A stretch of DNA of 64,000 nucleotides from Capitulum mitella. Its lineage: Eukaryota; Arthropoda; Thecostraca; Pollicipedomorpha; Pollicipedidae. The position numbers and the translations under genes were made by a program. A model generated the notes under the pieces. That model saw only the letters and a program-made list of their open reading frames with translations. It searched no databases and had not been told where the DNA came from. Below, piece after piece: positions 1-64,000 of this stretch; position 1 is the first letter of the stretch, and every line of letters begins with the position of its first letter. The stretch covers positions 23,428,122-23,492,121 of the forward strand of contig CP099843.1 in NCBI GenBank assembly GCA_030062745.1. Direction: 5' to 3'.

Positions 1-445
1 GTTTAAGGCCGTTAGAGAGACATAAATTTACATCTGGAACGGGCAAGAAAAGCTACTATAACTTGATCATGTCATGATTAGGTTGATACGGAGTACATGT
101 GAGTATATGCGTTTAATCTTATACAGAGCCCAAATATTTGGGCACAGTCTGAGACGCCTTTGTCACTGATCCCCCTGGCGAAGGCATCTCGTACTGCGCC
201 GAAATGTTTGAGCTTTGTTATAAGATCAAACCCATACATTCACGTATACTCCGAAATAGCTTAATCACCGCCTTCTGAGTAAACATGTTTTTGCGGACTC
301 ATATCACTTATGTCGTGTTTGGTGAGCAAGCGCAAGCATTCGTAAATAGCCCTTATTCACGACTTTCCTTGGTATATTCCATGACCACAGACCACAGGCT
401 CTAATCTCCGAGATTTCCGAACGTTCATACCTGTTGATGATTCCT

Positions 446-496
<51 letters not shown>

Positions 497-1997
497 CTTT
501 TTCTATGTATGAATGCATAGTACGGACCAGAAACATTGCAGTTAAGTCTTGTTGCATCAAAAATACCGCGTAATAATGGTAGACAGTAAAAAACGATTGC
601 TACCGTACAAAGAAAGCGGAGCCAGATTGTTACACTAGAAAATATTAAATCAGTTCTGATTATAAATAGTTTTCGTCTTAACATATTAATTCTCGTCCTA
701 GGCACGTACGAAAAAGATATCCCGGGAAGGGATACTAAATAACTGCGGCACTAATGGAACGACACCTTTTACTTGAAAATAACAAATACACTTTTCGCTC
801 ACTTCATCAGAACACCGTTTGAACTTCAGCTGATTTCCTGACTTACCTCTTCATTAATCCTCAAATTCTTAACGTAGAAGCAAACATCCTGTTTTTCTGC
901 AACAGTTCTATTTCGTACGCTTTTATCAGTAGTGCCTAGTAATCCAATGCACTTAGTAATGGGCAATAAGTGATAAGGAAAGCCGCCGAGAGTAACTGAA
1001 TACCAGCAACGCAGTTCTGCATTTACGAAAAAAACAAGTCGTGCTTGAAAGTGGCGTGGCCGTCTTTGGCAAAAACACACAAACAAACATGGTGGTCACA
1101 GCGAGATCAACTGCGGGTTCGTTTGTAGACGGTGACCACGTCAGGCGGATGGTGAAATATACATAGGAACAGAACCAGCCGAGATACGCCAATGTAACGA
1201 AAGCGGAACAGCGGGTATACTTCGGATATACGCCGGAACTCAAAACTCCATCGTAGCGCTCAGATGTAACGAAAAGTAAAAGTGGATACGCCATGGTAAT
1301 TTCGAGGACACGTAGACGTTATTATTGAGAGATTTTCCCCTGAAGCGCTAATGCCCAACCGTTGAGCCACGCCCATTAGAAGCTCGTTGTTGCGGGAGAG
1401 CGGTGCCGAAGGCCTTTAGCAAAGCTCAGAGACATAGATACTGCAGCTGTTTCCTCAGATTCATTCCACTCCGAACAAGAAAACAAGCTCTATTTTACGG
1501 CCCGGGTATTCGGCTCTTTCCCTGCCGCGTCCACCTGCGTGCGGCCGCCGCGGCTGTTCGCAGACCCGCCTGCAGGCCTGTCGAGGAAAAGGCGCACTAT
1601 CTCCGCCGTCCCGGGTCGACGGCGAGGCGAACGGAAAACCGACAGCCCCGGCGTGCGACGGCCCGGGCGTGGCTGTGTCGTTCCGTGACACGTGACCGTG
1701 CTCCGTGATACATCACGGCCACGGCCAGCCGAGCGGCGGCCGGAAACACGGCCACCGCTCCTGACGGGCCGCTGCTCACGGCTGTGTGGGGGGCGTTGTT
1801 CAGAGCGGCATCGCGTTGCGTAAAGCGCTGTCACCGCGAAGTTAGTGCTACGTGGCTCCGGCGTGAACAGCTCCTGCGTAACAGCTGTAGATGGTTTGAC
1901 CGAGACACTGACGACGGCGTTTGGACGGGGGTCTCCGTATTGCTCGTTAGAGGTTGATCCTTACTTAGCGTTTCCAGCTGACAGCCTCATCTGATCC
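1..1997. other. Gene-free left edge
   Basis: I found no exon with recognisable protein similarity and paired splice sites here. The stretch holds a TA microsatellite near 450-496 and a CpG-rich, GC-rich patch at about 1500-1830. That patch gives open frames in several registers, as GC-rich DNA does by composition. It could be an unrecognised promoter, but nothing in the sequence shows this. Confidence 0.5.
450..496. repeat. (TA)n microsatellite
   Basis: About 20 uninterrupted TA dinucleotides followed by a slightly broken tail. Likely length-polymorphic. Confidence 0.95.
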
Positions 1998-3223
1998 TTA
2001 ACCCTATTCCCGGAGGGCTAGACGATATGGCCGATTCCCGGCAGAGGGGGCGGATTCGGCCCCCCCGAGATCTCGAGAACTACTTATCCGATTTCATCGC
2101 AACAAACGGCAATCGGTTTGCCGTGACGTGAACTACATTTTGATAAAAAGAAATTTTCAAAATTTTGAAATTTGTGGATACAGGGGGGCAAAAATGTCAA
2201 AATGGGGGGTACTTTTGGACTTCTTATAACTCCGTTGTTTATCGACCGATTCCGATGAAACTGGCATGAATCGAGAGATTATGAATAGGGCTTTTACCAT
2301 GGGTATGCAAATTTGAAATTTGGAGAAAATTCATGGGCGTTCACAGGGTTTCAAAAATAGTGGGATTAGTTTTCTAATAATGGAATGAACAAAAGAGGCC
2401 AAAACACTTTTTTAGCTTCTGCTAGTCATGTTATGCGAAAGAAGTACAAATCGCATTACAATGTTTGTATAATGTTAGCATAGGCGGTGCCAGGGACATA
2501 AAAAAGGGGGAACTGTCATGGTCACACGTTCTTCAGATCAACTTGTGACCTTTGACCTTAAATGACATCCAGTGACCTTGGGGTCACCTGGAATGATGTT
2601 GTGTGCATTCAATATTATCTGTAAACGTTTTTAATCGATTGAATTCACTCTATTAAAAAAAAAAATCATTTTTTGGCTTTTGCGATATAGGGTACGCGCA
2701 CTGACATTTTAGGTCATAGCTCCGTGACTCGACCTGATATCAAGCTGAAACTTGGTACACAAGTAGAGGACACCTTTCTACGTCATATATATTCCGGGTT
2801 TGGCATTTGAAAAAACGGCGCCAAAATTATTGCGAAAAACCAAATTTTGACTTTTGACCTTGGCCTGACCTCGTAAAGTGACTTCAGATAAAGAAAATTA
2901 CATATGCACATTGCCCAACTATTTAGCTATACATTCATATAAAGTTTTAAGTTCTATCTTAAAAACTCTGTTTTTGGCAGACATTTTCCTTTTACCCTCA
3001 ACATGGCCAAAAATGACCTGGGGTGCCTCCCAAAAACGTTGCCTGGCTCCGCCCCTGAGCAAAATAGAATTTCGAAATTTGTCACGGCGCGTAAAAGGAA
3101 TAGCTGGGAAAAGTGACCAAGTTTCGTAAAGCTGCGTTAAAAAGCCTGGAATTGGCAAGCAAAAAAAACCCGATGGGGGGGCGGACTCCGCCCCCCCCCC
3201 TCCCCTGCCGGGAATAGGGTTAA
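1998..3223 (+). mobile_element. TTAA-bounded MITE-like element, family A copy 1 (complete)
   Basis: The element begins TTAACCCTATTCCCGG and ends with the exact reverse complement CCGGGAATAGGGTTAA, so it has terminal inverted repeats starting CCC and flanking TTAA. TTAA target duplication with CCC-starting ends is the signature of the piggyBac superfamily. Just inside each end is a G-run/C-run hairpin (about 2046-2067 and 3175-3200). No transposase reading frame is present in the 1.2 kb, so it would be non-autonomous. Two related copies follow at 4508-5714 and about 5849-6818. The interior carries a perfect DR1 nuclear-receptor-type site, AGGTCAAAGGTCA on the minus strand, at 2546-2558. The superfamily assignment is inference from the ends alone. 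Confidence 0.8.
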
Positions 3224-4507
3224 GCAACATCTCCAGCTGACAAGCCCACGGTAAGAAGGATTCAAAAGTCGAGCGCCATGGAGTTTCGACTGCATGTAAA
3301 ACGCAAATCGTGTTCCACGGCTCAAGATGTGAGAAATCAACTAGAATTCAGCAGCCGCCAGTTCTGAAAACTGATTGCATCCCGTCTACTGCCACTTAGT
3401 ACTATTCCTTAACCTTGTGTTGCTGGTAGCACGGGCTTAAGGAAACGTGCTCAGCTTTGTGCGACCTCGACCCTCCCTGTCCAAACTAGTCAGGTCTCCC
3501 CTTTCCTGCTCGGCGGTCTCTGGCAGGCGTGGTGGCCAGATCAGTCTGCAGAAGGCGGCCGACGGCCGAACGGCGAGCCAAACACCCGAACCAGGTCGAC
3601 CGTTCGCCCTCGGAGACGGGGAGGATTCTCGGCTCGCTACGAGCATTTTTCTGCCTGCTGCTCAACCCAGCCGTTGCAAAATCGGACGGGAGGAGAGCGG
3701 TTACCACAATCCTCATATTGCACAAGGGTGACAGGCACCAGGCTAAAAACTGGCTCCGCCATCGCCAGCGACCTTGTGTCGTGTTTTGGCAGCGGCGATC
3801 TTCTGATGGGCATTCTGCCGGAGCAGGAGGTGCCGTGACGTGAAGCTAACACAAAATTAGTGGGCCGCTTGATGCTTTGTTCGTCTGGACAAAGGAAGCT
3901 TTGAAAAACGACAAGCTCACACCGGGAATGACTAAAATGTCTTGGCAAAAATTTTACTAGTTTTATTTTATATTAATTCAGTACTGAACTATGGTCTTCA
4001 CAGAATAAAAATGCCAACATAGGTTTTTCCAAAATCGGTCGTGGAGAGCTCCTACATCGCATAAAATTTCTTAAGCTCCTGAATAATATGGGAGGACTCT
4101 TCAACATCGATTTCCAGTCATGGTGCATCAAACCCATTGATATGTCTGTCCAGAAAGATTACCTGGAGCTGTCTTTCGCCAGTTGCGTTAACAAGTGTAT
4201 GCTTTGGTCGTCTTGAAATATTGCCCTCACTATAATCACTTTCCAATATGGTACCGTGTATGCCTAATGTGATGCAGGTATGTTTAGTCATGTTCTCGAT
4301 CTTATTGGAATTACTTCTTTGCAATAAATTTTGGTACCTGAATGAGACTGTGTCCAAAATTCCACAAAAAATAACCTTCGAACAGGATTTTGAGCTACTG
4401 GAAGCTCGATGCTTAAGTATCTGGCGGTGCTCAAAACTGCTTATTGCTCATCACTAATGTTTCCACTTTATTCTTGTTGTACACTCCATTCCAAAAATAT
4501 TTTGCAT
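3224..4507. other. Gene-free spacer between element copies
   Basis: Moderately GC-rich at 3430-3850 and AT-rich after that. I see no exon, RNA gene or repeat I can support. Confidence 0.5.
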
Positions 4508-5714
4508 CTAACCCTATCCCCGGAGCGCTAGACGGTATGGCCAATTCCTAGCAGGGGGGGATTCGGTTCCCCCTGAGATCTCGAGAACTACACGTCCGAT
4601 TTCATCGCAACATACGGAAATCGATTTGTCGTGACGTGAACCACATTTTTATAAGAAAGAAGTTCTCAAAATTTTGAAGGGGTGGATATAGGGGGCAAAA
4701 AATGTCAAAATGGGGATATTTTTGGACTTCTTATAACTCCGTTGTTTATGAACCGATTTCGATGAAATTGGCATGAATCGAGAGATTATAGATGGGACTT
4801 TTACCATTCGTCCACACATTTGAAAGCCTGAGAAAATTCGTAGGCGTTCAAAGGGTTTCAAAAACAGGCAGATTATTTTTCAAACAACTGAACGGACAAA
4901 AAAGTTAAAAGCATTTTTTTGGCTTTTGCTAGTCATGTTAAGCTACAGAAGTACAAATCGTATTACAATGTTTGTATAATTTTAGCATAGGCGGTGTCAG
5001 AGACATAAAAATGGGAACTGTCTTGGTCACATGTTCTTCAGATCAGCCTATGACCTTTGGCCTCAAATGACATCCAGTGATCTTGAAGTCACTTGGAATG
5101 ATCTCATGCGCATTTAATATTATCTGAAAACGTTTTTAATCATTTGGATTCACTCTATTTTCGAAATTCCATTCCACGGCTGTTGTGATATAGGGCACGC
5201 GCACTAACATTTTAGGTCATAGCTCCGTGATCCGGCCTGACATTAAGCTGAAACTTGGTACACTAGTAGAAGGCACGCTTCTACGTCATATGTATTGCGG
5301 GTTGGGCATTTGACAAAGTTGCGCCAAAATTATTTTTATAAAAAAATGACTTTTGACCTTGACCCGACCTTGTAAAGGGAACTAAGATGAAGAAATTTGT
5401 ATCTGTATGTTGCCCAACTATTCAGCTATACATCCACTTAAAATTTTAAGTGCTATCTTAAGAACGCTATTTTTGGCAATCATTTACCTCTTACGCTCAA
5501 CAGAGACAAAAATAGCCTGAAGTGCCTCCCAAAAACGTTGCTTGGCTTCGCCTCTGAGCAGAAAATAATTCCGAAATTTTGTCACAGTACGTGGAAAAAA
5601 TAACTAGGAAAAGTCACCAAGTTTCGTGAAGCTACGCCAAAACCCTGGAATTGGAAAGCAAAAAAGAGGAAGCGGGGGGGGCGGATTCGGTCCCCCTGTC
5701 GGGAATAGGGTTAA
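4508..5714 (+). mobile_element. MITE-like element, family A copy 2
   Basis: Same orientation and overall order of sequence as copy 1, with a degenerate left end (CTAACCCTATCCCCGG) and a good right end (GTCGGGAATAGGGTTAA). Many point differences and small indels from copy 1 indicate an old insertion. The DR1 motif of copy 1 is decayed here. No coding capacity. Confidence 0.8.
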
Positions 5715-5848
5715 ACGCAATGCACCAGTACCTATTCTGTCAGTAAAAAAACTATTAAGTATTGCTTTCGTCATCGAAATAAACTGGTTTTGTCTAACTT
5801 CGGCGGTCATAGATATGAGATAGGTCATAGATATGAGTACAACGCCAA

Positions 5849-6818
5849 GTGCGTTTTTAAGATAGAACTTAAAACTTTCTATGAATGTTTGGTAAATCGT
5901 TCGGCAACATACAAATACAGTTTTGTTTACCTGAGGTTACTTAGCAAGGTCAGGCCAAGGTCAAAGGTCAAAATTAGGTTTTTAACGAATTTTCTGGCGC
6001 TATCTCTTCTCAAATGCTGCACCCGGAATATATGTGACGACGGAGAGTACCGTCTACTTATGTACCAAGTTTCAGCTTGATATCAGGTCGGGTTACGGAG
6101 CTATGACCGAAAATGTCAGTGCGTGTACCATATATCACGACAGCCGTAGCATGGAATTTCAGACATAGAGTGAATTCAAATGACTGGAAACGTTTCCAGA
6201 TAATATTAAATGCAACGAGATCATTCCAAGTGACTCTAAGGTCAAGGGTCTCAAGCTGATCTGAAGAACATGTGACCATGACAGTTCCCCTTTTTCATGT
6301 ACCTGGCACCGCCTATCCTAACATTTCACAAACATTATCGTACGATTTGTGGGATTTAGCATAGCATGACTAGAAGATAACCAAAAGACTACTTTTAGCG
6401 TTTTCGTTAATTCAGTTTGGCGTTACGAGGATCAGTTTAAAAAAAAACTAATCTTCCTGTTTTCGAAACCCTTTGAACGCCCACGAATTTCCTCAAAATT
6501 TCAAATGCAAGGATCAATGATAAAATTTTTATCCATAATCTCTCGATTCATGTCAATTTCACCGAAATCGGTTGATAAAAAACAGAGTTATAAGAAGCCC
6601 AAAAATATCCCCCATTTTGACTTTTTTGCCCCCTGTATCCACCGCTTTAAAGATTTTGATATCTTTTTGCAAAAATGTTGTTACGATTTCGCAAATCGGT
6701 TGCCGTTTTTTGCGATGAAATCGGATCTGCAATTCTCGAGATCTCAGGGGGGCCAAACCCGCTCCCCTCCCCTGCCGGTAATCAGCCATATCGTCCAGCC
6801 CTCCGTGAATGGGGTTAA
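5849..6818 (-). mobile_element. MITE-like element, family A copy 3 (inverted, truncated)
   Basis: Reverse-complement relative of copies 1 and 2. Its terminal end is at 6818 (reads TTAACCCCATTCACGGAGGG on the minus strand). Similarity stops at about 5849, so roughly the last 300 bp of the element are missing. It lies about 130 bp beyond copy 2, giving an imperfect inverted pair. It has its own perfect AGGTCAAAGGTCA DR1 at 5958-5970, at a different internal position from the perfect DR1 in copy 1. Confidence 0.75.
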
Positions 6819-7264
6819 AATGATTACGGCACGTTGTCATCATCAGATCCATGTTTTCACACATGAACAGTTTTACTATGCGATGACTGATCTGAGTGTC
6901 ATGTTCTGTGGAGCAAACTCAAATTATGCTTAAGCCAGTTGCATAGGAAGGGATTAAATCGACCTGTTACAGAAAAGAAAACTCATCGAAATGAAATGAA
7001 ATGGTGATTAACGGCAGAGATCATTCGCCATGGTTTGTGTGCGTGAAAGTGATGGCTTATAATGCGCGAAAATGTGGCTTGTAATTTTTAAAGAATTTTG
7101 GGCATTTGGTTTCTCATATCGGGAAAAATAGAAATGAAAATATTTTTATTGAAGCATATCCGTACCTTTTCCAAGTATTCGTCGCCATGAAACTTACTGA
7201 AACATAAGTCAACTGAAAACGATCCGAGAAAAAAAAACGCAATTTTGTTCTCCAAGGCGCTCGT

Positions 7265-8485
7265 TTAACCCGTCCCCGACTGGGGGGGCAGTTGACTGCC
7301 CCCCTGAGGTTTTTCTGAGATTGCGAGAGAACCAACCGACACAGAGCCACGAAACTTTGTGTACCTTTTGCTCCATCAATTGTACATCTAGTGTCAAAAT
7401 TTTGACCTCAGGTCAGGTCAGGTTCCTGACCTAGGCCAGGTCAAACAGACCTATGTCAAAAAAAGTTAAGCGCCCTCTAACTTTTTCGCAAAACAAGATA
7501 TCTCAATAATGCTTTCAGGGATTAGTGATAGTGATAGATGCAACAAATCTGCTATCTCGGATTTTTCGGAATTTTCCGAATCATTGACCTAAGGTCAAGC
7601 CCATTTTTAAGACATATCGCCGTTTTTTCGGAAATTAAAGGAATATTCCATAACATTTTTAGTGTGGAGTGAAGCAGACATCTAGTTACCGTCATTGGGC
7701 AAAGTATCAGTGACTTCCAGCCATTGACCTGAGGTCAGGTCACGAATAACTGTAGTGGGCCAAAATGTACCACCGTCAAAATCGACGATGAATTACTCAG
7801 AATGGGTAGAAAATGGCAGAACTAGCTTCCACAGACGTAATTAATACCAGGAACCTCAAAAAGTTTGAAAAAGTAGCATATTTTGGAAACAAACGGGCTC
7901 TCGGGAATAAAGCTCCGCCAACTTTGTAGATTGGCAACTAATCAATTTTTCCAAAACTTGAGCATGAGAAACAATCACAAGAACCACAAAGATCAATAAA
8001 ATCTACATAGATCCTCTTTTTTCGCGAAAATAAAGGAACGCTAAAATTAGTTCCCGTCAATTTGGTACCGCATACGGCAGCGGCGCACAATGACGGCCGA
8101 CCGGGAGAATTACGGTGTCTTTAACTCAACGTTTCGGCGTATATATTGAACAAATCTGAGGAAATTAGACGTGTATCGGCATCCGCGGACATTTACTTGT
8201 GTGCTGGTGCCTTTACCTATGCGTTATTAGTCACAGCCCTTGAGATTCAGGCCATTTCTCGGTCTCATGCAGTCGGCTATGAGAAAACATATATAGGGCG
8301 TAAATTGGCTTACATATTATCTAAAACTAAAAATGAGACCAGTTGCGAGCTCTACTCGTGACAGGCTTTCCAACGGTGTGCTTATTTTTATCGCGCGATC
8401 AACCGTTCGTGAGTTAGAGGGGGGCAGTCAACTGCCCCCCCAGTCGCCGGTGTTCGGGACGGACCGGCGCTCGTGCGCGGGTTAA
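7265..8485. mobile_element. TTAA-bounded MITE-like element, family B
   Basis: Starts TTAACCCG and ends CGGGTTAA. Inside each end is a near-perfect palindrome of the form GGGGGGCAGTTGACTGCCCCCC (about 7284-7305 and 8419-8441). The architecture (TTAACCC ends plus a subterminal G/C hairpin) matches family A, but the interior is unrelated. No transposase frame. The left half holds many AGGTCA half-sites, including three 13-bp TGACCTnAGGTCA palindromes at 7403-7415, 7585-7597 and 7725-7737. Confidence 0.75.
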
Positions 8486-10340
8486 GGTACACTTCCTTGC
8501 TTTTAAAGTGGAATATCGCAAGCGCATTGCTGAAAAAAACCCATTTAAGACCCAGCACTCTTTTCTCTTAAAAAGTTTTGAAAAAGGTCTTACTGTTAAA
8601 CGTTTTAAGAGAACGGTCCATTTAAAATAACAATGTTTTTCGCTTTTTGATAAAATACCTTTTGATGAAAAAGGAAGATAAATCTAACGTATCCTTCAAG
8701 GTCATGTATGTCCCGGTGCGCCGGGCTTTCAAGGAGTGCTGCAGGTCTGTATTCCCGGCTACGGATAGTCACGCTGCGGTGTGGCATAAATAGTGCGTGG
8801 ATTATTTATGTGTGTTGCGTTTGTATGATAAATGTGTGTTGCGCATGTTTGAATCAAAATCTCTTTGAAAATCCGCTAAACTGGTTTACACCAAGATATA
8901 TCATGAAGCAAAAACCAGCAGGTCTGGTTAAAAGCTCTGCTTAAGAGACGTATTTTCATGCTCGCCAGGGTGCCAAGGTCAGAAGTCGTAACCCCAGCTT
9001 CTAAAGCTCTGTCTCTGTTTATGTACGATGTCATTCACTACAAAAGACGTCCTTTGGACTGCGTTTCAGGCAGTGCCTATCGAGTCGGATTAAGGAGCAC
9101 CAGCGATAACATTCAGCTAGCAGTCACGACGCACCCACGAGGAAGCGGGGTGTTTTCGTGTTTCTCAATCGTGGTTATGCCTACCTGAATCATCTGCAAG
9201 AAACACAATATCTGGTGAATCTGAGTAATCGAAATTACACCATAACTCGCGTGTCTTGACTCACGACTCATTTCCATTTTTCTGTCAAAGTACGGTCCTG
9301 AGCATGGTCTGCAAATACCACAAGTGCGAAGTGCATCATTTCAACCTCTCTGGCTGAAGGTCGTGGAGCTTTTCTGCGTGGCGTTTGGCCGGAAATTGTG
9401 CTATTTTTCTCAGATAAACGGACAATGCTTCAGGAACCTGAGCGAGTAAGAAGCATTTTCCGTCAAGTTCTTAACAAAACAGGACAACCTGGTCTTTCGG
9501 AGCTGTTTCAACTTCTTAGCAGGAAAGACCAAAACGATTGTGGAATGCATGCCAGCTAAAAATACATACTTGTGCTCGGGTTATTTCTTACGAGCCATTC
9601 AACTTTGCAAATGTTTGACTCATTTATCATAGGTAGGGTTTGTTCGCTGAAGTCGTCCATCATTAGCACCGGTGATCAGAAGCTAAAATGAATATAAGTA
9701 TAGGACAGCGATGGTTTCTTCAGAATCCGCCATTGTAATGGCATTTGCAGCGCTAAACAGCGGCATCACCACTTGATACCGGATTCCCCGCGACCGTCGG
9801 GTTGCTGCGTCCCTCAAATTGAATTGACCGGATTCTACTCATTATTTATTCCCTTCCGTTTTGTTTAGTTCTCCGTCAACAATTGGGTTCAAAGGCTCCT
9901 GTGCTTCAGATCAGGCGTCAGATTCCCATCTAAGTCCCTGGCCCAGCTCGCGACGATGGCGCACCGATCACGAACACAATCTGCACCCGTGATCGCTGCC
10001 GTCTGAGGCCGAACTCGCGGCGGGCCCGCGACAATCTCGTCAATCTCGTCGGCAGCCCCGGCCGCAGTCTCCGGTATTCCCCGCTCGCCGGACTCAGCCG
10101 TTCACGCGGCCGGGGCCGCAGGCAGACGTGACGTCACGGCTAGGCGTAGCCGCGCCTCCCGCGGCCGGTGGGGTGGGGGGGGGGGGGGGCAGCGCCCGGC
10201 GCGGCCGTCCGGCCACAGCCGCAGCCAGTCTCGCGGTGTATCTGACTCGGTCCGGTCACATCTGACGGAGCTCCCGCCACAGGGTCGCAGAGCTTCCGCC
10301 GCCGACCGCAGACAGCCGCAGCAGCAGCCACAGCAGCAGC
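8486..10340 (+). promoter_or_regulatory. 5' flank and CpG-rich promoter region of the secreted-protein gene
   Basis: No exon is supported between 8486 and about 9940. From about 9950 to 10340 the sequence becomes strongly GC- and CpG-rich and ends in a CAG-rich stretch immediately before the ATG at 10341. This looks like a CpG-rich promoter plus 5' UTR. A G-run lies at about 10178-10189. I see no convincing TATA box. Confidence 0.5.
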
Positions 10341-13300
10341 ATGAACACGGTGAGTGCGCGACAGACCTGCCCCGGGTCGGCCCCGGACGGAACCCAGCTA
10401 GGCTCGCGACGGTCGTGAACAGAATCCCTTGCGTGCGCACAAACACGACATCAGTTGGTTTGGAGGACAGTCTTTTTCGAGGAAGTGTCAGCGAAGATAT
10501 CCGTCCAGTGAAGTACGTCAGTAAAAGCGGCATCGCAGGCGACGGAGTGGTGTGAACAACAATATGCGGCAGATATGGCGTGGTGTTTATTCGCGCGCTG
10601 ACTCGTTTATCCCAGCGACGCATCAGCTGAAGGCACCGGCTGAAGCGTGAACCGGTCAGGACTTTCGCCAATGAAGGGCCGATCGCAGTACTTCGTCTTG
10701 CACGTGAGGTCAGGCTTGAGTGTCCAGCGTAGGCTTATGGGGAAGGTGTTAGCCAATTTCTGGACTTTGCAGGGTAACTAAACACCTCGGTACCTTTTGT
10801 TCCTCTCCATTTAGCAGATTGGGCTCTGGTAATGATAATATATTCTGTACACTGGGCAAATGTTCTGTTTTCAACTCCGTAAATACGCTAACTTTGGTCT
10901 CTCTTGCTAAAACTTTGGCAGTGCTGACGCTAACATTGTCAGATGCCTCAAATGCATATGCATATTCTGCGTTGTTCCTGTTATTTTGCTATGCAGGGTA
11001 AAACGACCATATGATGATGGCGGCTTTGTTTGATTTTCGATTGTACTTACAATGCGACTTAGATTCTTGAAGTAGGCGTCGCATAATGCCTATCACTGCC
11101 CTTATTTAGATTACTTTAATGTTATAGGTCTGCGTATCTTTCGCCACCACAGAAGACTGTAATATAAATCATTGGTGTGGTTTTCGGAAAATGATCGTGG
11201 GTGCCCAAAAACGCATATGGGGACATCCAAACATTGTGTATCGGAAGGGGGAAAGAGAGTCGTCACAGGCGTTTATGCCTAAGGTTCAGAGAAATGTGTT
11301 TAAAAAGATATTACGGGAGGTAAATTACGGAAGGATGACTTCCGTAACTCATACATGGCTTTATGGCGAGGACATCCTTACAAGGAATATATGTATCTAG
11401 TTTTTCCGGTATCTCAAAAACGCGCCAGCGTACTCACCTGCCCCAGTAAAATCTGAGCAAACGAGAGCGAGTTGGCAAGAATGAATGGTCCCTACGCTTT
11501 GATTCATAAAAATGTCCCCTTCATTGGTACGTGCACAGTTAAAAAATCGCGATTTGAGTAGATCACTCCTTTTCATGGAGGATCTTTCTCCAGGACCAGG
11601 CTTGACAATGCTACTTGGAGGATGGTGGGGAAAAGAAACTGGTGGGTGACAATGGAGTAAATGAGTTTCTATTATTGTTTACAAAGCTGATTTTAGTTGG
11701 TTAACGTGAGACTGAGAACATAACTATATTCCAGTATTTAAACAATTTAAGTTGTGGGTGCCCAGCTCGTATTGTGGGGGCAGGGGCACCGACACCCCTG
11801 ATGTAAATGTTCCACTACAGTTCTGAAAGACCGGAAGCCGTTTGTGTCTTGTTCACTTTGGCGGTGAATATCTGCCATGACCTGAAAACAGCACACAGTC
11901 TGAATGAGACGAGCTATCGTGCACCACTATTGCGCTCTAGTGCTAATATGTGGTCGCGCCATGGCTAAAGGTAGTAATGATCTGCAGTTTTTGAAAGGTT
12001 GTGGTCGATCATTGCCATTATGTCACCGAGCAGCGTCATGCTTAATAAGTCGGACCTGTTTACGACGCTTGCCCGACCAGCGACATCGAAGCTCATTCTT
12101 ATAGCAAACATGTTAACTTATCAGAAACTGCCTCCTGAACGCCAGATGCTAGGCCAACGGTCCAGTGCCACTGCTTCGGGTGGTTGCAACCGTTGTTGGA
12201 ATAAAGGAGGGAACAATACGAATATATTGCAGTTATTGCCCTTCCTGTCTCATGACTGTCTGTTGACTGAGTGATGTCTTTTATGCTGAAGCATCTCTGT
12301 AACATATTTTTTTCACGATTGCTTTTGTTATAGGAACAGTGCTGGTAGCAGCATAAAGACAAGACAAATTTACATTATGGCATGACTCTTAGATCAGCAT
12401 TGCAAAAGTTTTGGCAAGGGAGACCAAAGAAAAATGTGGCTCGTGAAAGAAAATATTGCCATGCAGCAGGTTTGCAGTTTGTCATTTGCAAGCCTGCTAA
12501 GCAACCGTTCCAACCTTTTGCACCTGACACTATCACATTTAGTTACGGAGAAAAAACAACGTTCCCGCACTTAATCGCGTTTTAGTTCGCTGCGTCAGCG
12601 CGGATAATAATAATTAGGTTGTTTCGTCTGCTCTAGTTCCACCTCGCCCTGCATATCAGGCTACCAGCCTTTGAAGCTAGCAATCGCTGCCCATAATAAC
12701 ATCAAGGTCGCCGGCTTAACGTATCTGTTGGCCACTGACCGGGCATACGACCGAGTGGCGCCGGGGGGCACGCGGCCGCGCGGGGTCACGATTCCGTGCC
12801 GTGTCGCAACGTCGCGGGAGCACGTGACGCGTGCGGTCACAGTGGCAGCCTGCACCAAACACCGCCGTCACGGCCGGCACTGACCTCGGCCACCTCAGGA
12901 CAGCTCCGCCGCCGGCGGGGCTGGCGGTTCTCTGGACTGGTTTCGCCCAACGGTCGGCGCGGCTGGCTCCCGCATGGCGCTGTCGAGAGCCGCGGCCCGG
13001 TCGGCGTCGTGGATCAGCGGCCGGCGCTCGATCTCAGATCGGGCCGCGATCGCCGGCCGCGCCGTCACGCGCGGCGACCTCTGAGTGCGGGGGCGTCTCC
13101 TCGCGGCGGCCGGGAGACGCGGCCAGTCACGCCGGCCGGCCGCGGGGTGACGTCACGCCGCGACGTGACGCGGGCCGCCGGTCACGGATGCGCGCCGCTG
13201 AGACGGACTGCCGGCGATGGCGGCCCGCCTCAGGCCGGAGAGCGTCACGGACGGTGCCGTCAGGGAGGGCAGTCCGTCACTGCTGACGGCCCGTCGCTGA

Positions 13301-16300
13301 TACCGAGCCGTCACGAATAACAGACCGTCAGAGATGAAATATCACTGCTGATAGCATACCTTCACTGACACGCACTGCAGTGATAACGGACTGAACGGTA
13401 GCATACCGTCACGGATAACAGGCCTTGGTGGACTGGGCGACAGTCTGTCGCCAGTTAAAGTGTGAAGTTGCTCACTGTTACGAGAGGCGATCCATGATCA
13501 GCAACGATCGGTACCGGTGACAGTAGGACTCTCACCAGCACAGAGTGTCGCTGGTCACAAACCGCCACTGGCGACAGACCTTTACTCCTTGGAAAGAGAA
13601 CGGACAGACAAGGCTGGCAATGATAACAGACCGTGACTGGCAGCAAATGGCCACAGACAGCAGACCATAGTTTGTACCAGGAAGTGGCAGTGGTATGTAA
13701 CACCACTGGCGATAAGTGGTAGTGACTGCCACTGGTTGCAACTATTGTCGGCAGGCTTTGAGTTGTCACAAACAATGCCTGTCACAGTTTGTCAAAAACC
13801 ATCAGTCATTTTCGTTAATGTACTGGCGTCAGATCACTGCACGGTCACCTGTATATGACATTAAGACCAGATATGCAACTTTTTTAATGGATTGAGGACG
13901 TCCGCTTATCGCATGTTGAATCAACAAATTCTTTGAATGCCCAATCGATACGGGAGGTGCTGAAGCATATATGAAACTAGGCTCTGGGTAAAGATTGTAT
14001 CGGACTGTATGTAACAACACTGGCGAGTGTATCTCACAGTATCAACGTTTGTACAGAACATCAGCTATGTGGGATTCCATCTATCTTCAGAATGCCAGCT
14101 CGGCACCATTTAAGTTCATACTAGCGGACGCTTGAACAACGCAGGGTTGCTCAGTTTTACGTGTCATGCCATCACCATGCCGCTGGGGTGCTCGCCTTCT
14201 GTCTGGAATGGCAGACTGCTTAAGACGGGACCGGGGCACATTCGCAGCCAAGGGGACCCGGCCCCCCCCCCTTAGGCCCGTATTTTTTGTGAACATCATT
14301 GCACTTCTTCTTCCCGGCAGGCAGTTTTCGTATGATTTCAGTTCATACGGAGCTCCGGCCCCCCCTCCCCTAAGAAAATCCTTTCTGCGCCCCTGGACCG
14401 GGGACACCTCTGTTGTAAGGGTCAGCCCCATTTTTTCATTCTCTCCGGTTACAGACAGCAAAACGAGGCCGTCTGACTGTGACTCAGTACCCTAGCTGCA
14501 GACCTGCACTGTCATCTCGGAATTTGTTGCTGTAACCCGAATCGCTCCATTCTTGAAGTTTTTAAATACGAGGCCGAAAGCTTTAGAATGTAGTCCATCC
14601 AAACTGTTGAGGCCTACCTTGGTAACCTGGAGATTGAAAGTAACTGACATGCATCAGCGTGCCATGTTATACATGTAGCAGCGCAGATCGTTTATCAATA
14701 TTTGCTTCATAGCGTTGCACACGGTCTTGTATTCAGATTGGTGCATGTGGCGTAACTTCTTAAATGCAAACATTAATTGTCACTAGAAACATTGCCAAAA
14801 GTTGTCATCTTGTTTCGAAAAGAATCTCTGTTTGGTGTGTCTAACGTACACTTTCCACAAAAAATAAATGACAGCAAAACATCATAACGTAGGATGATCC
14901 ACTATACTGCTCTTACACAGTAAGGGCTGTGCGTGATGTAATGTACCACTGCCAAATGCAGATACGTTACCATGACCATGTCGCCGTGCTCCCCGAGTTG
15001 CGCCGTTGCAGAACTTTGCACTGAAAGAAAGCTATCGCTAATTTTTACCGTCCTTGATCTGGCATGACTGGAAACGGCCATTCCTGTAGGTTTCCGACTG
15101 CACAGCGGCCTGCAGTTTATAATAATGCTGCACGTGTGGGGCGAGTGCCCTTCCAACCGCAGCCGACCCCGCCCTCTCTCCCCTCCACTGCACACTCCAG
15201 CGGAAACAATAGGCGGACCCGGGGCCCGCGTCCCGGTGAGCACGCACCACATGCTCACCGGGACCGCACGCTGCGCCGCGCGGAGTGCAGCGCTTTGCCT
15301 GATGCTGCCCAGACGCCGCTCCACGGGCTGGGCCGGCGGCCGGGCTGGCGGATGGGTGTGGCCCCGGGCGCCGTCGCCAACTGTCACCTGCCTCCCTGCG
15401 GAAAGCGAGGGAATGACCTGGTCCGACCTTGGCAGGTGTGATCAGGCAGCTGGCCCTGATCCACCTTTTCCCGAGGCTGTTCTTCGGACGAAGTGCGCCG
15501 CCGCCGGATCATCCGGAGTACTGCCAAGCTTTGCCCTGGGCAACGCTCGGTAGGGCTTGAAATGCTTCGGATGCTTGAAATGCATGACAGTGCTTGAAAC
15601 GTTATGGCAAGGGCCTGGACAGACATTTATAATGGCGTTTCAGAAGGTCGTTTGCAGTACAATTTCAGACCAGTATAACCATCGATTCTGCGGTACGGAA
15701 CGCGAAGTGACGACTTACTGATCGCCACTTGCTGCTCGCCATGTGTGTTGCAGGCACGTCACCGGTTTCGGAACGACTGCGTCATTTTGACAGGTGGTAT
15801 GCTGAGCTGTTCTCTCGGAATTTCCTGGCAGGAATCGGACATTGTTGAGGCGCCAGTTTGCCGGTCCAGGAAAACACGTTTTCTTCAAGTCCACGTGTTC
15901 CGTCTTTTGACGGAAAAATAGATCATTCTCGATAGTTCATAGCGTGTGGGCTTACTAAAGATCTTTCTTGACTTTCTCCTTTGTAAGAGCGTGTGCAAAT
16001 GGGCGATTGCGGTACAAATCGTCATTCCTTCTTGAAAGCTGAGAGGATTACGAGACCCATTAGAGGATGACCCACTGTACTCACCTGACCTCCGGCAAGC
16101 TGTGACCACCTTTTTATCAGATGTCGTCACTAGCGCTGCTAAACTTTATCACTCGACGACATTCGGGAATCCATTACCTCGGCGACTGACGCCCCGCACG
16201 ACGTCAGATAACGGCACCATTGTCGGGGGGGGGGGGGCACCCTGGGCAGGCCAGACCCGGGAGTGGTCGGCACCGTGTCCCGCTTCCCCTGTCGGGGCGT

Positions 16301-19300
16301 GACTCGCGCCGTACCGGCAGTGACCGAAGGGCGGCTCCAGAGGGTTCCGGCCCCGAGTGGTCGGCCGGTCGGCCACAGGGCGGGTTATCGCGGACCCGAC
16401 GGCCCCTGAGGAAGTCACGGCGGGCCGGTCAGGGCTGGGGGGGGGTGGATGGGGCCGGCCAGGGTGGGCCGGGGTATCGGGTCGCCCGGCGCGTGACCGC
16501 CGTGGCCCCGTCCCGGCGGTGGTGACGACTTGAGGTGGGTGGCGGCCACGCGCCAGCCCCGCCCGAGCTGGCACTGATTTTGTCTGTCGTTCTGGGATCA
16601 GAGAGATGTCTTCGCGTTGCTGGGCACTGCGTTCTCACGAAGACACTTGGCCCTCTCAGTTAGACTGGGGCTTGTAATAACCACTCACCCCTGTTCCGTC
16701 CTGTATTTTCGACTTTCTGCCGTACAACATAAAAACTGGCAAGCCTTGACTTCCCAAAGAGTCACGAGAGAAATGCAGCACAGGCGGTCATGCATACCAA
16801 AGCCTCTTCCATGTGCTGTGCGTGATTATCTTATCACGTGAGCCACCACCAACGACAGTCACATAGTCTCAGCCTGTTTGGGGACGGTTGCAAAAACCCT
16901 CCGGATCTTCCTTCGCCAGGCCAGTGAGTTCATGAGAACCCCAATATTTCCAGGACTGGAAGATCCACAGAAAAAGTGATGACACGATTGGAAAGGCCGT
17001 GGCGAGACCAGAATGGAGCCCTTGGAGTTTTGCAATCAAATCTATGTTAAGAGTACTGATGGTCGACTTCGGCCAAAAACTTCGGAGGCATTTTTGGCTG
17101 AAAACGTTTATAATCATCCTTTGTATAGGACTGCAAAATGGTTACAATAAAGGAAGTCCTGGTTTAGTGATAAGATGTAAAACGGCTCTTAAAGTCCAGT
17201 TTGCTCGTTTCAGACGAAGATGAAAACGACGGGAAAAAGCATCATTTTAGCATTTCCAGGCACGGTGTTCTTACGTGCAGTGATTTGTTTTGGCTCAAAC
17301 ACGCTGCGAATGTGTCCGGAGCGCAGATCCAGTCTGTATCAACCACGTGAAGTCACACAGGATCAACATAGGTCAAAGTTTTGACGCCTGTAAGTCGTGC
17401 TTGTGCCTTTTGTTTGTCGTATCATCTGCTTTACAGTGATTGTTCAGACACAAAGCAGCATAAAATCCGAGAAATTCGGTTCATGTAATGTCCCCCTACT
17501 TCATGACACTCACGTCCCGGAGCAGTTTTCACGCAAGTCACTTGGTTCCCATACGGGCGAACCCATTTGGTGCGTAAAACCTTGATATTTGGTGGAGGAT
17601 GTTTTCGTGGTGGGAGGAGTTTCTATTTTGACGGCAAAAATAACATAGATTTACCACCTGTGTAGAAAGAGGGTACGGATTGTTTTATCTGAAGTATATT
17701 GGGCAGGCACAGGCGTGCAGAAGCGCAGCACACAAGACCGTAGCATATCTTAATAATGTTACAGGTCATATATGTTATTAGCTGTTGAGTAGTTTTCGCG
17801 GTACGTATTTCAAGAAATGCTGCAGTCGCAGCTGAATGTTCAGGAGACGCAGCACAAATCCGGCGCCGACCGAACGCGGCTGAACCCTGCAGCAGCCGTT
17901 CCCCAAAAACAGGAACCCTGTAGTACCCATCCCGTAAAATAGGTATTGACTTACATGACCGTAAGCCAATGACTGAAATTGTCGAAAATATTGAGATAAT
18001 GGAATTTTTGCATCTTTCATGTTATCTACACGTTGCAAGTGTCGATACAAGTCGATACAGTTCACAAAATGCTGATGCAGTGCTTTACGTTTTTTTTTTA
18101 GCGTAGGTAGTCCTCTTTGGCACGTGCTAGGTTAGTGGCTTGAAATATTTCAGAGTTGAAAAAATACATAAGATGTAAAGCAATATACGATATTATGCCC
18201 CAAGTTTCCTTGTCTCTGCGTCCCCCACTTTTTTTCCTCGAAAAACCGGATGGGAGCTCTCATGACCCCCTCCCCTAAACCATCAAGGGTGGATGGCGCC
18301 AGCAAAACTATGGAAACTAATATTTTTTGGGGCAAACGAATTTTCTAATTATCGGGTCTGGCGTTTGTAGCAATTCATTGTCGTTTGTTACAATACTGCG
18401 CCCAAAAATTATCTAAATTCGCTTATGATCATGCAGGGCGTTGTGTACAAAGCATGCAGTTTTCTAGCAAATGACAATTTCATGATCATTCTGCTATGCC
18501 ATTGTGCACGATAACAGTTACAATAGTTGCTTAGTTATCTTTGTCATTCCTGCTTCTTTGTGCTGTTCAAAACGCCGGAAGTGGGGAAAAATTTGTCATT
18601 CCTGTTTCTTTGTGCTGTTCAAAACGCCGGAAGTGGGGGCAAATTGCCGACGCAGGGCGCTTGACGCTTCAAATGACGGTCATTTTTTTGGATTAACCGT
18701 TTTATTGTATTTTATACGAGATATATTTATTTTCCGATACTCGCAGGACACCTGCCCTTACTAGTCAGACTGGTCTTAACCCCGAACATTCAGGTTAGGC
18801 ATTTCCGATCGTGAATGATTAAGGTTGATAATCGTCATTGTTGTGTACTCGTATATTCCTTACTGGCATGAGCCGCCAACTATGGGTTTCACATTTTCGG
18901 AACGCATCCTGATCATATCACGCACAGCATTGCAGCCTGCACTATCGGCGAAACATTATCAATATGTGTCTGTCGGGAACACCGTGCGCAGATTTTTGTC
19001 TTTTTTTAGGATGAACGCGATTTTTATGTTATTCCGTGTCAAAAACGGCCTGCCCCAACCTGGTCTTGATACCCGGAAGGTTTTGAATTTGTGAGCAGCA
19101 CTGGCGCGTCCAGGGCAAGGCCTTCCGGTCTTGCTGCATTCACCTGGCTTGTGCCAGTTCACCTTGCAATGGGTGGCGCAAAAATATTTCGCAAGCATGG
19201 TTTTTGGCGAAGCGATTTTCCACACCTCGGCTTTGCCCTTCAGGCTAGCACGAGAATGCAGTCGACTGCATCGTGCATCGTCTAGCATTACGGCGATATG

Positions 19301-22300
19301 AGAGATCATGATGAGATTGAGGAAAATTGTGCTGATACAATATATAGCATACATTACGTACGTAACGGCCGTTTTTAGAAACATCTTGTATGAAACAAGT
19401 AATACACATGGTGAAAAATGTCGATACGTATCAACGTTATGGGTTTTTTTCGTTGCTGACACGGGGAATCAGTTCTTACATGTAACAGGGAGTGCTATTG
19501 CATTTCTCATTCGCGAAATCGGACATGCCGGACCACCCGCTGCTCGGTTTGAACCAGTCAGCCACATGCTTGCTTTTTCTGAGGTATGTTACCGTTTTCG
19601 TATTTGTTGAGTTGATGCGTTTAAGACATGACCGTTCAGGACGGCGCACACATTTCGAGGACATTAGCACCTGCTAGTGTTGCGTTTGGTGTTACTGCAA
19701 CGTCCCGTCTAGTTGGCTAACCGGACCCAAGCGTACTTGCACTGACTTGGTTCGTGCTTTTGTGTGGGTCCTATCGCGTGAAGGTGTGTCGGAAAAACTG
19801 ACCCTTTGACTGTACGGTGGGCAAACTGAAAAAGACCAGACAACGTGCAGCTTCATGCACAAAGGTTGAGAGGTCGGGGTCGCCATAGCGAGCAAAACGT
19901 GCTCCTCAGGACTGACTGCAGAGGCCTTCCTAAGCGCTGTAGAAGAATGAAAAGATGCCAGTCCAGAGTCATCCAGAACAACGGGTACGTCAGGCGAGCT
20001 CGCCCTGCCGTCACCAGGGACCCGGCGTCCATAGGCATCCGAACGGCGCTGTAATCTGCTGGCGGGCGTGATTCTTCACGCGACGTGCTTTGTTGTGGTT
20101 CCGAGACCGCCAGATGATAATGACGCGTCATCGTTCACAAACAAAGACCCCGGACATGTGCTAGTCATAACCAACGGTGAAGGTCATGATAAAAATGGTG
20201 CGTTGGTGAGAATGCTATGACTGGTGCTAATTTTTGTCAGTTTCCACATTCTGGGGAATGTGATAGAGTCCAGACAGATATGAACACTAGCGTCATACGG
20301 GTTCCATTTTCCTTAAAAGTGAATCAGAGCGATGGGAAAGTGTGGTTCCGAAAATGGGAATGATAGTTGCATGGTTACTCTGTCTTTTTTATCATCTACC
20401 CTTTGATCGCCAGCAAGAAACATCAGACATCGCATTGCATTTTAAAGACTTACGTTATCAGGATGCGGTCAGAAGTGTGCACAACACAGTTATTTGGATG
20501 GTAAAAATGACTTTAAGCTGAACTCATCCGCCATCATGTCGAGCAGAAATGAATTCTGGAAGGTAGCACCATTTTTGTGTGCCGTTATTTACCATTTAAG
20601 AAGACGCAAAAGCTGTGTAATATTATGTCTCATTGAAAAAGCATTTAGGCCGGACTTAGCGAATACCGATACGCCCAAAATATCTGAAACATGCCGAAAA
20701 CATCGGCCAGTTTTCAGTGCTCACCACACATGCATTTTGCTGACGTAAACTGCTCCATGTGTGGCATCGGTAGCGGCTATTTTTATGGTCATAACATCGT
20801 TCCGGCGTCTGCGGCGTCTGAGGCAGCTCGGTCTGGCAGACTGTTCCCATTGTTGGCGACTCGCGGCACAAACTCAGCCGAAATCCCACGCTAGAAGCAA
20901 TCCAGGTTACAAAGTCCGGATTAACGAGTTCTACTCGCAGTTGTCATCAGAAACGGATTAAGTACGCGAAACCCTCATGGCGTCCTTAATTTAATAATCC
21001 ATATCGTGACATGTCAAGATTAAGATGCCACTGAAGGAGAAGAAGTAGGAGGTATGTCATGTTCCCCATCATTAAGACGGTGAGTTTCAGAAATGTCATG
21101 TTTCATTGCGGATTGTGAAACGTGGGGCGCCAGTGTGCACAACTTTGCAGCTGGTCTTCGGCACAGTTTCAACATTTTTTGTTACCGGTTACTGCAATAG
21201 CGCACGGTCACGTAATATTTGCATGGCCACAGCTATTTTCACTATGTTCCGTGTGTAACGAGTTGGCGTCCGCGGTGCGCAAGTGATTTACTGGGCCTTG
21301 GACCACTTCAAACGAATCGTGCAAAAGGCGTGAATTTGGAGGCCGTGATACCGGTCGTCCAGGCGCTGTCCCTGCGACCATGTTGTTTTGCTTTTGTCTC
21401 TTGCATCATGCACCTTGCAGACTGCAATGCCTGGTGCTGCGCGAAGGATGCGCATTGCGCTGTAACAACAATGTCGGAGCGTCGTGAAGCAACGCGGGAA
21501 CGTTGCTGACGAAAAGAAACGCAGCGGGGCAGGAGAGCGATGAGACTCCGTTAGTGCAACGCTGATGCACCCAGGCACTTTATCTTGTAAACAGTGCAAC
21601 TTGACCCTAATGAATTTGGACGCAATCGGCGGGGGATGCGGGTGAACGTGTCCTGTTGCTCCTCAAGGTACCGTGACAGTCTGTTCAGCCGTTATACACG
21701 TGCCGCGCTTGACCTGGGACGAAACAGGTGGGCGGTGACTGCTCCATGTTCCGTATCTTTCCTCGGTGTGTCTTTCTCACCGTGACTTCGTAACACGAGC
21801 CGCTGGACTGTCACGAAGCAGCGCCCAGGTCAGCGTCGCGTTACTGTGACGCCGTCCGTCGGAGGGTCGCGGCCTGGTCAGCGTCAGCGCCGCGGTACCG
21901 CGACGTGCGTCCTCTGACGGAGGGCCAGGGAACCTAAGAGTTTCGGCGTTACGTTACCACGAGGTTTGCACCCTCTGCCAGGTCACGGCATGGTCGGAAT
22001 ACCAACGTCACGTTACCGTCACACGCTTTCGGGGCCACGACTTGGCCGGAATGTCAGCGTCACGTTACTGTGACGCCTTCTGTCATAGGATCACGACATA
22101 GTCAGGAGTTCCAGCGCCACCTAATGTGACGCCGTCTGTCGAAGAGTCAAAACGTGCTGTAATGTCAACGTCACAGCCCTGTGACTGTCTCTTTCAGGGG
22201 ATCTGCTTACGTGCTCTCGAAATTGTCTATTGTTCCATTGTACCTGCGAGACCGGCAAGTTCTTCTGGCCGGGATCACGCGGCGGCGTGATGAGTGACGC

Positions 22301-25140
22301 GAACAAAACATCGACGAGCTCGGCGCGACGGGACCTCAAGGATAGCCTCGCCTGTTTTCGCGCAGTCGCGTGCAGCCGTCTGAGCGCCTGAATCCTGCAA
22401 CATAGCTCCGATGCAACCGTGATCACCGCCAGAGGTTGCGCTGTTACTTCGCCAGCGGCGGGTAGCCGGAATCGGTGCTACGTGCGGCGTGAAGCCGGAT
22501 ACTCTCGGCTCCCCGAACGCGGCCCGAGCAGGCCGGGCGTGGGACCGGTAATTCCGCTGACCCGTCCCGGGCGCCAGGACCCCGAGCCGGTCCGATGACG
22601 GGGTTGAAATCCGGCGGCGTCACCGCGTCGCCGCCCCCGCGCTCGAGTTGGGTAAGCGGACTGGTCACGACGGGTCACCGGGACCTGACCGGCCGCTCGC
22701 CCGGCCCGCGGCCAGGCCAGGCACCAGCGGGCGGAGGTCACGCCTCACAGCTGGCAACTATCACCGAGCTCGTGCCACAGGCGAGGGATGGTGTCATGGG
22801 GGCTGGTTATGAGGATGGAGGTGCTGTGAACCGGCGTGTGAACCATCAGGCCGGGGCTGTCGGCTGTAGTAGAATTCTGAACACTGGCCGAAGAATGTGC
22901 CGGGGGACCGCTTGGAAAATCGGAGGTCTGGGGAGCCGTGATCTTTTCACCAGACAGCACGGCTAGGTATAGTGAATACATACATCCTACACATCTTCAG
23001 ACAAGCTCCTATCGGCGTACTCGTTTACCAGCCCTCGTTACGCAAACTCCTTCCACAAATAGTGCTGTTCAGACTGAATATATATATATGATATGCAGTA
23101 TAAGCAAAACACAGAAGGCGCGCGAATAAACGTAGCTCATATATGACCTTCGTTTGTCACGCCGATTCTGCCGAAATAGTCAAAAGCTACGGCCGTGACA
23201 CAGAAGAAAACAAACAAATACGTCTACCGAATCCGTGCACGCTGAAATTAAGCTTTGATCCATTTTCAATTTCCCAATTACGTGCAAGCGCCTTGCATTG
23301 GTTTCAGACTTTGGAACCTTGCGTTGAGTGAGCTCTGTCTTTGTTGCAGATTCTGGCACTGACCTTCGTCGCCGTGGTCGCCTCCGCCGCGGCCCTGCCA
23401 TTCAACGGCAGACTGCCGGCGTACCATCAACAGGGCATCGGTGAGAATGCGTCTGTACTCGTCCGTCTTACCAGAAAGTCACCCATGGCACCGCTTCCAC
23501 GTATAAATGATGCGTCTCGGAAGGCGATTGTGCGCGGTATTTAACTTACAAACTTGTACGCGAGACAATAATTTTACTGGTGGTGTTTTTTTTGATTGAC
23601 TGAATGAATCGATTGATTGGAGTGAAAATTAAATTGAATAATAAAAAACAGTCGCTGTCCCTGTCCAAGCAGGCCCGCAGAAACATTATAAAAGTAGAAC
23701 GCCATAGTGTCACAACCGATTTCTGATTCATTCACCGGAAACAGGGCTGTGCCCGAAGCACGACTGGTGACGCATATGTCCCACTTGAGTCAGGCATGCC
23801 CTCCTCTGACGTCAGCCGTGCTCACATCTGAGGTCATCTGCGCTGTCATCTGGCACCATCTGTGCTCCCCTCTGACCTTAGTTGTGCTCCCCTTTGCGTC
23901 GGCCATGCTGCCTTCCGGTGTCAGCTAAGTCTCTTCTCTAGCGTTAGCTGTGCTCCCCGCCGACGATAAATGTGCTCCCGTCTGATGTCAGTTGCGCCCC
24001 CCCCCCCTCTGACGTCAGTTGTGCTCCCGTCTGACGTTAGTTACACTCCCCTCTGACGCCAGCTGTGCCCCCTGACGTCGTCTGTGTTCCCCTCTGACGT
24101 CAGCCGTGTTCCTCAGTTAATCGGCGCCAGCGGACGCGGACGGTCCCGCTGAACCCGTTCCACGGCAGCGGCGCCGAGGTGCAGAAGTGGATGAACGCTG
24201 TCGGACCGCTGGCCCGCGCGCCTGTCAAGCCCGACGTCGGCCACGGACCCTCCATCTACGACAACTACCACCCGCCCCAGAACGCGCAGGTAACGGCGAG
24301 CAGGGTGACTGCCCCATCCCCCTCCAACGAACGGGGAACGGCGAACATGGGTTACCATCCGCCCCCGGGGCCGCAGGGGACGGCGAACGTGGGGTTGTCA
24401 TCCGCTCCTCAGCCTACAGGTAACGGCTGCCACCCGGGCCCGACCCGCGGGTAACGGCTAACAGGGATGCCACCAGCTCCCCTCCCCACCCGGAGATACA
24501 GGCTGCCAGAAGTCCCAACCGCCCATAGCGATTGGTACCTACATTGCGTGGAGTCAAGCACCTGACGATGAGCCGTGCGAATGGTAATTAAATTCGACGC
24601 GGAGACGGTGCGTCGGTCTGGGAGATTTCGACGACCGGCGTGAACGTCACGCTACAACAGCTGAGTCAGACATTGTCCTGCAGAATCGCTGCGACACGGC
24701 TGCGACGTGAACCTTTCAGGCTGAATCAGTCGTCCATGACGCCGTTTCCAGTCGGTGGCAATCTGCTTCCTCACATGACTGATTGGCAAGGACGCTGGAA
24801 GCGGGGGGCAGCCGCCCCCCAACTTTTTCTAAATTCAACATTAACCCTGTGGGCGTCGACTGGAAAGAATTGACCCAAAATGCTTCTTTGCCCCCCAACT
24901 GTAGAGGAGTTCCCGCGCCCCTGTTCACTGGCCGCGGCCTCCTCCGCTGCCGCCGGTGTTGGTGCCGTACTCTGACCACGCCTCCCCCGGCAGGCTGTTT
25001 CGTCCCGCACGCTCTGGTTCGAGGAGTTCCCCCACCAGCGGGCGGTGCTGCAGTGGCAGAACCGGCGCGCCGCCCAGGGCTTGCCGCTCTACAAGCTGAT
25101 CTCGCAGAGGCCCGGCTTCGCCTTCTACCACGGCAACTGA
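10341..25140 (+). CDS. Secreted protein of unknown function, four exons
   Basis: Coding exons are 10341-10349, 23350-23440, 24117-24289 and 24994-25140. All junctions are GT-AG and phases agree (0, 1, 0), giving 139 residues ending in TGA. Exon 1 holds only ATG and two codons before a GTGAGT donor, so the first intron is 13 kb. Residues 3-18 form a hydrophobic signal peptide rich in Ala and Val with likely cleavage after the SAAA stretch. A basic run (R36-R37-Q38-R39-T40-R41) fits furin-type processing and may release a mature chain of about 98-100 residues. The remainder is soluble-looking, Pro-rich in the middle (YHPPQNAQ) and aromatic or basic at the C-terminus, with no cysteines, so it is not a disulfide-bonded peptide. 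I do not recognise the family; a cuticle or matrix protein or a processed peptide precursor are both possible. Exons 3 and 4 each abut tandem repeats. Confidence 0.72.
13250..13770. repeat. Degenerate tandem repeat
   Basis: Diverged units of roughly 30-40 bp built around 'ccgtcac...gataacaga' and 'actggcgacaga'. Old and imperfect, with uncertain boundaries. Confidence 0.55.
18541..18648 (+). repeat. Two-copy tandem duplication, about 54-bp unit
   Basis: The segment containing CTTTGTGCTGTTCAAAACGC is present twice in a row with only a few differences between copies, so the duplication is recent. Confidence 0.85.
21790..22200 (+). repeat. Degenerate tandem repeat, about 60-bp unit
   Basis: About six or seven diverged units that share 'gtcagcgtcacgttactgtg' followed by 'acgcc.tctgtc..agg.tcacg'. 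It lies within intron 1, about 1.2 kb upstream of exon 2. Confidence 0.7.
23790..24116 (+). repeat. Minisatellite ending at the exon 3 acceptor, with CRE-like palindromes
   Basis: About a dozen units of roughly 22-25 bp with the theme GTGCTCCCCTCTGACGTCAG. The last unit ends CAGCCGTGTTCCTCAG, which is itself the splice acceptor of exon 3 (24117). TGACGTCA, the CREB/ATF consensus palindrome, occurs perfectly in at least three units and with one mismatch in others. Confidence 0.8.
24264..24490 (+). repeat. Tandem repeat spanning the exon 3 donor
   Basis: About five units of roughly 35-45 bp. The first consists of the last 26 bp of exon 3 (encoding YHPPQNAQ) plus the donor CAG|GTAACGGC. Later diverged units repeat CCACCCG..., and some repeat GGTAACGGCT, so donor-like AGGTAACGG strings recur downstream of the real one. 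Confidence 0.7.
24803..24905. mobile_element. Mini-MITE, about 100 bp (copy 1)
   Basis: A short unit that starts with a GGGGGGCAGCCGCCCCCC hairpin and ends TTGCCCCCCAAC, with the core 'acattaaccctgtgggc...ggaaagaattgaccc'. A recognisable relative with the same order of blocks is at about 41314-41414. It sits in intron 3 of the secreted-protein gene. Confidence 0.6.
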
Positions 25141-25150
25141 GCGCGCGCCG

Positions 25151-25495
25151 CACCGCTGACTTCCAGAGGCTTCTGCTGTGACCTGAACGGGGGAGGAGAG
25201 AGTGGCCAACTTCCAGAAGCTTCTGCTGTGACCTGAAAGACGGAGGGGGGGGCAGTTTACGTCTCGAGGCTTTTTCTGTGACACGAACGGTGGGGTGGGA
25301 CGGCCGTGTTCTCGAGGTTTCTGCTGTGACCTTAACGAGGGGGGAGGGGATGTGGATCTCTTAGAGGCTTATTTTGTCACCTGATGGTGTGAAGGGGGGG
25401 GGGGTAGCCGACCTCCGTAAGGTTTTGCTGTGACCATAACGGCGCGGGGCAGCCGACTTCCTGAAAATTCCGCCGTGACCTGAGCGAACGGGCGC
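25151..25495 (+). repeat. Tandem repeat in the 3' UTR of the secreted-protein gene
   Basis: About seven units of roughly 45-55 bp, each with 'ttcc.gaggcttctgctgtgacctgaacg' followed by a G-rich tract, starting 11 bp after the stop codon. The predicted 3' UTR is therefore mostly minisatellite. Confidence 0.8.
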
Positions 25496-25958
25496 CGGCA
25501 TCCACCTTCCGAGCGATGCTAAGACGGGGTAGGAGGGAGGGGGGAGGGGATGAAACCGACCACACCCTTCAATGGTGGGAGCGATAGGTTGCGAAGCCAC
25601 CCCGTCAGGCATAAAGGGCGGGAAGGTGGAGTGCCATAACTCACGTGAAATCAGCGCCCATTGCACTCGGTTTGGGTAACTGCGGTCGTCCACTCCCGTG
25701 GCATTTCTGAGGTTTCCATGGCGACCGCAGAAATCTGAGCGACATTATTGCTGATGTTGCTGCGCCAAGGCCGTTCGCCGCAGTCGCTTTGTGAGCGTCG
25801 ACTGGATGAGGGCGGCGGGCCTTTTGTGTGGCCCTGAACGCGGGCTGGATGTGTTCCTGCGTCAAGTACCGGTGCGAGCTTTAAGACCGGCGAGTCGCTC
25901 TTGTTAAACTTGATATGGACGCTGTGACGGGAGCCACCACGTGTCCAATGTCAAGTTG

Positions 25959-25964
25959 AATAAA
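25959..25964 (+). terminator. AATAAA poly(A) signal candidate
   Basis: First AATAAA on the plus strand after the secreted-protein stop codon, about 820 bp downstream. It fits a 3' UTR that includes the 25151-25495 repeat. Confidence 0.45.
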
Positions 25965-27688
25965 CCGTCGGTTTTTGTAGTTGGTAGTCGCCTGGATGGA
26001 ATTAGATCGGTTCGTTATGCTAGTTAAAAAACACATCGCCTTTTTGCGGACCATGTCAAACCAGCAATCTGTCTTGCATCAAAGCTGTCACGCTAGCAAT
26101 GCGTTTAATCACAACAACGGCAAACCTTATCATACGCAGTTTGTTGTGGCACGCTACACACCTCATCAGCACGGGCGTAGCCCAATATCTGAGCATGAAG
26201 GTAGGCACTGCGTCACCAAGGCCAGCTGCAAATCGGTCGTCCTAAAAACGAGGCGCCGGCCAGATACGAGGTCCGTGAGTGGCAGAGGTCAGCACTGATG
26301 GCGCCGCTCCGGAGCAGGGACCGGGTATCATGCGTCAGCGGCCGAGCACGTCACGAACTCAGGCATCAGACACTGACTAATAGCCAGCTGATAACTGACG
26401 GATTGGTAGCCGACTGTCGGGAGACTGGCGACTGACGAAACACTGACGTCTGGTCACTGACTGACGAGTGACCCGTGGAAGAAGACTAGCGGTTAACTGA
26501 TGACTGGTGGCCGTCCATTTACCGATTAACCGGCGGTCCGCCAACCACTGAATATTGGTCAGCTGACTGACGAATGACAACAGGCTGTCAACTGACTGGT
26601 GACTGACGACTGCATGATCATCGACCGTTGGCGGACTGGCGCCTGATGGAAGGCTGCATGGCGACCGACTGAATGAACAACTGCCGGTTGGACAGACCCA
26701 TGCTGGCCGGCTGCCACATCGCAACCGCTGACGATCATGTAACATTGGCTCAATTAATGCGGCATTCGTTTTTTTTTGTTCGAGACTGAATTTACCGAGG
26801 CGTTTTTCGCCGAGCAGCGACGTTTATATTGCGACGGTTGTTGCGCTCATCACTTGAAAACAATGTGTGTCCCAACACACCCGGGGTCCAAGTTCCACAG
26901 TCCGGGTCATCGACTCCCATTTGGCCTGCTTTCCAGCACGGACAGACCACGAAACCAAGCACACGGAACGATGTCTATTTTCTTTCCGCACCATTGCAGC
27001 GCCGCCCTTGCAGGCTGCAGCGCCCGCCCAACCAGAGCCGACATGCTTCCGAGAGAGAACACCCGTCACACCGGCTCCCAGCCCGGAGTCACAAGGCAAT
27101 CCGTCCGGAGACAAGACGGATGAGACTGCAGTGCACAGTGCACCCGGCGTCACAGTCCACACGGGCCGACTCGAACACGCGCCGGCCGTCCTCCCGCAGA
27201 CGTCGGCCTCCGTTCGTTACACGACCTCTCAGCGGTTACGAAACACCATTCCTCCATCGGGTGCAGTTGAACCAGCGCCGGTGCAATCAAGACCCACCAC
27301 GGCGAGGCGGGGTGAAGGTGATTATAGTATTGCTGGATCTCCGATGTGTTGACACGGCATCATTGTTTTCCTGCTGCTGCCGCTGCTGTAACTCCGGGGT
27401 CGCTGCTGGCGCAACGCAGTGCCTCTAATGTGCCGCCGCATGACCACCGCGGTAACGCTGCCGTACCGCCACCCGCCGCCACCATCACAGACCAAATCAC
27501 AGACCAGACCGCCGGGCCCATGACGACCGGCCTTCCCAGTTCAGCGGCCCACAGCTCCGACAGACCAGGCCCGGTCTCCTGAGCCGTGCTGAGCTCTGCT
27601 GCCGGCCAGATCGTCCGAGACAGACCGGACCTGGTTTCCTGAGCCGTGCTGAACTCTGCTGCCATCCAGGCCCGGTCCAGGGCCGGGT
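25965..27688. other. Intergenic region between two convergent genes
   Basis: Contains degenerate CTGACTGA-type repeats at about 26370-26620 and a 60-bp tandem duplication at 27541-27660 just past the HELQ stop codon. I see no exon. No strong AATAAA for HELQ is evident on the minus strand. Confidence 0.5.
27541..27660 (-). repeat. 60-bp tandem duplication downstream of HELQ
   Basis: Two units at exactly 60-bp spacing share CCTGAGCCGTGCTGA(G/A)CTCT. They begin about 30 bp after the HELQ stop codon on the minus strand, so they would lie in its 3' UTR, matching the arrangement at the 3' end of the secreted-protein gene. Confidence 0.75.
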
Positions 27689-30600
27689 CTAGGGCGGCCG
27701 GGTCGGGCCGGCGGCGGCCGGCGGCTCCGTCTCTTGCGCGGTCAGAGACGAGTTGAGGAGTACGTCCCCTAGGCCGGGCGCACTGTGGAACTGGGCCGAC
27801 TTCAGGCCGTCCAGCATCATCTCCGCCTCCTCCTGCAGCGCCTCGGCCTTCTCCAGCACCAGCATCTGCCGCATACGGAGCATCACGTCAGCACCACGTC
27901 ACCTGCAGTCGTTTGTTTCTAAAAACGTGACAATGTTGTTAAAAGAGGCTACCAAGATCCTGAAACCACAAGACATCTTAGAAATCCGAAAGTCGCTAAA
28001 AACAAAACATCTAGAAAAAAAACGGAGCACAAACCGTACAACGGCGACTTCACTAAAGCAACAGCATCCAGACGCAGACAATCAGCTCCAGCGGGTGTCT
28101 GCACTGACCTTTGCCGAGTCGACGATCTGCCTAGCCACACGGCGGGGCAGGTGCTCCAAGGTGCGAACGAGGGCCTCCGGGTCGGCATTAGCCACATCTT
28201 GCAGCGTCTTGTAGCCGGCGGCCAGGAGAGACCTGGCCCGACCCTGCCAACAGGAGAGGGCCCACATCATCCCAATCAACATCAGCTACTGCAGTCGGAC
28301 CAGACCCTGCCGAAAGAGGAGACAGCACTGGGCGACAGGCCGTATAACCGGAATCAACAGTGGATAAATGCAGAGACGAGAACACAGCTGTCACCGACAC
28401 AACAGCAGAAGGAACATCGTCCAGCTCAATACCAGATACGACAGCGGAAACAAATCTATTCGCAAAGGATAAACGCAAGGAGACGAACAGCATCGTCCCT
28501 GACAGGACCGGATACTGTAGAGGGAAACTGAACTGTCCACGAAACACCAGCTGGCGACGGCCCCCCCCCCCAATGCCACACAACCAGGGACACACACACC
28601 GAGACGCAAAACTATTTATATACGAGGCAGGAAAGCAAAAGAGCTGCCGGCAGTGAACACAGAAGTTAGCGGGACAAAGCGGACAGGAACAATACTGATC
28701 ACAGCGCAAATGGCATCCGGGAAAACTAAAAGGTGCGGCAAAAACAACAGCCAATACAAAAACCACCCGCAGCTGTGATCAAGCCAATAAACGCCTCGCC
28801 TACAGCGGATGAGGTAAAACACAGTAAGCGCCGTGGTCGCCCGACATCGACAAAGAACCGTCGTCTCCGAGGCACCACAGGAAGTGCACGGCTGCTGGTA
28901 TGACTCAAGCACGCCGAGAAAGCAAACCAAATTAACAACAAGCCACACCAACAAAAAAAGGTGTCACATCAGGATAGCCTTGTTCACCTAGCAGGACTCT
29001 CAATTCGAGGCCGTTTCTGCTAGCACTAGGCGTCGCCACTTGGTGCTGTCACGTTCACAATTCATTTTATCTCGGTAAATCTGTATCAAACCACTGCACC
29101 GCGATACCTATCGGCGTCTGCAGTGCGGCTGCACGCGTGACGGCACGCCAGTAATTCGCCGCCAGGGACGCGCACCTGCTTGACGGCTGGCAGCTCCATG
29201 AGCTGGGCCAGCTCGCCGGCGCAGCCGGTGGCCAGCCGCCTGTTGAAGACGTCCAGCAGCTGCACGAACGGCCAGAGCTCGTCCAGCTGGCGGCAGAAGT
29301 GCAGCACGGCGGCCGAGAAGGCGGCCGCGCTCTGCAGCAGCGACTGCAGCAGGCCGCGGTGCAGCTGGCAGCGGCGCGCCGTCTCCCACAGCGAGCCGGA
29401 GCGCAGCGTCTCGTGCAGCGCCAGCGTCAGGTAGAACCGGTGCGCCACCGCCGCCTCCGGGCCCTGGCCGCCGGGTACGGGAGGTCAGGAGGCCGGTGGA
29501 GGGCCGGCGGGCAGCAGCGGGCGGGAGTGCCCGGGTGTGGACCGGCCGATGGAGGTTTGAAGCCGGCGACTCGACGCGGCTGGTGCAGTTTACGAGGTCT
29601 CGCGGACGGGCGGCACAGTTAGATTACACCAGGTTGCCTTACCTCTCACCTATAGTCTCCAAGTTCGTCGGCACTGTTGGAAGGAACGCCAGTCAACAGT
29701 ATCCAACCATGGATTTCTGGAACTTCATATTCGGACGACAAAAATATGATTACGTAGACAACTTGTATGACTGCCCACGACAAATTACGGCGGCTGTCCG
29801 CTGGCAACCAACTGCATACCCAATCATATACCGGACATTCCTGCTGGTGTGCAAACATTGATTCCGTTCCGAACCGAGAGTAACAAAGTTACTTCATAAA
29901 CACAAATGAACACAGGCTCGCTGTTACGTTTTCCCATTCCCCTTTCTGCCTTCGAAATACATTTCCGTCCCTTCTTTATCTGTCTATTTCCGTCTCCATC
30001 TCTGCGTCTGAGTCTGTCCCTGCCTGCCTGCCTGCCTGTCTGTTTGTTTGTCTGTCCCCTGCTCTGCGCTTCCTGTCCTGGTCTCTGGGCCCTGGGCTCG
30101 GTCCAGCCGTAGTACAGACCCGGCCGTTGGTGAAGGACATCATGCGGACCACGTGCGCCTCCGACACGCCGATCAGACGAGCCACGGCCGCCTCCTCCGG
30201 CTCCAGAGACATGAACTGGCCGGCACAGAGCAGACGGACGCGTCAGGACGGCCCCCGTTATCCGCTGTCCGGTACAGCGGAGAGAACAGCCTCAGGACAG
30301 CCGGCGGTCTGCTGTCAGGTACAGCGGAGAGAACAACCTCAAGACGGCCAGCGGTCTCTGCTCGCAGCGACCTCAAAGCGAACAGAGACACTCGCTGTCT
30401 GAACTGCAGACATGTACAGGCCGAGGAGAAGCTGCTCTGCGACACAGCCATCGGAGAAGCCACGCTCGATCCTGTTTGGGCGTCATTCAGGGGGAAGCGG
30501 GTCGTCTCACCATGTCCAGGTAGACCTGGGGGTCTGGCCGGATCGCGTCCATCATGTCGTACGGCGTCACCAGGTACAGCAGGTGCAGGTGGTTGATGAC

Positions 30601-33600
30601 AGCCAGGGATGACTGGGCGTGCTTCAGGTCCTCGTACAGTCGTCCGGCCACGCGCAGGTCCACGCTTCCTAGCGACGACGACGGCGTGGTGAGATCGAAT
30701 CACGAGGCATCGCCAATCCCTCGGAGGGCGGTTAAAATCTCAGCGGAGGTCCTGTCTGTACAGACCGTCTGACGTAAGGCAGTGCGATGTTCGACCAAAG
30801 CGCCATCTGCCAGGTCCCGCAAGGCCTGAGTCAGACATCAGGCGCCAGTCTCCGCAGCCCTGCTGAGCACGACCACACCCTCACCGTCGAGCGGAGCGAA
30901 TGACGAAGCAAAGGAGCAACGGACCAACAACCCTGAACTGACCCGACTCTACTGACCGAATCCAGCCCTCAAGATCAGTCGGATGTTGACCTAATCCGAC
31001 TCTGGGAGAACTAACCTGACCCCGCAGAGAAACCGGTCACCTGACCCGGCCCTCAACGCCGGCCTGCGCTGGAACTGGAGCTGCTGACCTGACCCAGCCC
31101 CGCTGACCTGACCCCGTCCCCAGTGCCGGCCAGTGTCGGCGCCGGGGCCGCTAACCTTTGATGGCGGCCGCGCCGAGCCGGCTCACTTTGAGCTGGAACT
31201 CGGGCGACCACCGTCCGTCCGTCAGCTGTCCCGGGGCGCCGTCTCTGCGGCTGACCCGCAGCAGGCGCTCAGACTTGAGCGCCGCCACCGTCTCAGAGAC
31301 CAGGGCCGAACAGTCCACCTGGCGGCGGAGAACGACAGGATGAGGTCACGTGGTAAACACTGTCTCCAGTCAACGGAGCGGGGCAATTCACCTGAAGTAC
31401 ACGGGGCGAATTTCAGTCTGGTGCTAATAAAAACAAAGCAGAAGCCCCCTACTTGGAGACGGAAACCTGAGCAGAAATCCGTCTAAAGTTGGCACACAAA
31501 GGTTGAATGTCGTATACGCCTGAACATGAGTCCCAACGACCGTCTGACCCTCAGAATAGTCGGCCCCAGTGGTGTTGGCACCTGAGTCCGGACCACCTAC
31601 CTCCAGCGCGTCGGCCTGGACGGCCAACAGAGTTTGCGAGACGACCTTCTCCAGCGCAGTCGGAGAGTCGGCCAGGTCCAGAGCGACAGCGGAGAGCAGC
31701 AGGCGGCGGAGACCGTGTCCGTCCCGCTCTGTCAACGTGGAGACGCACCGCTCCAGGGGAGACATCAGCAGCTCCCCCACCTGACGGCCAGACGTCAGTC
31801 AGTGGAGACGCACCGCTCCAGGGGAGACATCAGCAGCTCCCCCACCTGACGGCCAGACGTCAGTCAGTGAAGACACACCGCTCCAGGACAGACATCAGCA
31901 TCTCCCCCACCTGACGGCCAGGCGTCAGTCAGTGGAGACACACCGCTCCAGGGGAGACATCAGCAGCTCCCCCACCTGACGGCCAGGCGTCAGTCAGTGG
32001 AGACACACCGCTCCAGGGGAGACATCAGCAGCTCCCCCACCTGACGGTCAGGCGTCAGTCAGTGGAGACACACCGCTCCAGGGGAGACATCAGCATCTCC
32101 CCCACCTGACGGCCAGACGTCAGTCAGTGAAGACACACCGCTCCAGGACAGACATCAGCATCTCCCCCACCTGACGGCCAGACGTCAGTCAGGGGAGATC
32201 AGCAGCTCCCCACCTGACGATCAGATATCAGTGAGTGGAGACACACCGCTCCAGGGGAGACATCAGCATCTCCCCCACCTGACGGCCAGACGTCAGTCAG
32301 TGGAGACGCACCGCTCCAGGGGAGACATCAGCATCTCCCCCACCTGACGATCAGACATCAGTCAGGGGGAGATCAGCAGCTCCCCCACCTGACGATCAGA
32401 TGTCAGTGAGTGGAGACACACCGCTCCAGGGGAGACATCAGGAGCTCCCCATATGACAATCAAACAATGGTAAGTAGCGGTGCATGCAACGCGAGACACT
32501 GCTACCGCCACCAGCATCACAAGAAAACTTAAACAGCCAAAGAAGTGAGGGTATTCTAGCTACCTTATTACCAGTCCTGTCCGACGAATACCGAAACAGA
32601 TACCGTGACTGCCTACATGCTCTTGTCTTCGTGAGTGCCCCACTCTGGGCCTTCACACACCAGTTTGGCGTCCTTGGCCTGGACGATCAGGACTGACTCT
32701 CCCGAGTCGTCAATGCCGGCCCGTCCGGCGCGGCCCACCATCTGTTTGTAGCGGCCTCTGGTGAGGAACGCCGAGCCCGTGTACGGCGACCGCAGCACCA
32801 CCTGTCCACAACAAGAGGAACTAACGAACGAAGAACGAAGAGCGCTTACACAGTACCTATCTTTGGCGTTCACTTCTGGTAGAAATACGAAACACCATGT
32901 TATCCCTCTTAAGTCTCGTCCACATCCCCAACCTTTTCTCAGGCAAGAGAAAACGTGCCCTCTCAAATCTCTCTCCGTTGTCTCATAGCTTCGACATGAC
33001 CAGAACTAGTAGGAGGTCTAACCAATTCCAAATCAAAACCGAGAACAACCAACATCAAATCAAAGCCAAAAACAGAGGACATGGCAATCTCTGTCCTCGT
33101 AGTCTGATCCCGTACTCTTGTCCCGCTTGAATGCGGCTAGTTATCAAGGAAAAGGGTTCAAGCTTATTGGGTTCCGCCAATGATGAGCAGATGGTGGAAG
33201 GACACGTCGTCCTAGTAGGTGGCAGGATCCTGTTGTGTCAGACCCCGGGATCCGGTTCAGGCTAATTTGACCATAGCAAAAACATATTTCTGAGCCTTCT
33301 CCTTTACCTGACAGCTCTAAACTTACTAAACGCGTCGAAATACCTCTGATCAATTAAAGAACTAACAAAAAGGAAGACACCGTTCATAAAACGCATGCGG
33401 CACCCCTCATCGGTAGATAAATGCGGAGAAAAGCCCGGACGCCGGACGCATTCAGTCCTGGTACACAACGTAGTCCACGAAAAAAACAGCCTGGGGACGC
33501 CGGGCGCGCCGTCACCTCACACCACCACGGCCAGGGCGCGCGATGGTGCGTCCGGCCAGCTCGCAGTTGCGACGCCCACTGACGGACGACGCCCACTGAC

Positions 33601-36600
33601 CCGTCTGGCTGGCAGGTTGACACCGGCGGCCAGTGTGGAGGTGCAGCAGAGACAGCACAGCGTGCCTTCCAGGTACGCCTCCTCCAGCAGCTTACGCTCG
33701 TCCGTCGTCAGACCTGGTCACAGTGGGGACACGTGCACTCATAGCATTCTGACGCTTTTTGTGGCGATAGTAACGAGTAGCACCGATGGCTCAAAAACGA
33801 AGGGATGCAAATGGGGTGCAAAGGGACGCGGGAAATGTTTTGGAACGTACAACTCCTTTGTGGGCATCGGTGCCGGCATTAGGCTGCAAAGCATCCAGGC
33901 AAAAGTAACAGCAGAGGGAGAGAGGGTTCGCACAATCTATTTCGCTTGAGCATCGCGTGGCTGGTCTTGCCACCAAACGACCATTTCCTGGAATTCTTTC
34001 ACCAAGACCAAGAAGACAGCACTAGCGACCTGCCAGAACTTGTAACAGATGTTTATCCAAACGGCATAGTTCCTGTCGCCCAGAGCGAGCATCCCGGCCA
34101 AGTATGGCGTATGGTGACGGCCTGGTAATCCCCGCTTACCCGAGTGGTGATACGCCACGCCGAACGGCATGGTCTCTCGCAGAATCGGGCAGACGGTGTC
34201 CCCTCCCTCTTTTAGGAGGGCGGCATACAAGGACTTTTTGCGGTCCCACAAATGTTCCCTCAGCTTTCTGAAAATCGGCAGAACGGAAGCAAGAAGCGCG
34301 GTTTGCCAGTCCTAACATCCACGTACAAAAGATAACAAAACGTCATTACACTGGCAACCTACGCTGGTAGCAGCAACAGGTGGTTCAGGCCAGCTCTTCC
34401 CCCTAATATTTTACGTTCAGATAGTTGTGACGTATACCAATACAGCACCTAGATAAAGACTATCTTTATATTACTAGCTGAGGCATGCGTGACATAAAGC
34501 AGATGTCATGAGATGCACTTGGTTTGCCACAGTACCATCCGATCGTGCAGTTACGCTATATAATGCTTCGAAATATGGAAAGCACACGGCAATACTTTTC
34601 CGTCGAAACTACTGCACACAGAGCAGTTAACGTTCGTATGGCACCAGCTTAAATGTGATACACTTGTAAGGAGCAAAAACATCTGGTCCCGGCGGCCGAC
34701 CAGCCCAGCATCAATACGGTGTCTGAAGAACAGTGGCAACTGTACAGCATCCGACGCAGACCAACAACGTCCAGTCTAATATCCAGGCCTGGCGCAGATG
34801 AACGACAGGTGTACAGAGCCTAATGCAGATCAATACCAGCAGTACAGCACCTGACATCGACCAGCATGAGCTGTTCAGTGCCTGGCAAATACCAAAACCA
34901 GTCATGTAGTACCTGGTTCATATCAAATAACGTACGATGTGTGACCCAGTCCAGTGTACGTGTCTGTGTTGTACCCACACACACCACAAGCGTCATTCCT
35001 GTGTCCGGCAGAGACCCCTGTCCGTACCTGTCCAGGACAGCGCAGATCATGCGCGCCACGGCCTCGCAGTTTTTGCGCGTGGGACAGAAGACCAGACACG
35101 AATTGTCCGGCACCACCTCGGCCACCAGACCGCCCACGCCGTCTGGGTCCCGCTGGAGCTGCTCGGGGCTATACTGGACACACAAACGGCAGGGGCAATG
35201 CACCGTGACGCTGTATTGGTACACAAACAACACGAGTCGATGTACCCCAGCAGTGCAATGAACACACAAGTAATACGGGTCGATACAGTGAGACATTGTA
35301 CCGAGTACAAAAGCAGCATGCATTCATATACTGATATTGGAACAGAGAGTACTGGATGAAACGAGAAGTACTGGATGAAACCTAGAAGTAACATAGACTG
35401 GTAAACTACAAACAATGAGCTACAGCGATCTTTTTCGCACGCAGACTGCCTATTCATCACATCATGTCACACGAAGTGAATTCACCTACAGCCGAGGACA
35501 TACAGTTCAGCCGGCGCCTTCCCACACGGCGCCCGGTCTACAGTGCCCGCTCTCCAGCTGACCTGAAAAGCCAGCTGCCGGCGCGGCGTCAGCAGCTGCT
35601 CCCAGCTGTCGGCCGCCGAGCCGGTGACCTCCAGCAGCTGCCCGCTGAGCAGCACGTGCTCGCGCAGCTGCACCGGCCGGAACGGACGCGTGTAGACGTC
35701 CGCGTCCAGGAAGGCGGCCAGGTCGGCCATGTTGCCGATGGTGGCGCTCATGCCGATCAGGTGGACGTTTGCTGGGGGGAGTGGTTGCCTGTCAACGCGC
35801 TGAGGGCGACAGGGTTCCGGCGATGGGCACGTGATGACGAGTGCGAACTCGGGTAGGTCACAGCTGCGTGGGAAAATTTCTCAAGCTCCCGGAAACCTGC
35901 GATTACAAGGTAAAATAGGTTCGGGGAAAGACTACACAATGGTTTCAAAACTGAGCGAAGGTTCGTAATGCCATGTTCCCACCAAAACACTTGAGCGCGC
36001 TAAATATTCTGCAAGTACTGTGATGGCAGCGTTCACATTAGCACGAAAGAGGGGCGTTTTGAGCAATTTTCGCACAACCTCGTGACAGCAATTTGCGCAA
36101 GAACTTAACCCCTGACCCAGTCTTACACTTAGCCACATCTTTCCAGACGGTGTCGTGCAATCTCAGTTCCGTATTGGGAACACTCACACCCAAGTTACCC
36201 CACCACAAAACCTTATTTACATTACCAGCCGGCGACGACGTAATCACAACACCGGGCTTGTTCCAAGTGCCAAGCTCGTCCACACACAGACCACCAGCCT
36301 GTCCCCGACACCACACAACCCGGGCAGCCCGCGGCGGAACTCACACAGCGCCGCCTTCAGTTTGGTGATGAGCAGCTCCAGAGTGGCGCCGCGGCCGCCC
36401 GGCTCGCCCAGCATGTGCACCTCGTCCACGACCACCAGGCCGAGCTCGGAGGTCCGGCCCTGTTCCAGCAGGCTCGTCACCAGGCCGTTGGCCTTCTCGA
36501 TGGTGCACACGTACACCACCCGGCTGTCGGCGGACGGGGGTGTCAGTGGTGACACAGGGGGTGGGGGCTCGCCGGTTTCGGGCCGCGTGGCCCGGGAACG

Positions 36601-39600
36601 AGCCGACTGAATCCAGCGGACTTATCGGCATTTCTCCAACACTGCCACGTCGAAATGTCCCAAAGGTCACGACGCCAGTATAAGATAGGTACGGTAAACA
36701 CAGGAACGATGACACGAGACACCAGCGTTCCTGCGACCGACTGCGTCGTATCGGCCACCGCAGTTCTTCCACGCTCGACTATCACCGGATGCTTGACAGG
36801 CCACAGTGCCTCCCTCGCGACCATGGACAATGGGGTAACTTCCATTAATCAGGAACGCTGCCGAGCATAAGAGACCTGGGCTCCGTATGGCCACGGAATC
36901 GGTGCGTCCCCAAGCCCCGATAAACAATAAAGAGCATAAGACACCACCACGCCGACAATCAACATTCCGGGCGGCCGGAACCCGGCCGGACCGCGCTCAC
37001 CGTTTCCGCCGCTTCACGGGCGGAAAGGCGCCCCGGGCCCCGGCGTACTCCTCCACTAGGAAGCCCAGCGCTATGCCGAACGGCGCCAGGGCACGGACCT
37101 GGCGAACAACGACCTCGTCATCCGGCGACGTCATCGTGACGTCACACGGTCTGGTGGCAGGGGCATCTCAGCGTTCGCAAGAAGAGTTGCCTGACATCGA
37201 GACAAAGCCGGGGAGTAAAGCCAGAAGAAACATGGCGGACAAACAAAGATGACAGAAAGATGCGACGCGCGCCAGTGACAGCAAAAGGGTAAGTCGGAAC
37301 AGCAGCGTGGCACAACGAAAATATGGTCGTGCGCGGCAGTCACAACTGAACCAAGTCATGTCACCAACGAAAAGTAAGTCTCATCATCTAGAGATACAGC
37401 TGCCAGTGGAGGACAACCGCTGTCTTACTGATGCCGGTACCTTCCAAAGTAGGCATATAAGCATGTTTAGTCGAGTGCCTTTGGCAGGATGGTCGGAGCT
37501 CACCTTTTCCTGGACAATGGCGACGTAGGGCAGGACGAGGATGCAGTCGCGGTGTCGGCACAGCACTTCCTTCATGATGAGGAGTTCGGCCACCAGGGTC
37601 TTGCCGCCGCTGGTCGGCAGGCTGTAGACCAGGTTCCTGCGCTCCAGCACGGCCGGCAGGCGCAGGCATTCCTCCTGCCAGGCTGAATAAACGCAAATGA
37701 TGTGGAACAGTGCCGGGACGGGGGTAATGAGCACGCGACGGGCATATTGTTGGGGGTCTGCTGTACAGGGATTTAGGGTATAGGAGGGCTGACATTAATG
37801 AAACGTGGAGTGCATGAGGATAATTCTGAATCGAGCAGATCAGCTGTTTTGGACTGTTCACAAACATCGGAAAATAATGCAACTCTTGATAACACAAAGC
37901 AGCAATGGAGAAACTGCTACATGTTGGTAAGCAAACAATGAGTCCCGCTGATGGAATAAAACAACGATTCTCACAATATAATACGAACTGAGAAGTAAAC
38001 TAATGGTAGGTGGCAGAATCAAACCAAAAGGGCACATACTAATCTAGAACGCTAACGTATACACAGCGCTCCTCGCAGTATCGTTAAACGCACCCCGCGA
38101 GGTCCGTTTTACACACCCACGAACGCCACATCCAGGGCAAACAGTACCAGCGCGTCACCGCTGCCGCGCGCCGCGGCCGGCCGGCTCCTCACCGTACAGC
38201 GATGTGATGCCGCGCTGCTTGTCGAGCAGCGCCGGCACCAGCGACGGCAAGCCGTGGAACGGCCCGACGGCCGAGCAGGGCAGCTCGGCGGCCGGCGCCG
38301 GCCGCAGCGCCGCCTCCAGCAGGGCGCGCCGCCGCCGCTGGCTCTCGGCCTCGGCCGGCGACGGCGCGCCGCTCAGACTGGCCGCCTCGCTCCACTGCGA
38401 GTCCCCCGCCGGAAACGGTTCCGGCCCGGGCTGGGAGGGCGGCTCGCCGGCCAGCCGCCGCCGCAGCCGCTCCACGGCAGGCACCGACTGCCGCCGCAGG
38501 CTCAGCGACAGGCTGGACGGCAGACTGGGCGGCAGACTGGGCGGCAGGCTGACCGACTGACTCGGCGACTCGCCGGGCTGGCTGGGCGACCGACGGCCGA
38601 GCGTCGCCGCCGGACTGCCGCTGGCCGGCGCGCGGGAGCGGCGCCGCCGCCGGCCCCCGGCGAACCGGCGGCACACGACCGGCGAGGCGGGCGGGTCGGC
38701 GCCGGCCGCCGCGCCGGGCCGCGGCGGGCTGCCGGCGCCGGCCGTCGGCCCCGGGTCAGGCCGACTCACCTCCCGGGGTGCCGCCGGCGGCGAGAAGTTG
38801 AACAGCTCCGTCAGAGAGGTGTCCAGGTTCAGCAGGGCCTCGGCGCCCGGACTGCCTGCCCCGCCGAGCCGCGCGCGCTTCTGGTCACCGCCGCCCAGCG
38901 AGCACATGTCTGGTGACAAGCTGCGGGGAGGACAGCTGTGCGGCGTCACTGGAGCTCAGCAGCGGACTGATGAGACAGATCTCAAACATGATGAGAGGGT
39001 GGGAAGTCATTTCTTTGTGGTTTTATGAGGAAATATCATGTATTCATGGAGACAAGCTTTCAGTGCATATCTGCCACAAATCTGCCATATGTTTAGTGAG
39101 ATTTACATTTTCTGCGCACAGTTTATAAATGCTAGCTGGTGAGATGACTCTTGACTATCAGTGTCATGGCTGGACTAAAATATAATGTAAGGTACACAGT
39201 GTTGGATCGAATATCATTCCAACTTTTAACCAGTAGAAAAAGGTGTGGAACTGCAAATTTAAGGCATTCACAAGTCACAAGTTAAACTGCAAATTTAAAG
39301 CATTCAGTGCAGAAGGTCCCTACATCATTTCAGTCTTGTGACTGAGACAAACAGAAGGTACAACTTTGATAGATGTTTATTCTGCCACAACCAATTGCCC
39401 AGTCATAATCAGCGCCCAGGGAATATTCAATTCTATGTCAACAAATTTCAGTGGTGGATAGGTATATTTCTGAGGGTCAAGCTTCATGGTGTTTATAGTT
39501 TTTAGGCTGTCACTCATGACAGCTGTCAGGACATCTGGAGATGCCACTGTTTGAAACATATGAAGACAACATTTCTGGTGACAACAGTATGGCAATTATT

Positions 39601-39835
39601 AATGCTACATAAGGTAATGAAGAGGCATATTTTCTAAGAATGAGACAAAAAGGCAATTTTCTCTTTATCTGACTGAAGAAAAATCAAAGCAAAAGCCCAG
39701 TTCAAGCTGACAGTATCAACCATCAAACATTACATTACCTGACACTATGGACAACCCAAACATTACTATGATGCACCAATCAAACATCAGTGCTTACCTC
39801 AAGGATGATTCACATTTCTTCCTGTCTATGGTCAT
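27689..39835 (-). CDS. HELQ: HELQ / HEL308-type 3'-5' DNA helicase, 17 coding exons
   Basis: Superfamily 2 Ski2-like helicase acting in replication-coupled DNA repair in the nucleus. Exons, 5' to 3' on the minus strand: 39835-39798, 38920-38193, 37682-37504, 37113-37001, 36523-36345, 35771-35563, 35173-35028, 34267-34140, 33713-33601, 32801-32661, 31780-31601, 31318-31156, 30668-30511, 30215-30120, 29463-29176, 28243-28109, 27865-27689. Every junction is GT-AG and every phase closes, giving 1056 residues (human about 1100). Visible motifs: Walker A PTSGGKT (about 278-284, K283), DEVH box (386-389; DELH in human), GMSAT (419-423), motif [16 protein letters not shown] (629-642), then winged-helix and ratchet regions, and a C-terminal helix-hairpin-helix region ([16 protein letters not shown]). 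Residues 13-240 are a low-complexity Ser/Pro/Ala-rich tail poorly conserved in the family. Start: the only in-frame ATG in exon 1 before an upstream TAA. The exon 4 acceptor has a poor pyrimidine tract and is the weakest junction. Exon 11's acceptor is preceded by a large repeat of itself. Confidence 0.95.
31739..32455 (-). repeat. 65-bp minisatellite made of the HELQ exon 11 acceptor and exon start
   Basis: About 12 units, mostly at exact 65-bp spacing (for example agacRcaccg at 31741, 31806, 31871, 31936, 32001, 32066, 32131), with two internally deleted units near 32190 and 32365. Read on the minus strand each unit is a splice acceptor (GGCCGTCAG) followed by about 42 bp of HELQ exon 11 (encoding [15 protein letters not shown]) and then a TGA in that frame. 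Only the 3'-most copy continues into the real exon. The array fills most of the 880-bp intron. Confidence 0.95.
33575..33605 (-). repeat. Duplicated HELQ exon 9 donor
   Basis: The 17-bp unit reading GTCAGTGGGCGTCGTCC on the minus strand is present twice, the first copy being the exon 9 splice donor itself. Confidence 0.75.
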
Positions 39836-39970
39836 GGGCCATATCCACACATCAGACTCATGCAAGACAGCTTGACCTAAGTCTATCCTGGGATCTGTCA
39901 CTGAGTGGTTGGATTTGGGCACAGCTACTTAGGCTAAGGCCTCTGATATCTAGTTCCTAATGATGCCAAA
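38975..39970. other. CpG-depleted block, HELQ side
   Basis: By eye only about three CpG remain in roughly 990 bp, with abundant TpG and CpA, whereas exon 2 immediately next to it (38193-38920) is packed with CpG. It covers HELQ exon 1 and most of intron 1. Confidence 0.8.
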
Positions 39971-40633
39971 ATCACAACTCCCGATCTGGCCACTATGAGT
40001 CTGATTGAGTCACGATCCAATGAGCTGAGGATCGCTGGTGTTAAGACGCACAAGCTTTTAGGATCGGCATCCACGTTTTGAGTGCAGTCTTGTCTCGTCA
40101 CGCGTCGTGCTCGTCAGCAACTTTTCGCTTGGTTGGCTGGTTGTTTTGGGTTAGGGCGCTCAGCCACTTGGGCTCAAGCGCCCAGTGTCTAATCCACACC
40201 ATACGTGTCACCGATCGAGAGCCAGCGGCGTCGATTTTTGAACCCAAAACCTTGCGATTACTAGACCAAACAGGGCCTTAGACCGAACCTCTGACCACGA
40301 AGCTAATGACAAGTCATCCAGTCAAAATTTCCCGGGACAATTTTGTAACGTACTCGCCACAGTTGTCGTCATCAGCTGATTTGTTTGGATGTAAACATTG
40401 TGTTTGTAGCCAGTCTAGAAAGCTGCTCTTGGCGAAATTCTGTGATTTCATTGGTTTTTGGATAGGCAGTGAAACCAATAAACGTGTGGAAAATTTGCAG
40501 ATCTAGCGAATAGAAACACTTCCCGCACAATAAGAGCAAAAGGCGAGGCGCAGAACATTCATGTTGTACTGGAAGCGTAACGCGTTGCATTTTGCATTGT
40601 ACTGCATTGCAGCGGGTAACAGTTCGATTGGAA
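39836..40633. promoter_or_regulatory. Divergent HELQ/GNS promoter
   Basis: The two start codons point away from each other 0.8 kb apart, so both transcripts must begin here. From about 39975 to 40640 CpG dinucleotides are at normal density, while the flanks on both sides are almost free of CpG. CCAAT boxes are visible at 40017-40021 and, inverted, at 40450-40454. I see no convincing TATA box, which suits a housekeeping divergent promoter. Transcription start sites cannot be placed exactly. Confidence 0.7.
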
Positions 40634-43600
40634 ATGGACTGTGGTCGAATTCGTACGTATATAATTGCAACATGTATGGTATTTACCTGTGTTCTGGTAG
40701 CAATCACTTATTTTGCCACGGGTCCTAAGGGCGTGAAGAGGAAGTCGTCTCCAAACATAATTCTAGTCATCACAGATGATCAGGATCTTCTCCTTAATGG
40801 AATGGTAAGACACGAGAAAGGTTCCAGCCTGGTATGTAAAACATATCATGTAATAGTCCAGTTTGTACCACTGACAAATGTCATGCTTTGCACATCACTG
40901 ATGACTTTTGATTCAACCAGAAATCTTGAGAAGTTGTAATATTCTTACTTTATATTACAGGAGCCTATGACATTCACCAGAAAGTTTTTTGAAGATGGGG
41001 GAGTCACATTTAAAAATGCAGTAAGTATGGTCAGGCTGCTTCCAAAAGACATATGTTTCTGTGATACCACTCTCAGTTTTATTGCAACAGGACATGGCAT
41101 GCAAAAAAGTGTAACATTGTTGTTCATGTATATCCTGTGGGATTTGCAAGTTTTTGACACCTCTCTAACTTGTTATTTTCCTCTGTGATTAGCTGTAGCC
41201 AGTTTATATGAATCTTGTAGTTTTTAGGTTCTTAAAACCATGCTGTTATATTATATTGTACTAAGACTTGCTCCCTTAGGTGATTGAACATGAATGGGGG
41301 TGGGTCTGGGCATAGAATGGGGGCACTGTGTCCCTCTTAACTGACAAAACTGGACATTAGCCCTATGGCTTTGCTTGGAAAGAAATTATTCAAAAAGTGG
41401 CCAGTGCCCCCAGTTCTGGAACATGTTCCAGTGCTGCTACTTGTCACTTGCTTTGCAAAGTAAGGTTTCTAGATCTGGACATTCCCCATGAATGTGTATT
41501 CAATCTCAGTTCCAACACCACTATTTTCAAGTCACTATGAACTATGCATTTAAACTCATTTCTGAAAAATGAGAGCACTATTATAATTTTATGTTGCTGT
41601 TTGGCATGCTGCCACATACATTGTGCCACATCAGGGGAGGCACCTCACCATTTATGTGCTTTAGGTCCAGTGGCAGCTGGCAGCAGTGTCATTCCTATGC
41701 CACAGCCAAGTCCATATGATTGCGATGTCTTTTTCAGTTTCATGAGGTTCAGGAGTTTCCTTTTACCTCCCCCCTGACCTCTTGAATGGGAGGTCTCCTT
41801 GCTGGCTGAAGTGCCATTTGAGAAAGTAGTTCATTCCTATCCCAACATGCCTGAATTGGAGTGTTCCTTGTGCTCTGGAATTGGAGCTCGTGCCTCACCT
41901 CTGCCTGCTTGAATTAGCTGGTCCTTCCCTTCATGCTGTTGAATTGCAGCATTCTCAGTTAGGACCCATGTGCCATCTTGAATTGGATGATTTTCCTCTT
42001 TGCTGCTGAATTGTAGCATTCTCAGTTAGGACCATTGGTTTTCCTTTTATGCTGCTGAATTGTAGCATTCTGCACCTGACTGCCCTGAATTTTTCCACTT
42101 ATTCCTCCTTACTTTTTCTCTGGACCCAAGTGTAGTCTATTTAAGTGCGCAGACCTCTGGCGTCCATAAAACATGCAGCCCACACCAGAGAGTCTTCAGA
42201 TGCTAGGCAGCCAGCAACAAGCATAATGCCAAAATTGTGAGGACTTCAGATAGTTACTTTACAGAGCTGATCCCATGTTAGAGTTATCAAGCCAAATGTT
42301 TTGTCATGTCACCAAGCATTTCATTTGAATTTAAATGTACCACTGTTATACAATCCAGCACACCTTGTGCCCATAAGCAAGCTAATTCATTTCATCAGTT
42401 GTAGAGAATATTTACAGAAATAGGAGCTACAACAAAATCATAACAACTTGAATGTACATTGGGCGGATTTTTATTATGAGAAATGGGCCACAAATCAGTG
42501 CAGTTTTCATTGCAAAAAAATAATTAGTATGTATGATACCTCATGGTAATTGTAGCAATTAAAACAATCTGTGTACAGTCAATTCCCATGCTTCATAATG
42601 CCCAAATGTGGGCTGGATGCAGTGAATGCATTGAAACATGTCTTACAATGTGCTTCAGATGGTTTCTGTTTCAGGGCCCTGTGGTTCTGGAACCAGTATT
42701 GACCTCAGTCCTGAGAAACGAGCACAAGTGACATTGTTATTACTTTTTGCTGCTCATGCATCCTACATACCTCACAAACTGGTACATTCTCAATGCTGCA
42801 CAATGGCCTGTTTGGTTCACATTACAGGTAGTGGTTTTGCCCTGATCCCATGATACACCTTTCCCACGTTTTTTGTGTCATTTGCCTCGGAGCTGGCGCC
42901 CGCACCACGCGCCAACCCCGAGCTGTAACGAAAGGAAAATTAGCATGTTCCTGCTCGCCCATCACTCATAAGGTTTTTTTTTTGTGTGGTGCTCTCCATG
43001 TATATGTTCGTTGCCGCCGTTCGCGTTCTGCATATCTGAAAGTTTTCATAGTGTACAGGTAAACATAAAAACATCCATGCGCTTTTCAAATGGTGAATGT
43101 AAGACTTATTCATTTCCATATGCCATGTTTTAGATTCCATTATGGGACAAGAGGCATGAAGTATTCAAAATGTGATTGTGACACATGTAAAGCTTTTCTC
43201 ATTTGCCTGCTTTAACATTTGTAGTTGGCTGGGATATTTTTACGATATCGTGTACATTTCGTGACTGTTTCAGCCATGTGGTATATGCTTCCATAACCTC
43301 TCCCACTGGCAGCTAGGTGCACATACTCCTGGGTGGTTTAGTATGGCTGAAGCCAGTTTCACTCCAGCCTGTAGTGGGCCCTACCCTAACATATGACGGC
43401 GACCCCTGCAGTTTGTTTCCACACCGGTCTGCTGTCCCAGCCGGGCGTCAATTCTGACGGGTCGATACCAGCACAACACGGGCGTGGTGAACAACACTGA
43501 GGAGGGCGACTGCTGCGGCACCACGTGGCGCCGCCGGACGGAGCGGCACAGTGTCGCCACCTACCTCAAACGGCGCGGCTACACTACCTTCTACGCCGGC

Positions 43601-46600
43601 AAATATCTCAACAAGGTGAGTGGTCTGTGATTGGGTCAGGCTCTGGTGTGCGCTGACATCGTACGAAGTGTCATTCTGGTCCAAACTTGGACTTATGCAT
43701 GTTTACGTGTTATGGTCATAGTCATACAAAGTCCAGAATTCAGAGTTAGCATTGGTTTACGCAGGCACGTTTCCTAGCATGGCACGACCAAGATGACAGT
43801 TTAATAACACGTAGTTGCCTTAGTCATAGACGTTAGGTACATACATTGTTTATGTGTGGTGATAATCTACAACATGTACGCACCATATCGAGACATCATG
43901 ATGGCCAGAACTACTTGTCCACTGTGCATGGCGTCATACAATAATGCTGGCAACATGCGATATCTGTATCACGGCCGATGGTCCCGTGGCGCGGCGACTT
44001 GGCTGTTCGTGTGGGTGCTTTGTAAAACAAAATCCTCAAACGTCACGTTGCATGTACACATATAGTCAGTAACCCCGCAGTCTCGCAGCAGGAATTGTGC
44101 TGTGACTGGCCACATTTCACCGTTTTTTTTTCTTCCGGAGCCTAGCCTGTCAAGTTTGTTTTTGACCAGAGTGCTACAGACGTGACTTTTCAGCACGGAG
44201 TACTCTGGTCTCGGCCGTTTGAAGTTCACCACAAGCCACACTCGCGCCAGGATGTAACAAACATCCAATAACTTGCGCTTGAGGCTGTGGTTTTCCGTTT
44301 CACTCGGTTCACTGCTCTGTCCGGGCTGTGACGAAACAGTCCCGGAATGTGGCGGCCAGCTGCTGTCCTCCGGGCACAATCAGCTGATGGAGGACGTAGT
44401 CGGAACCGTGCCAGGGGTACGGCGCGGCGCACCACATCAGCAGCATCGTCTGTAACACGGCCACAATCAGTGAATGTGTGTAACACGGCTACTGTCAGTG
44501 AACGCCTGTACCACGGCCACCAACAGTGAACGCGTGTAACACGACCACCTTCGGTACACTTCTGTAACACGACCACCATCATTGAACGTCTGTAACAGGG
44601 CTAGCATCAGTGAACGTCTGCAACACGGCCACCATGAGAAAATGTCTGCAACACGGTCACCATCAGTGAACGCTCGAAGTGCGGGGACCGTCAACGACCG
44701 TGTGTAACAGGGCGACGCATTACTGTCCCCGTTCTGCTGTCGGGGCTTACCTTGGCCGTCCAGTAGCCGGGGATGAGGCCGTGCAGGGGGTCGCTGACCG
44801 CCGAGACGGCTCCGACGGCGCCGTACACGGCCCAGTAGCTGAGCCAGCGGCGCCGCTGCCGGCGGTCGCCCGACTCGAGCGCGCGCGCCGAGCGGACGGC
44901 CGGCGCCGCCAGCGCCGCCACCAGCAGCACCAGCGAGCTGCAGGCCGCCAGCAGCCAGTAACCGGCCAGCGCGACCAGCACGGCTGAAACAGAACAGCAA
45001 CCGCTCTGGGGTTACAGAGTCGAGTGGAAAGGTTGTGGTGTTGCTGACAGGTGGCCGGCAATCGGGCGTGCTAGACGAACGCACGCTGCGGTGAACCGAC
45101 AGACGGCGAGCGGTGTCATCTCTCGAAGATGTGAGCTCGTTTGAGTTGCTGCATTTAGCGCTGTCATTTCGCACGCAGGCGTAGCGTCCTATCATTGACT
45201 TCCTCAGCGGGACCGAAATATGTTGTCACATTAAGTGGCCAAATCCGGCGGCCCAGACTGGCTTTAGGGTCCAATGCCAGTGATGGTCATTCCGCCGCGC
45301 CGTTGGCCGTGTTGGTGTGCCGCCGTACTCGGCTAGTGCGGGACTGACCTCGTGACGTTGGGCTCTGGACGAGGCTGTCGTCGCCGTTCAGGCACAGCAG
45401 CGCCGGCCGGAGGTAGCGGTCTACGCAGCGCGAGATGGCCTCCTTGAGCGCCTCCCCGCCTCCCTCCGGCGGAGGACCGGCCGTGCTCGCGCTGTTGTCC
45501 ACACCGCCCTCGGCGCCTGGGTCTGCCGGTGGAGCGGGTCGGAGTTCAGCCACTACGACGTGGCTGGGTTGTGCCGTGACGGAAGCCTTTCGACGTCCCA
45601 GGCCGCGAAGAAAACCCCAGATGCCCTTTCTCGCCATGACCGCGGACTGTTGCCGGGAGCAGTCTTATCCCGCTGGGGCCATTTAACGACCGCAGAGGAC
45701 GGTTCCACCGTGTGATGGTCGTGTCCTTATCGCGTCACGTCACTGCACGTATCACGCAACGGTCTGCACTTATCGCGCGCGCGAGCACAACCGTTATGCT
45801 CACGTCGGCGCGTTGTCGGCGAGTTTGGCAGGGCGACGCTGTCGTCCTCTGTCGCGCGTCGTCGTCCTCTGTCGACCCCCGCAGAGCGCGGCCAACTGAC
45901 TGTCTGACTGTGGGCAGAGCTGGCAGTGCTGTCCCTTTGTGGCGGCGTGTCATTTGGGACGGTCGACCCCTCCGACGTCTTTGTGTCGTTTGCTTGACCT
46001 ATTGACGGCCCGATGGTCACGTAGCCGTTCTCTAGTGTCTGCTCTGTGGTCCTCTAATTAGCAGGGCCAATCCGTCGTCGGTCCTGTTGATGAGCAGAGC
46101 GCGGTCGTTTTCCTCAGTGGCCGTCAATTCAGCTGAGCCCAGCCTTCACACTGTGTTGCTCTGATCAGCTGGGGCTTCTCGGTCATCGCTCACGTTCCGC
46201 CGGCGCGGTCGGCCACTGACGTTAGCTGGCCCGGTGCCAGCCGTGGGACCGTCGTCCGGTCTTTGTCGCGCGCCTGCGGTCACATCGCGCGGTCAACACA
46301 GGCGGGAGATAGTCGGGCCTCCCGGCGATGCGCGGTCCGGGAGCCGACGTTCCCGTCCGCGGCGGCGCTCACCGCGAACTGGTCCTGACGGCCAGCCCCC
46401 AGCCGCCGCCGCCGTCAGGGGCGGAAAACCGGCCAGCCGACCGGCTGCGGCCGCGCGCGAACGGCTCCGTCGCCAATGTCAGGGCCGCCGCTCGGCCGGC
46501 CGACGCCGAACAAAAACACTGGCCTGGTAGCGGTCAGCGGCGGCGGCTGGCCGGCGCGCGCCGCCGGGACATGTCACATTGCCCGGCCGCCGCGCCGCCG

Positions 46601-49600
46601 CCGCCGCCGCCGCCGTCGTCTCACGGAGCGGCGGCTTTGTTTCTGGCGGGTGACGCATCGCGGCCGCCACAGCTGGCGTCCACTGAGCCGCGCCGCGCCG
46701 TGGCGGGGGCGTCACGGCATCTCGGCCGTTACGGATGGTGGCCACGGAACTGTGTCCAGCCGTGATGGGGCGTTCTGCTGTTGCGCGGGTTACGTAGTTG
46801 GATAGGAATCTGCAGATGGTATCGCTCTGAGCGCCGCGGCCATGTGTGACTGGCGAGTCGAAACGGACGTTTCTGTATTGGTCGGCCGGAAATGCCCGAA
46901 CCTTGTGTGGATTAGTAATCGGAATACAATGGCAGCCGTGGAAGCGATGTGTTCAACCAGCCATACACAAAGCCGTTAGCGGCTGATAAACCTTGTCTAA
47001 GCATGTCTGGTGCGTGAAATATTAATAAAAAAATATTAACAAGCTTTTAAAACATTCAGTCTCGTCTAGATACGTTCGTCATTATACAAATAAGACATTT
47101 GTTCAATGTGCTGCAATAATTCCCTCCTGGAGCGACGCCTGTTCGTCAAAAATTAAAGGAGACACTGTGGTAACGAATGCGGTAACATTTGTGGTAACAA
47201 AATGCGGCAATATTTTCGGAAGCTCGATGCATATTTCAAAACTCCTGGCTGTGCCCTGTGCTTGAAGGTCAAGTGACCGGACTGAGTCAGCTCGGTGTCC
47301 AGCTTATTTCAGCTTCTTTCGTTGTGTCTTTTAAAGTCAGCAGATGGGTGGCATTACATCAGACCGCCGGACAAGTTGAGAAACTAATCCCCCACCAAGG
47401 TCCTGGAGGTTTGCTGTGGGTCGGGTGGCGGGACACGCCGAACGGCGGCTGAAAGTATCCAGAGGACATGGGGAAGACCGCCTTTAAAATGGTCTCCGGT
47501 CATCCGTTGTTGTGACGCGTCGCAACCAGTGATACACATTTCTTCCCCATGCTCCTCCGCGCTACCCCGTTCCCCCCCCCCCCCACTCCCCGCCGCCGTC
47601 TGCGCTGCCGCGCTGACCCCGTGTCCGGTCCGTTTTCAGTACGGTTTCGACTCGGCCGGCGGCGTGGGCCACGTACCGCCCGGCTGGGACTGGTGGGTCG
47701 GCCTGGTGGGCAACTCGCGCTACTACAACTACACCCTCTCCGTCAACGGCACGGCCCGCACGCACGGCGACGACTACGCCGAGGACTACCTCACGGACGT
47801 GATCGTGAGCTCGCCGGGCCGTGGGACCCCTCGAGCAGAGTTCGTGGCCGGTGCTTGCTACGGATCTGTCCCCGGGCGAGTGTGACTATTTGGGTTAGAG
47901 CGAGGAGTGCGTGTCTGTGTGAGACATGTTATTAGTAACGCTGGCGGTGATATGGCTAAGAGGCGGGGCTGGGAGGTCTTGCCGTCTCGCAACGACGGTG
48001 CTCATACGGCTTATTGTCCTTGTGGTCATATTTCTTGTTATATTGTAACTTACGATTATTGTTGTGTAACTTATTTCTGTATACGGTATTCACACCATGC
48101 GTAAATCCCGGTTCGAGTCGGTCCCTGATCAGTGATGGTCGTCGGCTGCCGCAGAAGAGGTACGCGCTGGAGTTCCTGCGGGGCCGGACGGCGGACGGCG
48201 GGCCGTTTTTTCTGACGCTGGCGCCGCCCGCGCCGCACTCGCCGCAGACGCCAGCGCCCCAGCACCGGCACCTGTTCCCGGCGGCAGGCGCGCCGCGCAC
48301 CGCCAGCTACAACGTCCGGGCCGAGGTATGCCGTCGCGCGGTGGAGCGTCCGTGCTCAGCGCTCCGGACACCGTTAGCAGAATCGGAGAGTTGGCGGGGG
48401 CTGTCCACCGTCTTTGCGGCTGGATGCGGTGAGGGTTGGACCTGCGATGCGTGTAGCGTCCAGTCTCCCGTTTTGAAACCAGTCATTCTTTGTTGTCATG
48501 CGGTACAAGGTACCGAGGAACGTTCATACTCTTTCCTGTCTTGACTGTCAGGCAGTTGTCTGTCACTGTCCGTCGACTGTTGGCTCAGCACTGTCGGACT
48601 GTCTGGTCAGCACTGTCGGACTGTCGGCTCATCACTGTCGGATTGTCGGCTCAACATTGTCGGACGGTCGGCAGGACAAGCACGCGCTGCTGCGCGAGGA
48701 GCCGGCGCCGCTGCCTCCTGCCGTCCTGGACGCTATGGACGCCGCCTACCGGGACAGGTGGCGCACGCTCGTCTCCGTCGACGAGATGGTGGCGGCGGTA
48801 GTGGCGCAGCTGCGGCAGAGGCGGCTGATGGACGACACCTACCTGCTGTTTACGTCCGATCACGGATACCACCTGGGTGCGAGGCAACACCTGTGTGCTG
48901 TTTAGATTACGGATACTGCGTGCGTACCAGGAAACACCTATCTACTGTCCTACTCGAGAGGGAGGTTATCTGATGAGATGTCTTGTGCTCCAGGAGAGTG
49001 GGAGAATTATCCGACAGTGGTCATATCTGCGACATCTAGCGCATATAGGTCGGCTGACATTCACTAGTAGGCGGCTGTCCTGCTAACCCAGAAGGCCAGT
49101 TTTCAGGAGTGGTTTTGCCTGCCGCGGCGGCAGGGCAACCGCGTCTTGAAGCAGCTGACAGAGGCCGTCACCTGCTTGCTTATGTCATACATACGCCATA
49201 CTTAGTCATAGCTATGGCTCTGCCAACCGTAATCAACCAGTCCCTCCCAGTCCCGCCAACAATCGAGTAAGGCAGTTCATATTCTTTATTCCGACTGTGG
49301 CCAGTTGAAGTCTTGCGTTTCGTCCAGGGTATTAGGCTTGGGCGTGGTTGACTTGTCGCGCGACAGACCTAGTCTAAGCGTTGTTGATTGTCGCAAATGC
49401 CATGAATACGCCATAACACGTCATCAGTAGTCACCACCCGCCAGCTGCGAGACAGGCGGCCATGGGAGCGGCAGAACCGCGCGTAGCCGCGCGTTTTTGC
49501 CAGTCGTGTGAATTGGCCGAGAGGGCGCTACCCAACCGCACATAAGACCGGGCCTGTTCCCCGCGCATTGCACCTGCACCGGGCGGCCGGCCGGGTCCCG

Positions 49601-51637
49601 CAGACCACATCCCGTACGTATGGACTTGTTTACCGGTGCTTACGTTGGGCTTCCGCCGCAGGCCAGTTCTCGCTGACGGTGGACAAGCGGCAGCCGTACG
49701 AGTTTGACCTGCGCGTGCCGCTGTACGTGCGCGGCGGCCGGCTGCCGGCCGGCCGGGCGGTCCGGGCGCCCGTCACCGTGGTGGACCTGGCGCCCACGCT
49801 GCTCGAGCTGGCCAGTCTGCCGCCGGCCGACGCCATGGACGGCGTCTCCCTGCTGGAGGTGCGGGGCGGCCGCCGGCGCGGAGCGGGGGACCCGGCGGTC
49901 GGAGTGGAAATAACGGGGCATGACTGCGCAGTTTCTAGGAGGCAGAAGGCGCCGTCTTATTTGTGGTCGTTGTTGTTTGACGCGAAAACTGGCCATTGCC
50001 GTAGGACTGTATTTTACGAAAGAACTTGTTTTGCGAGGTTTTTGTTCGACTCAAGAATTAAACAATGAAATGCTTTCGGTTCGCTGGCATGAGAGCTGTG
50101 GGAGTCTCTCAGATCAAAGCAGTGCTTTGTTATATGTCAGGCCTTCGTCCGACACTCAGCTTTTGTCACCAGAGAAAAACACACTTGTCGTCACTCTGAC
50201 GGAAGTGGGCTCGGCTTGGATCACATGTGACAGCCGTTTGTTGTGATCGGAGGACCTCTTACTACGTAGTCTTCTAAACTCTTACTACGGTATTTTGAGA
50301 CCATTGCCCGTGCTCAGAGCCTTTCTGACTGCTTCATATTAGGGCGGTTATCCGTGTTCAGAGCCCGTCTGACTGTCGCTGTCGTGTGTCGGCCAGACGG
50401 CGGCCGCTGAGATCGGCTCTGCCCGGCCGCTGGCGTCGCGCAGCCGGCCGGAACCTCGCTCGGCCCTGCTGGTCAGCTACACTGGCGAGTACAACATGGC
50501 CGTGGACCCCGGCTGCGCCTACCGGGGCCGCAACGTGTCGGTGAGTGGACGCTGACTCGCTGGAGGGGGCCTGGCCGGGTCTGGGCTGCTGGCGGTGCTC
50601 GCCGGAGTGCACTGTCAGACCAGAGCGGGATCTAGTCTGTTTGCGGCCTCGTAATGGAAGGATGTTTTTGGCAGCGCCTTTTAAACTTCCGTGGACATTT
50701 GGCGATGATTTCCAGACTCATCTGTTATTAGGCGTGACAGAGGTGTCATAGTGCTGCACATTACTGTATTACGTTTTGAATATTAAACCCAGATGTTAAT
50801 ATTAAACCCATTACGCGGGATTTCTTTCCGATAACAAGTTCATAACTGAAGCGACGTATTGTGTTTAATTTCAATAAAATAAAATAAAAATATTGTTATG
50901 GAGTGGCATGCCCTGCGGCCATGTTTACGAGGAACCCTTGAACTTACCCTTTGCGACCCGTGAGCTTATAACACGGGTCGTAATTGCTGCGTTATTCAAA
51001 GCTGCCGTCGGCTTTTCAGCACTGTTACGAGCAGTACGCCTGTAAATGTCAGGACTCAGAAGACAACACGTACCAGTGTATCAGGGAAATGATGGGCTCA
51101 GCAAACCAGATCGTCTGCCTCTTCACGAAAGGAGTAAGAGGACCTGCTGACACTGGCTACGTTTTTCTCACGGGAATCATGATGAAAAAATGCGCAAAAT
51201 GGGCGTTTCGTTTTCTGCTCTGCCTAAAGGTGGATCGAAATTGTGGTTGCCTGGAGATGAGGTAATTGTGTTGCAGTCTGTAGTCAACCAGAAAATGTGG
51301 TCGCGAGCTGGGAAGACCATGTCGTTCTGGGGTCGTGGGCTTCTTGCCCTTTCCAGCCATTTAATTTTCTGTGTTCTGTCTTCTCCGTAAGCGTGTTCTG
51401 CGCGTGATTTTTGTGACGTTCGTGTCGTTCCAGGCGGCGATTCTGGTGCGTCCGGACGCTCATTGCTCTCGGTCGTGATTGTTTCAGGAAGAATTCTGGG
51501 AAATGTATGACCTGTCCGCGGACCCCGATCAGCTGGTCAACCTAGCGCCGCGCCTGTCAGTCGGCCAGAAGGCCCACTGGAAGCAGCGACTGGCCACCGC
51601 CACGCGCTGTCGCGGGCCGTCCTGTCGACATATATAG
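40634..51637 (+). CDS. GNS: N-acetylglucosamine-6-sulfatase (glucosamine-6-sulfatase), 10 exons
   Basis: Lysosomal sulfatase that removes 6-O-sulfate from N-acetylglucosamine at the non-reducing end of heparan and keratan sulfate. Coding exons: 40634-40804, 40961-41020, 43412-43615, 47640-47804, 48155-48325, 48675-48876, 49662-49858, 50397-50540, 51020-51133, 51488-51637. All GT-AG, phases close, 525 residues (human 552). Residues 9-27 are a hydrophobic signal sequence or signal anchor. Metal ligands D48-D49 lie in ITDDQD. The sulfatase signature C84-C-P-S-R88 in exon 3 is complete, so C84 should become formylglycine. Also visible: GKY (exon 3), PHSP (exon 5), SDHGYH (exon 6) and DKR (exon 7), the usual active-site set, plus an N-glycosylation site in YYNYTLS and the C-terminal EMYDLSADPDQL block typical of GNS. 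Nothing is missing, so it should be active. The start is the first ATG; an upstream in-frame TTG is not a plausible start. A REEP-like gene lies antisense in intron 3. Confidence 0.95.
41314..41414. mobile_element. Mini-MITE, about 100 bp (copy 2)
   Basis: Starts GGGGGCACTG and ends CCAGTGCCCCC, a clear terminal inverted repeat. The core 'acattagccctatggctttgcttggaaagaaatta' aligns block by block with the element at 24803-24905. It is in GNS intron 2. Confidence 0.65.
41850..42075 (+). repeat. Degenerate repeat in GNS intron 2
   Basis: Several diverged units with 'gctgctgaattgtagcattctcagttaggacc'. Two adjacent units are nearly identical in this block. Confidence 0.7.
44309..45637 (-). CDS. 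REEP5: REEP5/6-like (TB2/DP1/HVA22) ER-shaping membrane protein, nested in GNS intron 3
   Basis: Exons on the minus strand are 45637-45349, 44983-44751 and 44449-44309, GT-AG with phases 1 and 0, giving 220 residues from a true ATG to TGA. Residues 98-126 are strongly hydrophobic (hairpin-type membrane segment). A second hydrophobic region begins WLSYWAVYGAVGAVSAVSD (143-161), matching the WLTYWVVY signature of REEP5/6. Exon 3 carries LMWCAAP (178-184), equivalent to LLWCMAP of REEP5. The family (with yeast Yop1) forms wedge-like hairpins that curve ER tubules. The N-terminal 96 residues are basic then Pro/Gly/Ser-rich with EALKEAISRCVDRYL, longer than in human REEP5. The C-terminus is short and lacks the long amphipathic tail. 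The gene lies entirely in GNS intron 3 on the opposite strand. Which REEP subgroup it belongs to is not certain. Confidence 0.88.
44446..44700 (-). repeat. Tandem repeat of the REEP-like exon 3 acceptor
   Basis: About seven or eight units of roughly 30-35 bp. Minus-strand theme: ACGTTCACTGATGGTGGTCG followed by TGTTACAG. The real acceptor is GGCCGTGTTACAG|ACG, that is, the last unit of the array, and several upstream units keep an intact TTACAG or TTGCAG. Confidence 0.85.
45638..47639. other. Rest of GNS intron 3, including the upstream region of the REEP-like gene
   Basis: The stretch 45700-46760 is very CpG-rich, with the strongest part at 46200-46720, and probably contains the promoter of the antisense REEP-like gene. 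46800-47250 is AT-rich with no recognisable feature. A C-run at about 47570-47584 precedes the exon 4 acceptor of GNS. Confidence 0.5.
48560..48674 (+). repeat. 22-bp minisatellite ending at the GNS exon 6 acceptor
   Basis: About five units of CACTGTCGGACTGTCGGCTC plus AG/AT/AA. The last unit reads cattgtcggacggtcggcag and its final CAG is the splice acceptor of exon 6 (48675). Two earlier units also end in TCAG. Confidence 0.9.
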
Positions 51638-53409
51638 AGCCGGCATGCCCCGTCAGCACATTTTTCTGAGTCACGTACCATATTGAAGACGTGCCAAAGG
51701 CAGCCGTGTCGTGAACAACGTGAGGCTGTGACTGCCGAGTGCCCCCGAGTGGTAAGCAAGCTGTAACAGACGTCCCCTTCGAGGCTGCGCCGTCACCGAG
51801 GAGCCATGGTGCTTCGCGACGAGTCGAACGTGCTGTGACACTCGTCGCGCGTGCAGTTTGAGACGTGTGTAAAATTGTACAGTAATGCAGTATCGCCATC
51901 TGGCTGGCGCGTCGCCGCTGGCACCACCGGCCGGCATTTCCATGTCCTCTGACATGCTGCAGAAATGGCGTCGGCTGCAGAGTTAGCATAGAGGCGATGG
52001 TTTTGTGATGTCTACCGTTGTGCGTGAAGTTTGTTTATACGTTCCGGGAGGCTGGTATATTGGTCCAAGCGCAGCAACAACCTGAGGGGTTACCACGCAC
52101 GTGTCTGTGGAGCTTTAAATTCCCAAAGAGCTTTAAATTCCCTTTTGCTTGACTGCTTTTATGTGATAGGCATCAGTCTTTCGAGTTGTTTGGCGTGCGG
52201 GAGCTGCAGCATGTAATCCTCACTTCCATGCACCCGTAGCTGCGCGATAAAGAGTTTTTAGTTATTTTTCCGTCGCAGATGTGTTATTTGCCTCGTTCGT
52301 GCACAACGTGGGCAGCGTTGTGCATGTCATCCTTTTGTGGTTTTCATACTTTTTAAGGAAAGTTCGCGATGCTGAACGAGCATTCCAGCAAGACTTGAAG
52401 TGGGCTTGCCAATGTACTTCCATTTCCAGGTGTCCATATAGAGTCACGCATAACTTCGCACTGATTGTGTGGATATCAGTTCGTAGGATCACCTGAATTT
52501 CCATGCGATTCGCGTGATCATTTCTTGCTGGTGGGTGTGCACGGACGAAAAACAAGGACATGAACCACGTCTGCTCAGCGAACTTCTGCGGATCTTCCAG
52601 TGCGGATCTGAACGCCCGAGACTGTCTCACAATATATTGGACGGGCGGGCGGACCGAGCCAGAACGAGCGAAGGACCCGACCCCACCCGCCGACACCCTC
52701 CGACCCCCCCCCCCCCAGCGAGGCGTAACAGGAATGTCTAGCACCGTCCTGACCAGAGGAATGAGGGAACTACCGGGCGGAAGAGACTGCGGCGCGGCCG
52801 CCCAGCCGGTCCCAGGAACAGGACAGCGGCAGCGGCCCGCGCGGCACGCACTGCGCACGCGCAGACGCCGACCGCGGCGGCCGCGGCCGGACTGACGAGG
52901 GACTAGGAAGTCCGGGACCCGCTCCGGCCGCCAGCGGTGGAAGTGCCGGCCGTCGTCGGCACGGCAGCGGAAGCGCGGGACCGCGGCGGCCGCGGACCGG
53001 GGGAGCGCTCCTACGCGAGCGGTAACAAGCGACCTGCGATCACAGGGCCTACGGGCTCGGTAAACATTGCACGTACCTCGAGCGCGCCGTTAAAACTCTA
53101 CAATTAAACACAACTCGATAGAGCACTATGGAGCAACAAAGGGTCGAGTAACAGTGGACTCGCCGGCGACGCCGCGCGGGTCCGACGGCGGAAGATCTCG
53201 TCTGCGCCGCTCCGCCGCAACGCTGCCGGACGTCGGCCGTTCCAGTGGTTGGCACGGGCGCCGAGGGGGACAGCGCCGCGCGCGGCCCAGCGCACCGTCC
53301 GCTGGCTCCAGCAGACTCGGCAGGCTCGCAGATCTGCGTCCGGGCCAGGCCGAGCCGGGCGGCTTCCAGCCGGAGCAGACGGGCGGTCCCGGCGGGCGGC
53401 GCCGCCGGC
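51638..53409. other. Intergenic region between convergent GNS and ORP5/8 genes
   Basis: Presumably the two 3' UTRs. 52560-53060 is very GC- and CpG-rich with a C-run at about 52707-52718. I see no exon, and no clear AATAAA shortly after the GNS stop. Confidence 0.5.
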
Positions 53410-56400
53410 TCAGACCCGCCGCAGCCACCAGCCGACCGCCAGCTGGACCAGCACCGCCAGCGCCAGCACCATCCAGGGCCCGGCGGCGCTGCGCCCGTCG
53501 GCGGCCTGCCAGCCGGCGCTGCAGCTGCTCCAGCTGCCGGCGCACGGCCGCCAGCTCGGCGTTGGCGTCCCGCTGCAGCTGTTCCAGCGGCTGCAGACAC
53601 CGCTGCAGTCTGTCGGCAGAGGGCGGCGCCGTTAGTCTGTCTCAGGTCCGCCGTCAGTCTGTCTGGGACCCGCCGCCAGTTTATCTTAGGCCCGCTGTCA
53701 GTCTATCTGAGATCCAACCGTTAGTCTGTCATAGGTCCGCCGTCAATCGGTGTGGCATCCGTCGTTAGTCTGAGGTCCGCCGTCGGTCTGTCTGGGATCC
53801 GTTCGATGTCTGGGATCCGCTGCCTCGCCAGGGTCCGCCGTCAGTCCGTCCGGGACCCACCGTCAGTCCGTTTCAGGCCCGCCGTCAGTCCGAGGCCTGC
53901 ATTCTGAGAGAGGTCTGATGTACTACAAAGCTGGCACATCAAAGGCGCTCGGGGCAATCGGACGTAACCTTAACGGTGTTGTGTAATCAAAATAAAATGG
54001 TACGAACAGAACTTCCAATGACTGTAACGCACATATGAATACAACTCCCTTGTCCTGAGTACATCCAAAACAGTAACCGTGCTGCTGACGGCAACGCTCG
54101 GAAACAGTCAAACTCGTCTCAGAGGAACTGTTACTACCACAGGCGACCAGACCCGGCCAAAGTACGTTACTGACCAGTCAGAAATTTTCGAATGCATTCA
54201 TGAGACAAGGGATCGGTTCCCTTCTAGCTGAACGCGCTGTCATATCTTCAAGTGACATCGCTTGTGACACGAGGTTTAACCTCCCAATCCCGTAAGAACA
54301 TAAAATCGCCAGTACAAATCACAACTGCGACACAGGCAGTGTACAACTTATGAGACGCTTTCGTACTACTCTACGTTCTCTGGTTGTACTGAGGCCGTAC
54401 CTGAGCGGGGGACGGTCCCTGACCGTACTGGGGCCGTACCAGAGCGGGCAGACGTTCCTTGACTCCAACGGGGCCGTACCTGAGCGAGAAGACGTCCTCT
54501 GACCGTATCGGGGCCATACCTGGCTGTACGATTTGTGACTTGTAATTGATGTTTTCCGTTCTAACGAGACTGGACGGTTATCCCACGTTCCTGACCGTAC
54601 TGGAGCCGTACCCGAGCGGAGCACACCTTCTCTGGCTGTACTGGGGCCGTACCTGAGCGGGGAGACGTTCTCTGACATGAACTGGGGCCGTACCTGAGCG
54701 GGGAGACGTTCTCTGCCTGTACTGGGGCCGTACCTGAGACGTTCTCTGGCTGTACTGGGTCCGTACCTGAGACGTTCTCTGGCTGTACTGGGTCCGCACC
54801 TGAGACGCTCTCTGGTTGTACGGGGTCCGTACCTGGGACGTTCTCTGGTTGTACCGGGGCCGCACCTGAGACGCTCTCTGGTTGTACTGGGTCCGTACCT
54901 GGGACGTTCTCTGGCTGTACCGGGGCCGTACCTGAGACGTTCTCTGGCTGTACTGTCGCCGTACCTGAGCGGGGAGACGTTCTCTCGCCGTCGGCCGTCC
55001 ACGGCGCTGGCCTCTGGAGAGGAGCTCTCTGAGATGCGCCCTCTGGAGGTCAGCTCTTTTCTGACGGCGGCCACGTCCGACTGGCAACAGACGTCCCTCC
55101 CGTCAGTATGGTCCTAAGCACGGGTCACACGCCTGCAGATGTACATACGGCAACATCCCGACGTGTGCGAGGGGACTCAAGGCATCTCTATTGTGTTTCA
55201 CGATGCGTCTAAACAGACTGTTGATCAGGCGCTACAATATCCATGCTGGCATTTTCTGTTCATTGCAATTCCACGCATTCGGCGCATATCACTATCGAAC
55301 TGAAAAGCGTGACTCTCACGGCACCTTTGACAGGGCAGTGACACGCCATGTCATTCAGTCTTCGTTCTGAATCATAATCTGAATTGATCACGCCCCCGGA
55401 TGCACGTGAAACAGATACCGATATACGGCTTCTGAACCACAACCAGTACTGACGACGAACCTCACCCTAACAGAACGCCAAGCAGAACAGCACTGCACCA
55501 TGTGGCCAGCGTGCCATTCCGGCGCCACTTTTACGGCGTGCCTACCATTCTCTGGAGTCAAACACACACACATCCCCCACTCCCTCCGACACACCGGCCA
55601 GCGCGGCCGCCGTCCAGGGACCCACCTTGAGCAGACTGTTCTCCACGCTGAGGATGCTGGCGGTGCGCAGCATGGGCGCCCGGTGTCGGGTGCGCGTCAG
55701 CACCTGGTACTCGGACTCGTACTGGTGCTGGTCCGTGTGCGGGTCCCAGGGGCGCAGGTCCGCGTACCGGTACAGAAACTCGCCGGTCAGGCAGTCCTGC
55801 CACGATGCAGGGGCAGCGTTACATGGTGGTACAGGTACCAGGGCAGAGAGCGCCGTACCGCTACAGAGACCCGCACATCAGGCAGTCCTGTCGCGACACA
55901 TTGGCAGCGTTCCACCCTACTCCATGAGCTCACGCGTTATTGATATAGAGACCTGTAATTAACGCATCCCGGCTACGTGCAAGATGCGGGTGCTTGGGGT
56001 GGTACATGTCAACGAAAGGCAGGGATACCTGACAATCAGGACGAGGTACAGATGCCCACTAGTCGTGGAGTTCAGCAATTCGAAAGACAAGGCCATATGG
56101 ATGATTAACATACGACGCGATGAAGCGATGTGTACAACAGGACTCTAGGCAACATGATCGAGACGCTCGTTCCCACAACTTTGTCGACTTCGACCTCACC
56201 TGAACAAAATACTTTGGCACCCATTCTGTGCAGGTCTCCTTGCGCTCTTTGGCTCCGGCACGCTGCGCCTCCTCTAGGACAAACTTCTCCTGCGTGGCCG
56301 CCTCCTGCAGCGGGTGCGAGCCGGGGTGTCAGAACCACGGACACTAGGCAACCCACACTGTGACAAGTGTGGACAATACGTCCCATCGGAACGACGATGA

Positions 56401-59400
56401 CACCTCAGGGATGGCACATTACACTAATGTCCAAAACAGCGGAACACAACAATCCACAGCCAGTTTGGAGTGGACCCATCAACGATCCTTTAAGACAGTA
56501 TCGTGGACAGCAAAACCAGGTGACTACGCAGTGCGAAGCACTTTCGCTGAAAGCAGATGAGAAACCAACACATAGTCTGCAAAGACAAGATCTCAACGCT
56601 ACGTTTTCAGGCTGTTTCCCCGCGACTTTCAGTGCCGTCCCTACCTGGCCCAGAACTCCAGACGGTCGCGTCCTCACCTGATCATCGCGCAGGATCTCGC
56701 GCGACACCTTGGCCCAGAGCCGCTCCGACTCCCACTCGCCCTGCTCCTCGAGCGGCACGGTGAAGCGCTTCAGCCGGCGGCGGCACACCTCCGGCGTGGG
56801 CTGCCACAGCGTCCCCCGCTCCTGCGCCGCCGGACGACGGCGTCAGGCGAGGTCAGACGCACGGCCCGCTCGACCACCAACTCAGAGGGCCCGCCCGACA
56901 CCACGGCAAACACGAAACTTACGTACGCAAACACAGTGAAACCAAGGAGCGATAATGCTTTAATGAACACGACCAACAACCACTTACGTCCGATTTCCGT
57001 GACGTTCAGTTCACCACGCCGCTGAGGGCCGCCTGAAAATCGCGCTCGAGCGAATCCTTCTCCAAACCACGGCATCGTTTCAGACCCATCCCGCCCCTCC
57101 TTCCCCCGTTGTCGTCACATCGGAGGGCACGTGACTCACGTCGGTGCGTTTGTCGGTGAAGAACACCTGGCCGTCCCACTTGCCGTCTATGGTGGCCAGC
57201 GTCTCGCGGCCCAGCCGAACCTTGCCCACCACGCGGTTACAGTCGTCAGGACCGGACCACATGGGCTGCGAACGAGGACGGGTGTCGGCGTCACCCGCCA
57301 ACACGAGGCATGCCCCTTCACTGGCAAGTATGCAGTTGCACAATCCAGAATACACAACTGAGTCATGTCCATCAAAGCGACGGACTTCGGAACGGAAAGA
57401 GCCAATCACGAGCACTGCAGGAGACGCACTGCATATACCAACAAACGCGGATTTCATGTTCACACAACTTAGAACACATGCGATGAATATTTCTAAGCTC
57501 GGTGCGGACACAATGCTAGCGGTCAGTAACCAGTCAGTAGAAAAGTATGATACGTTACAGGACCCAGGCATGATCTAAATGCATGCATCGTTTTCTAGCC
57601 CTGCCTAAACAACATAACAAAACCCCTATATCGCTAGACAATGCCTGAATCATTCCCCTCCCTTGGGCGGCCGACCCAGCTACAGCCTCCTGAGGCGACC
57701 GCTAGGGGCGTTACTGTCGCTGCACCTTCAGCTTGAACTCCAGCTCGGTGGTGTAGCCGGTCTTCTCGCAATCGATGGTGACCTTGCCACCCAGCTCCAT
57801 GGACAGGGTGCCGATCAGGATGCCCTTGCAGTGGGCGTACGGCATGGTGACGCGGTAGACCTCGCCGCGAGGCAGCAGCGTCAGCGTGGCCGTGCCGTTG
57901 AGAATCGCTGACGTCGAGTTACCTGCAGCACGCCACAGCCGCGTCAGTGTTCAAGACCACCGGTACCACAGTCGCATCAGTGACCCAGACCGCTGGTACC
58001 ACAGCCGCGTCAGTGTTCAAGACCACCGGTACCACAGCCACGTCAGTGATCCAGACCACTGGCATCGCAGCCGCCTCAGTGATCCAGACCACTGGTATAA
58101 CAGCCGCATCAGTGATCCAGACCACTGGCAACACAGCCGCCTAAGTGATCCGGACCACTGGTACCACAGCCGCGTCAGTGATCCAGACCAGCACTACCAC
58201 AGCCGTGTCAGTGATCCAGACCAGCAGTACCATAGCCGCGCCAGTGATCCAGACCACTGGTACTACAGCCGCGTCAGTGATCCAGACCACCGGTACCACA
58301 GTACCATTGTACCGTTAACAACAGATGATCGGCGATCCGGGGGAATGACATCAACGCAGGATCACATCTGGGCGTCATTTCCACCGACGCCTGCGACTCC
58401 AGATATTATTCACGGTCTGCTAGGCGACCCCAGGCAACGCTTCGACGCTGGGGAAAGCTACCACTGCCAAAACAGCCGTCTCATGTGTTGCATCAGGCCT
58501 GGATCACTGCCGGATGCACAGTGCTGGGTTCTGTTACCATCGGCGAATCAGACATTTCAGTGACAGCCAGCAGTGGCTCATATACCGAACTGCATCGGAT
58601 TTCCACTGGCAATGGCTCAGCAAGTGTCCAACTGTCCTGACATCTGCACTGGGGCACGGCTGAATGGTGCGCTTAGTCAGACTTACAGAGCCATTCTGTC
58701 GGAATAACCCTGCTGCAGTCTGGCAATTACTGGGATCCGTCACGAAAGTCTAGGGAATAAAAACGGGTCGAAGGAGGTACATCGTCGCATCAACAACGGG
58801 AATAAAGTTCAAATGCGGCAGAAAAAAAACTCTTCGTTCTTGCAGCAGCTCAGAAGGGATGATTTCAGGCTGTCTGGCCTGACGGCATGTAATCTTCCTC
58901 ACCGTAAAATTTGGATTTGGCTAGGATCGAGCTGCTTATGCAGAAGCCATCCTTCCTGTTAGACACGAAGAACGCAGAGATGGGCGGATGATGCGAGACC
59001 TGCCGGCAAAATGGCGCGGTGTCAGCATGATTCACAACTGGCTAGTAGAACTATTTCTTTAGAAACGCATCAGTTTAATGATAGGGCTGCTGTCTACAAA
59101 GAGCCTTATTTAATTTGTTACGACGCGCAGAAAACGATATCCATGCGCTGGTCATCAAAATTAAGCACCTCACGCAACTGTCATACAAATGCCTCATTAC
59201 ACAGAACGTATGAAATGTTTTCAAACGTGGCTATTTCAGCAGGCGAATACGAATATACGAATGATTCAAGGCCAACTGAACGCAAAGCACGCCCGGCACC
59301 AAATGCGAGGACCAGCATACAATGATCAGGACCTGACAGTGAACAGGCTGCAATTCGTTCAGCAGCCCTGGCCGCCCCCCCCCCCCCCATCTGCGGTGGG

Positions 59401-62400
59401 GACGGCCGACGGCCGGGGACCTCAGGCGCTATCTCCGCTCCAAGCAAGTCTAGCTTCAGTAGGGATCCCAGCCCCAGTCACACTAATCTCAGTCGCCATC
59501 CCTGCTCCAATTACGCCCAACAGAGTCGACCTTAATCGACCCGCGCGGCACCGACCGGTCGACCTCCGGGCCCCACCTCACGGCACCTGCACCCGGACCA
59601 TGGCCTACAGGCGGCACGGAAGTCACAGCACCTCGTTCTTGCTCTTGAACAGCATTGATTCTCATCATCAGCAGTGATTCTCACCGTAGCCCTTCCTCAA
59701 CGCATCGCGTAACGCAATGACACTGGGCAGAGCCAAACTTATGCACCCTGCCTATTCAGATCCCCATTCGGCTCCTGAGAGCTGCCAAAGCCACCGCTGG
59801 TATGCCCGACATTCCCGACAACGCGTGTGTCCCGACCAGCGTGCATCAGACACTGCCGGACCGGAGGGACGCCGGCCACCGCCCACCTGCTCGGCGATAT
59901 AGAAGGTCCGCGAGCCGTTCGGGTGCTGCCAGTAGCAGCGAAACGTCTCGCCCAGGATCGGGTTGTACGGCTTCTTCAGGCCCTTGGGCTTCTTGTAAAA
60001 GCCCGAGAGGTACCAGCCGACGATCTCCTTCATCCGCAGGAACGGGTCGTCCACGTTGATCGCACTGCGGCGGAGGAAGACGGGTGGACGTCGAAACGCC
60101 TCGCTCTCCCGAGGTACGCACGAGGCGGCCAGTCGTGCCGCCGGCCGCCCGTCGAGTCACGAGGCGGACCGCCGGCCGCACGCGACTCGCCAGAGCAAAC
60201 AGCCCACACTGTAAACATTCCCCCGTAATTTCCCTAAAGACGTACTCAGAACAGGACGCCCAGCGCCAGCAGTCAGGCAACACGGCAGCACTGTAATAAT
60301 CCCCATCCAGACGTAATGTAGTGTTGTATCAGGACACAGCTTGCCGCACGCGGCCGTGACGCGTGACTGAGACCGGCGCACTCACTGGCTGAGGTAGTCG
60401 GCGTGGTAGTAGTAGTCGCTCAGCTTGTCCAGGAACGAGCGCGGCTCCAGGATGAAGGTGGGCAGAACCACCTTGCTCAGGTCCATGCCGGGCCGCAGCT
60501 GCTTCAGCAGGTACCACAGCAGGTTCTTGTTCTCGTCGCCGAGCTCCTCCGTCTGGCCGCCGCCGCCCAGCAGCTCCTGCGGCCCACAACACGGCAGAGC
60601 CGCCCGTCAGAGCACGGCCCGACCGCCAAGTGACAGGTTCAGGAAAGCAGGACTGCACTTACGCCCATGCCACGCTGTCGCAGTATTTGTCATTCATGAC
60701 CAAGAGTAATGGTCGATGCAAATTCAAACTGCGCTAAACCTTTCGGCACACACCATCAACACTGGCAAATCAGAAGAAACACTGCAGTGACACCGCCAGC
60801 ACAAGCATGACACACACAAACAAACACCCCGGGCCTGGACGCCCGGCCCGCGGCCGCGCCGTCAGCCGGCACGCACCGGGTCCAGGACCTCGACGTTCTC
60901 GCAGTAGGTGGTCTCGATGGCGGGCGCCGGCTCGGCCGGCTCGGCCGTCGTCTCCTCGTCCTCCAGCGGCGAGCCGTCGTCCGACGAGTCGTCGGCCGCC
61001 GGCTGGCCGTCGTCCGTGTGGCCGTCCTCGACCGGCGTCACCACGCGGCTGTCGTCTGCCGGCGGCCGGGCGGTCATCGCGCGACGGTCGGCCGGCGGCG
61101 GCGGACGACCCGCCGGCCGACGTCCGTCAGGACCCGGCAGATAAACGGACGCTGCAGGCGTCAGAGCCGTAGCAACGGGAGATGCATCTCACGCACACTG
61201 TGGGATCGGCCGACCCCAGGGGGTCGCCAAAAACCGTAACCGAGAGCGACGCACGCATGGAACGGTCCAGCATTGGCATCTGTTAATGCCGGCGTGATTT
61301 ACAGCATCCATACGGTGGTATGACATACGGCCCGCATGCATACTTCATTCGCTCGTGTTTCCCGCGCCCATTTCCGGTGACAGGGCCCGCATTAGTCTAG
61401 AACTTAAACAACACCTGGGACGCGGGTGGATTATTGGTCCTAGAAGCCGCTATGGATGGCCCATTTCATGCTGCACCAGCACGGCCAGTAACGTCGCACA
61501 TGCACTTCGCTTTCCGTCTGCAAACAGTGAAGGCAACCAACCCCATGACACATAACTGGGTCTACATTCTCTTTTGGACGCGACCTCGTCCGGTTTCAAA
61601 TGTTTTCCTTAAACGTGCTCCGTCGTTTCACCATCCCATGTGCCCTAGTCTCCTACCTGAAGCCCCTACCGCGCGTTCCCTGGTCTCCACCGGACGTACC
61701 TTGATCTCCGCCGGACGTACCCTGGTCCCCGTCAGAAGTATCCTGGTCTCCGCCGGACGTACCCTGGTCCCCGTCAGAAGTACCCTGATCTCCGCCGGAC
61801 GTGGCCTGATCCCCGTCAGAAGTACCCTGGTCTCCACCGGACGTACCTTGATCTCCACCGGACGTACCCTGATCTCCACCGGACGTACCCTGATCTCCGC
61901 CGGACGTACCCTGGTCCCCGTCAGACGTACCCTGATCTCCGCCGGACGTGCCCTGGTCACGGCCGGGTGTATCCTGAGCCCTGCCGGACTTACCCTGGTC
62001 TCCTCCAGACGTACCCTGGTCTTCCTCAGACGTGCCCCGGTCCCCGTCAGGCGTACCCCGGCCTCCGCCGGACGTACCCCGGCCTCCGTCAGACGTACCC
62101 CGGTCTGTCATATGTACCCCGGCCTCCGTCAGACGTACCCTGGTCCCCGTCAGACGTACCCTGGTCTCCGTCAGACGTACCCTGGTCTCCCGCCTCCGGC
62201 TCGGACTCGGCCCAGGACCGGCCGCCGTCGGCGTTCATGGAGCGCTTTAGCAGCGACGAGCAGGCCATGCTCAGCTCCAGCGCGTCCATCCAGCACTTGC
62301 CCGAACTCTGCGTCGGCGCCCGGAAGATGAGGTGCGTCGTCGGCAGCGGCTGCACCACGGCGCCTGGCGATGACGTCACCGCGCGTCAGCTGACCGCCCG

Positions 62401-62798
62401 GCGGCGGCCATCTCCCGTGGAGAGCGGGAAGCAGGCGGACTGCCAGCGCACACGCCTCCGGGGAGCGGGCGGCCAGCTGGCTAATCATAGTCTCGCAACA
62501 GGCGTTTTGCTCTCGCTGAACGGGGGTTAATTTCACTCCGACGGTTTCTAAGCAGCGCAACACGTCGGCATGAAACATGCACGATCTCCCAACTGAAGCC
62601 CACCCGGTGACCGGTCCTGTCGCGCCGGCCCGGGCAGCCGGCGCGACACCCACCGATGCTCTCGCCGTCCGGGCCCTTGGTGGACCAGATGCTCTGCTCC
62701 AGCGGGTGGTACAGCTTGAAGCAGAAGCCATCCTTCTTGCTGGGCCGCTCGATCAGGTGACAGCTGGCCAGCAGGACCGTGCCCACCCAGTGGCTCTT
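53410..62798 (-). CDS. OSBPL8: ORP5/8 oxysterol-binding-protein-related lipid transfer protein, 13 exons, 5' end missing
   Basis: ER-anchored protein that exchanges phosphatidylserine for PI4P at ER-plasma membrane contacts. Exons on the minus strand: 62798-62654, 62363-62181, 61151-60877, 60576-60386, 60064-59887, 58999-58903, 57922-57726, 57265-57140, 56821-56678, 56304-56200, 55796-55626, 55080-54965, 53609-53410. Phases close through the twelfth exon. Order: second half of a PH domain (HLIERPSKKDGFCFKLYHPL, then CWMDALELSMACSSLLKRSM), an acidic linker, and the lipid-binding domain with DENKNLLWYLLKQLRPGMDL, WYLSGFYKKPKG, NPILGETFRCYW and the family signature EQVSHHPP split between exons 5 and 6, then MPYAHCKGIL and a conserved C-terminal part. 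The last exon encodes a leucine-rich coiled coil followed by a C-terminal hydrophobic anchor (MVLALAVLVQLAVGWWL), but the anchor is in the +1 frame relative to the coiled coil. The N-terminus and first half of the PH domain are not found before 64000. Human ORP5 and ORP8 are equally good matches; invertebrates usually have one such gene. Confidence 0.94.
53605..53900 (-). repeat. Tandem repeat ending at the ORP last-exon acceptor
   Basis: About ten diverged units of roughly 25-32 bp. Minus-strand theme: GACAGACTGACGGCGGGTCC. The true acceptor junction CCGACAG|ACTGCAG falls at the same place in the theme (CAGACAG|ACTGACG). Confidence 0.8.
54390..54975 (-). repeat. Tandem repeat of the ORP exon 12 donor
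   Basis: On the minus strand exon 12 ends GAGAACGTCTCCCCGCTCAG|GTACGG. Downstream, about eight units of 33 bp (core GTACGGCCCCAGTACAGCCA, then GAGAACGTCTCAG) are followed by several longer units that again contain the exon-like CTCCCCGCTCAG. Each unit regenerates CAG|GTACGG, so a dozen or more consensus donors follow the presumed real one. Confidence 0.9.
55769..55915 (-). repeat. Duplicate of the ORP exon 11 acceptor region
   Basis: Two copies at 91-bp spacing of a block containing the branch/pyrimidine region, the acceptor (CAG|GACTGCCTGA) and about 35 bp of exon start. The upstream copy reads an in-frame TAG where the real exon encodes Tyr (CTGTAC versus CTGTAG), so it is a dead pseudo-exon start. 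Confidence 0.8.
57925..58315 (-). repeat. 33-bp minisatellite upstream of the ORP exon 7 acceptor
   Basis: About 11 units. Plus-strand theme: CCACTGGTACCACAGCCGCG followed by TCAGTGATCCAGA. On the minus strand each unit supplies CACTGAC, a good branch-point match, and the last unit runs directly into GTGCTGCAG|GTAACTCG, the exon 7 acceptor. Confidence 0.9.
61665..62195 (-). repeat. 21-bp minisatellite of the ORP exon 2 donor
   Basis: About two dozen units, theme on the minus strand GACCAGGGTACGTCTGACGG plus one base, with one irregular unit near 62105. The visible exon 2 ends GCGGGAGACCAGG|GTACGT, so the array is the donor repeated. 21 bp is seven codons, and the frame DQGTSGG stays open over long stretches. 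Confidence 0.92.
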
Positions 62799-64000
62799 CT
62801 GCGGACAGTCACCCACGTCACCCGAGCCTCGACACACAAGGATTGCGTGCACTGCCCGCGTTGTTCTCGAAACAGGCCATGCTGCAATGGAAGTGTATGC
62901 TGACCACGCGACAGGCTGGCGTTTAATTACACCTCGGTTTACAGTCAGCACAGCGTCCAACAATCGCTCAGATGCCTGACGCCACACCGTCCCGTCCAGC
63001 GTGGCCGCACCACCAGCGTCCGACACGTAGAACAGTGACGTCACGTGGCCAAGCGGATGGCTGAGAAGTCTGGTCCGACCGTACGGCGATCTGACGCCGT
63101 AATGAGCGATCATTCGGAGGCTGGGTTAACTGGCCATGCGGTCTGGTCGTGGTCGCCGGTTGTATGGTCACCTGCTGGTCTTCCCACGCTGTCCTGTGTA
63201 TCTGCGCGGGCAGGAGCTAATGGCGGACATCTGTGTAAGCAGCGTGATCACCAGTCGTGTCTCAGGGTCCACCCGTGTAACCCCGACCAGGCCGTGTAAC
63301 CCCGACCAGGCGAGTCATTCGTGTTGGCAGCGCGTGGCCACCAGAAGAGCTTCAGAGCCGGCCGCCGTCAGCATAGGCCGAAGTAGTTCCGTCAGTTCGT
63401 GCCTCTGTTTTCCATTACGGACCGTCTCCGTGCCTTTCAACGGCCAGAGAAGCCAGCCGCGTCACGGCGTCCCGCACCGTCTGTCACGCAGAGGGATCAA
63501 CGGGCACGGGAACGCCCGGCAGGACGGCGTCTGCACCAGGCAGCTCCGGCCGGACAGCCAGGCTCGGGACAACCAGACCTACGGCGTTCGTCACCGAAAC
63601 ACCACATACGGCGCGAAGCCGCCGCACTGCGTTGGGACCGGCGGGGTGTTTTTTTTACACGTCACGAGTGTTTCACAAGTCCTCAGGTGGCGCGCTATTA
63701 CTGACGCACACATCTGGTTCCATCCACGGCTTCGCGGTCGTCACACGACTTCGTTTCGGATGTGCGCTTGAGAGAGCGTCGTTGGCGTGGGATATTCAAT
63801 CATGTTCGCTCGACAGCGCGTCCAGAGTTATTGCCCCGCCGATCGGAGCGGATCCAACCCCCACCCTAATCAGCAGCCCGTTCGTTATCAACGGCCCCAC
63901 AGCCCACAACAGAGCCCAGGCTGTCACACGTCAGGCCTCCGAACGCCGTGGTCCTCCTCACCCTCCCGCGCGCAGAGGCAACCCGCCTCACAGCGCTATC
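62799..64000. other. Intron upstream of the first visible ORP5/8 exon
   Basis: Ends at the acceptor GACTGTCCGCAG before 62798. I searched for the expected first half of the PH domain (a Trp-x-Lys-Leu-Trp-Cys-Val-Leu-type block) and did not find it. A small direct repeat 'tgtaaccccgaccaggc' is at about 63278-63311. Confidence 0.5.

Follow-up and report, generated by a model that had tools for sequence, protein, structure and literature searches.

Gene content and exon junctions of the window

The window, i.e., the whole 64-kb stretch of Capitulum mitella DNA analyzed in this study, carries five genes (the secreted gene, HELQ, a REEP-like gene, GNS, and ORP), and our gene models for it comprise 40 introns with 80 GT-AG junctions and open frames. 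GNS matches the Pfam Sulfatase profile at 2.9e-51, and no match to it was found in PDB at 1e-20. The junctions of HELQ exon 10, REEP exon 3, and GNS exon 6 fall within continuous HTH_61, TB2_DP1_HVA22, and Sulfatase matches, respectively, and the junction of ORP exon 7 falls within the ORP8 alignment, whereas the junctions of the secreted gene and of ORP exons 2, 12, and 13 were set by frame and splice score without homology. Rfam and tRNA searches across the window gave no matches. Relatives of one stretch of the ORP protein were sought in two collections, one of genome contigs and one of viral contigs, and none was confirmed; no orthologous animal loci were found there. The HELQ exons numbered 9 (donor) and 11 (acceptor) in the original prediction, which was made from the letters of the window, are exons 8 and 10 in the present model.

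Tandem arrays at exon boundaries of the window

Arrays were called with TRF (score of at least 100, period of at least 6) in the window and in the other genes described below; arrays less than half intronic and periods below 6 were left out of the counts, and GNS intron 3 was divided into the parts on either side of the REEP gene for the placement test. The repeats found at or near junctions, together with one interior array, are listed in Table 1.

Table 1. Tandem repeats at exon junctions, and one interior array, in the window
Feature	Unit	Position	Strand	Relation to junction or self-similarity
Secreted-gene intron array	22 bp	23789..24103	+	stops 13 bp before exon 3 acceptor (exon 3 = 24117-24289)
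Secreted-gene exon 3 donor, CAG|GTAACGG	degenerate repeats	24282..24510	+	z=3.8
HELQ intron 12 array	47 bp x2	30264..30357	-	strong array; nearest junction 48 bp away, none abutted
HELQ exon 10 acceptor array	65 bp	31737..32450	-	crosses acceptor by 44 bp (exon 10 = 31601-31780)
HELQ exon 8 donor, segment GTCAGTGGGCGTCG	17 bp x2	33567..33600	-	starts at donor; period 17, z=4.9
REEP-like exon 3 acceptor array	28 bp	44447..44672	-	crosses acceptor by 3 bp
GNS exon 6 acceptor array	22 bp	48575..48672	+	stops 2 bp before intron end
GNS exon 6 donor, degenerate tandem duplication	47 bp	48857..48950	+	spans donor; absent from the original prediction
ORP exon 13 acceptor arrays	22 bp	53627..53892	-	begin 17 bp intronward of acceptor
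ORP exon 12 donor arrays	33/40/41 bp	54386..54969	-	exon-proximal part crosses donor by 5 bp
ORP exon 11 acceptor region, degenerate duplication	91-bp spacing	55757..55917	-	z=14.0
ORP exon 7 acceptor array	33 bp	57933..58301	-	ends 10 bp from acceptor
ORP exon 2 donor array	21 bp	61674..62190	-	crosses donor by 10 bp (exon 2 = 62181-62363)

Of the ten strong, mostly intronic arrays, eight have an end no more than 20 bp from a junction, against 1.47 expected under random placement of each array within the intron that holds it, and the combined array-junction distances gave a Monte Carlo p of 5e-6, which is the floor of the 200,000 draws for the window. The predicted coincidence of tandem repeats with junctions is confirmed in part: the arrays are real and sit at junctions, and the common factor is, as had been proposed, position at the exon boundary. 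Four of the ten arrays cross the junction (HELQ exon 10 and REEP exon 3 acceptors, ORP exon 2 and exon 12 donors) and four end 2-17 bp short of acceptors (GNS exon 6, ORP exons 7 and 13, secreted exon 3), so that six of the near-junction arrays are at acceptors and two at donors. The enrichment is one of array position and not of duplicated bases. For a 24-bp segment centered on the junction, a local copy (at least 18/24) was present at only 5/80 junctions (6.2%), compared with 13.6% for intron-interior positions (n = 2840) and 4.7% for exon positions (n = 856); this absence of enrichment at the junctions counts against the original prediction taken literally. Likewise, strong self-similarity (z of at least 8) was no more frequent by segment at edges (14/80) than in interiors (13/71), because long arrays occupy both.

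The repeats do not form one family, as the original prediction had it: among the 24 of 26 units that were compared between loci (two long units were omitted), the best match between different loci was 64%. Introner elements, in which one family occupies many introns, were considered and rejected at this best inter-locus match of 0.64.

Arrays in other genes of the same assembly

The original prediction implied recurrence beyond this locus, and array enrichment over random placement was checked on 100 introns from other parts of this 477-Mb assembly. Profile matches from sampled stretches of the assembly (not all matches) gave 124 adjacent exon pairs of kinesin, CCT chaperonin, and myosin genes, of which 15 had no intervening sequence in the sample and 109 were modeled (60 kinesin, 33 CCT, and 16 myosin); 100 of the modeled introns (53, 33, and 14, respectively) passed the filter. 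In these introns, six of 16 arrays come to within 20 bp of a junction, three at acceptors and three at donors, with 1.31 expected (p=0.001), and two of the 16 cross it. The outcome was the same for the unfiltered 109 introns (16 arrays, six near a junction), and at a TRF score of at least 200 the count was 6 of 9 with 0.76 expected. The signal is driven by the chaperonin genes (4/7 arrays near a junction), and kinesin genes alone do not carry it (2/9, p=0.17); recurrence is supported by the former but not by the latter on their own. Taken over the window and the other genes, a near-junction array is present in 13 of 140 introns.

Could the junctions have been chosen to suit the arrays? The dependence of the secreted-gene and ORP exon 2, 12, and 13 junctions on frame and splice score leaves some room for such an artefact, and the CCT and myosin arrays had already been seen before the junctions there were fixed. 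However, the junctions inside domain matches and the ORP8 alignment do not depend on such a choice, and those outside the window came from a script that used profile anchors, frame, and splice score and had no array input. We consider an artefact very improbable.

Splice sites within the repeat units

The further claim that the units contain the splice site held at seven of the 11 named junctions and failed at four. At HELQ exon 10, the unit consists of CTGACTGAC...CAG and the first 44 bp of the exon; copies at such junctions may be almost perfect, and here the AG is intact in all nine other copies found, six of which equal or exceed the score of the real site (11.2), yet use of any of the nine internal acceptors brings a premature stop, so that the exon-proximal copy must be chosen. 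The AG is kept in 5/8 other copies at REEP exon 3 and in the single 91-bp copy (73% identical) at ORP exon 11. On the donor side, the ORP exon 12 (54965-55080) unit includes CTCAG|GTACGG with GT intact in 12/12 other copies found, the ORP exon 2 unit includes CCAGG|GTACGT with GT kept in 18/24, and the secreted exon 3 donor has five other partial copies, two with GT. The HELQ exon 8 donor repeat, two copies on the intronic side, lies under the 60% cut of the copy search and was seen by reading the sequence. The GNS exon 6 donor copy is 72% identical and retains GT at a score of -3.5. The failures are the secreted exon 3 and GNS exon 6 acceptors (AG in 0/9 and 0/3 other copies), ORP exon 7, whose unit has CACTGAC and lacks AG, as does the one partial copy found, and ORP exon 13 with one weak 57% copy carrying AG. 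Outside the window, the splice dinucleotide is intact in 10/10 other copies in the CCT gene on C5, where all ten acceptors lead to a stop if used, and in 13/13 copies found in the CCT gene on C13. Of the 38 internal copies tested in total, 31 would introduce a stop if used. Across six arrays, the boundary copy is 0.70-0.98 identical to the consensus of the other copies.

These stops bear on the view that an array is the visible intermediate of intron creation, which we do not favor, because the arrays lie in introns interrupting continuous domains (wherever sulfatase, REEP, HELQ/POLQ, ORP8, or CCT homology anchors the coding side) and because of the 31 of 38 internal copies with stops. In another reading, some arrays are coding and the true donor sits at the far array end. 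ORP exon 12 is the case in point, as the frame runs without a stop through the array and stays open for ∼210 codons beyond the proximal donor, and the main unit of 33 bp is a multiple of three and in frame. Nevertheless, a different frame through this stretch meets just two stops in 259 codons, and the openness therefore says little; no excess of divergence at third codon positions is seen there (column divergences counted by eye). The ORP exon 2 frame runs into a stop after several units, and stops are also present in the HELQ, REEP, ORP exon 7 and 13, GNS, and secreted acceptor arrays when these are read upstream in frame. Coding arrays are a highly unlikely explanation.

A function for the arrays, with repeated branch sites, acceptors, or donors that strengthen or regulate splicing and copies kept by selection, would fit the intact splice cores in most copies of six arrays and the core columns, whose divergence is below the unit mean in 6/6 arrays. 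It would also fit the branch-site-like CTRAY motif, present in 8/9 acceptor-side units (0.95 expected by shuffling), 0/5 donor-side, and 5/10 interior units, in a test devised after the units were seen and with the C5 CCT motif sitting in the exonic part. However, the core-conservation ranks combine to p=0.13, which is not significant, no other copy at the GNS exon 6 and secreted exon 3 acceptors has the AG, most internal copies tested would give stops, and arrays near junctions occur in so few introns. Selection for such a function seems improbable to us, and the junction arrays are probably tolerated and not useful.

Founders spanning junctions and base composition

The original prediction had offered two explanations, a bias for local duplication at exon edges or tolerance of it there. 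A junction-tied process (transcription- or splicing-coupled breaks, or AG|GT microhomology) that preferentially duplicates DNA at junctions would account for the pooled excess, in which 14 of 26 arrays from the window and the other genes are near a junction against 6.2 expected when founders may span the junction and placement is flat with respect to GC (p=4e-4). Nevertheless, GC falls from 0.665 at 6-26 bp from the intron end to 0.515 at 106-150 bp (125 introns), and spanning founders and GC weighting together remove most of the excess, with 8.8-12.3 expected for the 14 observed of 26 (p 0.02-0.28; p=0.02-0.05 under milder weighting). The excess survives GC weighting if arrays are forced to start in the intron (4.1-6.9 expected, p 2e-6 to 3.5e-4). 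The genes outside the window stay within the spanning-allowed null (6/16 vs. 3.4 expected, p=0.10), and kinesin genes alone show no excess (2/9 vs. 2.0). Junction-crossing arrays, with spanning founders allowed, number 6/26 against 4.0 expected (p=0.2), and together with the GC-weighted p this leaves the junction-specific duplication bias unsupported.

Across the genome, three tandem copies of the donor motif MAGGTRAG matched 1344 windows (747+597), compared with 137 when the motif was reversed and with 396 and 227, respectively, for the GT/TG-swapped motif and its reverse, and the CTRAY counts could also be read in favor of a junction-tied process, with the same reservations. Such windows, however, overcount long arrays; recounted as distinct arrays among the matches listed, there are 14 in 40.1 Mb against 21 in 138.5 Mb, i.e., a 2.3-fold ratio (p=0.015) that falls to 1.7-fold (p=0.08) after single-motif rates. 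A junction-tied process is unlikely. It is similarly doubtful that such a process makes junctions into duplication hot spots, with minisatellites far more frequent there than in intron DNA of matched GC, splice sites present in as many as 25 copies (many of them no weaker than the real one), and the choice left to exon definition alone.

Position is largely explained by tolerated junction-spanning founders and intron-end GC, and tolerance with base composition may be sufficient for it. Separately, 8/26 arrays stop inside the intron at 0-20 bp from the junction, against 2.1 expected (p=6e-4), an excess that passive tolerance alone does not predict.

Interpretation and comparison with known systems

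We read the arrays as mirage-type minisatellites that are tolerated because the exon-proximal site joins the exon and the extra copies leave with the intron, at a probability of roughly 0.65. Local tandem duplications would arise near exon ends, where the DNA is rich in GC, with the splice site included in some of the founder copies, and the arrays would then grow within the intron by slippage or unequal exchange. The exon-proximal copy would join the exon correctly, most likely via exon definition, as frame and homology suggest, and the extra copies would be spliced out with the intron, presumably at no cost, which could be why the arrays persist. Of the proposed readings, tolerance of duplicates that splice out, already raised in the original prediction, fits best.

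The arrays belong to a known class, since mirages have already been described in amphioxus. The lancelet reports (PMC3087553, PMC3902484) describe minisatellite-like tandem duplications of exon-intron boundaries in Adh3, the globins BflGb6 and BflGb9, troponin C, and PGBD5, at both 5' and 3' boundaries, with many copies carrying AG/GT signals, a unit length that depends on the locus, and RT-PCR which suggests that splicing is undisturbed. Mirages are further characterized by lengths that are unstable between haplotypes and by concerted evolution of the cluster from which the boundary copy is exempt. Similarly, the arrays here affect both 5' and 3' boundaries, span them in 4/10 cases in the window and 2/16 in the other genes, and have many AG/GT copies in six arrays, though not at the GNS exon 6 and secreted exon 3 acceptors. 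In contrast to those single-gene reports with RT-PCR, our case is an arthropod, in line with at least 150 cuticle-protein domains in its assembly, known from the sequence of one haplotype, with several arrays in one locus, up to 25 copies, and position statistics over 140 introns. This places an arthropod beside the lancelets as a carrier of mirage structures and adds a frequency (13/140 introns).

Arrays like those of HELQ exon 10 and the C5 CCT gene amount to natural experiments: at least ten acceptors are intact and many match the real one in strength, but the frame stays open only when the exon-proximal acceptor is used. Such arrays allow a direct test of exon definition against scanning and position in splice-site choice, and junction arrays may mislead automated annotation. 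The Rogers model of intron gain or lengthening by tandem duplication of an AG|GT segment and the internal repeats of human paralogs (PMC2812944) likewise involve boundary tandem repeats that can carry splice sites, but here the internal copies appear to be unused and no new intron is claimed. Finally, in the dual-specific AGGT sites of the repeat-embedded introns of UBC and VCX3A (PMC10809524), each repeat unit has one splice motif and one AGGT serves as donor and acceptor, whereas here the array lies at one intron end and one kind of site is duplicated.

Tandem Repeats at Splice Junctions

From our analysis of the window, 8 of the 10 mostly intronic arrays called by Tandem Repeats Finder (TRF) at a score of at least 100 were near a junction (within 20 bp), against 1.47 expected when each was placed randomly within its own intron; the two exceptions lie in HELQ intron 12 and ORP intron 12. 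At a score of at least 50, 8 of 13 arrays were near (1.65 expected). Introns with a near-junction array numbered 7 of 40 in the window and 6 of 100 in other genes.

Outside the window, profile matches to Myosin_head, Cpn60_TCP1 (the CCT chaperonin genes) and Kinesin served as exon-by-exon anchors; 109 introns between adjacent matches were modelled and 100 passed the filter. In these, 6 of 16 arrays at a score of at least 100 ended within 20 bp of a junction (1.31 expected, p=0.001), two of the 16 crossing it, and at a score of at least 200 the count was 6 of 9 (0.76 expected, p=3e-5). Recurrence beyond the window found support in the CCT genes (4/7 near vs. 0.56, p=0.001) and not in kinesin genes alone (2/9 vs. 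0.76, p=0.17), and the modelled myosin introns contained no arrays; arrays in the CCT and myosin loci were known before the junctions were set, and the kinesin stretches were picked blind. The replication therefore comes mainly from the chaperonin genes. On contig C5 the CCT unit is 55 bp, comprising a pyrimidine tract and CAG followed by the exon start GCAGCTGATCTACAACTACCC; on C13 it is 35 bp, with the exon end CCAAG/GTAGGG.

Locations of features in the window and on other contigs of the assembly (G000)
Feature	Location	Strand	Description
Secreted protein gene	window	+
HELQ/POLQ-like helicase gene	window	-	16 exons
GNS-like sulfatase gene	window	+	10 exons; Pfam Sulfatase match
REEP/TB2-DP1-HVA22 gene	window 43616-47639	-	3 exons; inside GNS intron 3
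ORP8-like gene	window	-	13 exons
Stretch in last ORP exon	window 53410-53609	-	coiled-coil and C-terminal membrane-anchor segments in different frames
ORP exon 12 donor array	window 54330-54964	-	exon 12 frame open across whole array
Array not near junction	HELQ intron 12		47-bp x2 repeat
Array not near junction	window 54386-54522		part of ORP intron 12 arrays
CpG-depleted stretch	window 40001-44000		5' part of GNS; low GC
Degenerate stretch	window 26340-26700		intergenic; rich in CTGAC/ACTGACG
Long donor-motif array	C1:4794690-4796793		~45-bp units (CAGGTGAGGGGCCGG...)
Duplicated myosin-head exons	C16:5450234-5454280		profile positions ~377-436
Duplicated myosin-head exons	C15:16425184-16428593		profile positions ~377-436
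Duplicated myosin-head exons	C14:17197973-17199823		profile positions ~377-436

Splice-Site Content of the Repeat Units

Units were phased on the junction and the other copies beside the real site counted. The splice dinucleotide was intact in every such copy at the HELQ exon 10 acceptor (9/9), CCT C5 (10/10), CCT C13 (13/13) and the ORP exon 12 donor (12/12), in 18 of 24 at the ORP exon 2 donor and in 5 of 8 at the REEP exon 3 acceptor; it was found in 0/3 at GNS exon 6 and 0/9 at the secreted gene's exon 3 acceptor. Single copies accompany ORP exon 7 (partial, without AG), exon 13 (weak, with AG) and exon 11 (91 bp, with AG), and a 47-bp one, absent from the original prediction, the GNS exon 6 donor. 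Under a strict test on 24 bp centred at the junction, 5 of 80 junctions had a local copy, and such copies were commoner at intron-interior positions (13.6% of 2840). The earlier statement that the units contain the splice site is therefore too wide, while the claim of position at junctions holds; its HELQ exon numbers exceed ours by one.

HELQ copies scored 7.8-11.8 as splice sites, with 6 of 9 equalling or exceeding the real site (11.2); those of CCT C5 ranged from 0.4 to 13.5 (real site 10.3), and those of CCT C13 all scored 7.7, equal to the real site. If used, internal copies would bring a stop at 9/9 acceptors in HELQ (8-16 residues on), 10/10 acceptors in CCT C5, 5 of 6 donors tested in CCT C13, 2 of 6 donors tested in ORP exon 2 and 5 of 7 copies in REEP, the remaining two changing the frame. 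From these stops we infer that the exon-proximal copy is probably the working one, though many neighbouring copies score equally. Exon definition would select the exon-proximal site among equally scoring copies, and the predicted pattern points to such a choice. The ORP exon 12 donor array, given its open frame, is a possible but improbable coding repeat.

Across the genome, three tandem copies of the donor motif MAGGTRAG occurred in 1344 windows vs. 137 for the reversed motif, 396 for a swapped motif and 227 for its reverse, counts that inflate long arrays. Among the matches listed, where alone distinct arrays were counted, MAGGTRAG formed 14 in 40.1 Mb and the swapped motif 21 in 138.5 Mb (p=0.015, or p=0.08 once corrected for single-motif rates from 291,529 bases). 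The branch-site-like CTRAY (gene strand), sought post hoc in 24 of 26 already known units, occurred in 8 of 9 acceptor-side units (0.95 expected by shuffling), 0 of 5 donor-side and 5 of 10 interior units. CTGAC-type words recur across many arrays of the Capitulum mitella genome.

Tolerance and Composition as a Probable Explanation

A fair null leaves the founder duplication free to span the junction. Pooled, 14 of 26 arrays were near, against 2.8 expected with intron-internal placement and 6.2 with spanning (p=4e-4). Junction-crossing arrays numbered 6/26 (4.0 expected with spanning, p=0.2), and those stopping 0-20 bp inside the intron 8/26 (2.1 expected, p=6e-4). The spanning-allowed null was exceeded by the window alone (8/10 vs. 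2.75, p=2e-4) but not by the other genes alone (6/16 vs. 3.41, p=0.10). In 125 introns, GC content is 0.665 at a distance of 6-26 bp from the exon and declines to 0.515 at 106-150 bp; the array units have a mean GC of 0.58-0.64. GC-weighted placement without spanning predicts 4.1 to 6.9 near arrays (p at most 3.5e-4); with spanning it predicts 8.8 to 12.3 against the 14 observed (p 0.02 to 0.28), so that tolerance and composition are enough for the junction position under the stronger weightings, and a residual excess is possible. A junction-linked process preferentially duplicating DNA at splice junctions is unlikely, and we give a probability of about 0.15 to junctions being tandem-duplication hot spots far above GC-matched intron DNA, with up to 25 splice-site copies and choice by exon definition alone; both are slightly less likely because of the split by gene family.

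Assembly, Gene Models and Known Systems

The assembly comprises 477,042,490 bp in 16 chromosome-sized contigs (C1 45.5 Mb, C16 18.3 Mb), which agrees with the 2n=32 described as general among thoracicans in extracts of PMC11331182. It carries at least 150 Chitin_bind_4 domains and is therefore an arthropod genome. The window occupies C5:23428122-23492121. Its gene models, which combine homology with open frames and GT-AG sites, give 40 introns and 80 junctions in five genes, with GT-AG at 80/80. A PDB search at 1e-20 returned no match for GNS, and a Pfam search no family for the secreted gene or the ORP exon 2 piece. The frame change in the last ORP exon may come from an undetected intron or from misassembly. 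The REEP array is intronic to both REEP and GNS at once. The CpG-depleted stretch (observed/expected 0.56 vs. 0.85-1.14 in other 4-kb blocks), where the TRF list has no array, perhaps reflects gene-body methylation.

The duplicated myosin-head exon runs look like the clusters of alternative exons in arthropod muscle myosin. In our literature search (barnacle introns and tandem repeats, crustacean splice-site minisatellites, mirages), with most subscription journals outside it, we found no arthropod report. In extracts of the lancelet papers (PMC3087553, PMC3902484), such minisatellite-like duplications of exon-intron boundaries are termed "mirages", and splicing is suggested to be normal. In essence, the junction arrays are of the mirage kind already described in lancelets, here in a new phylum.
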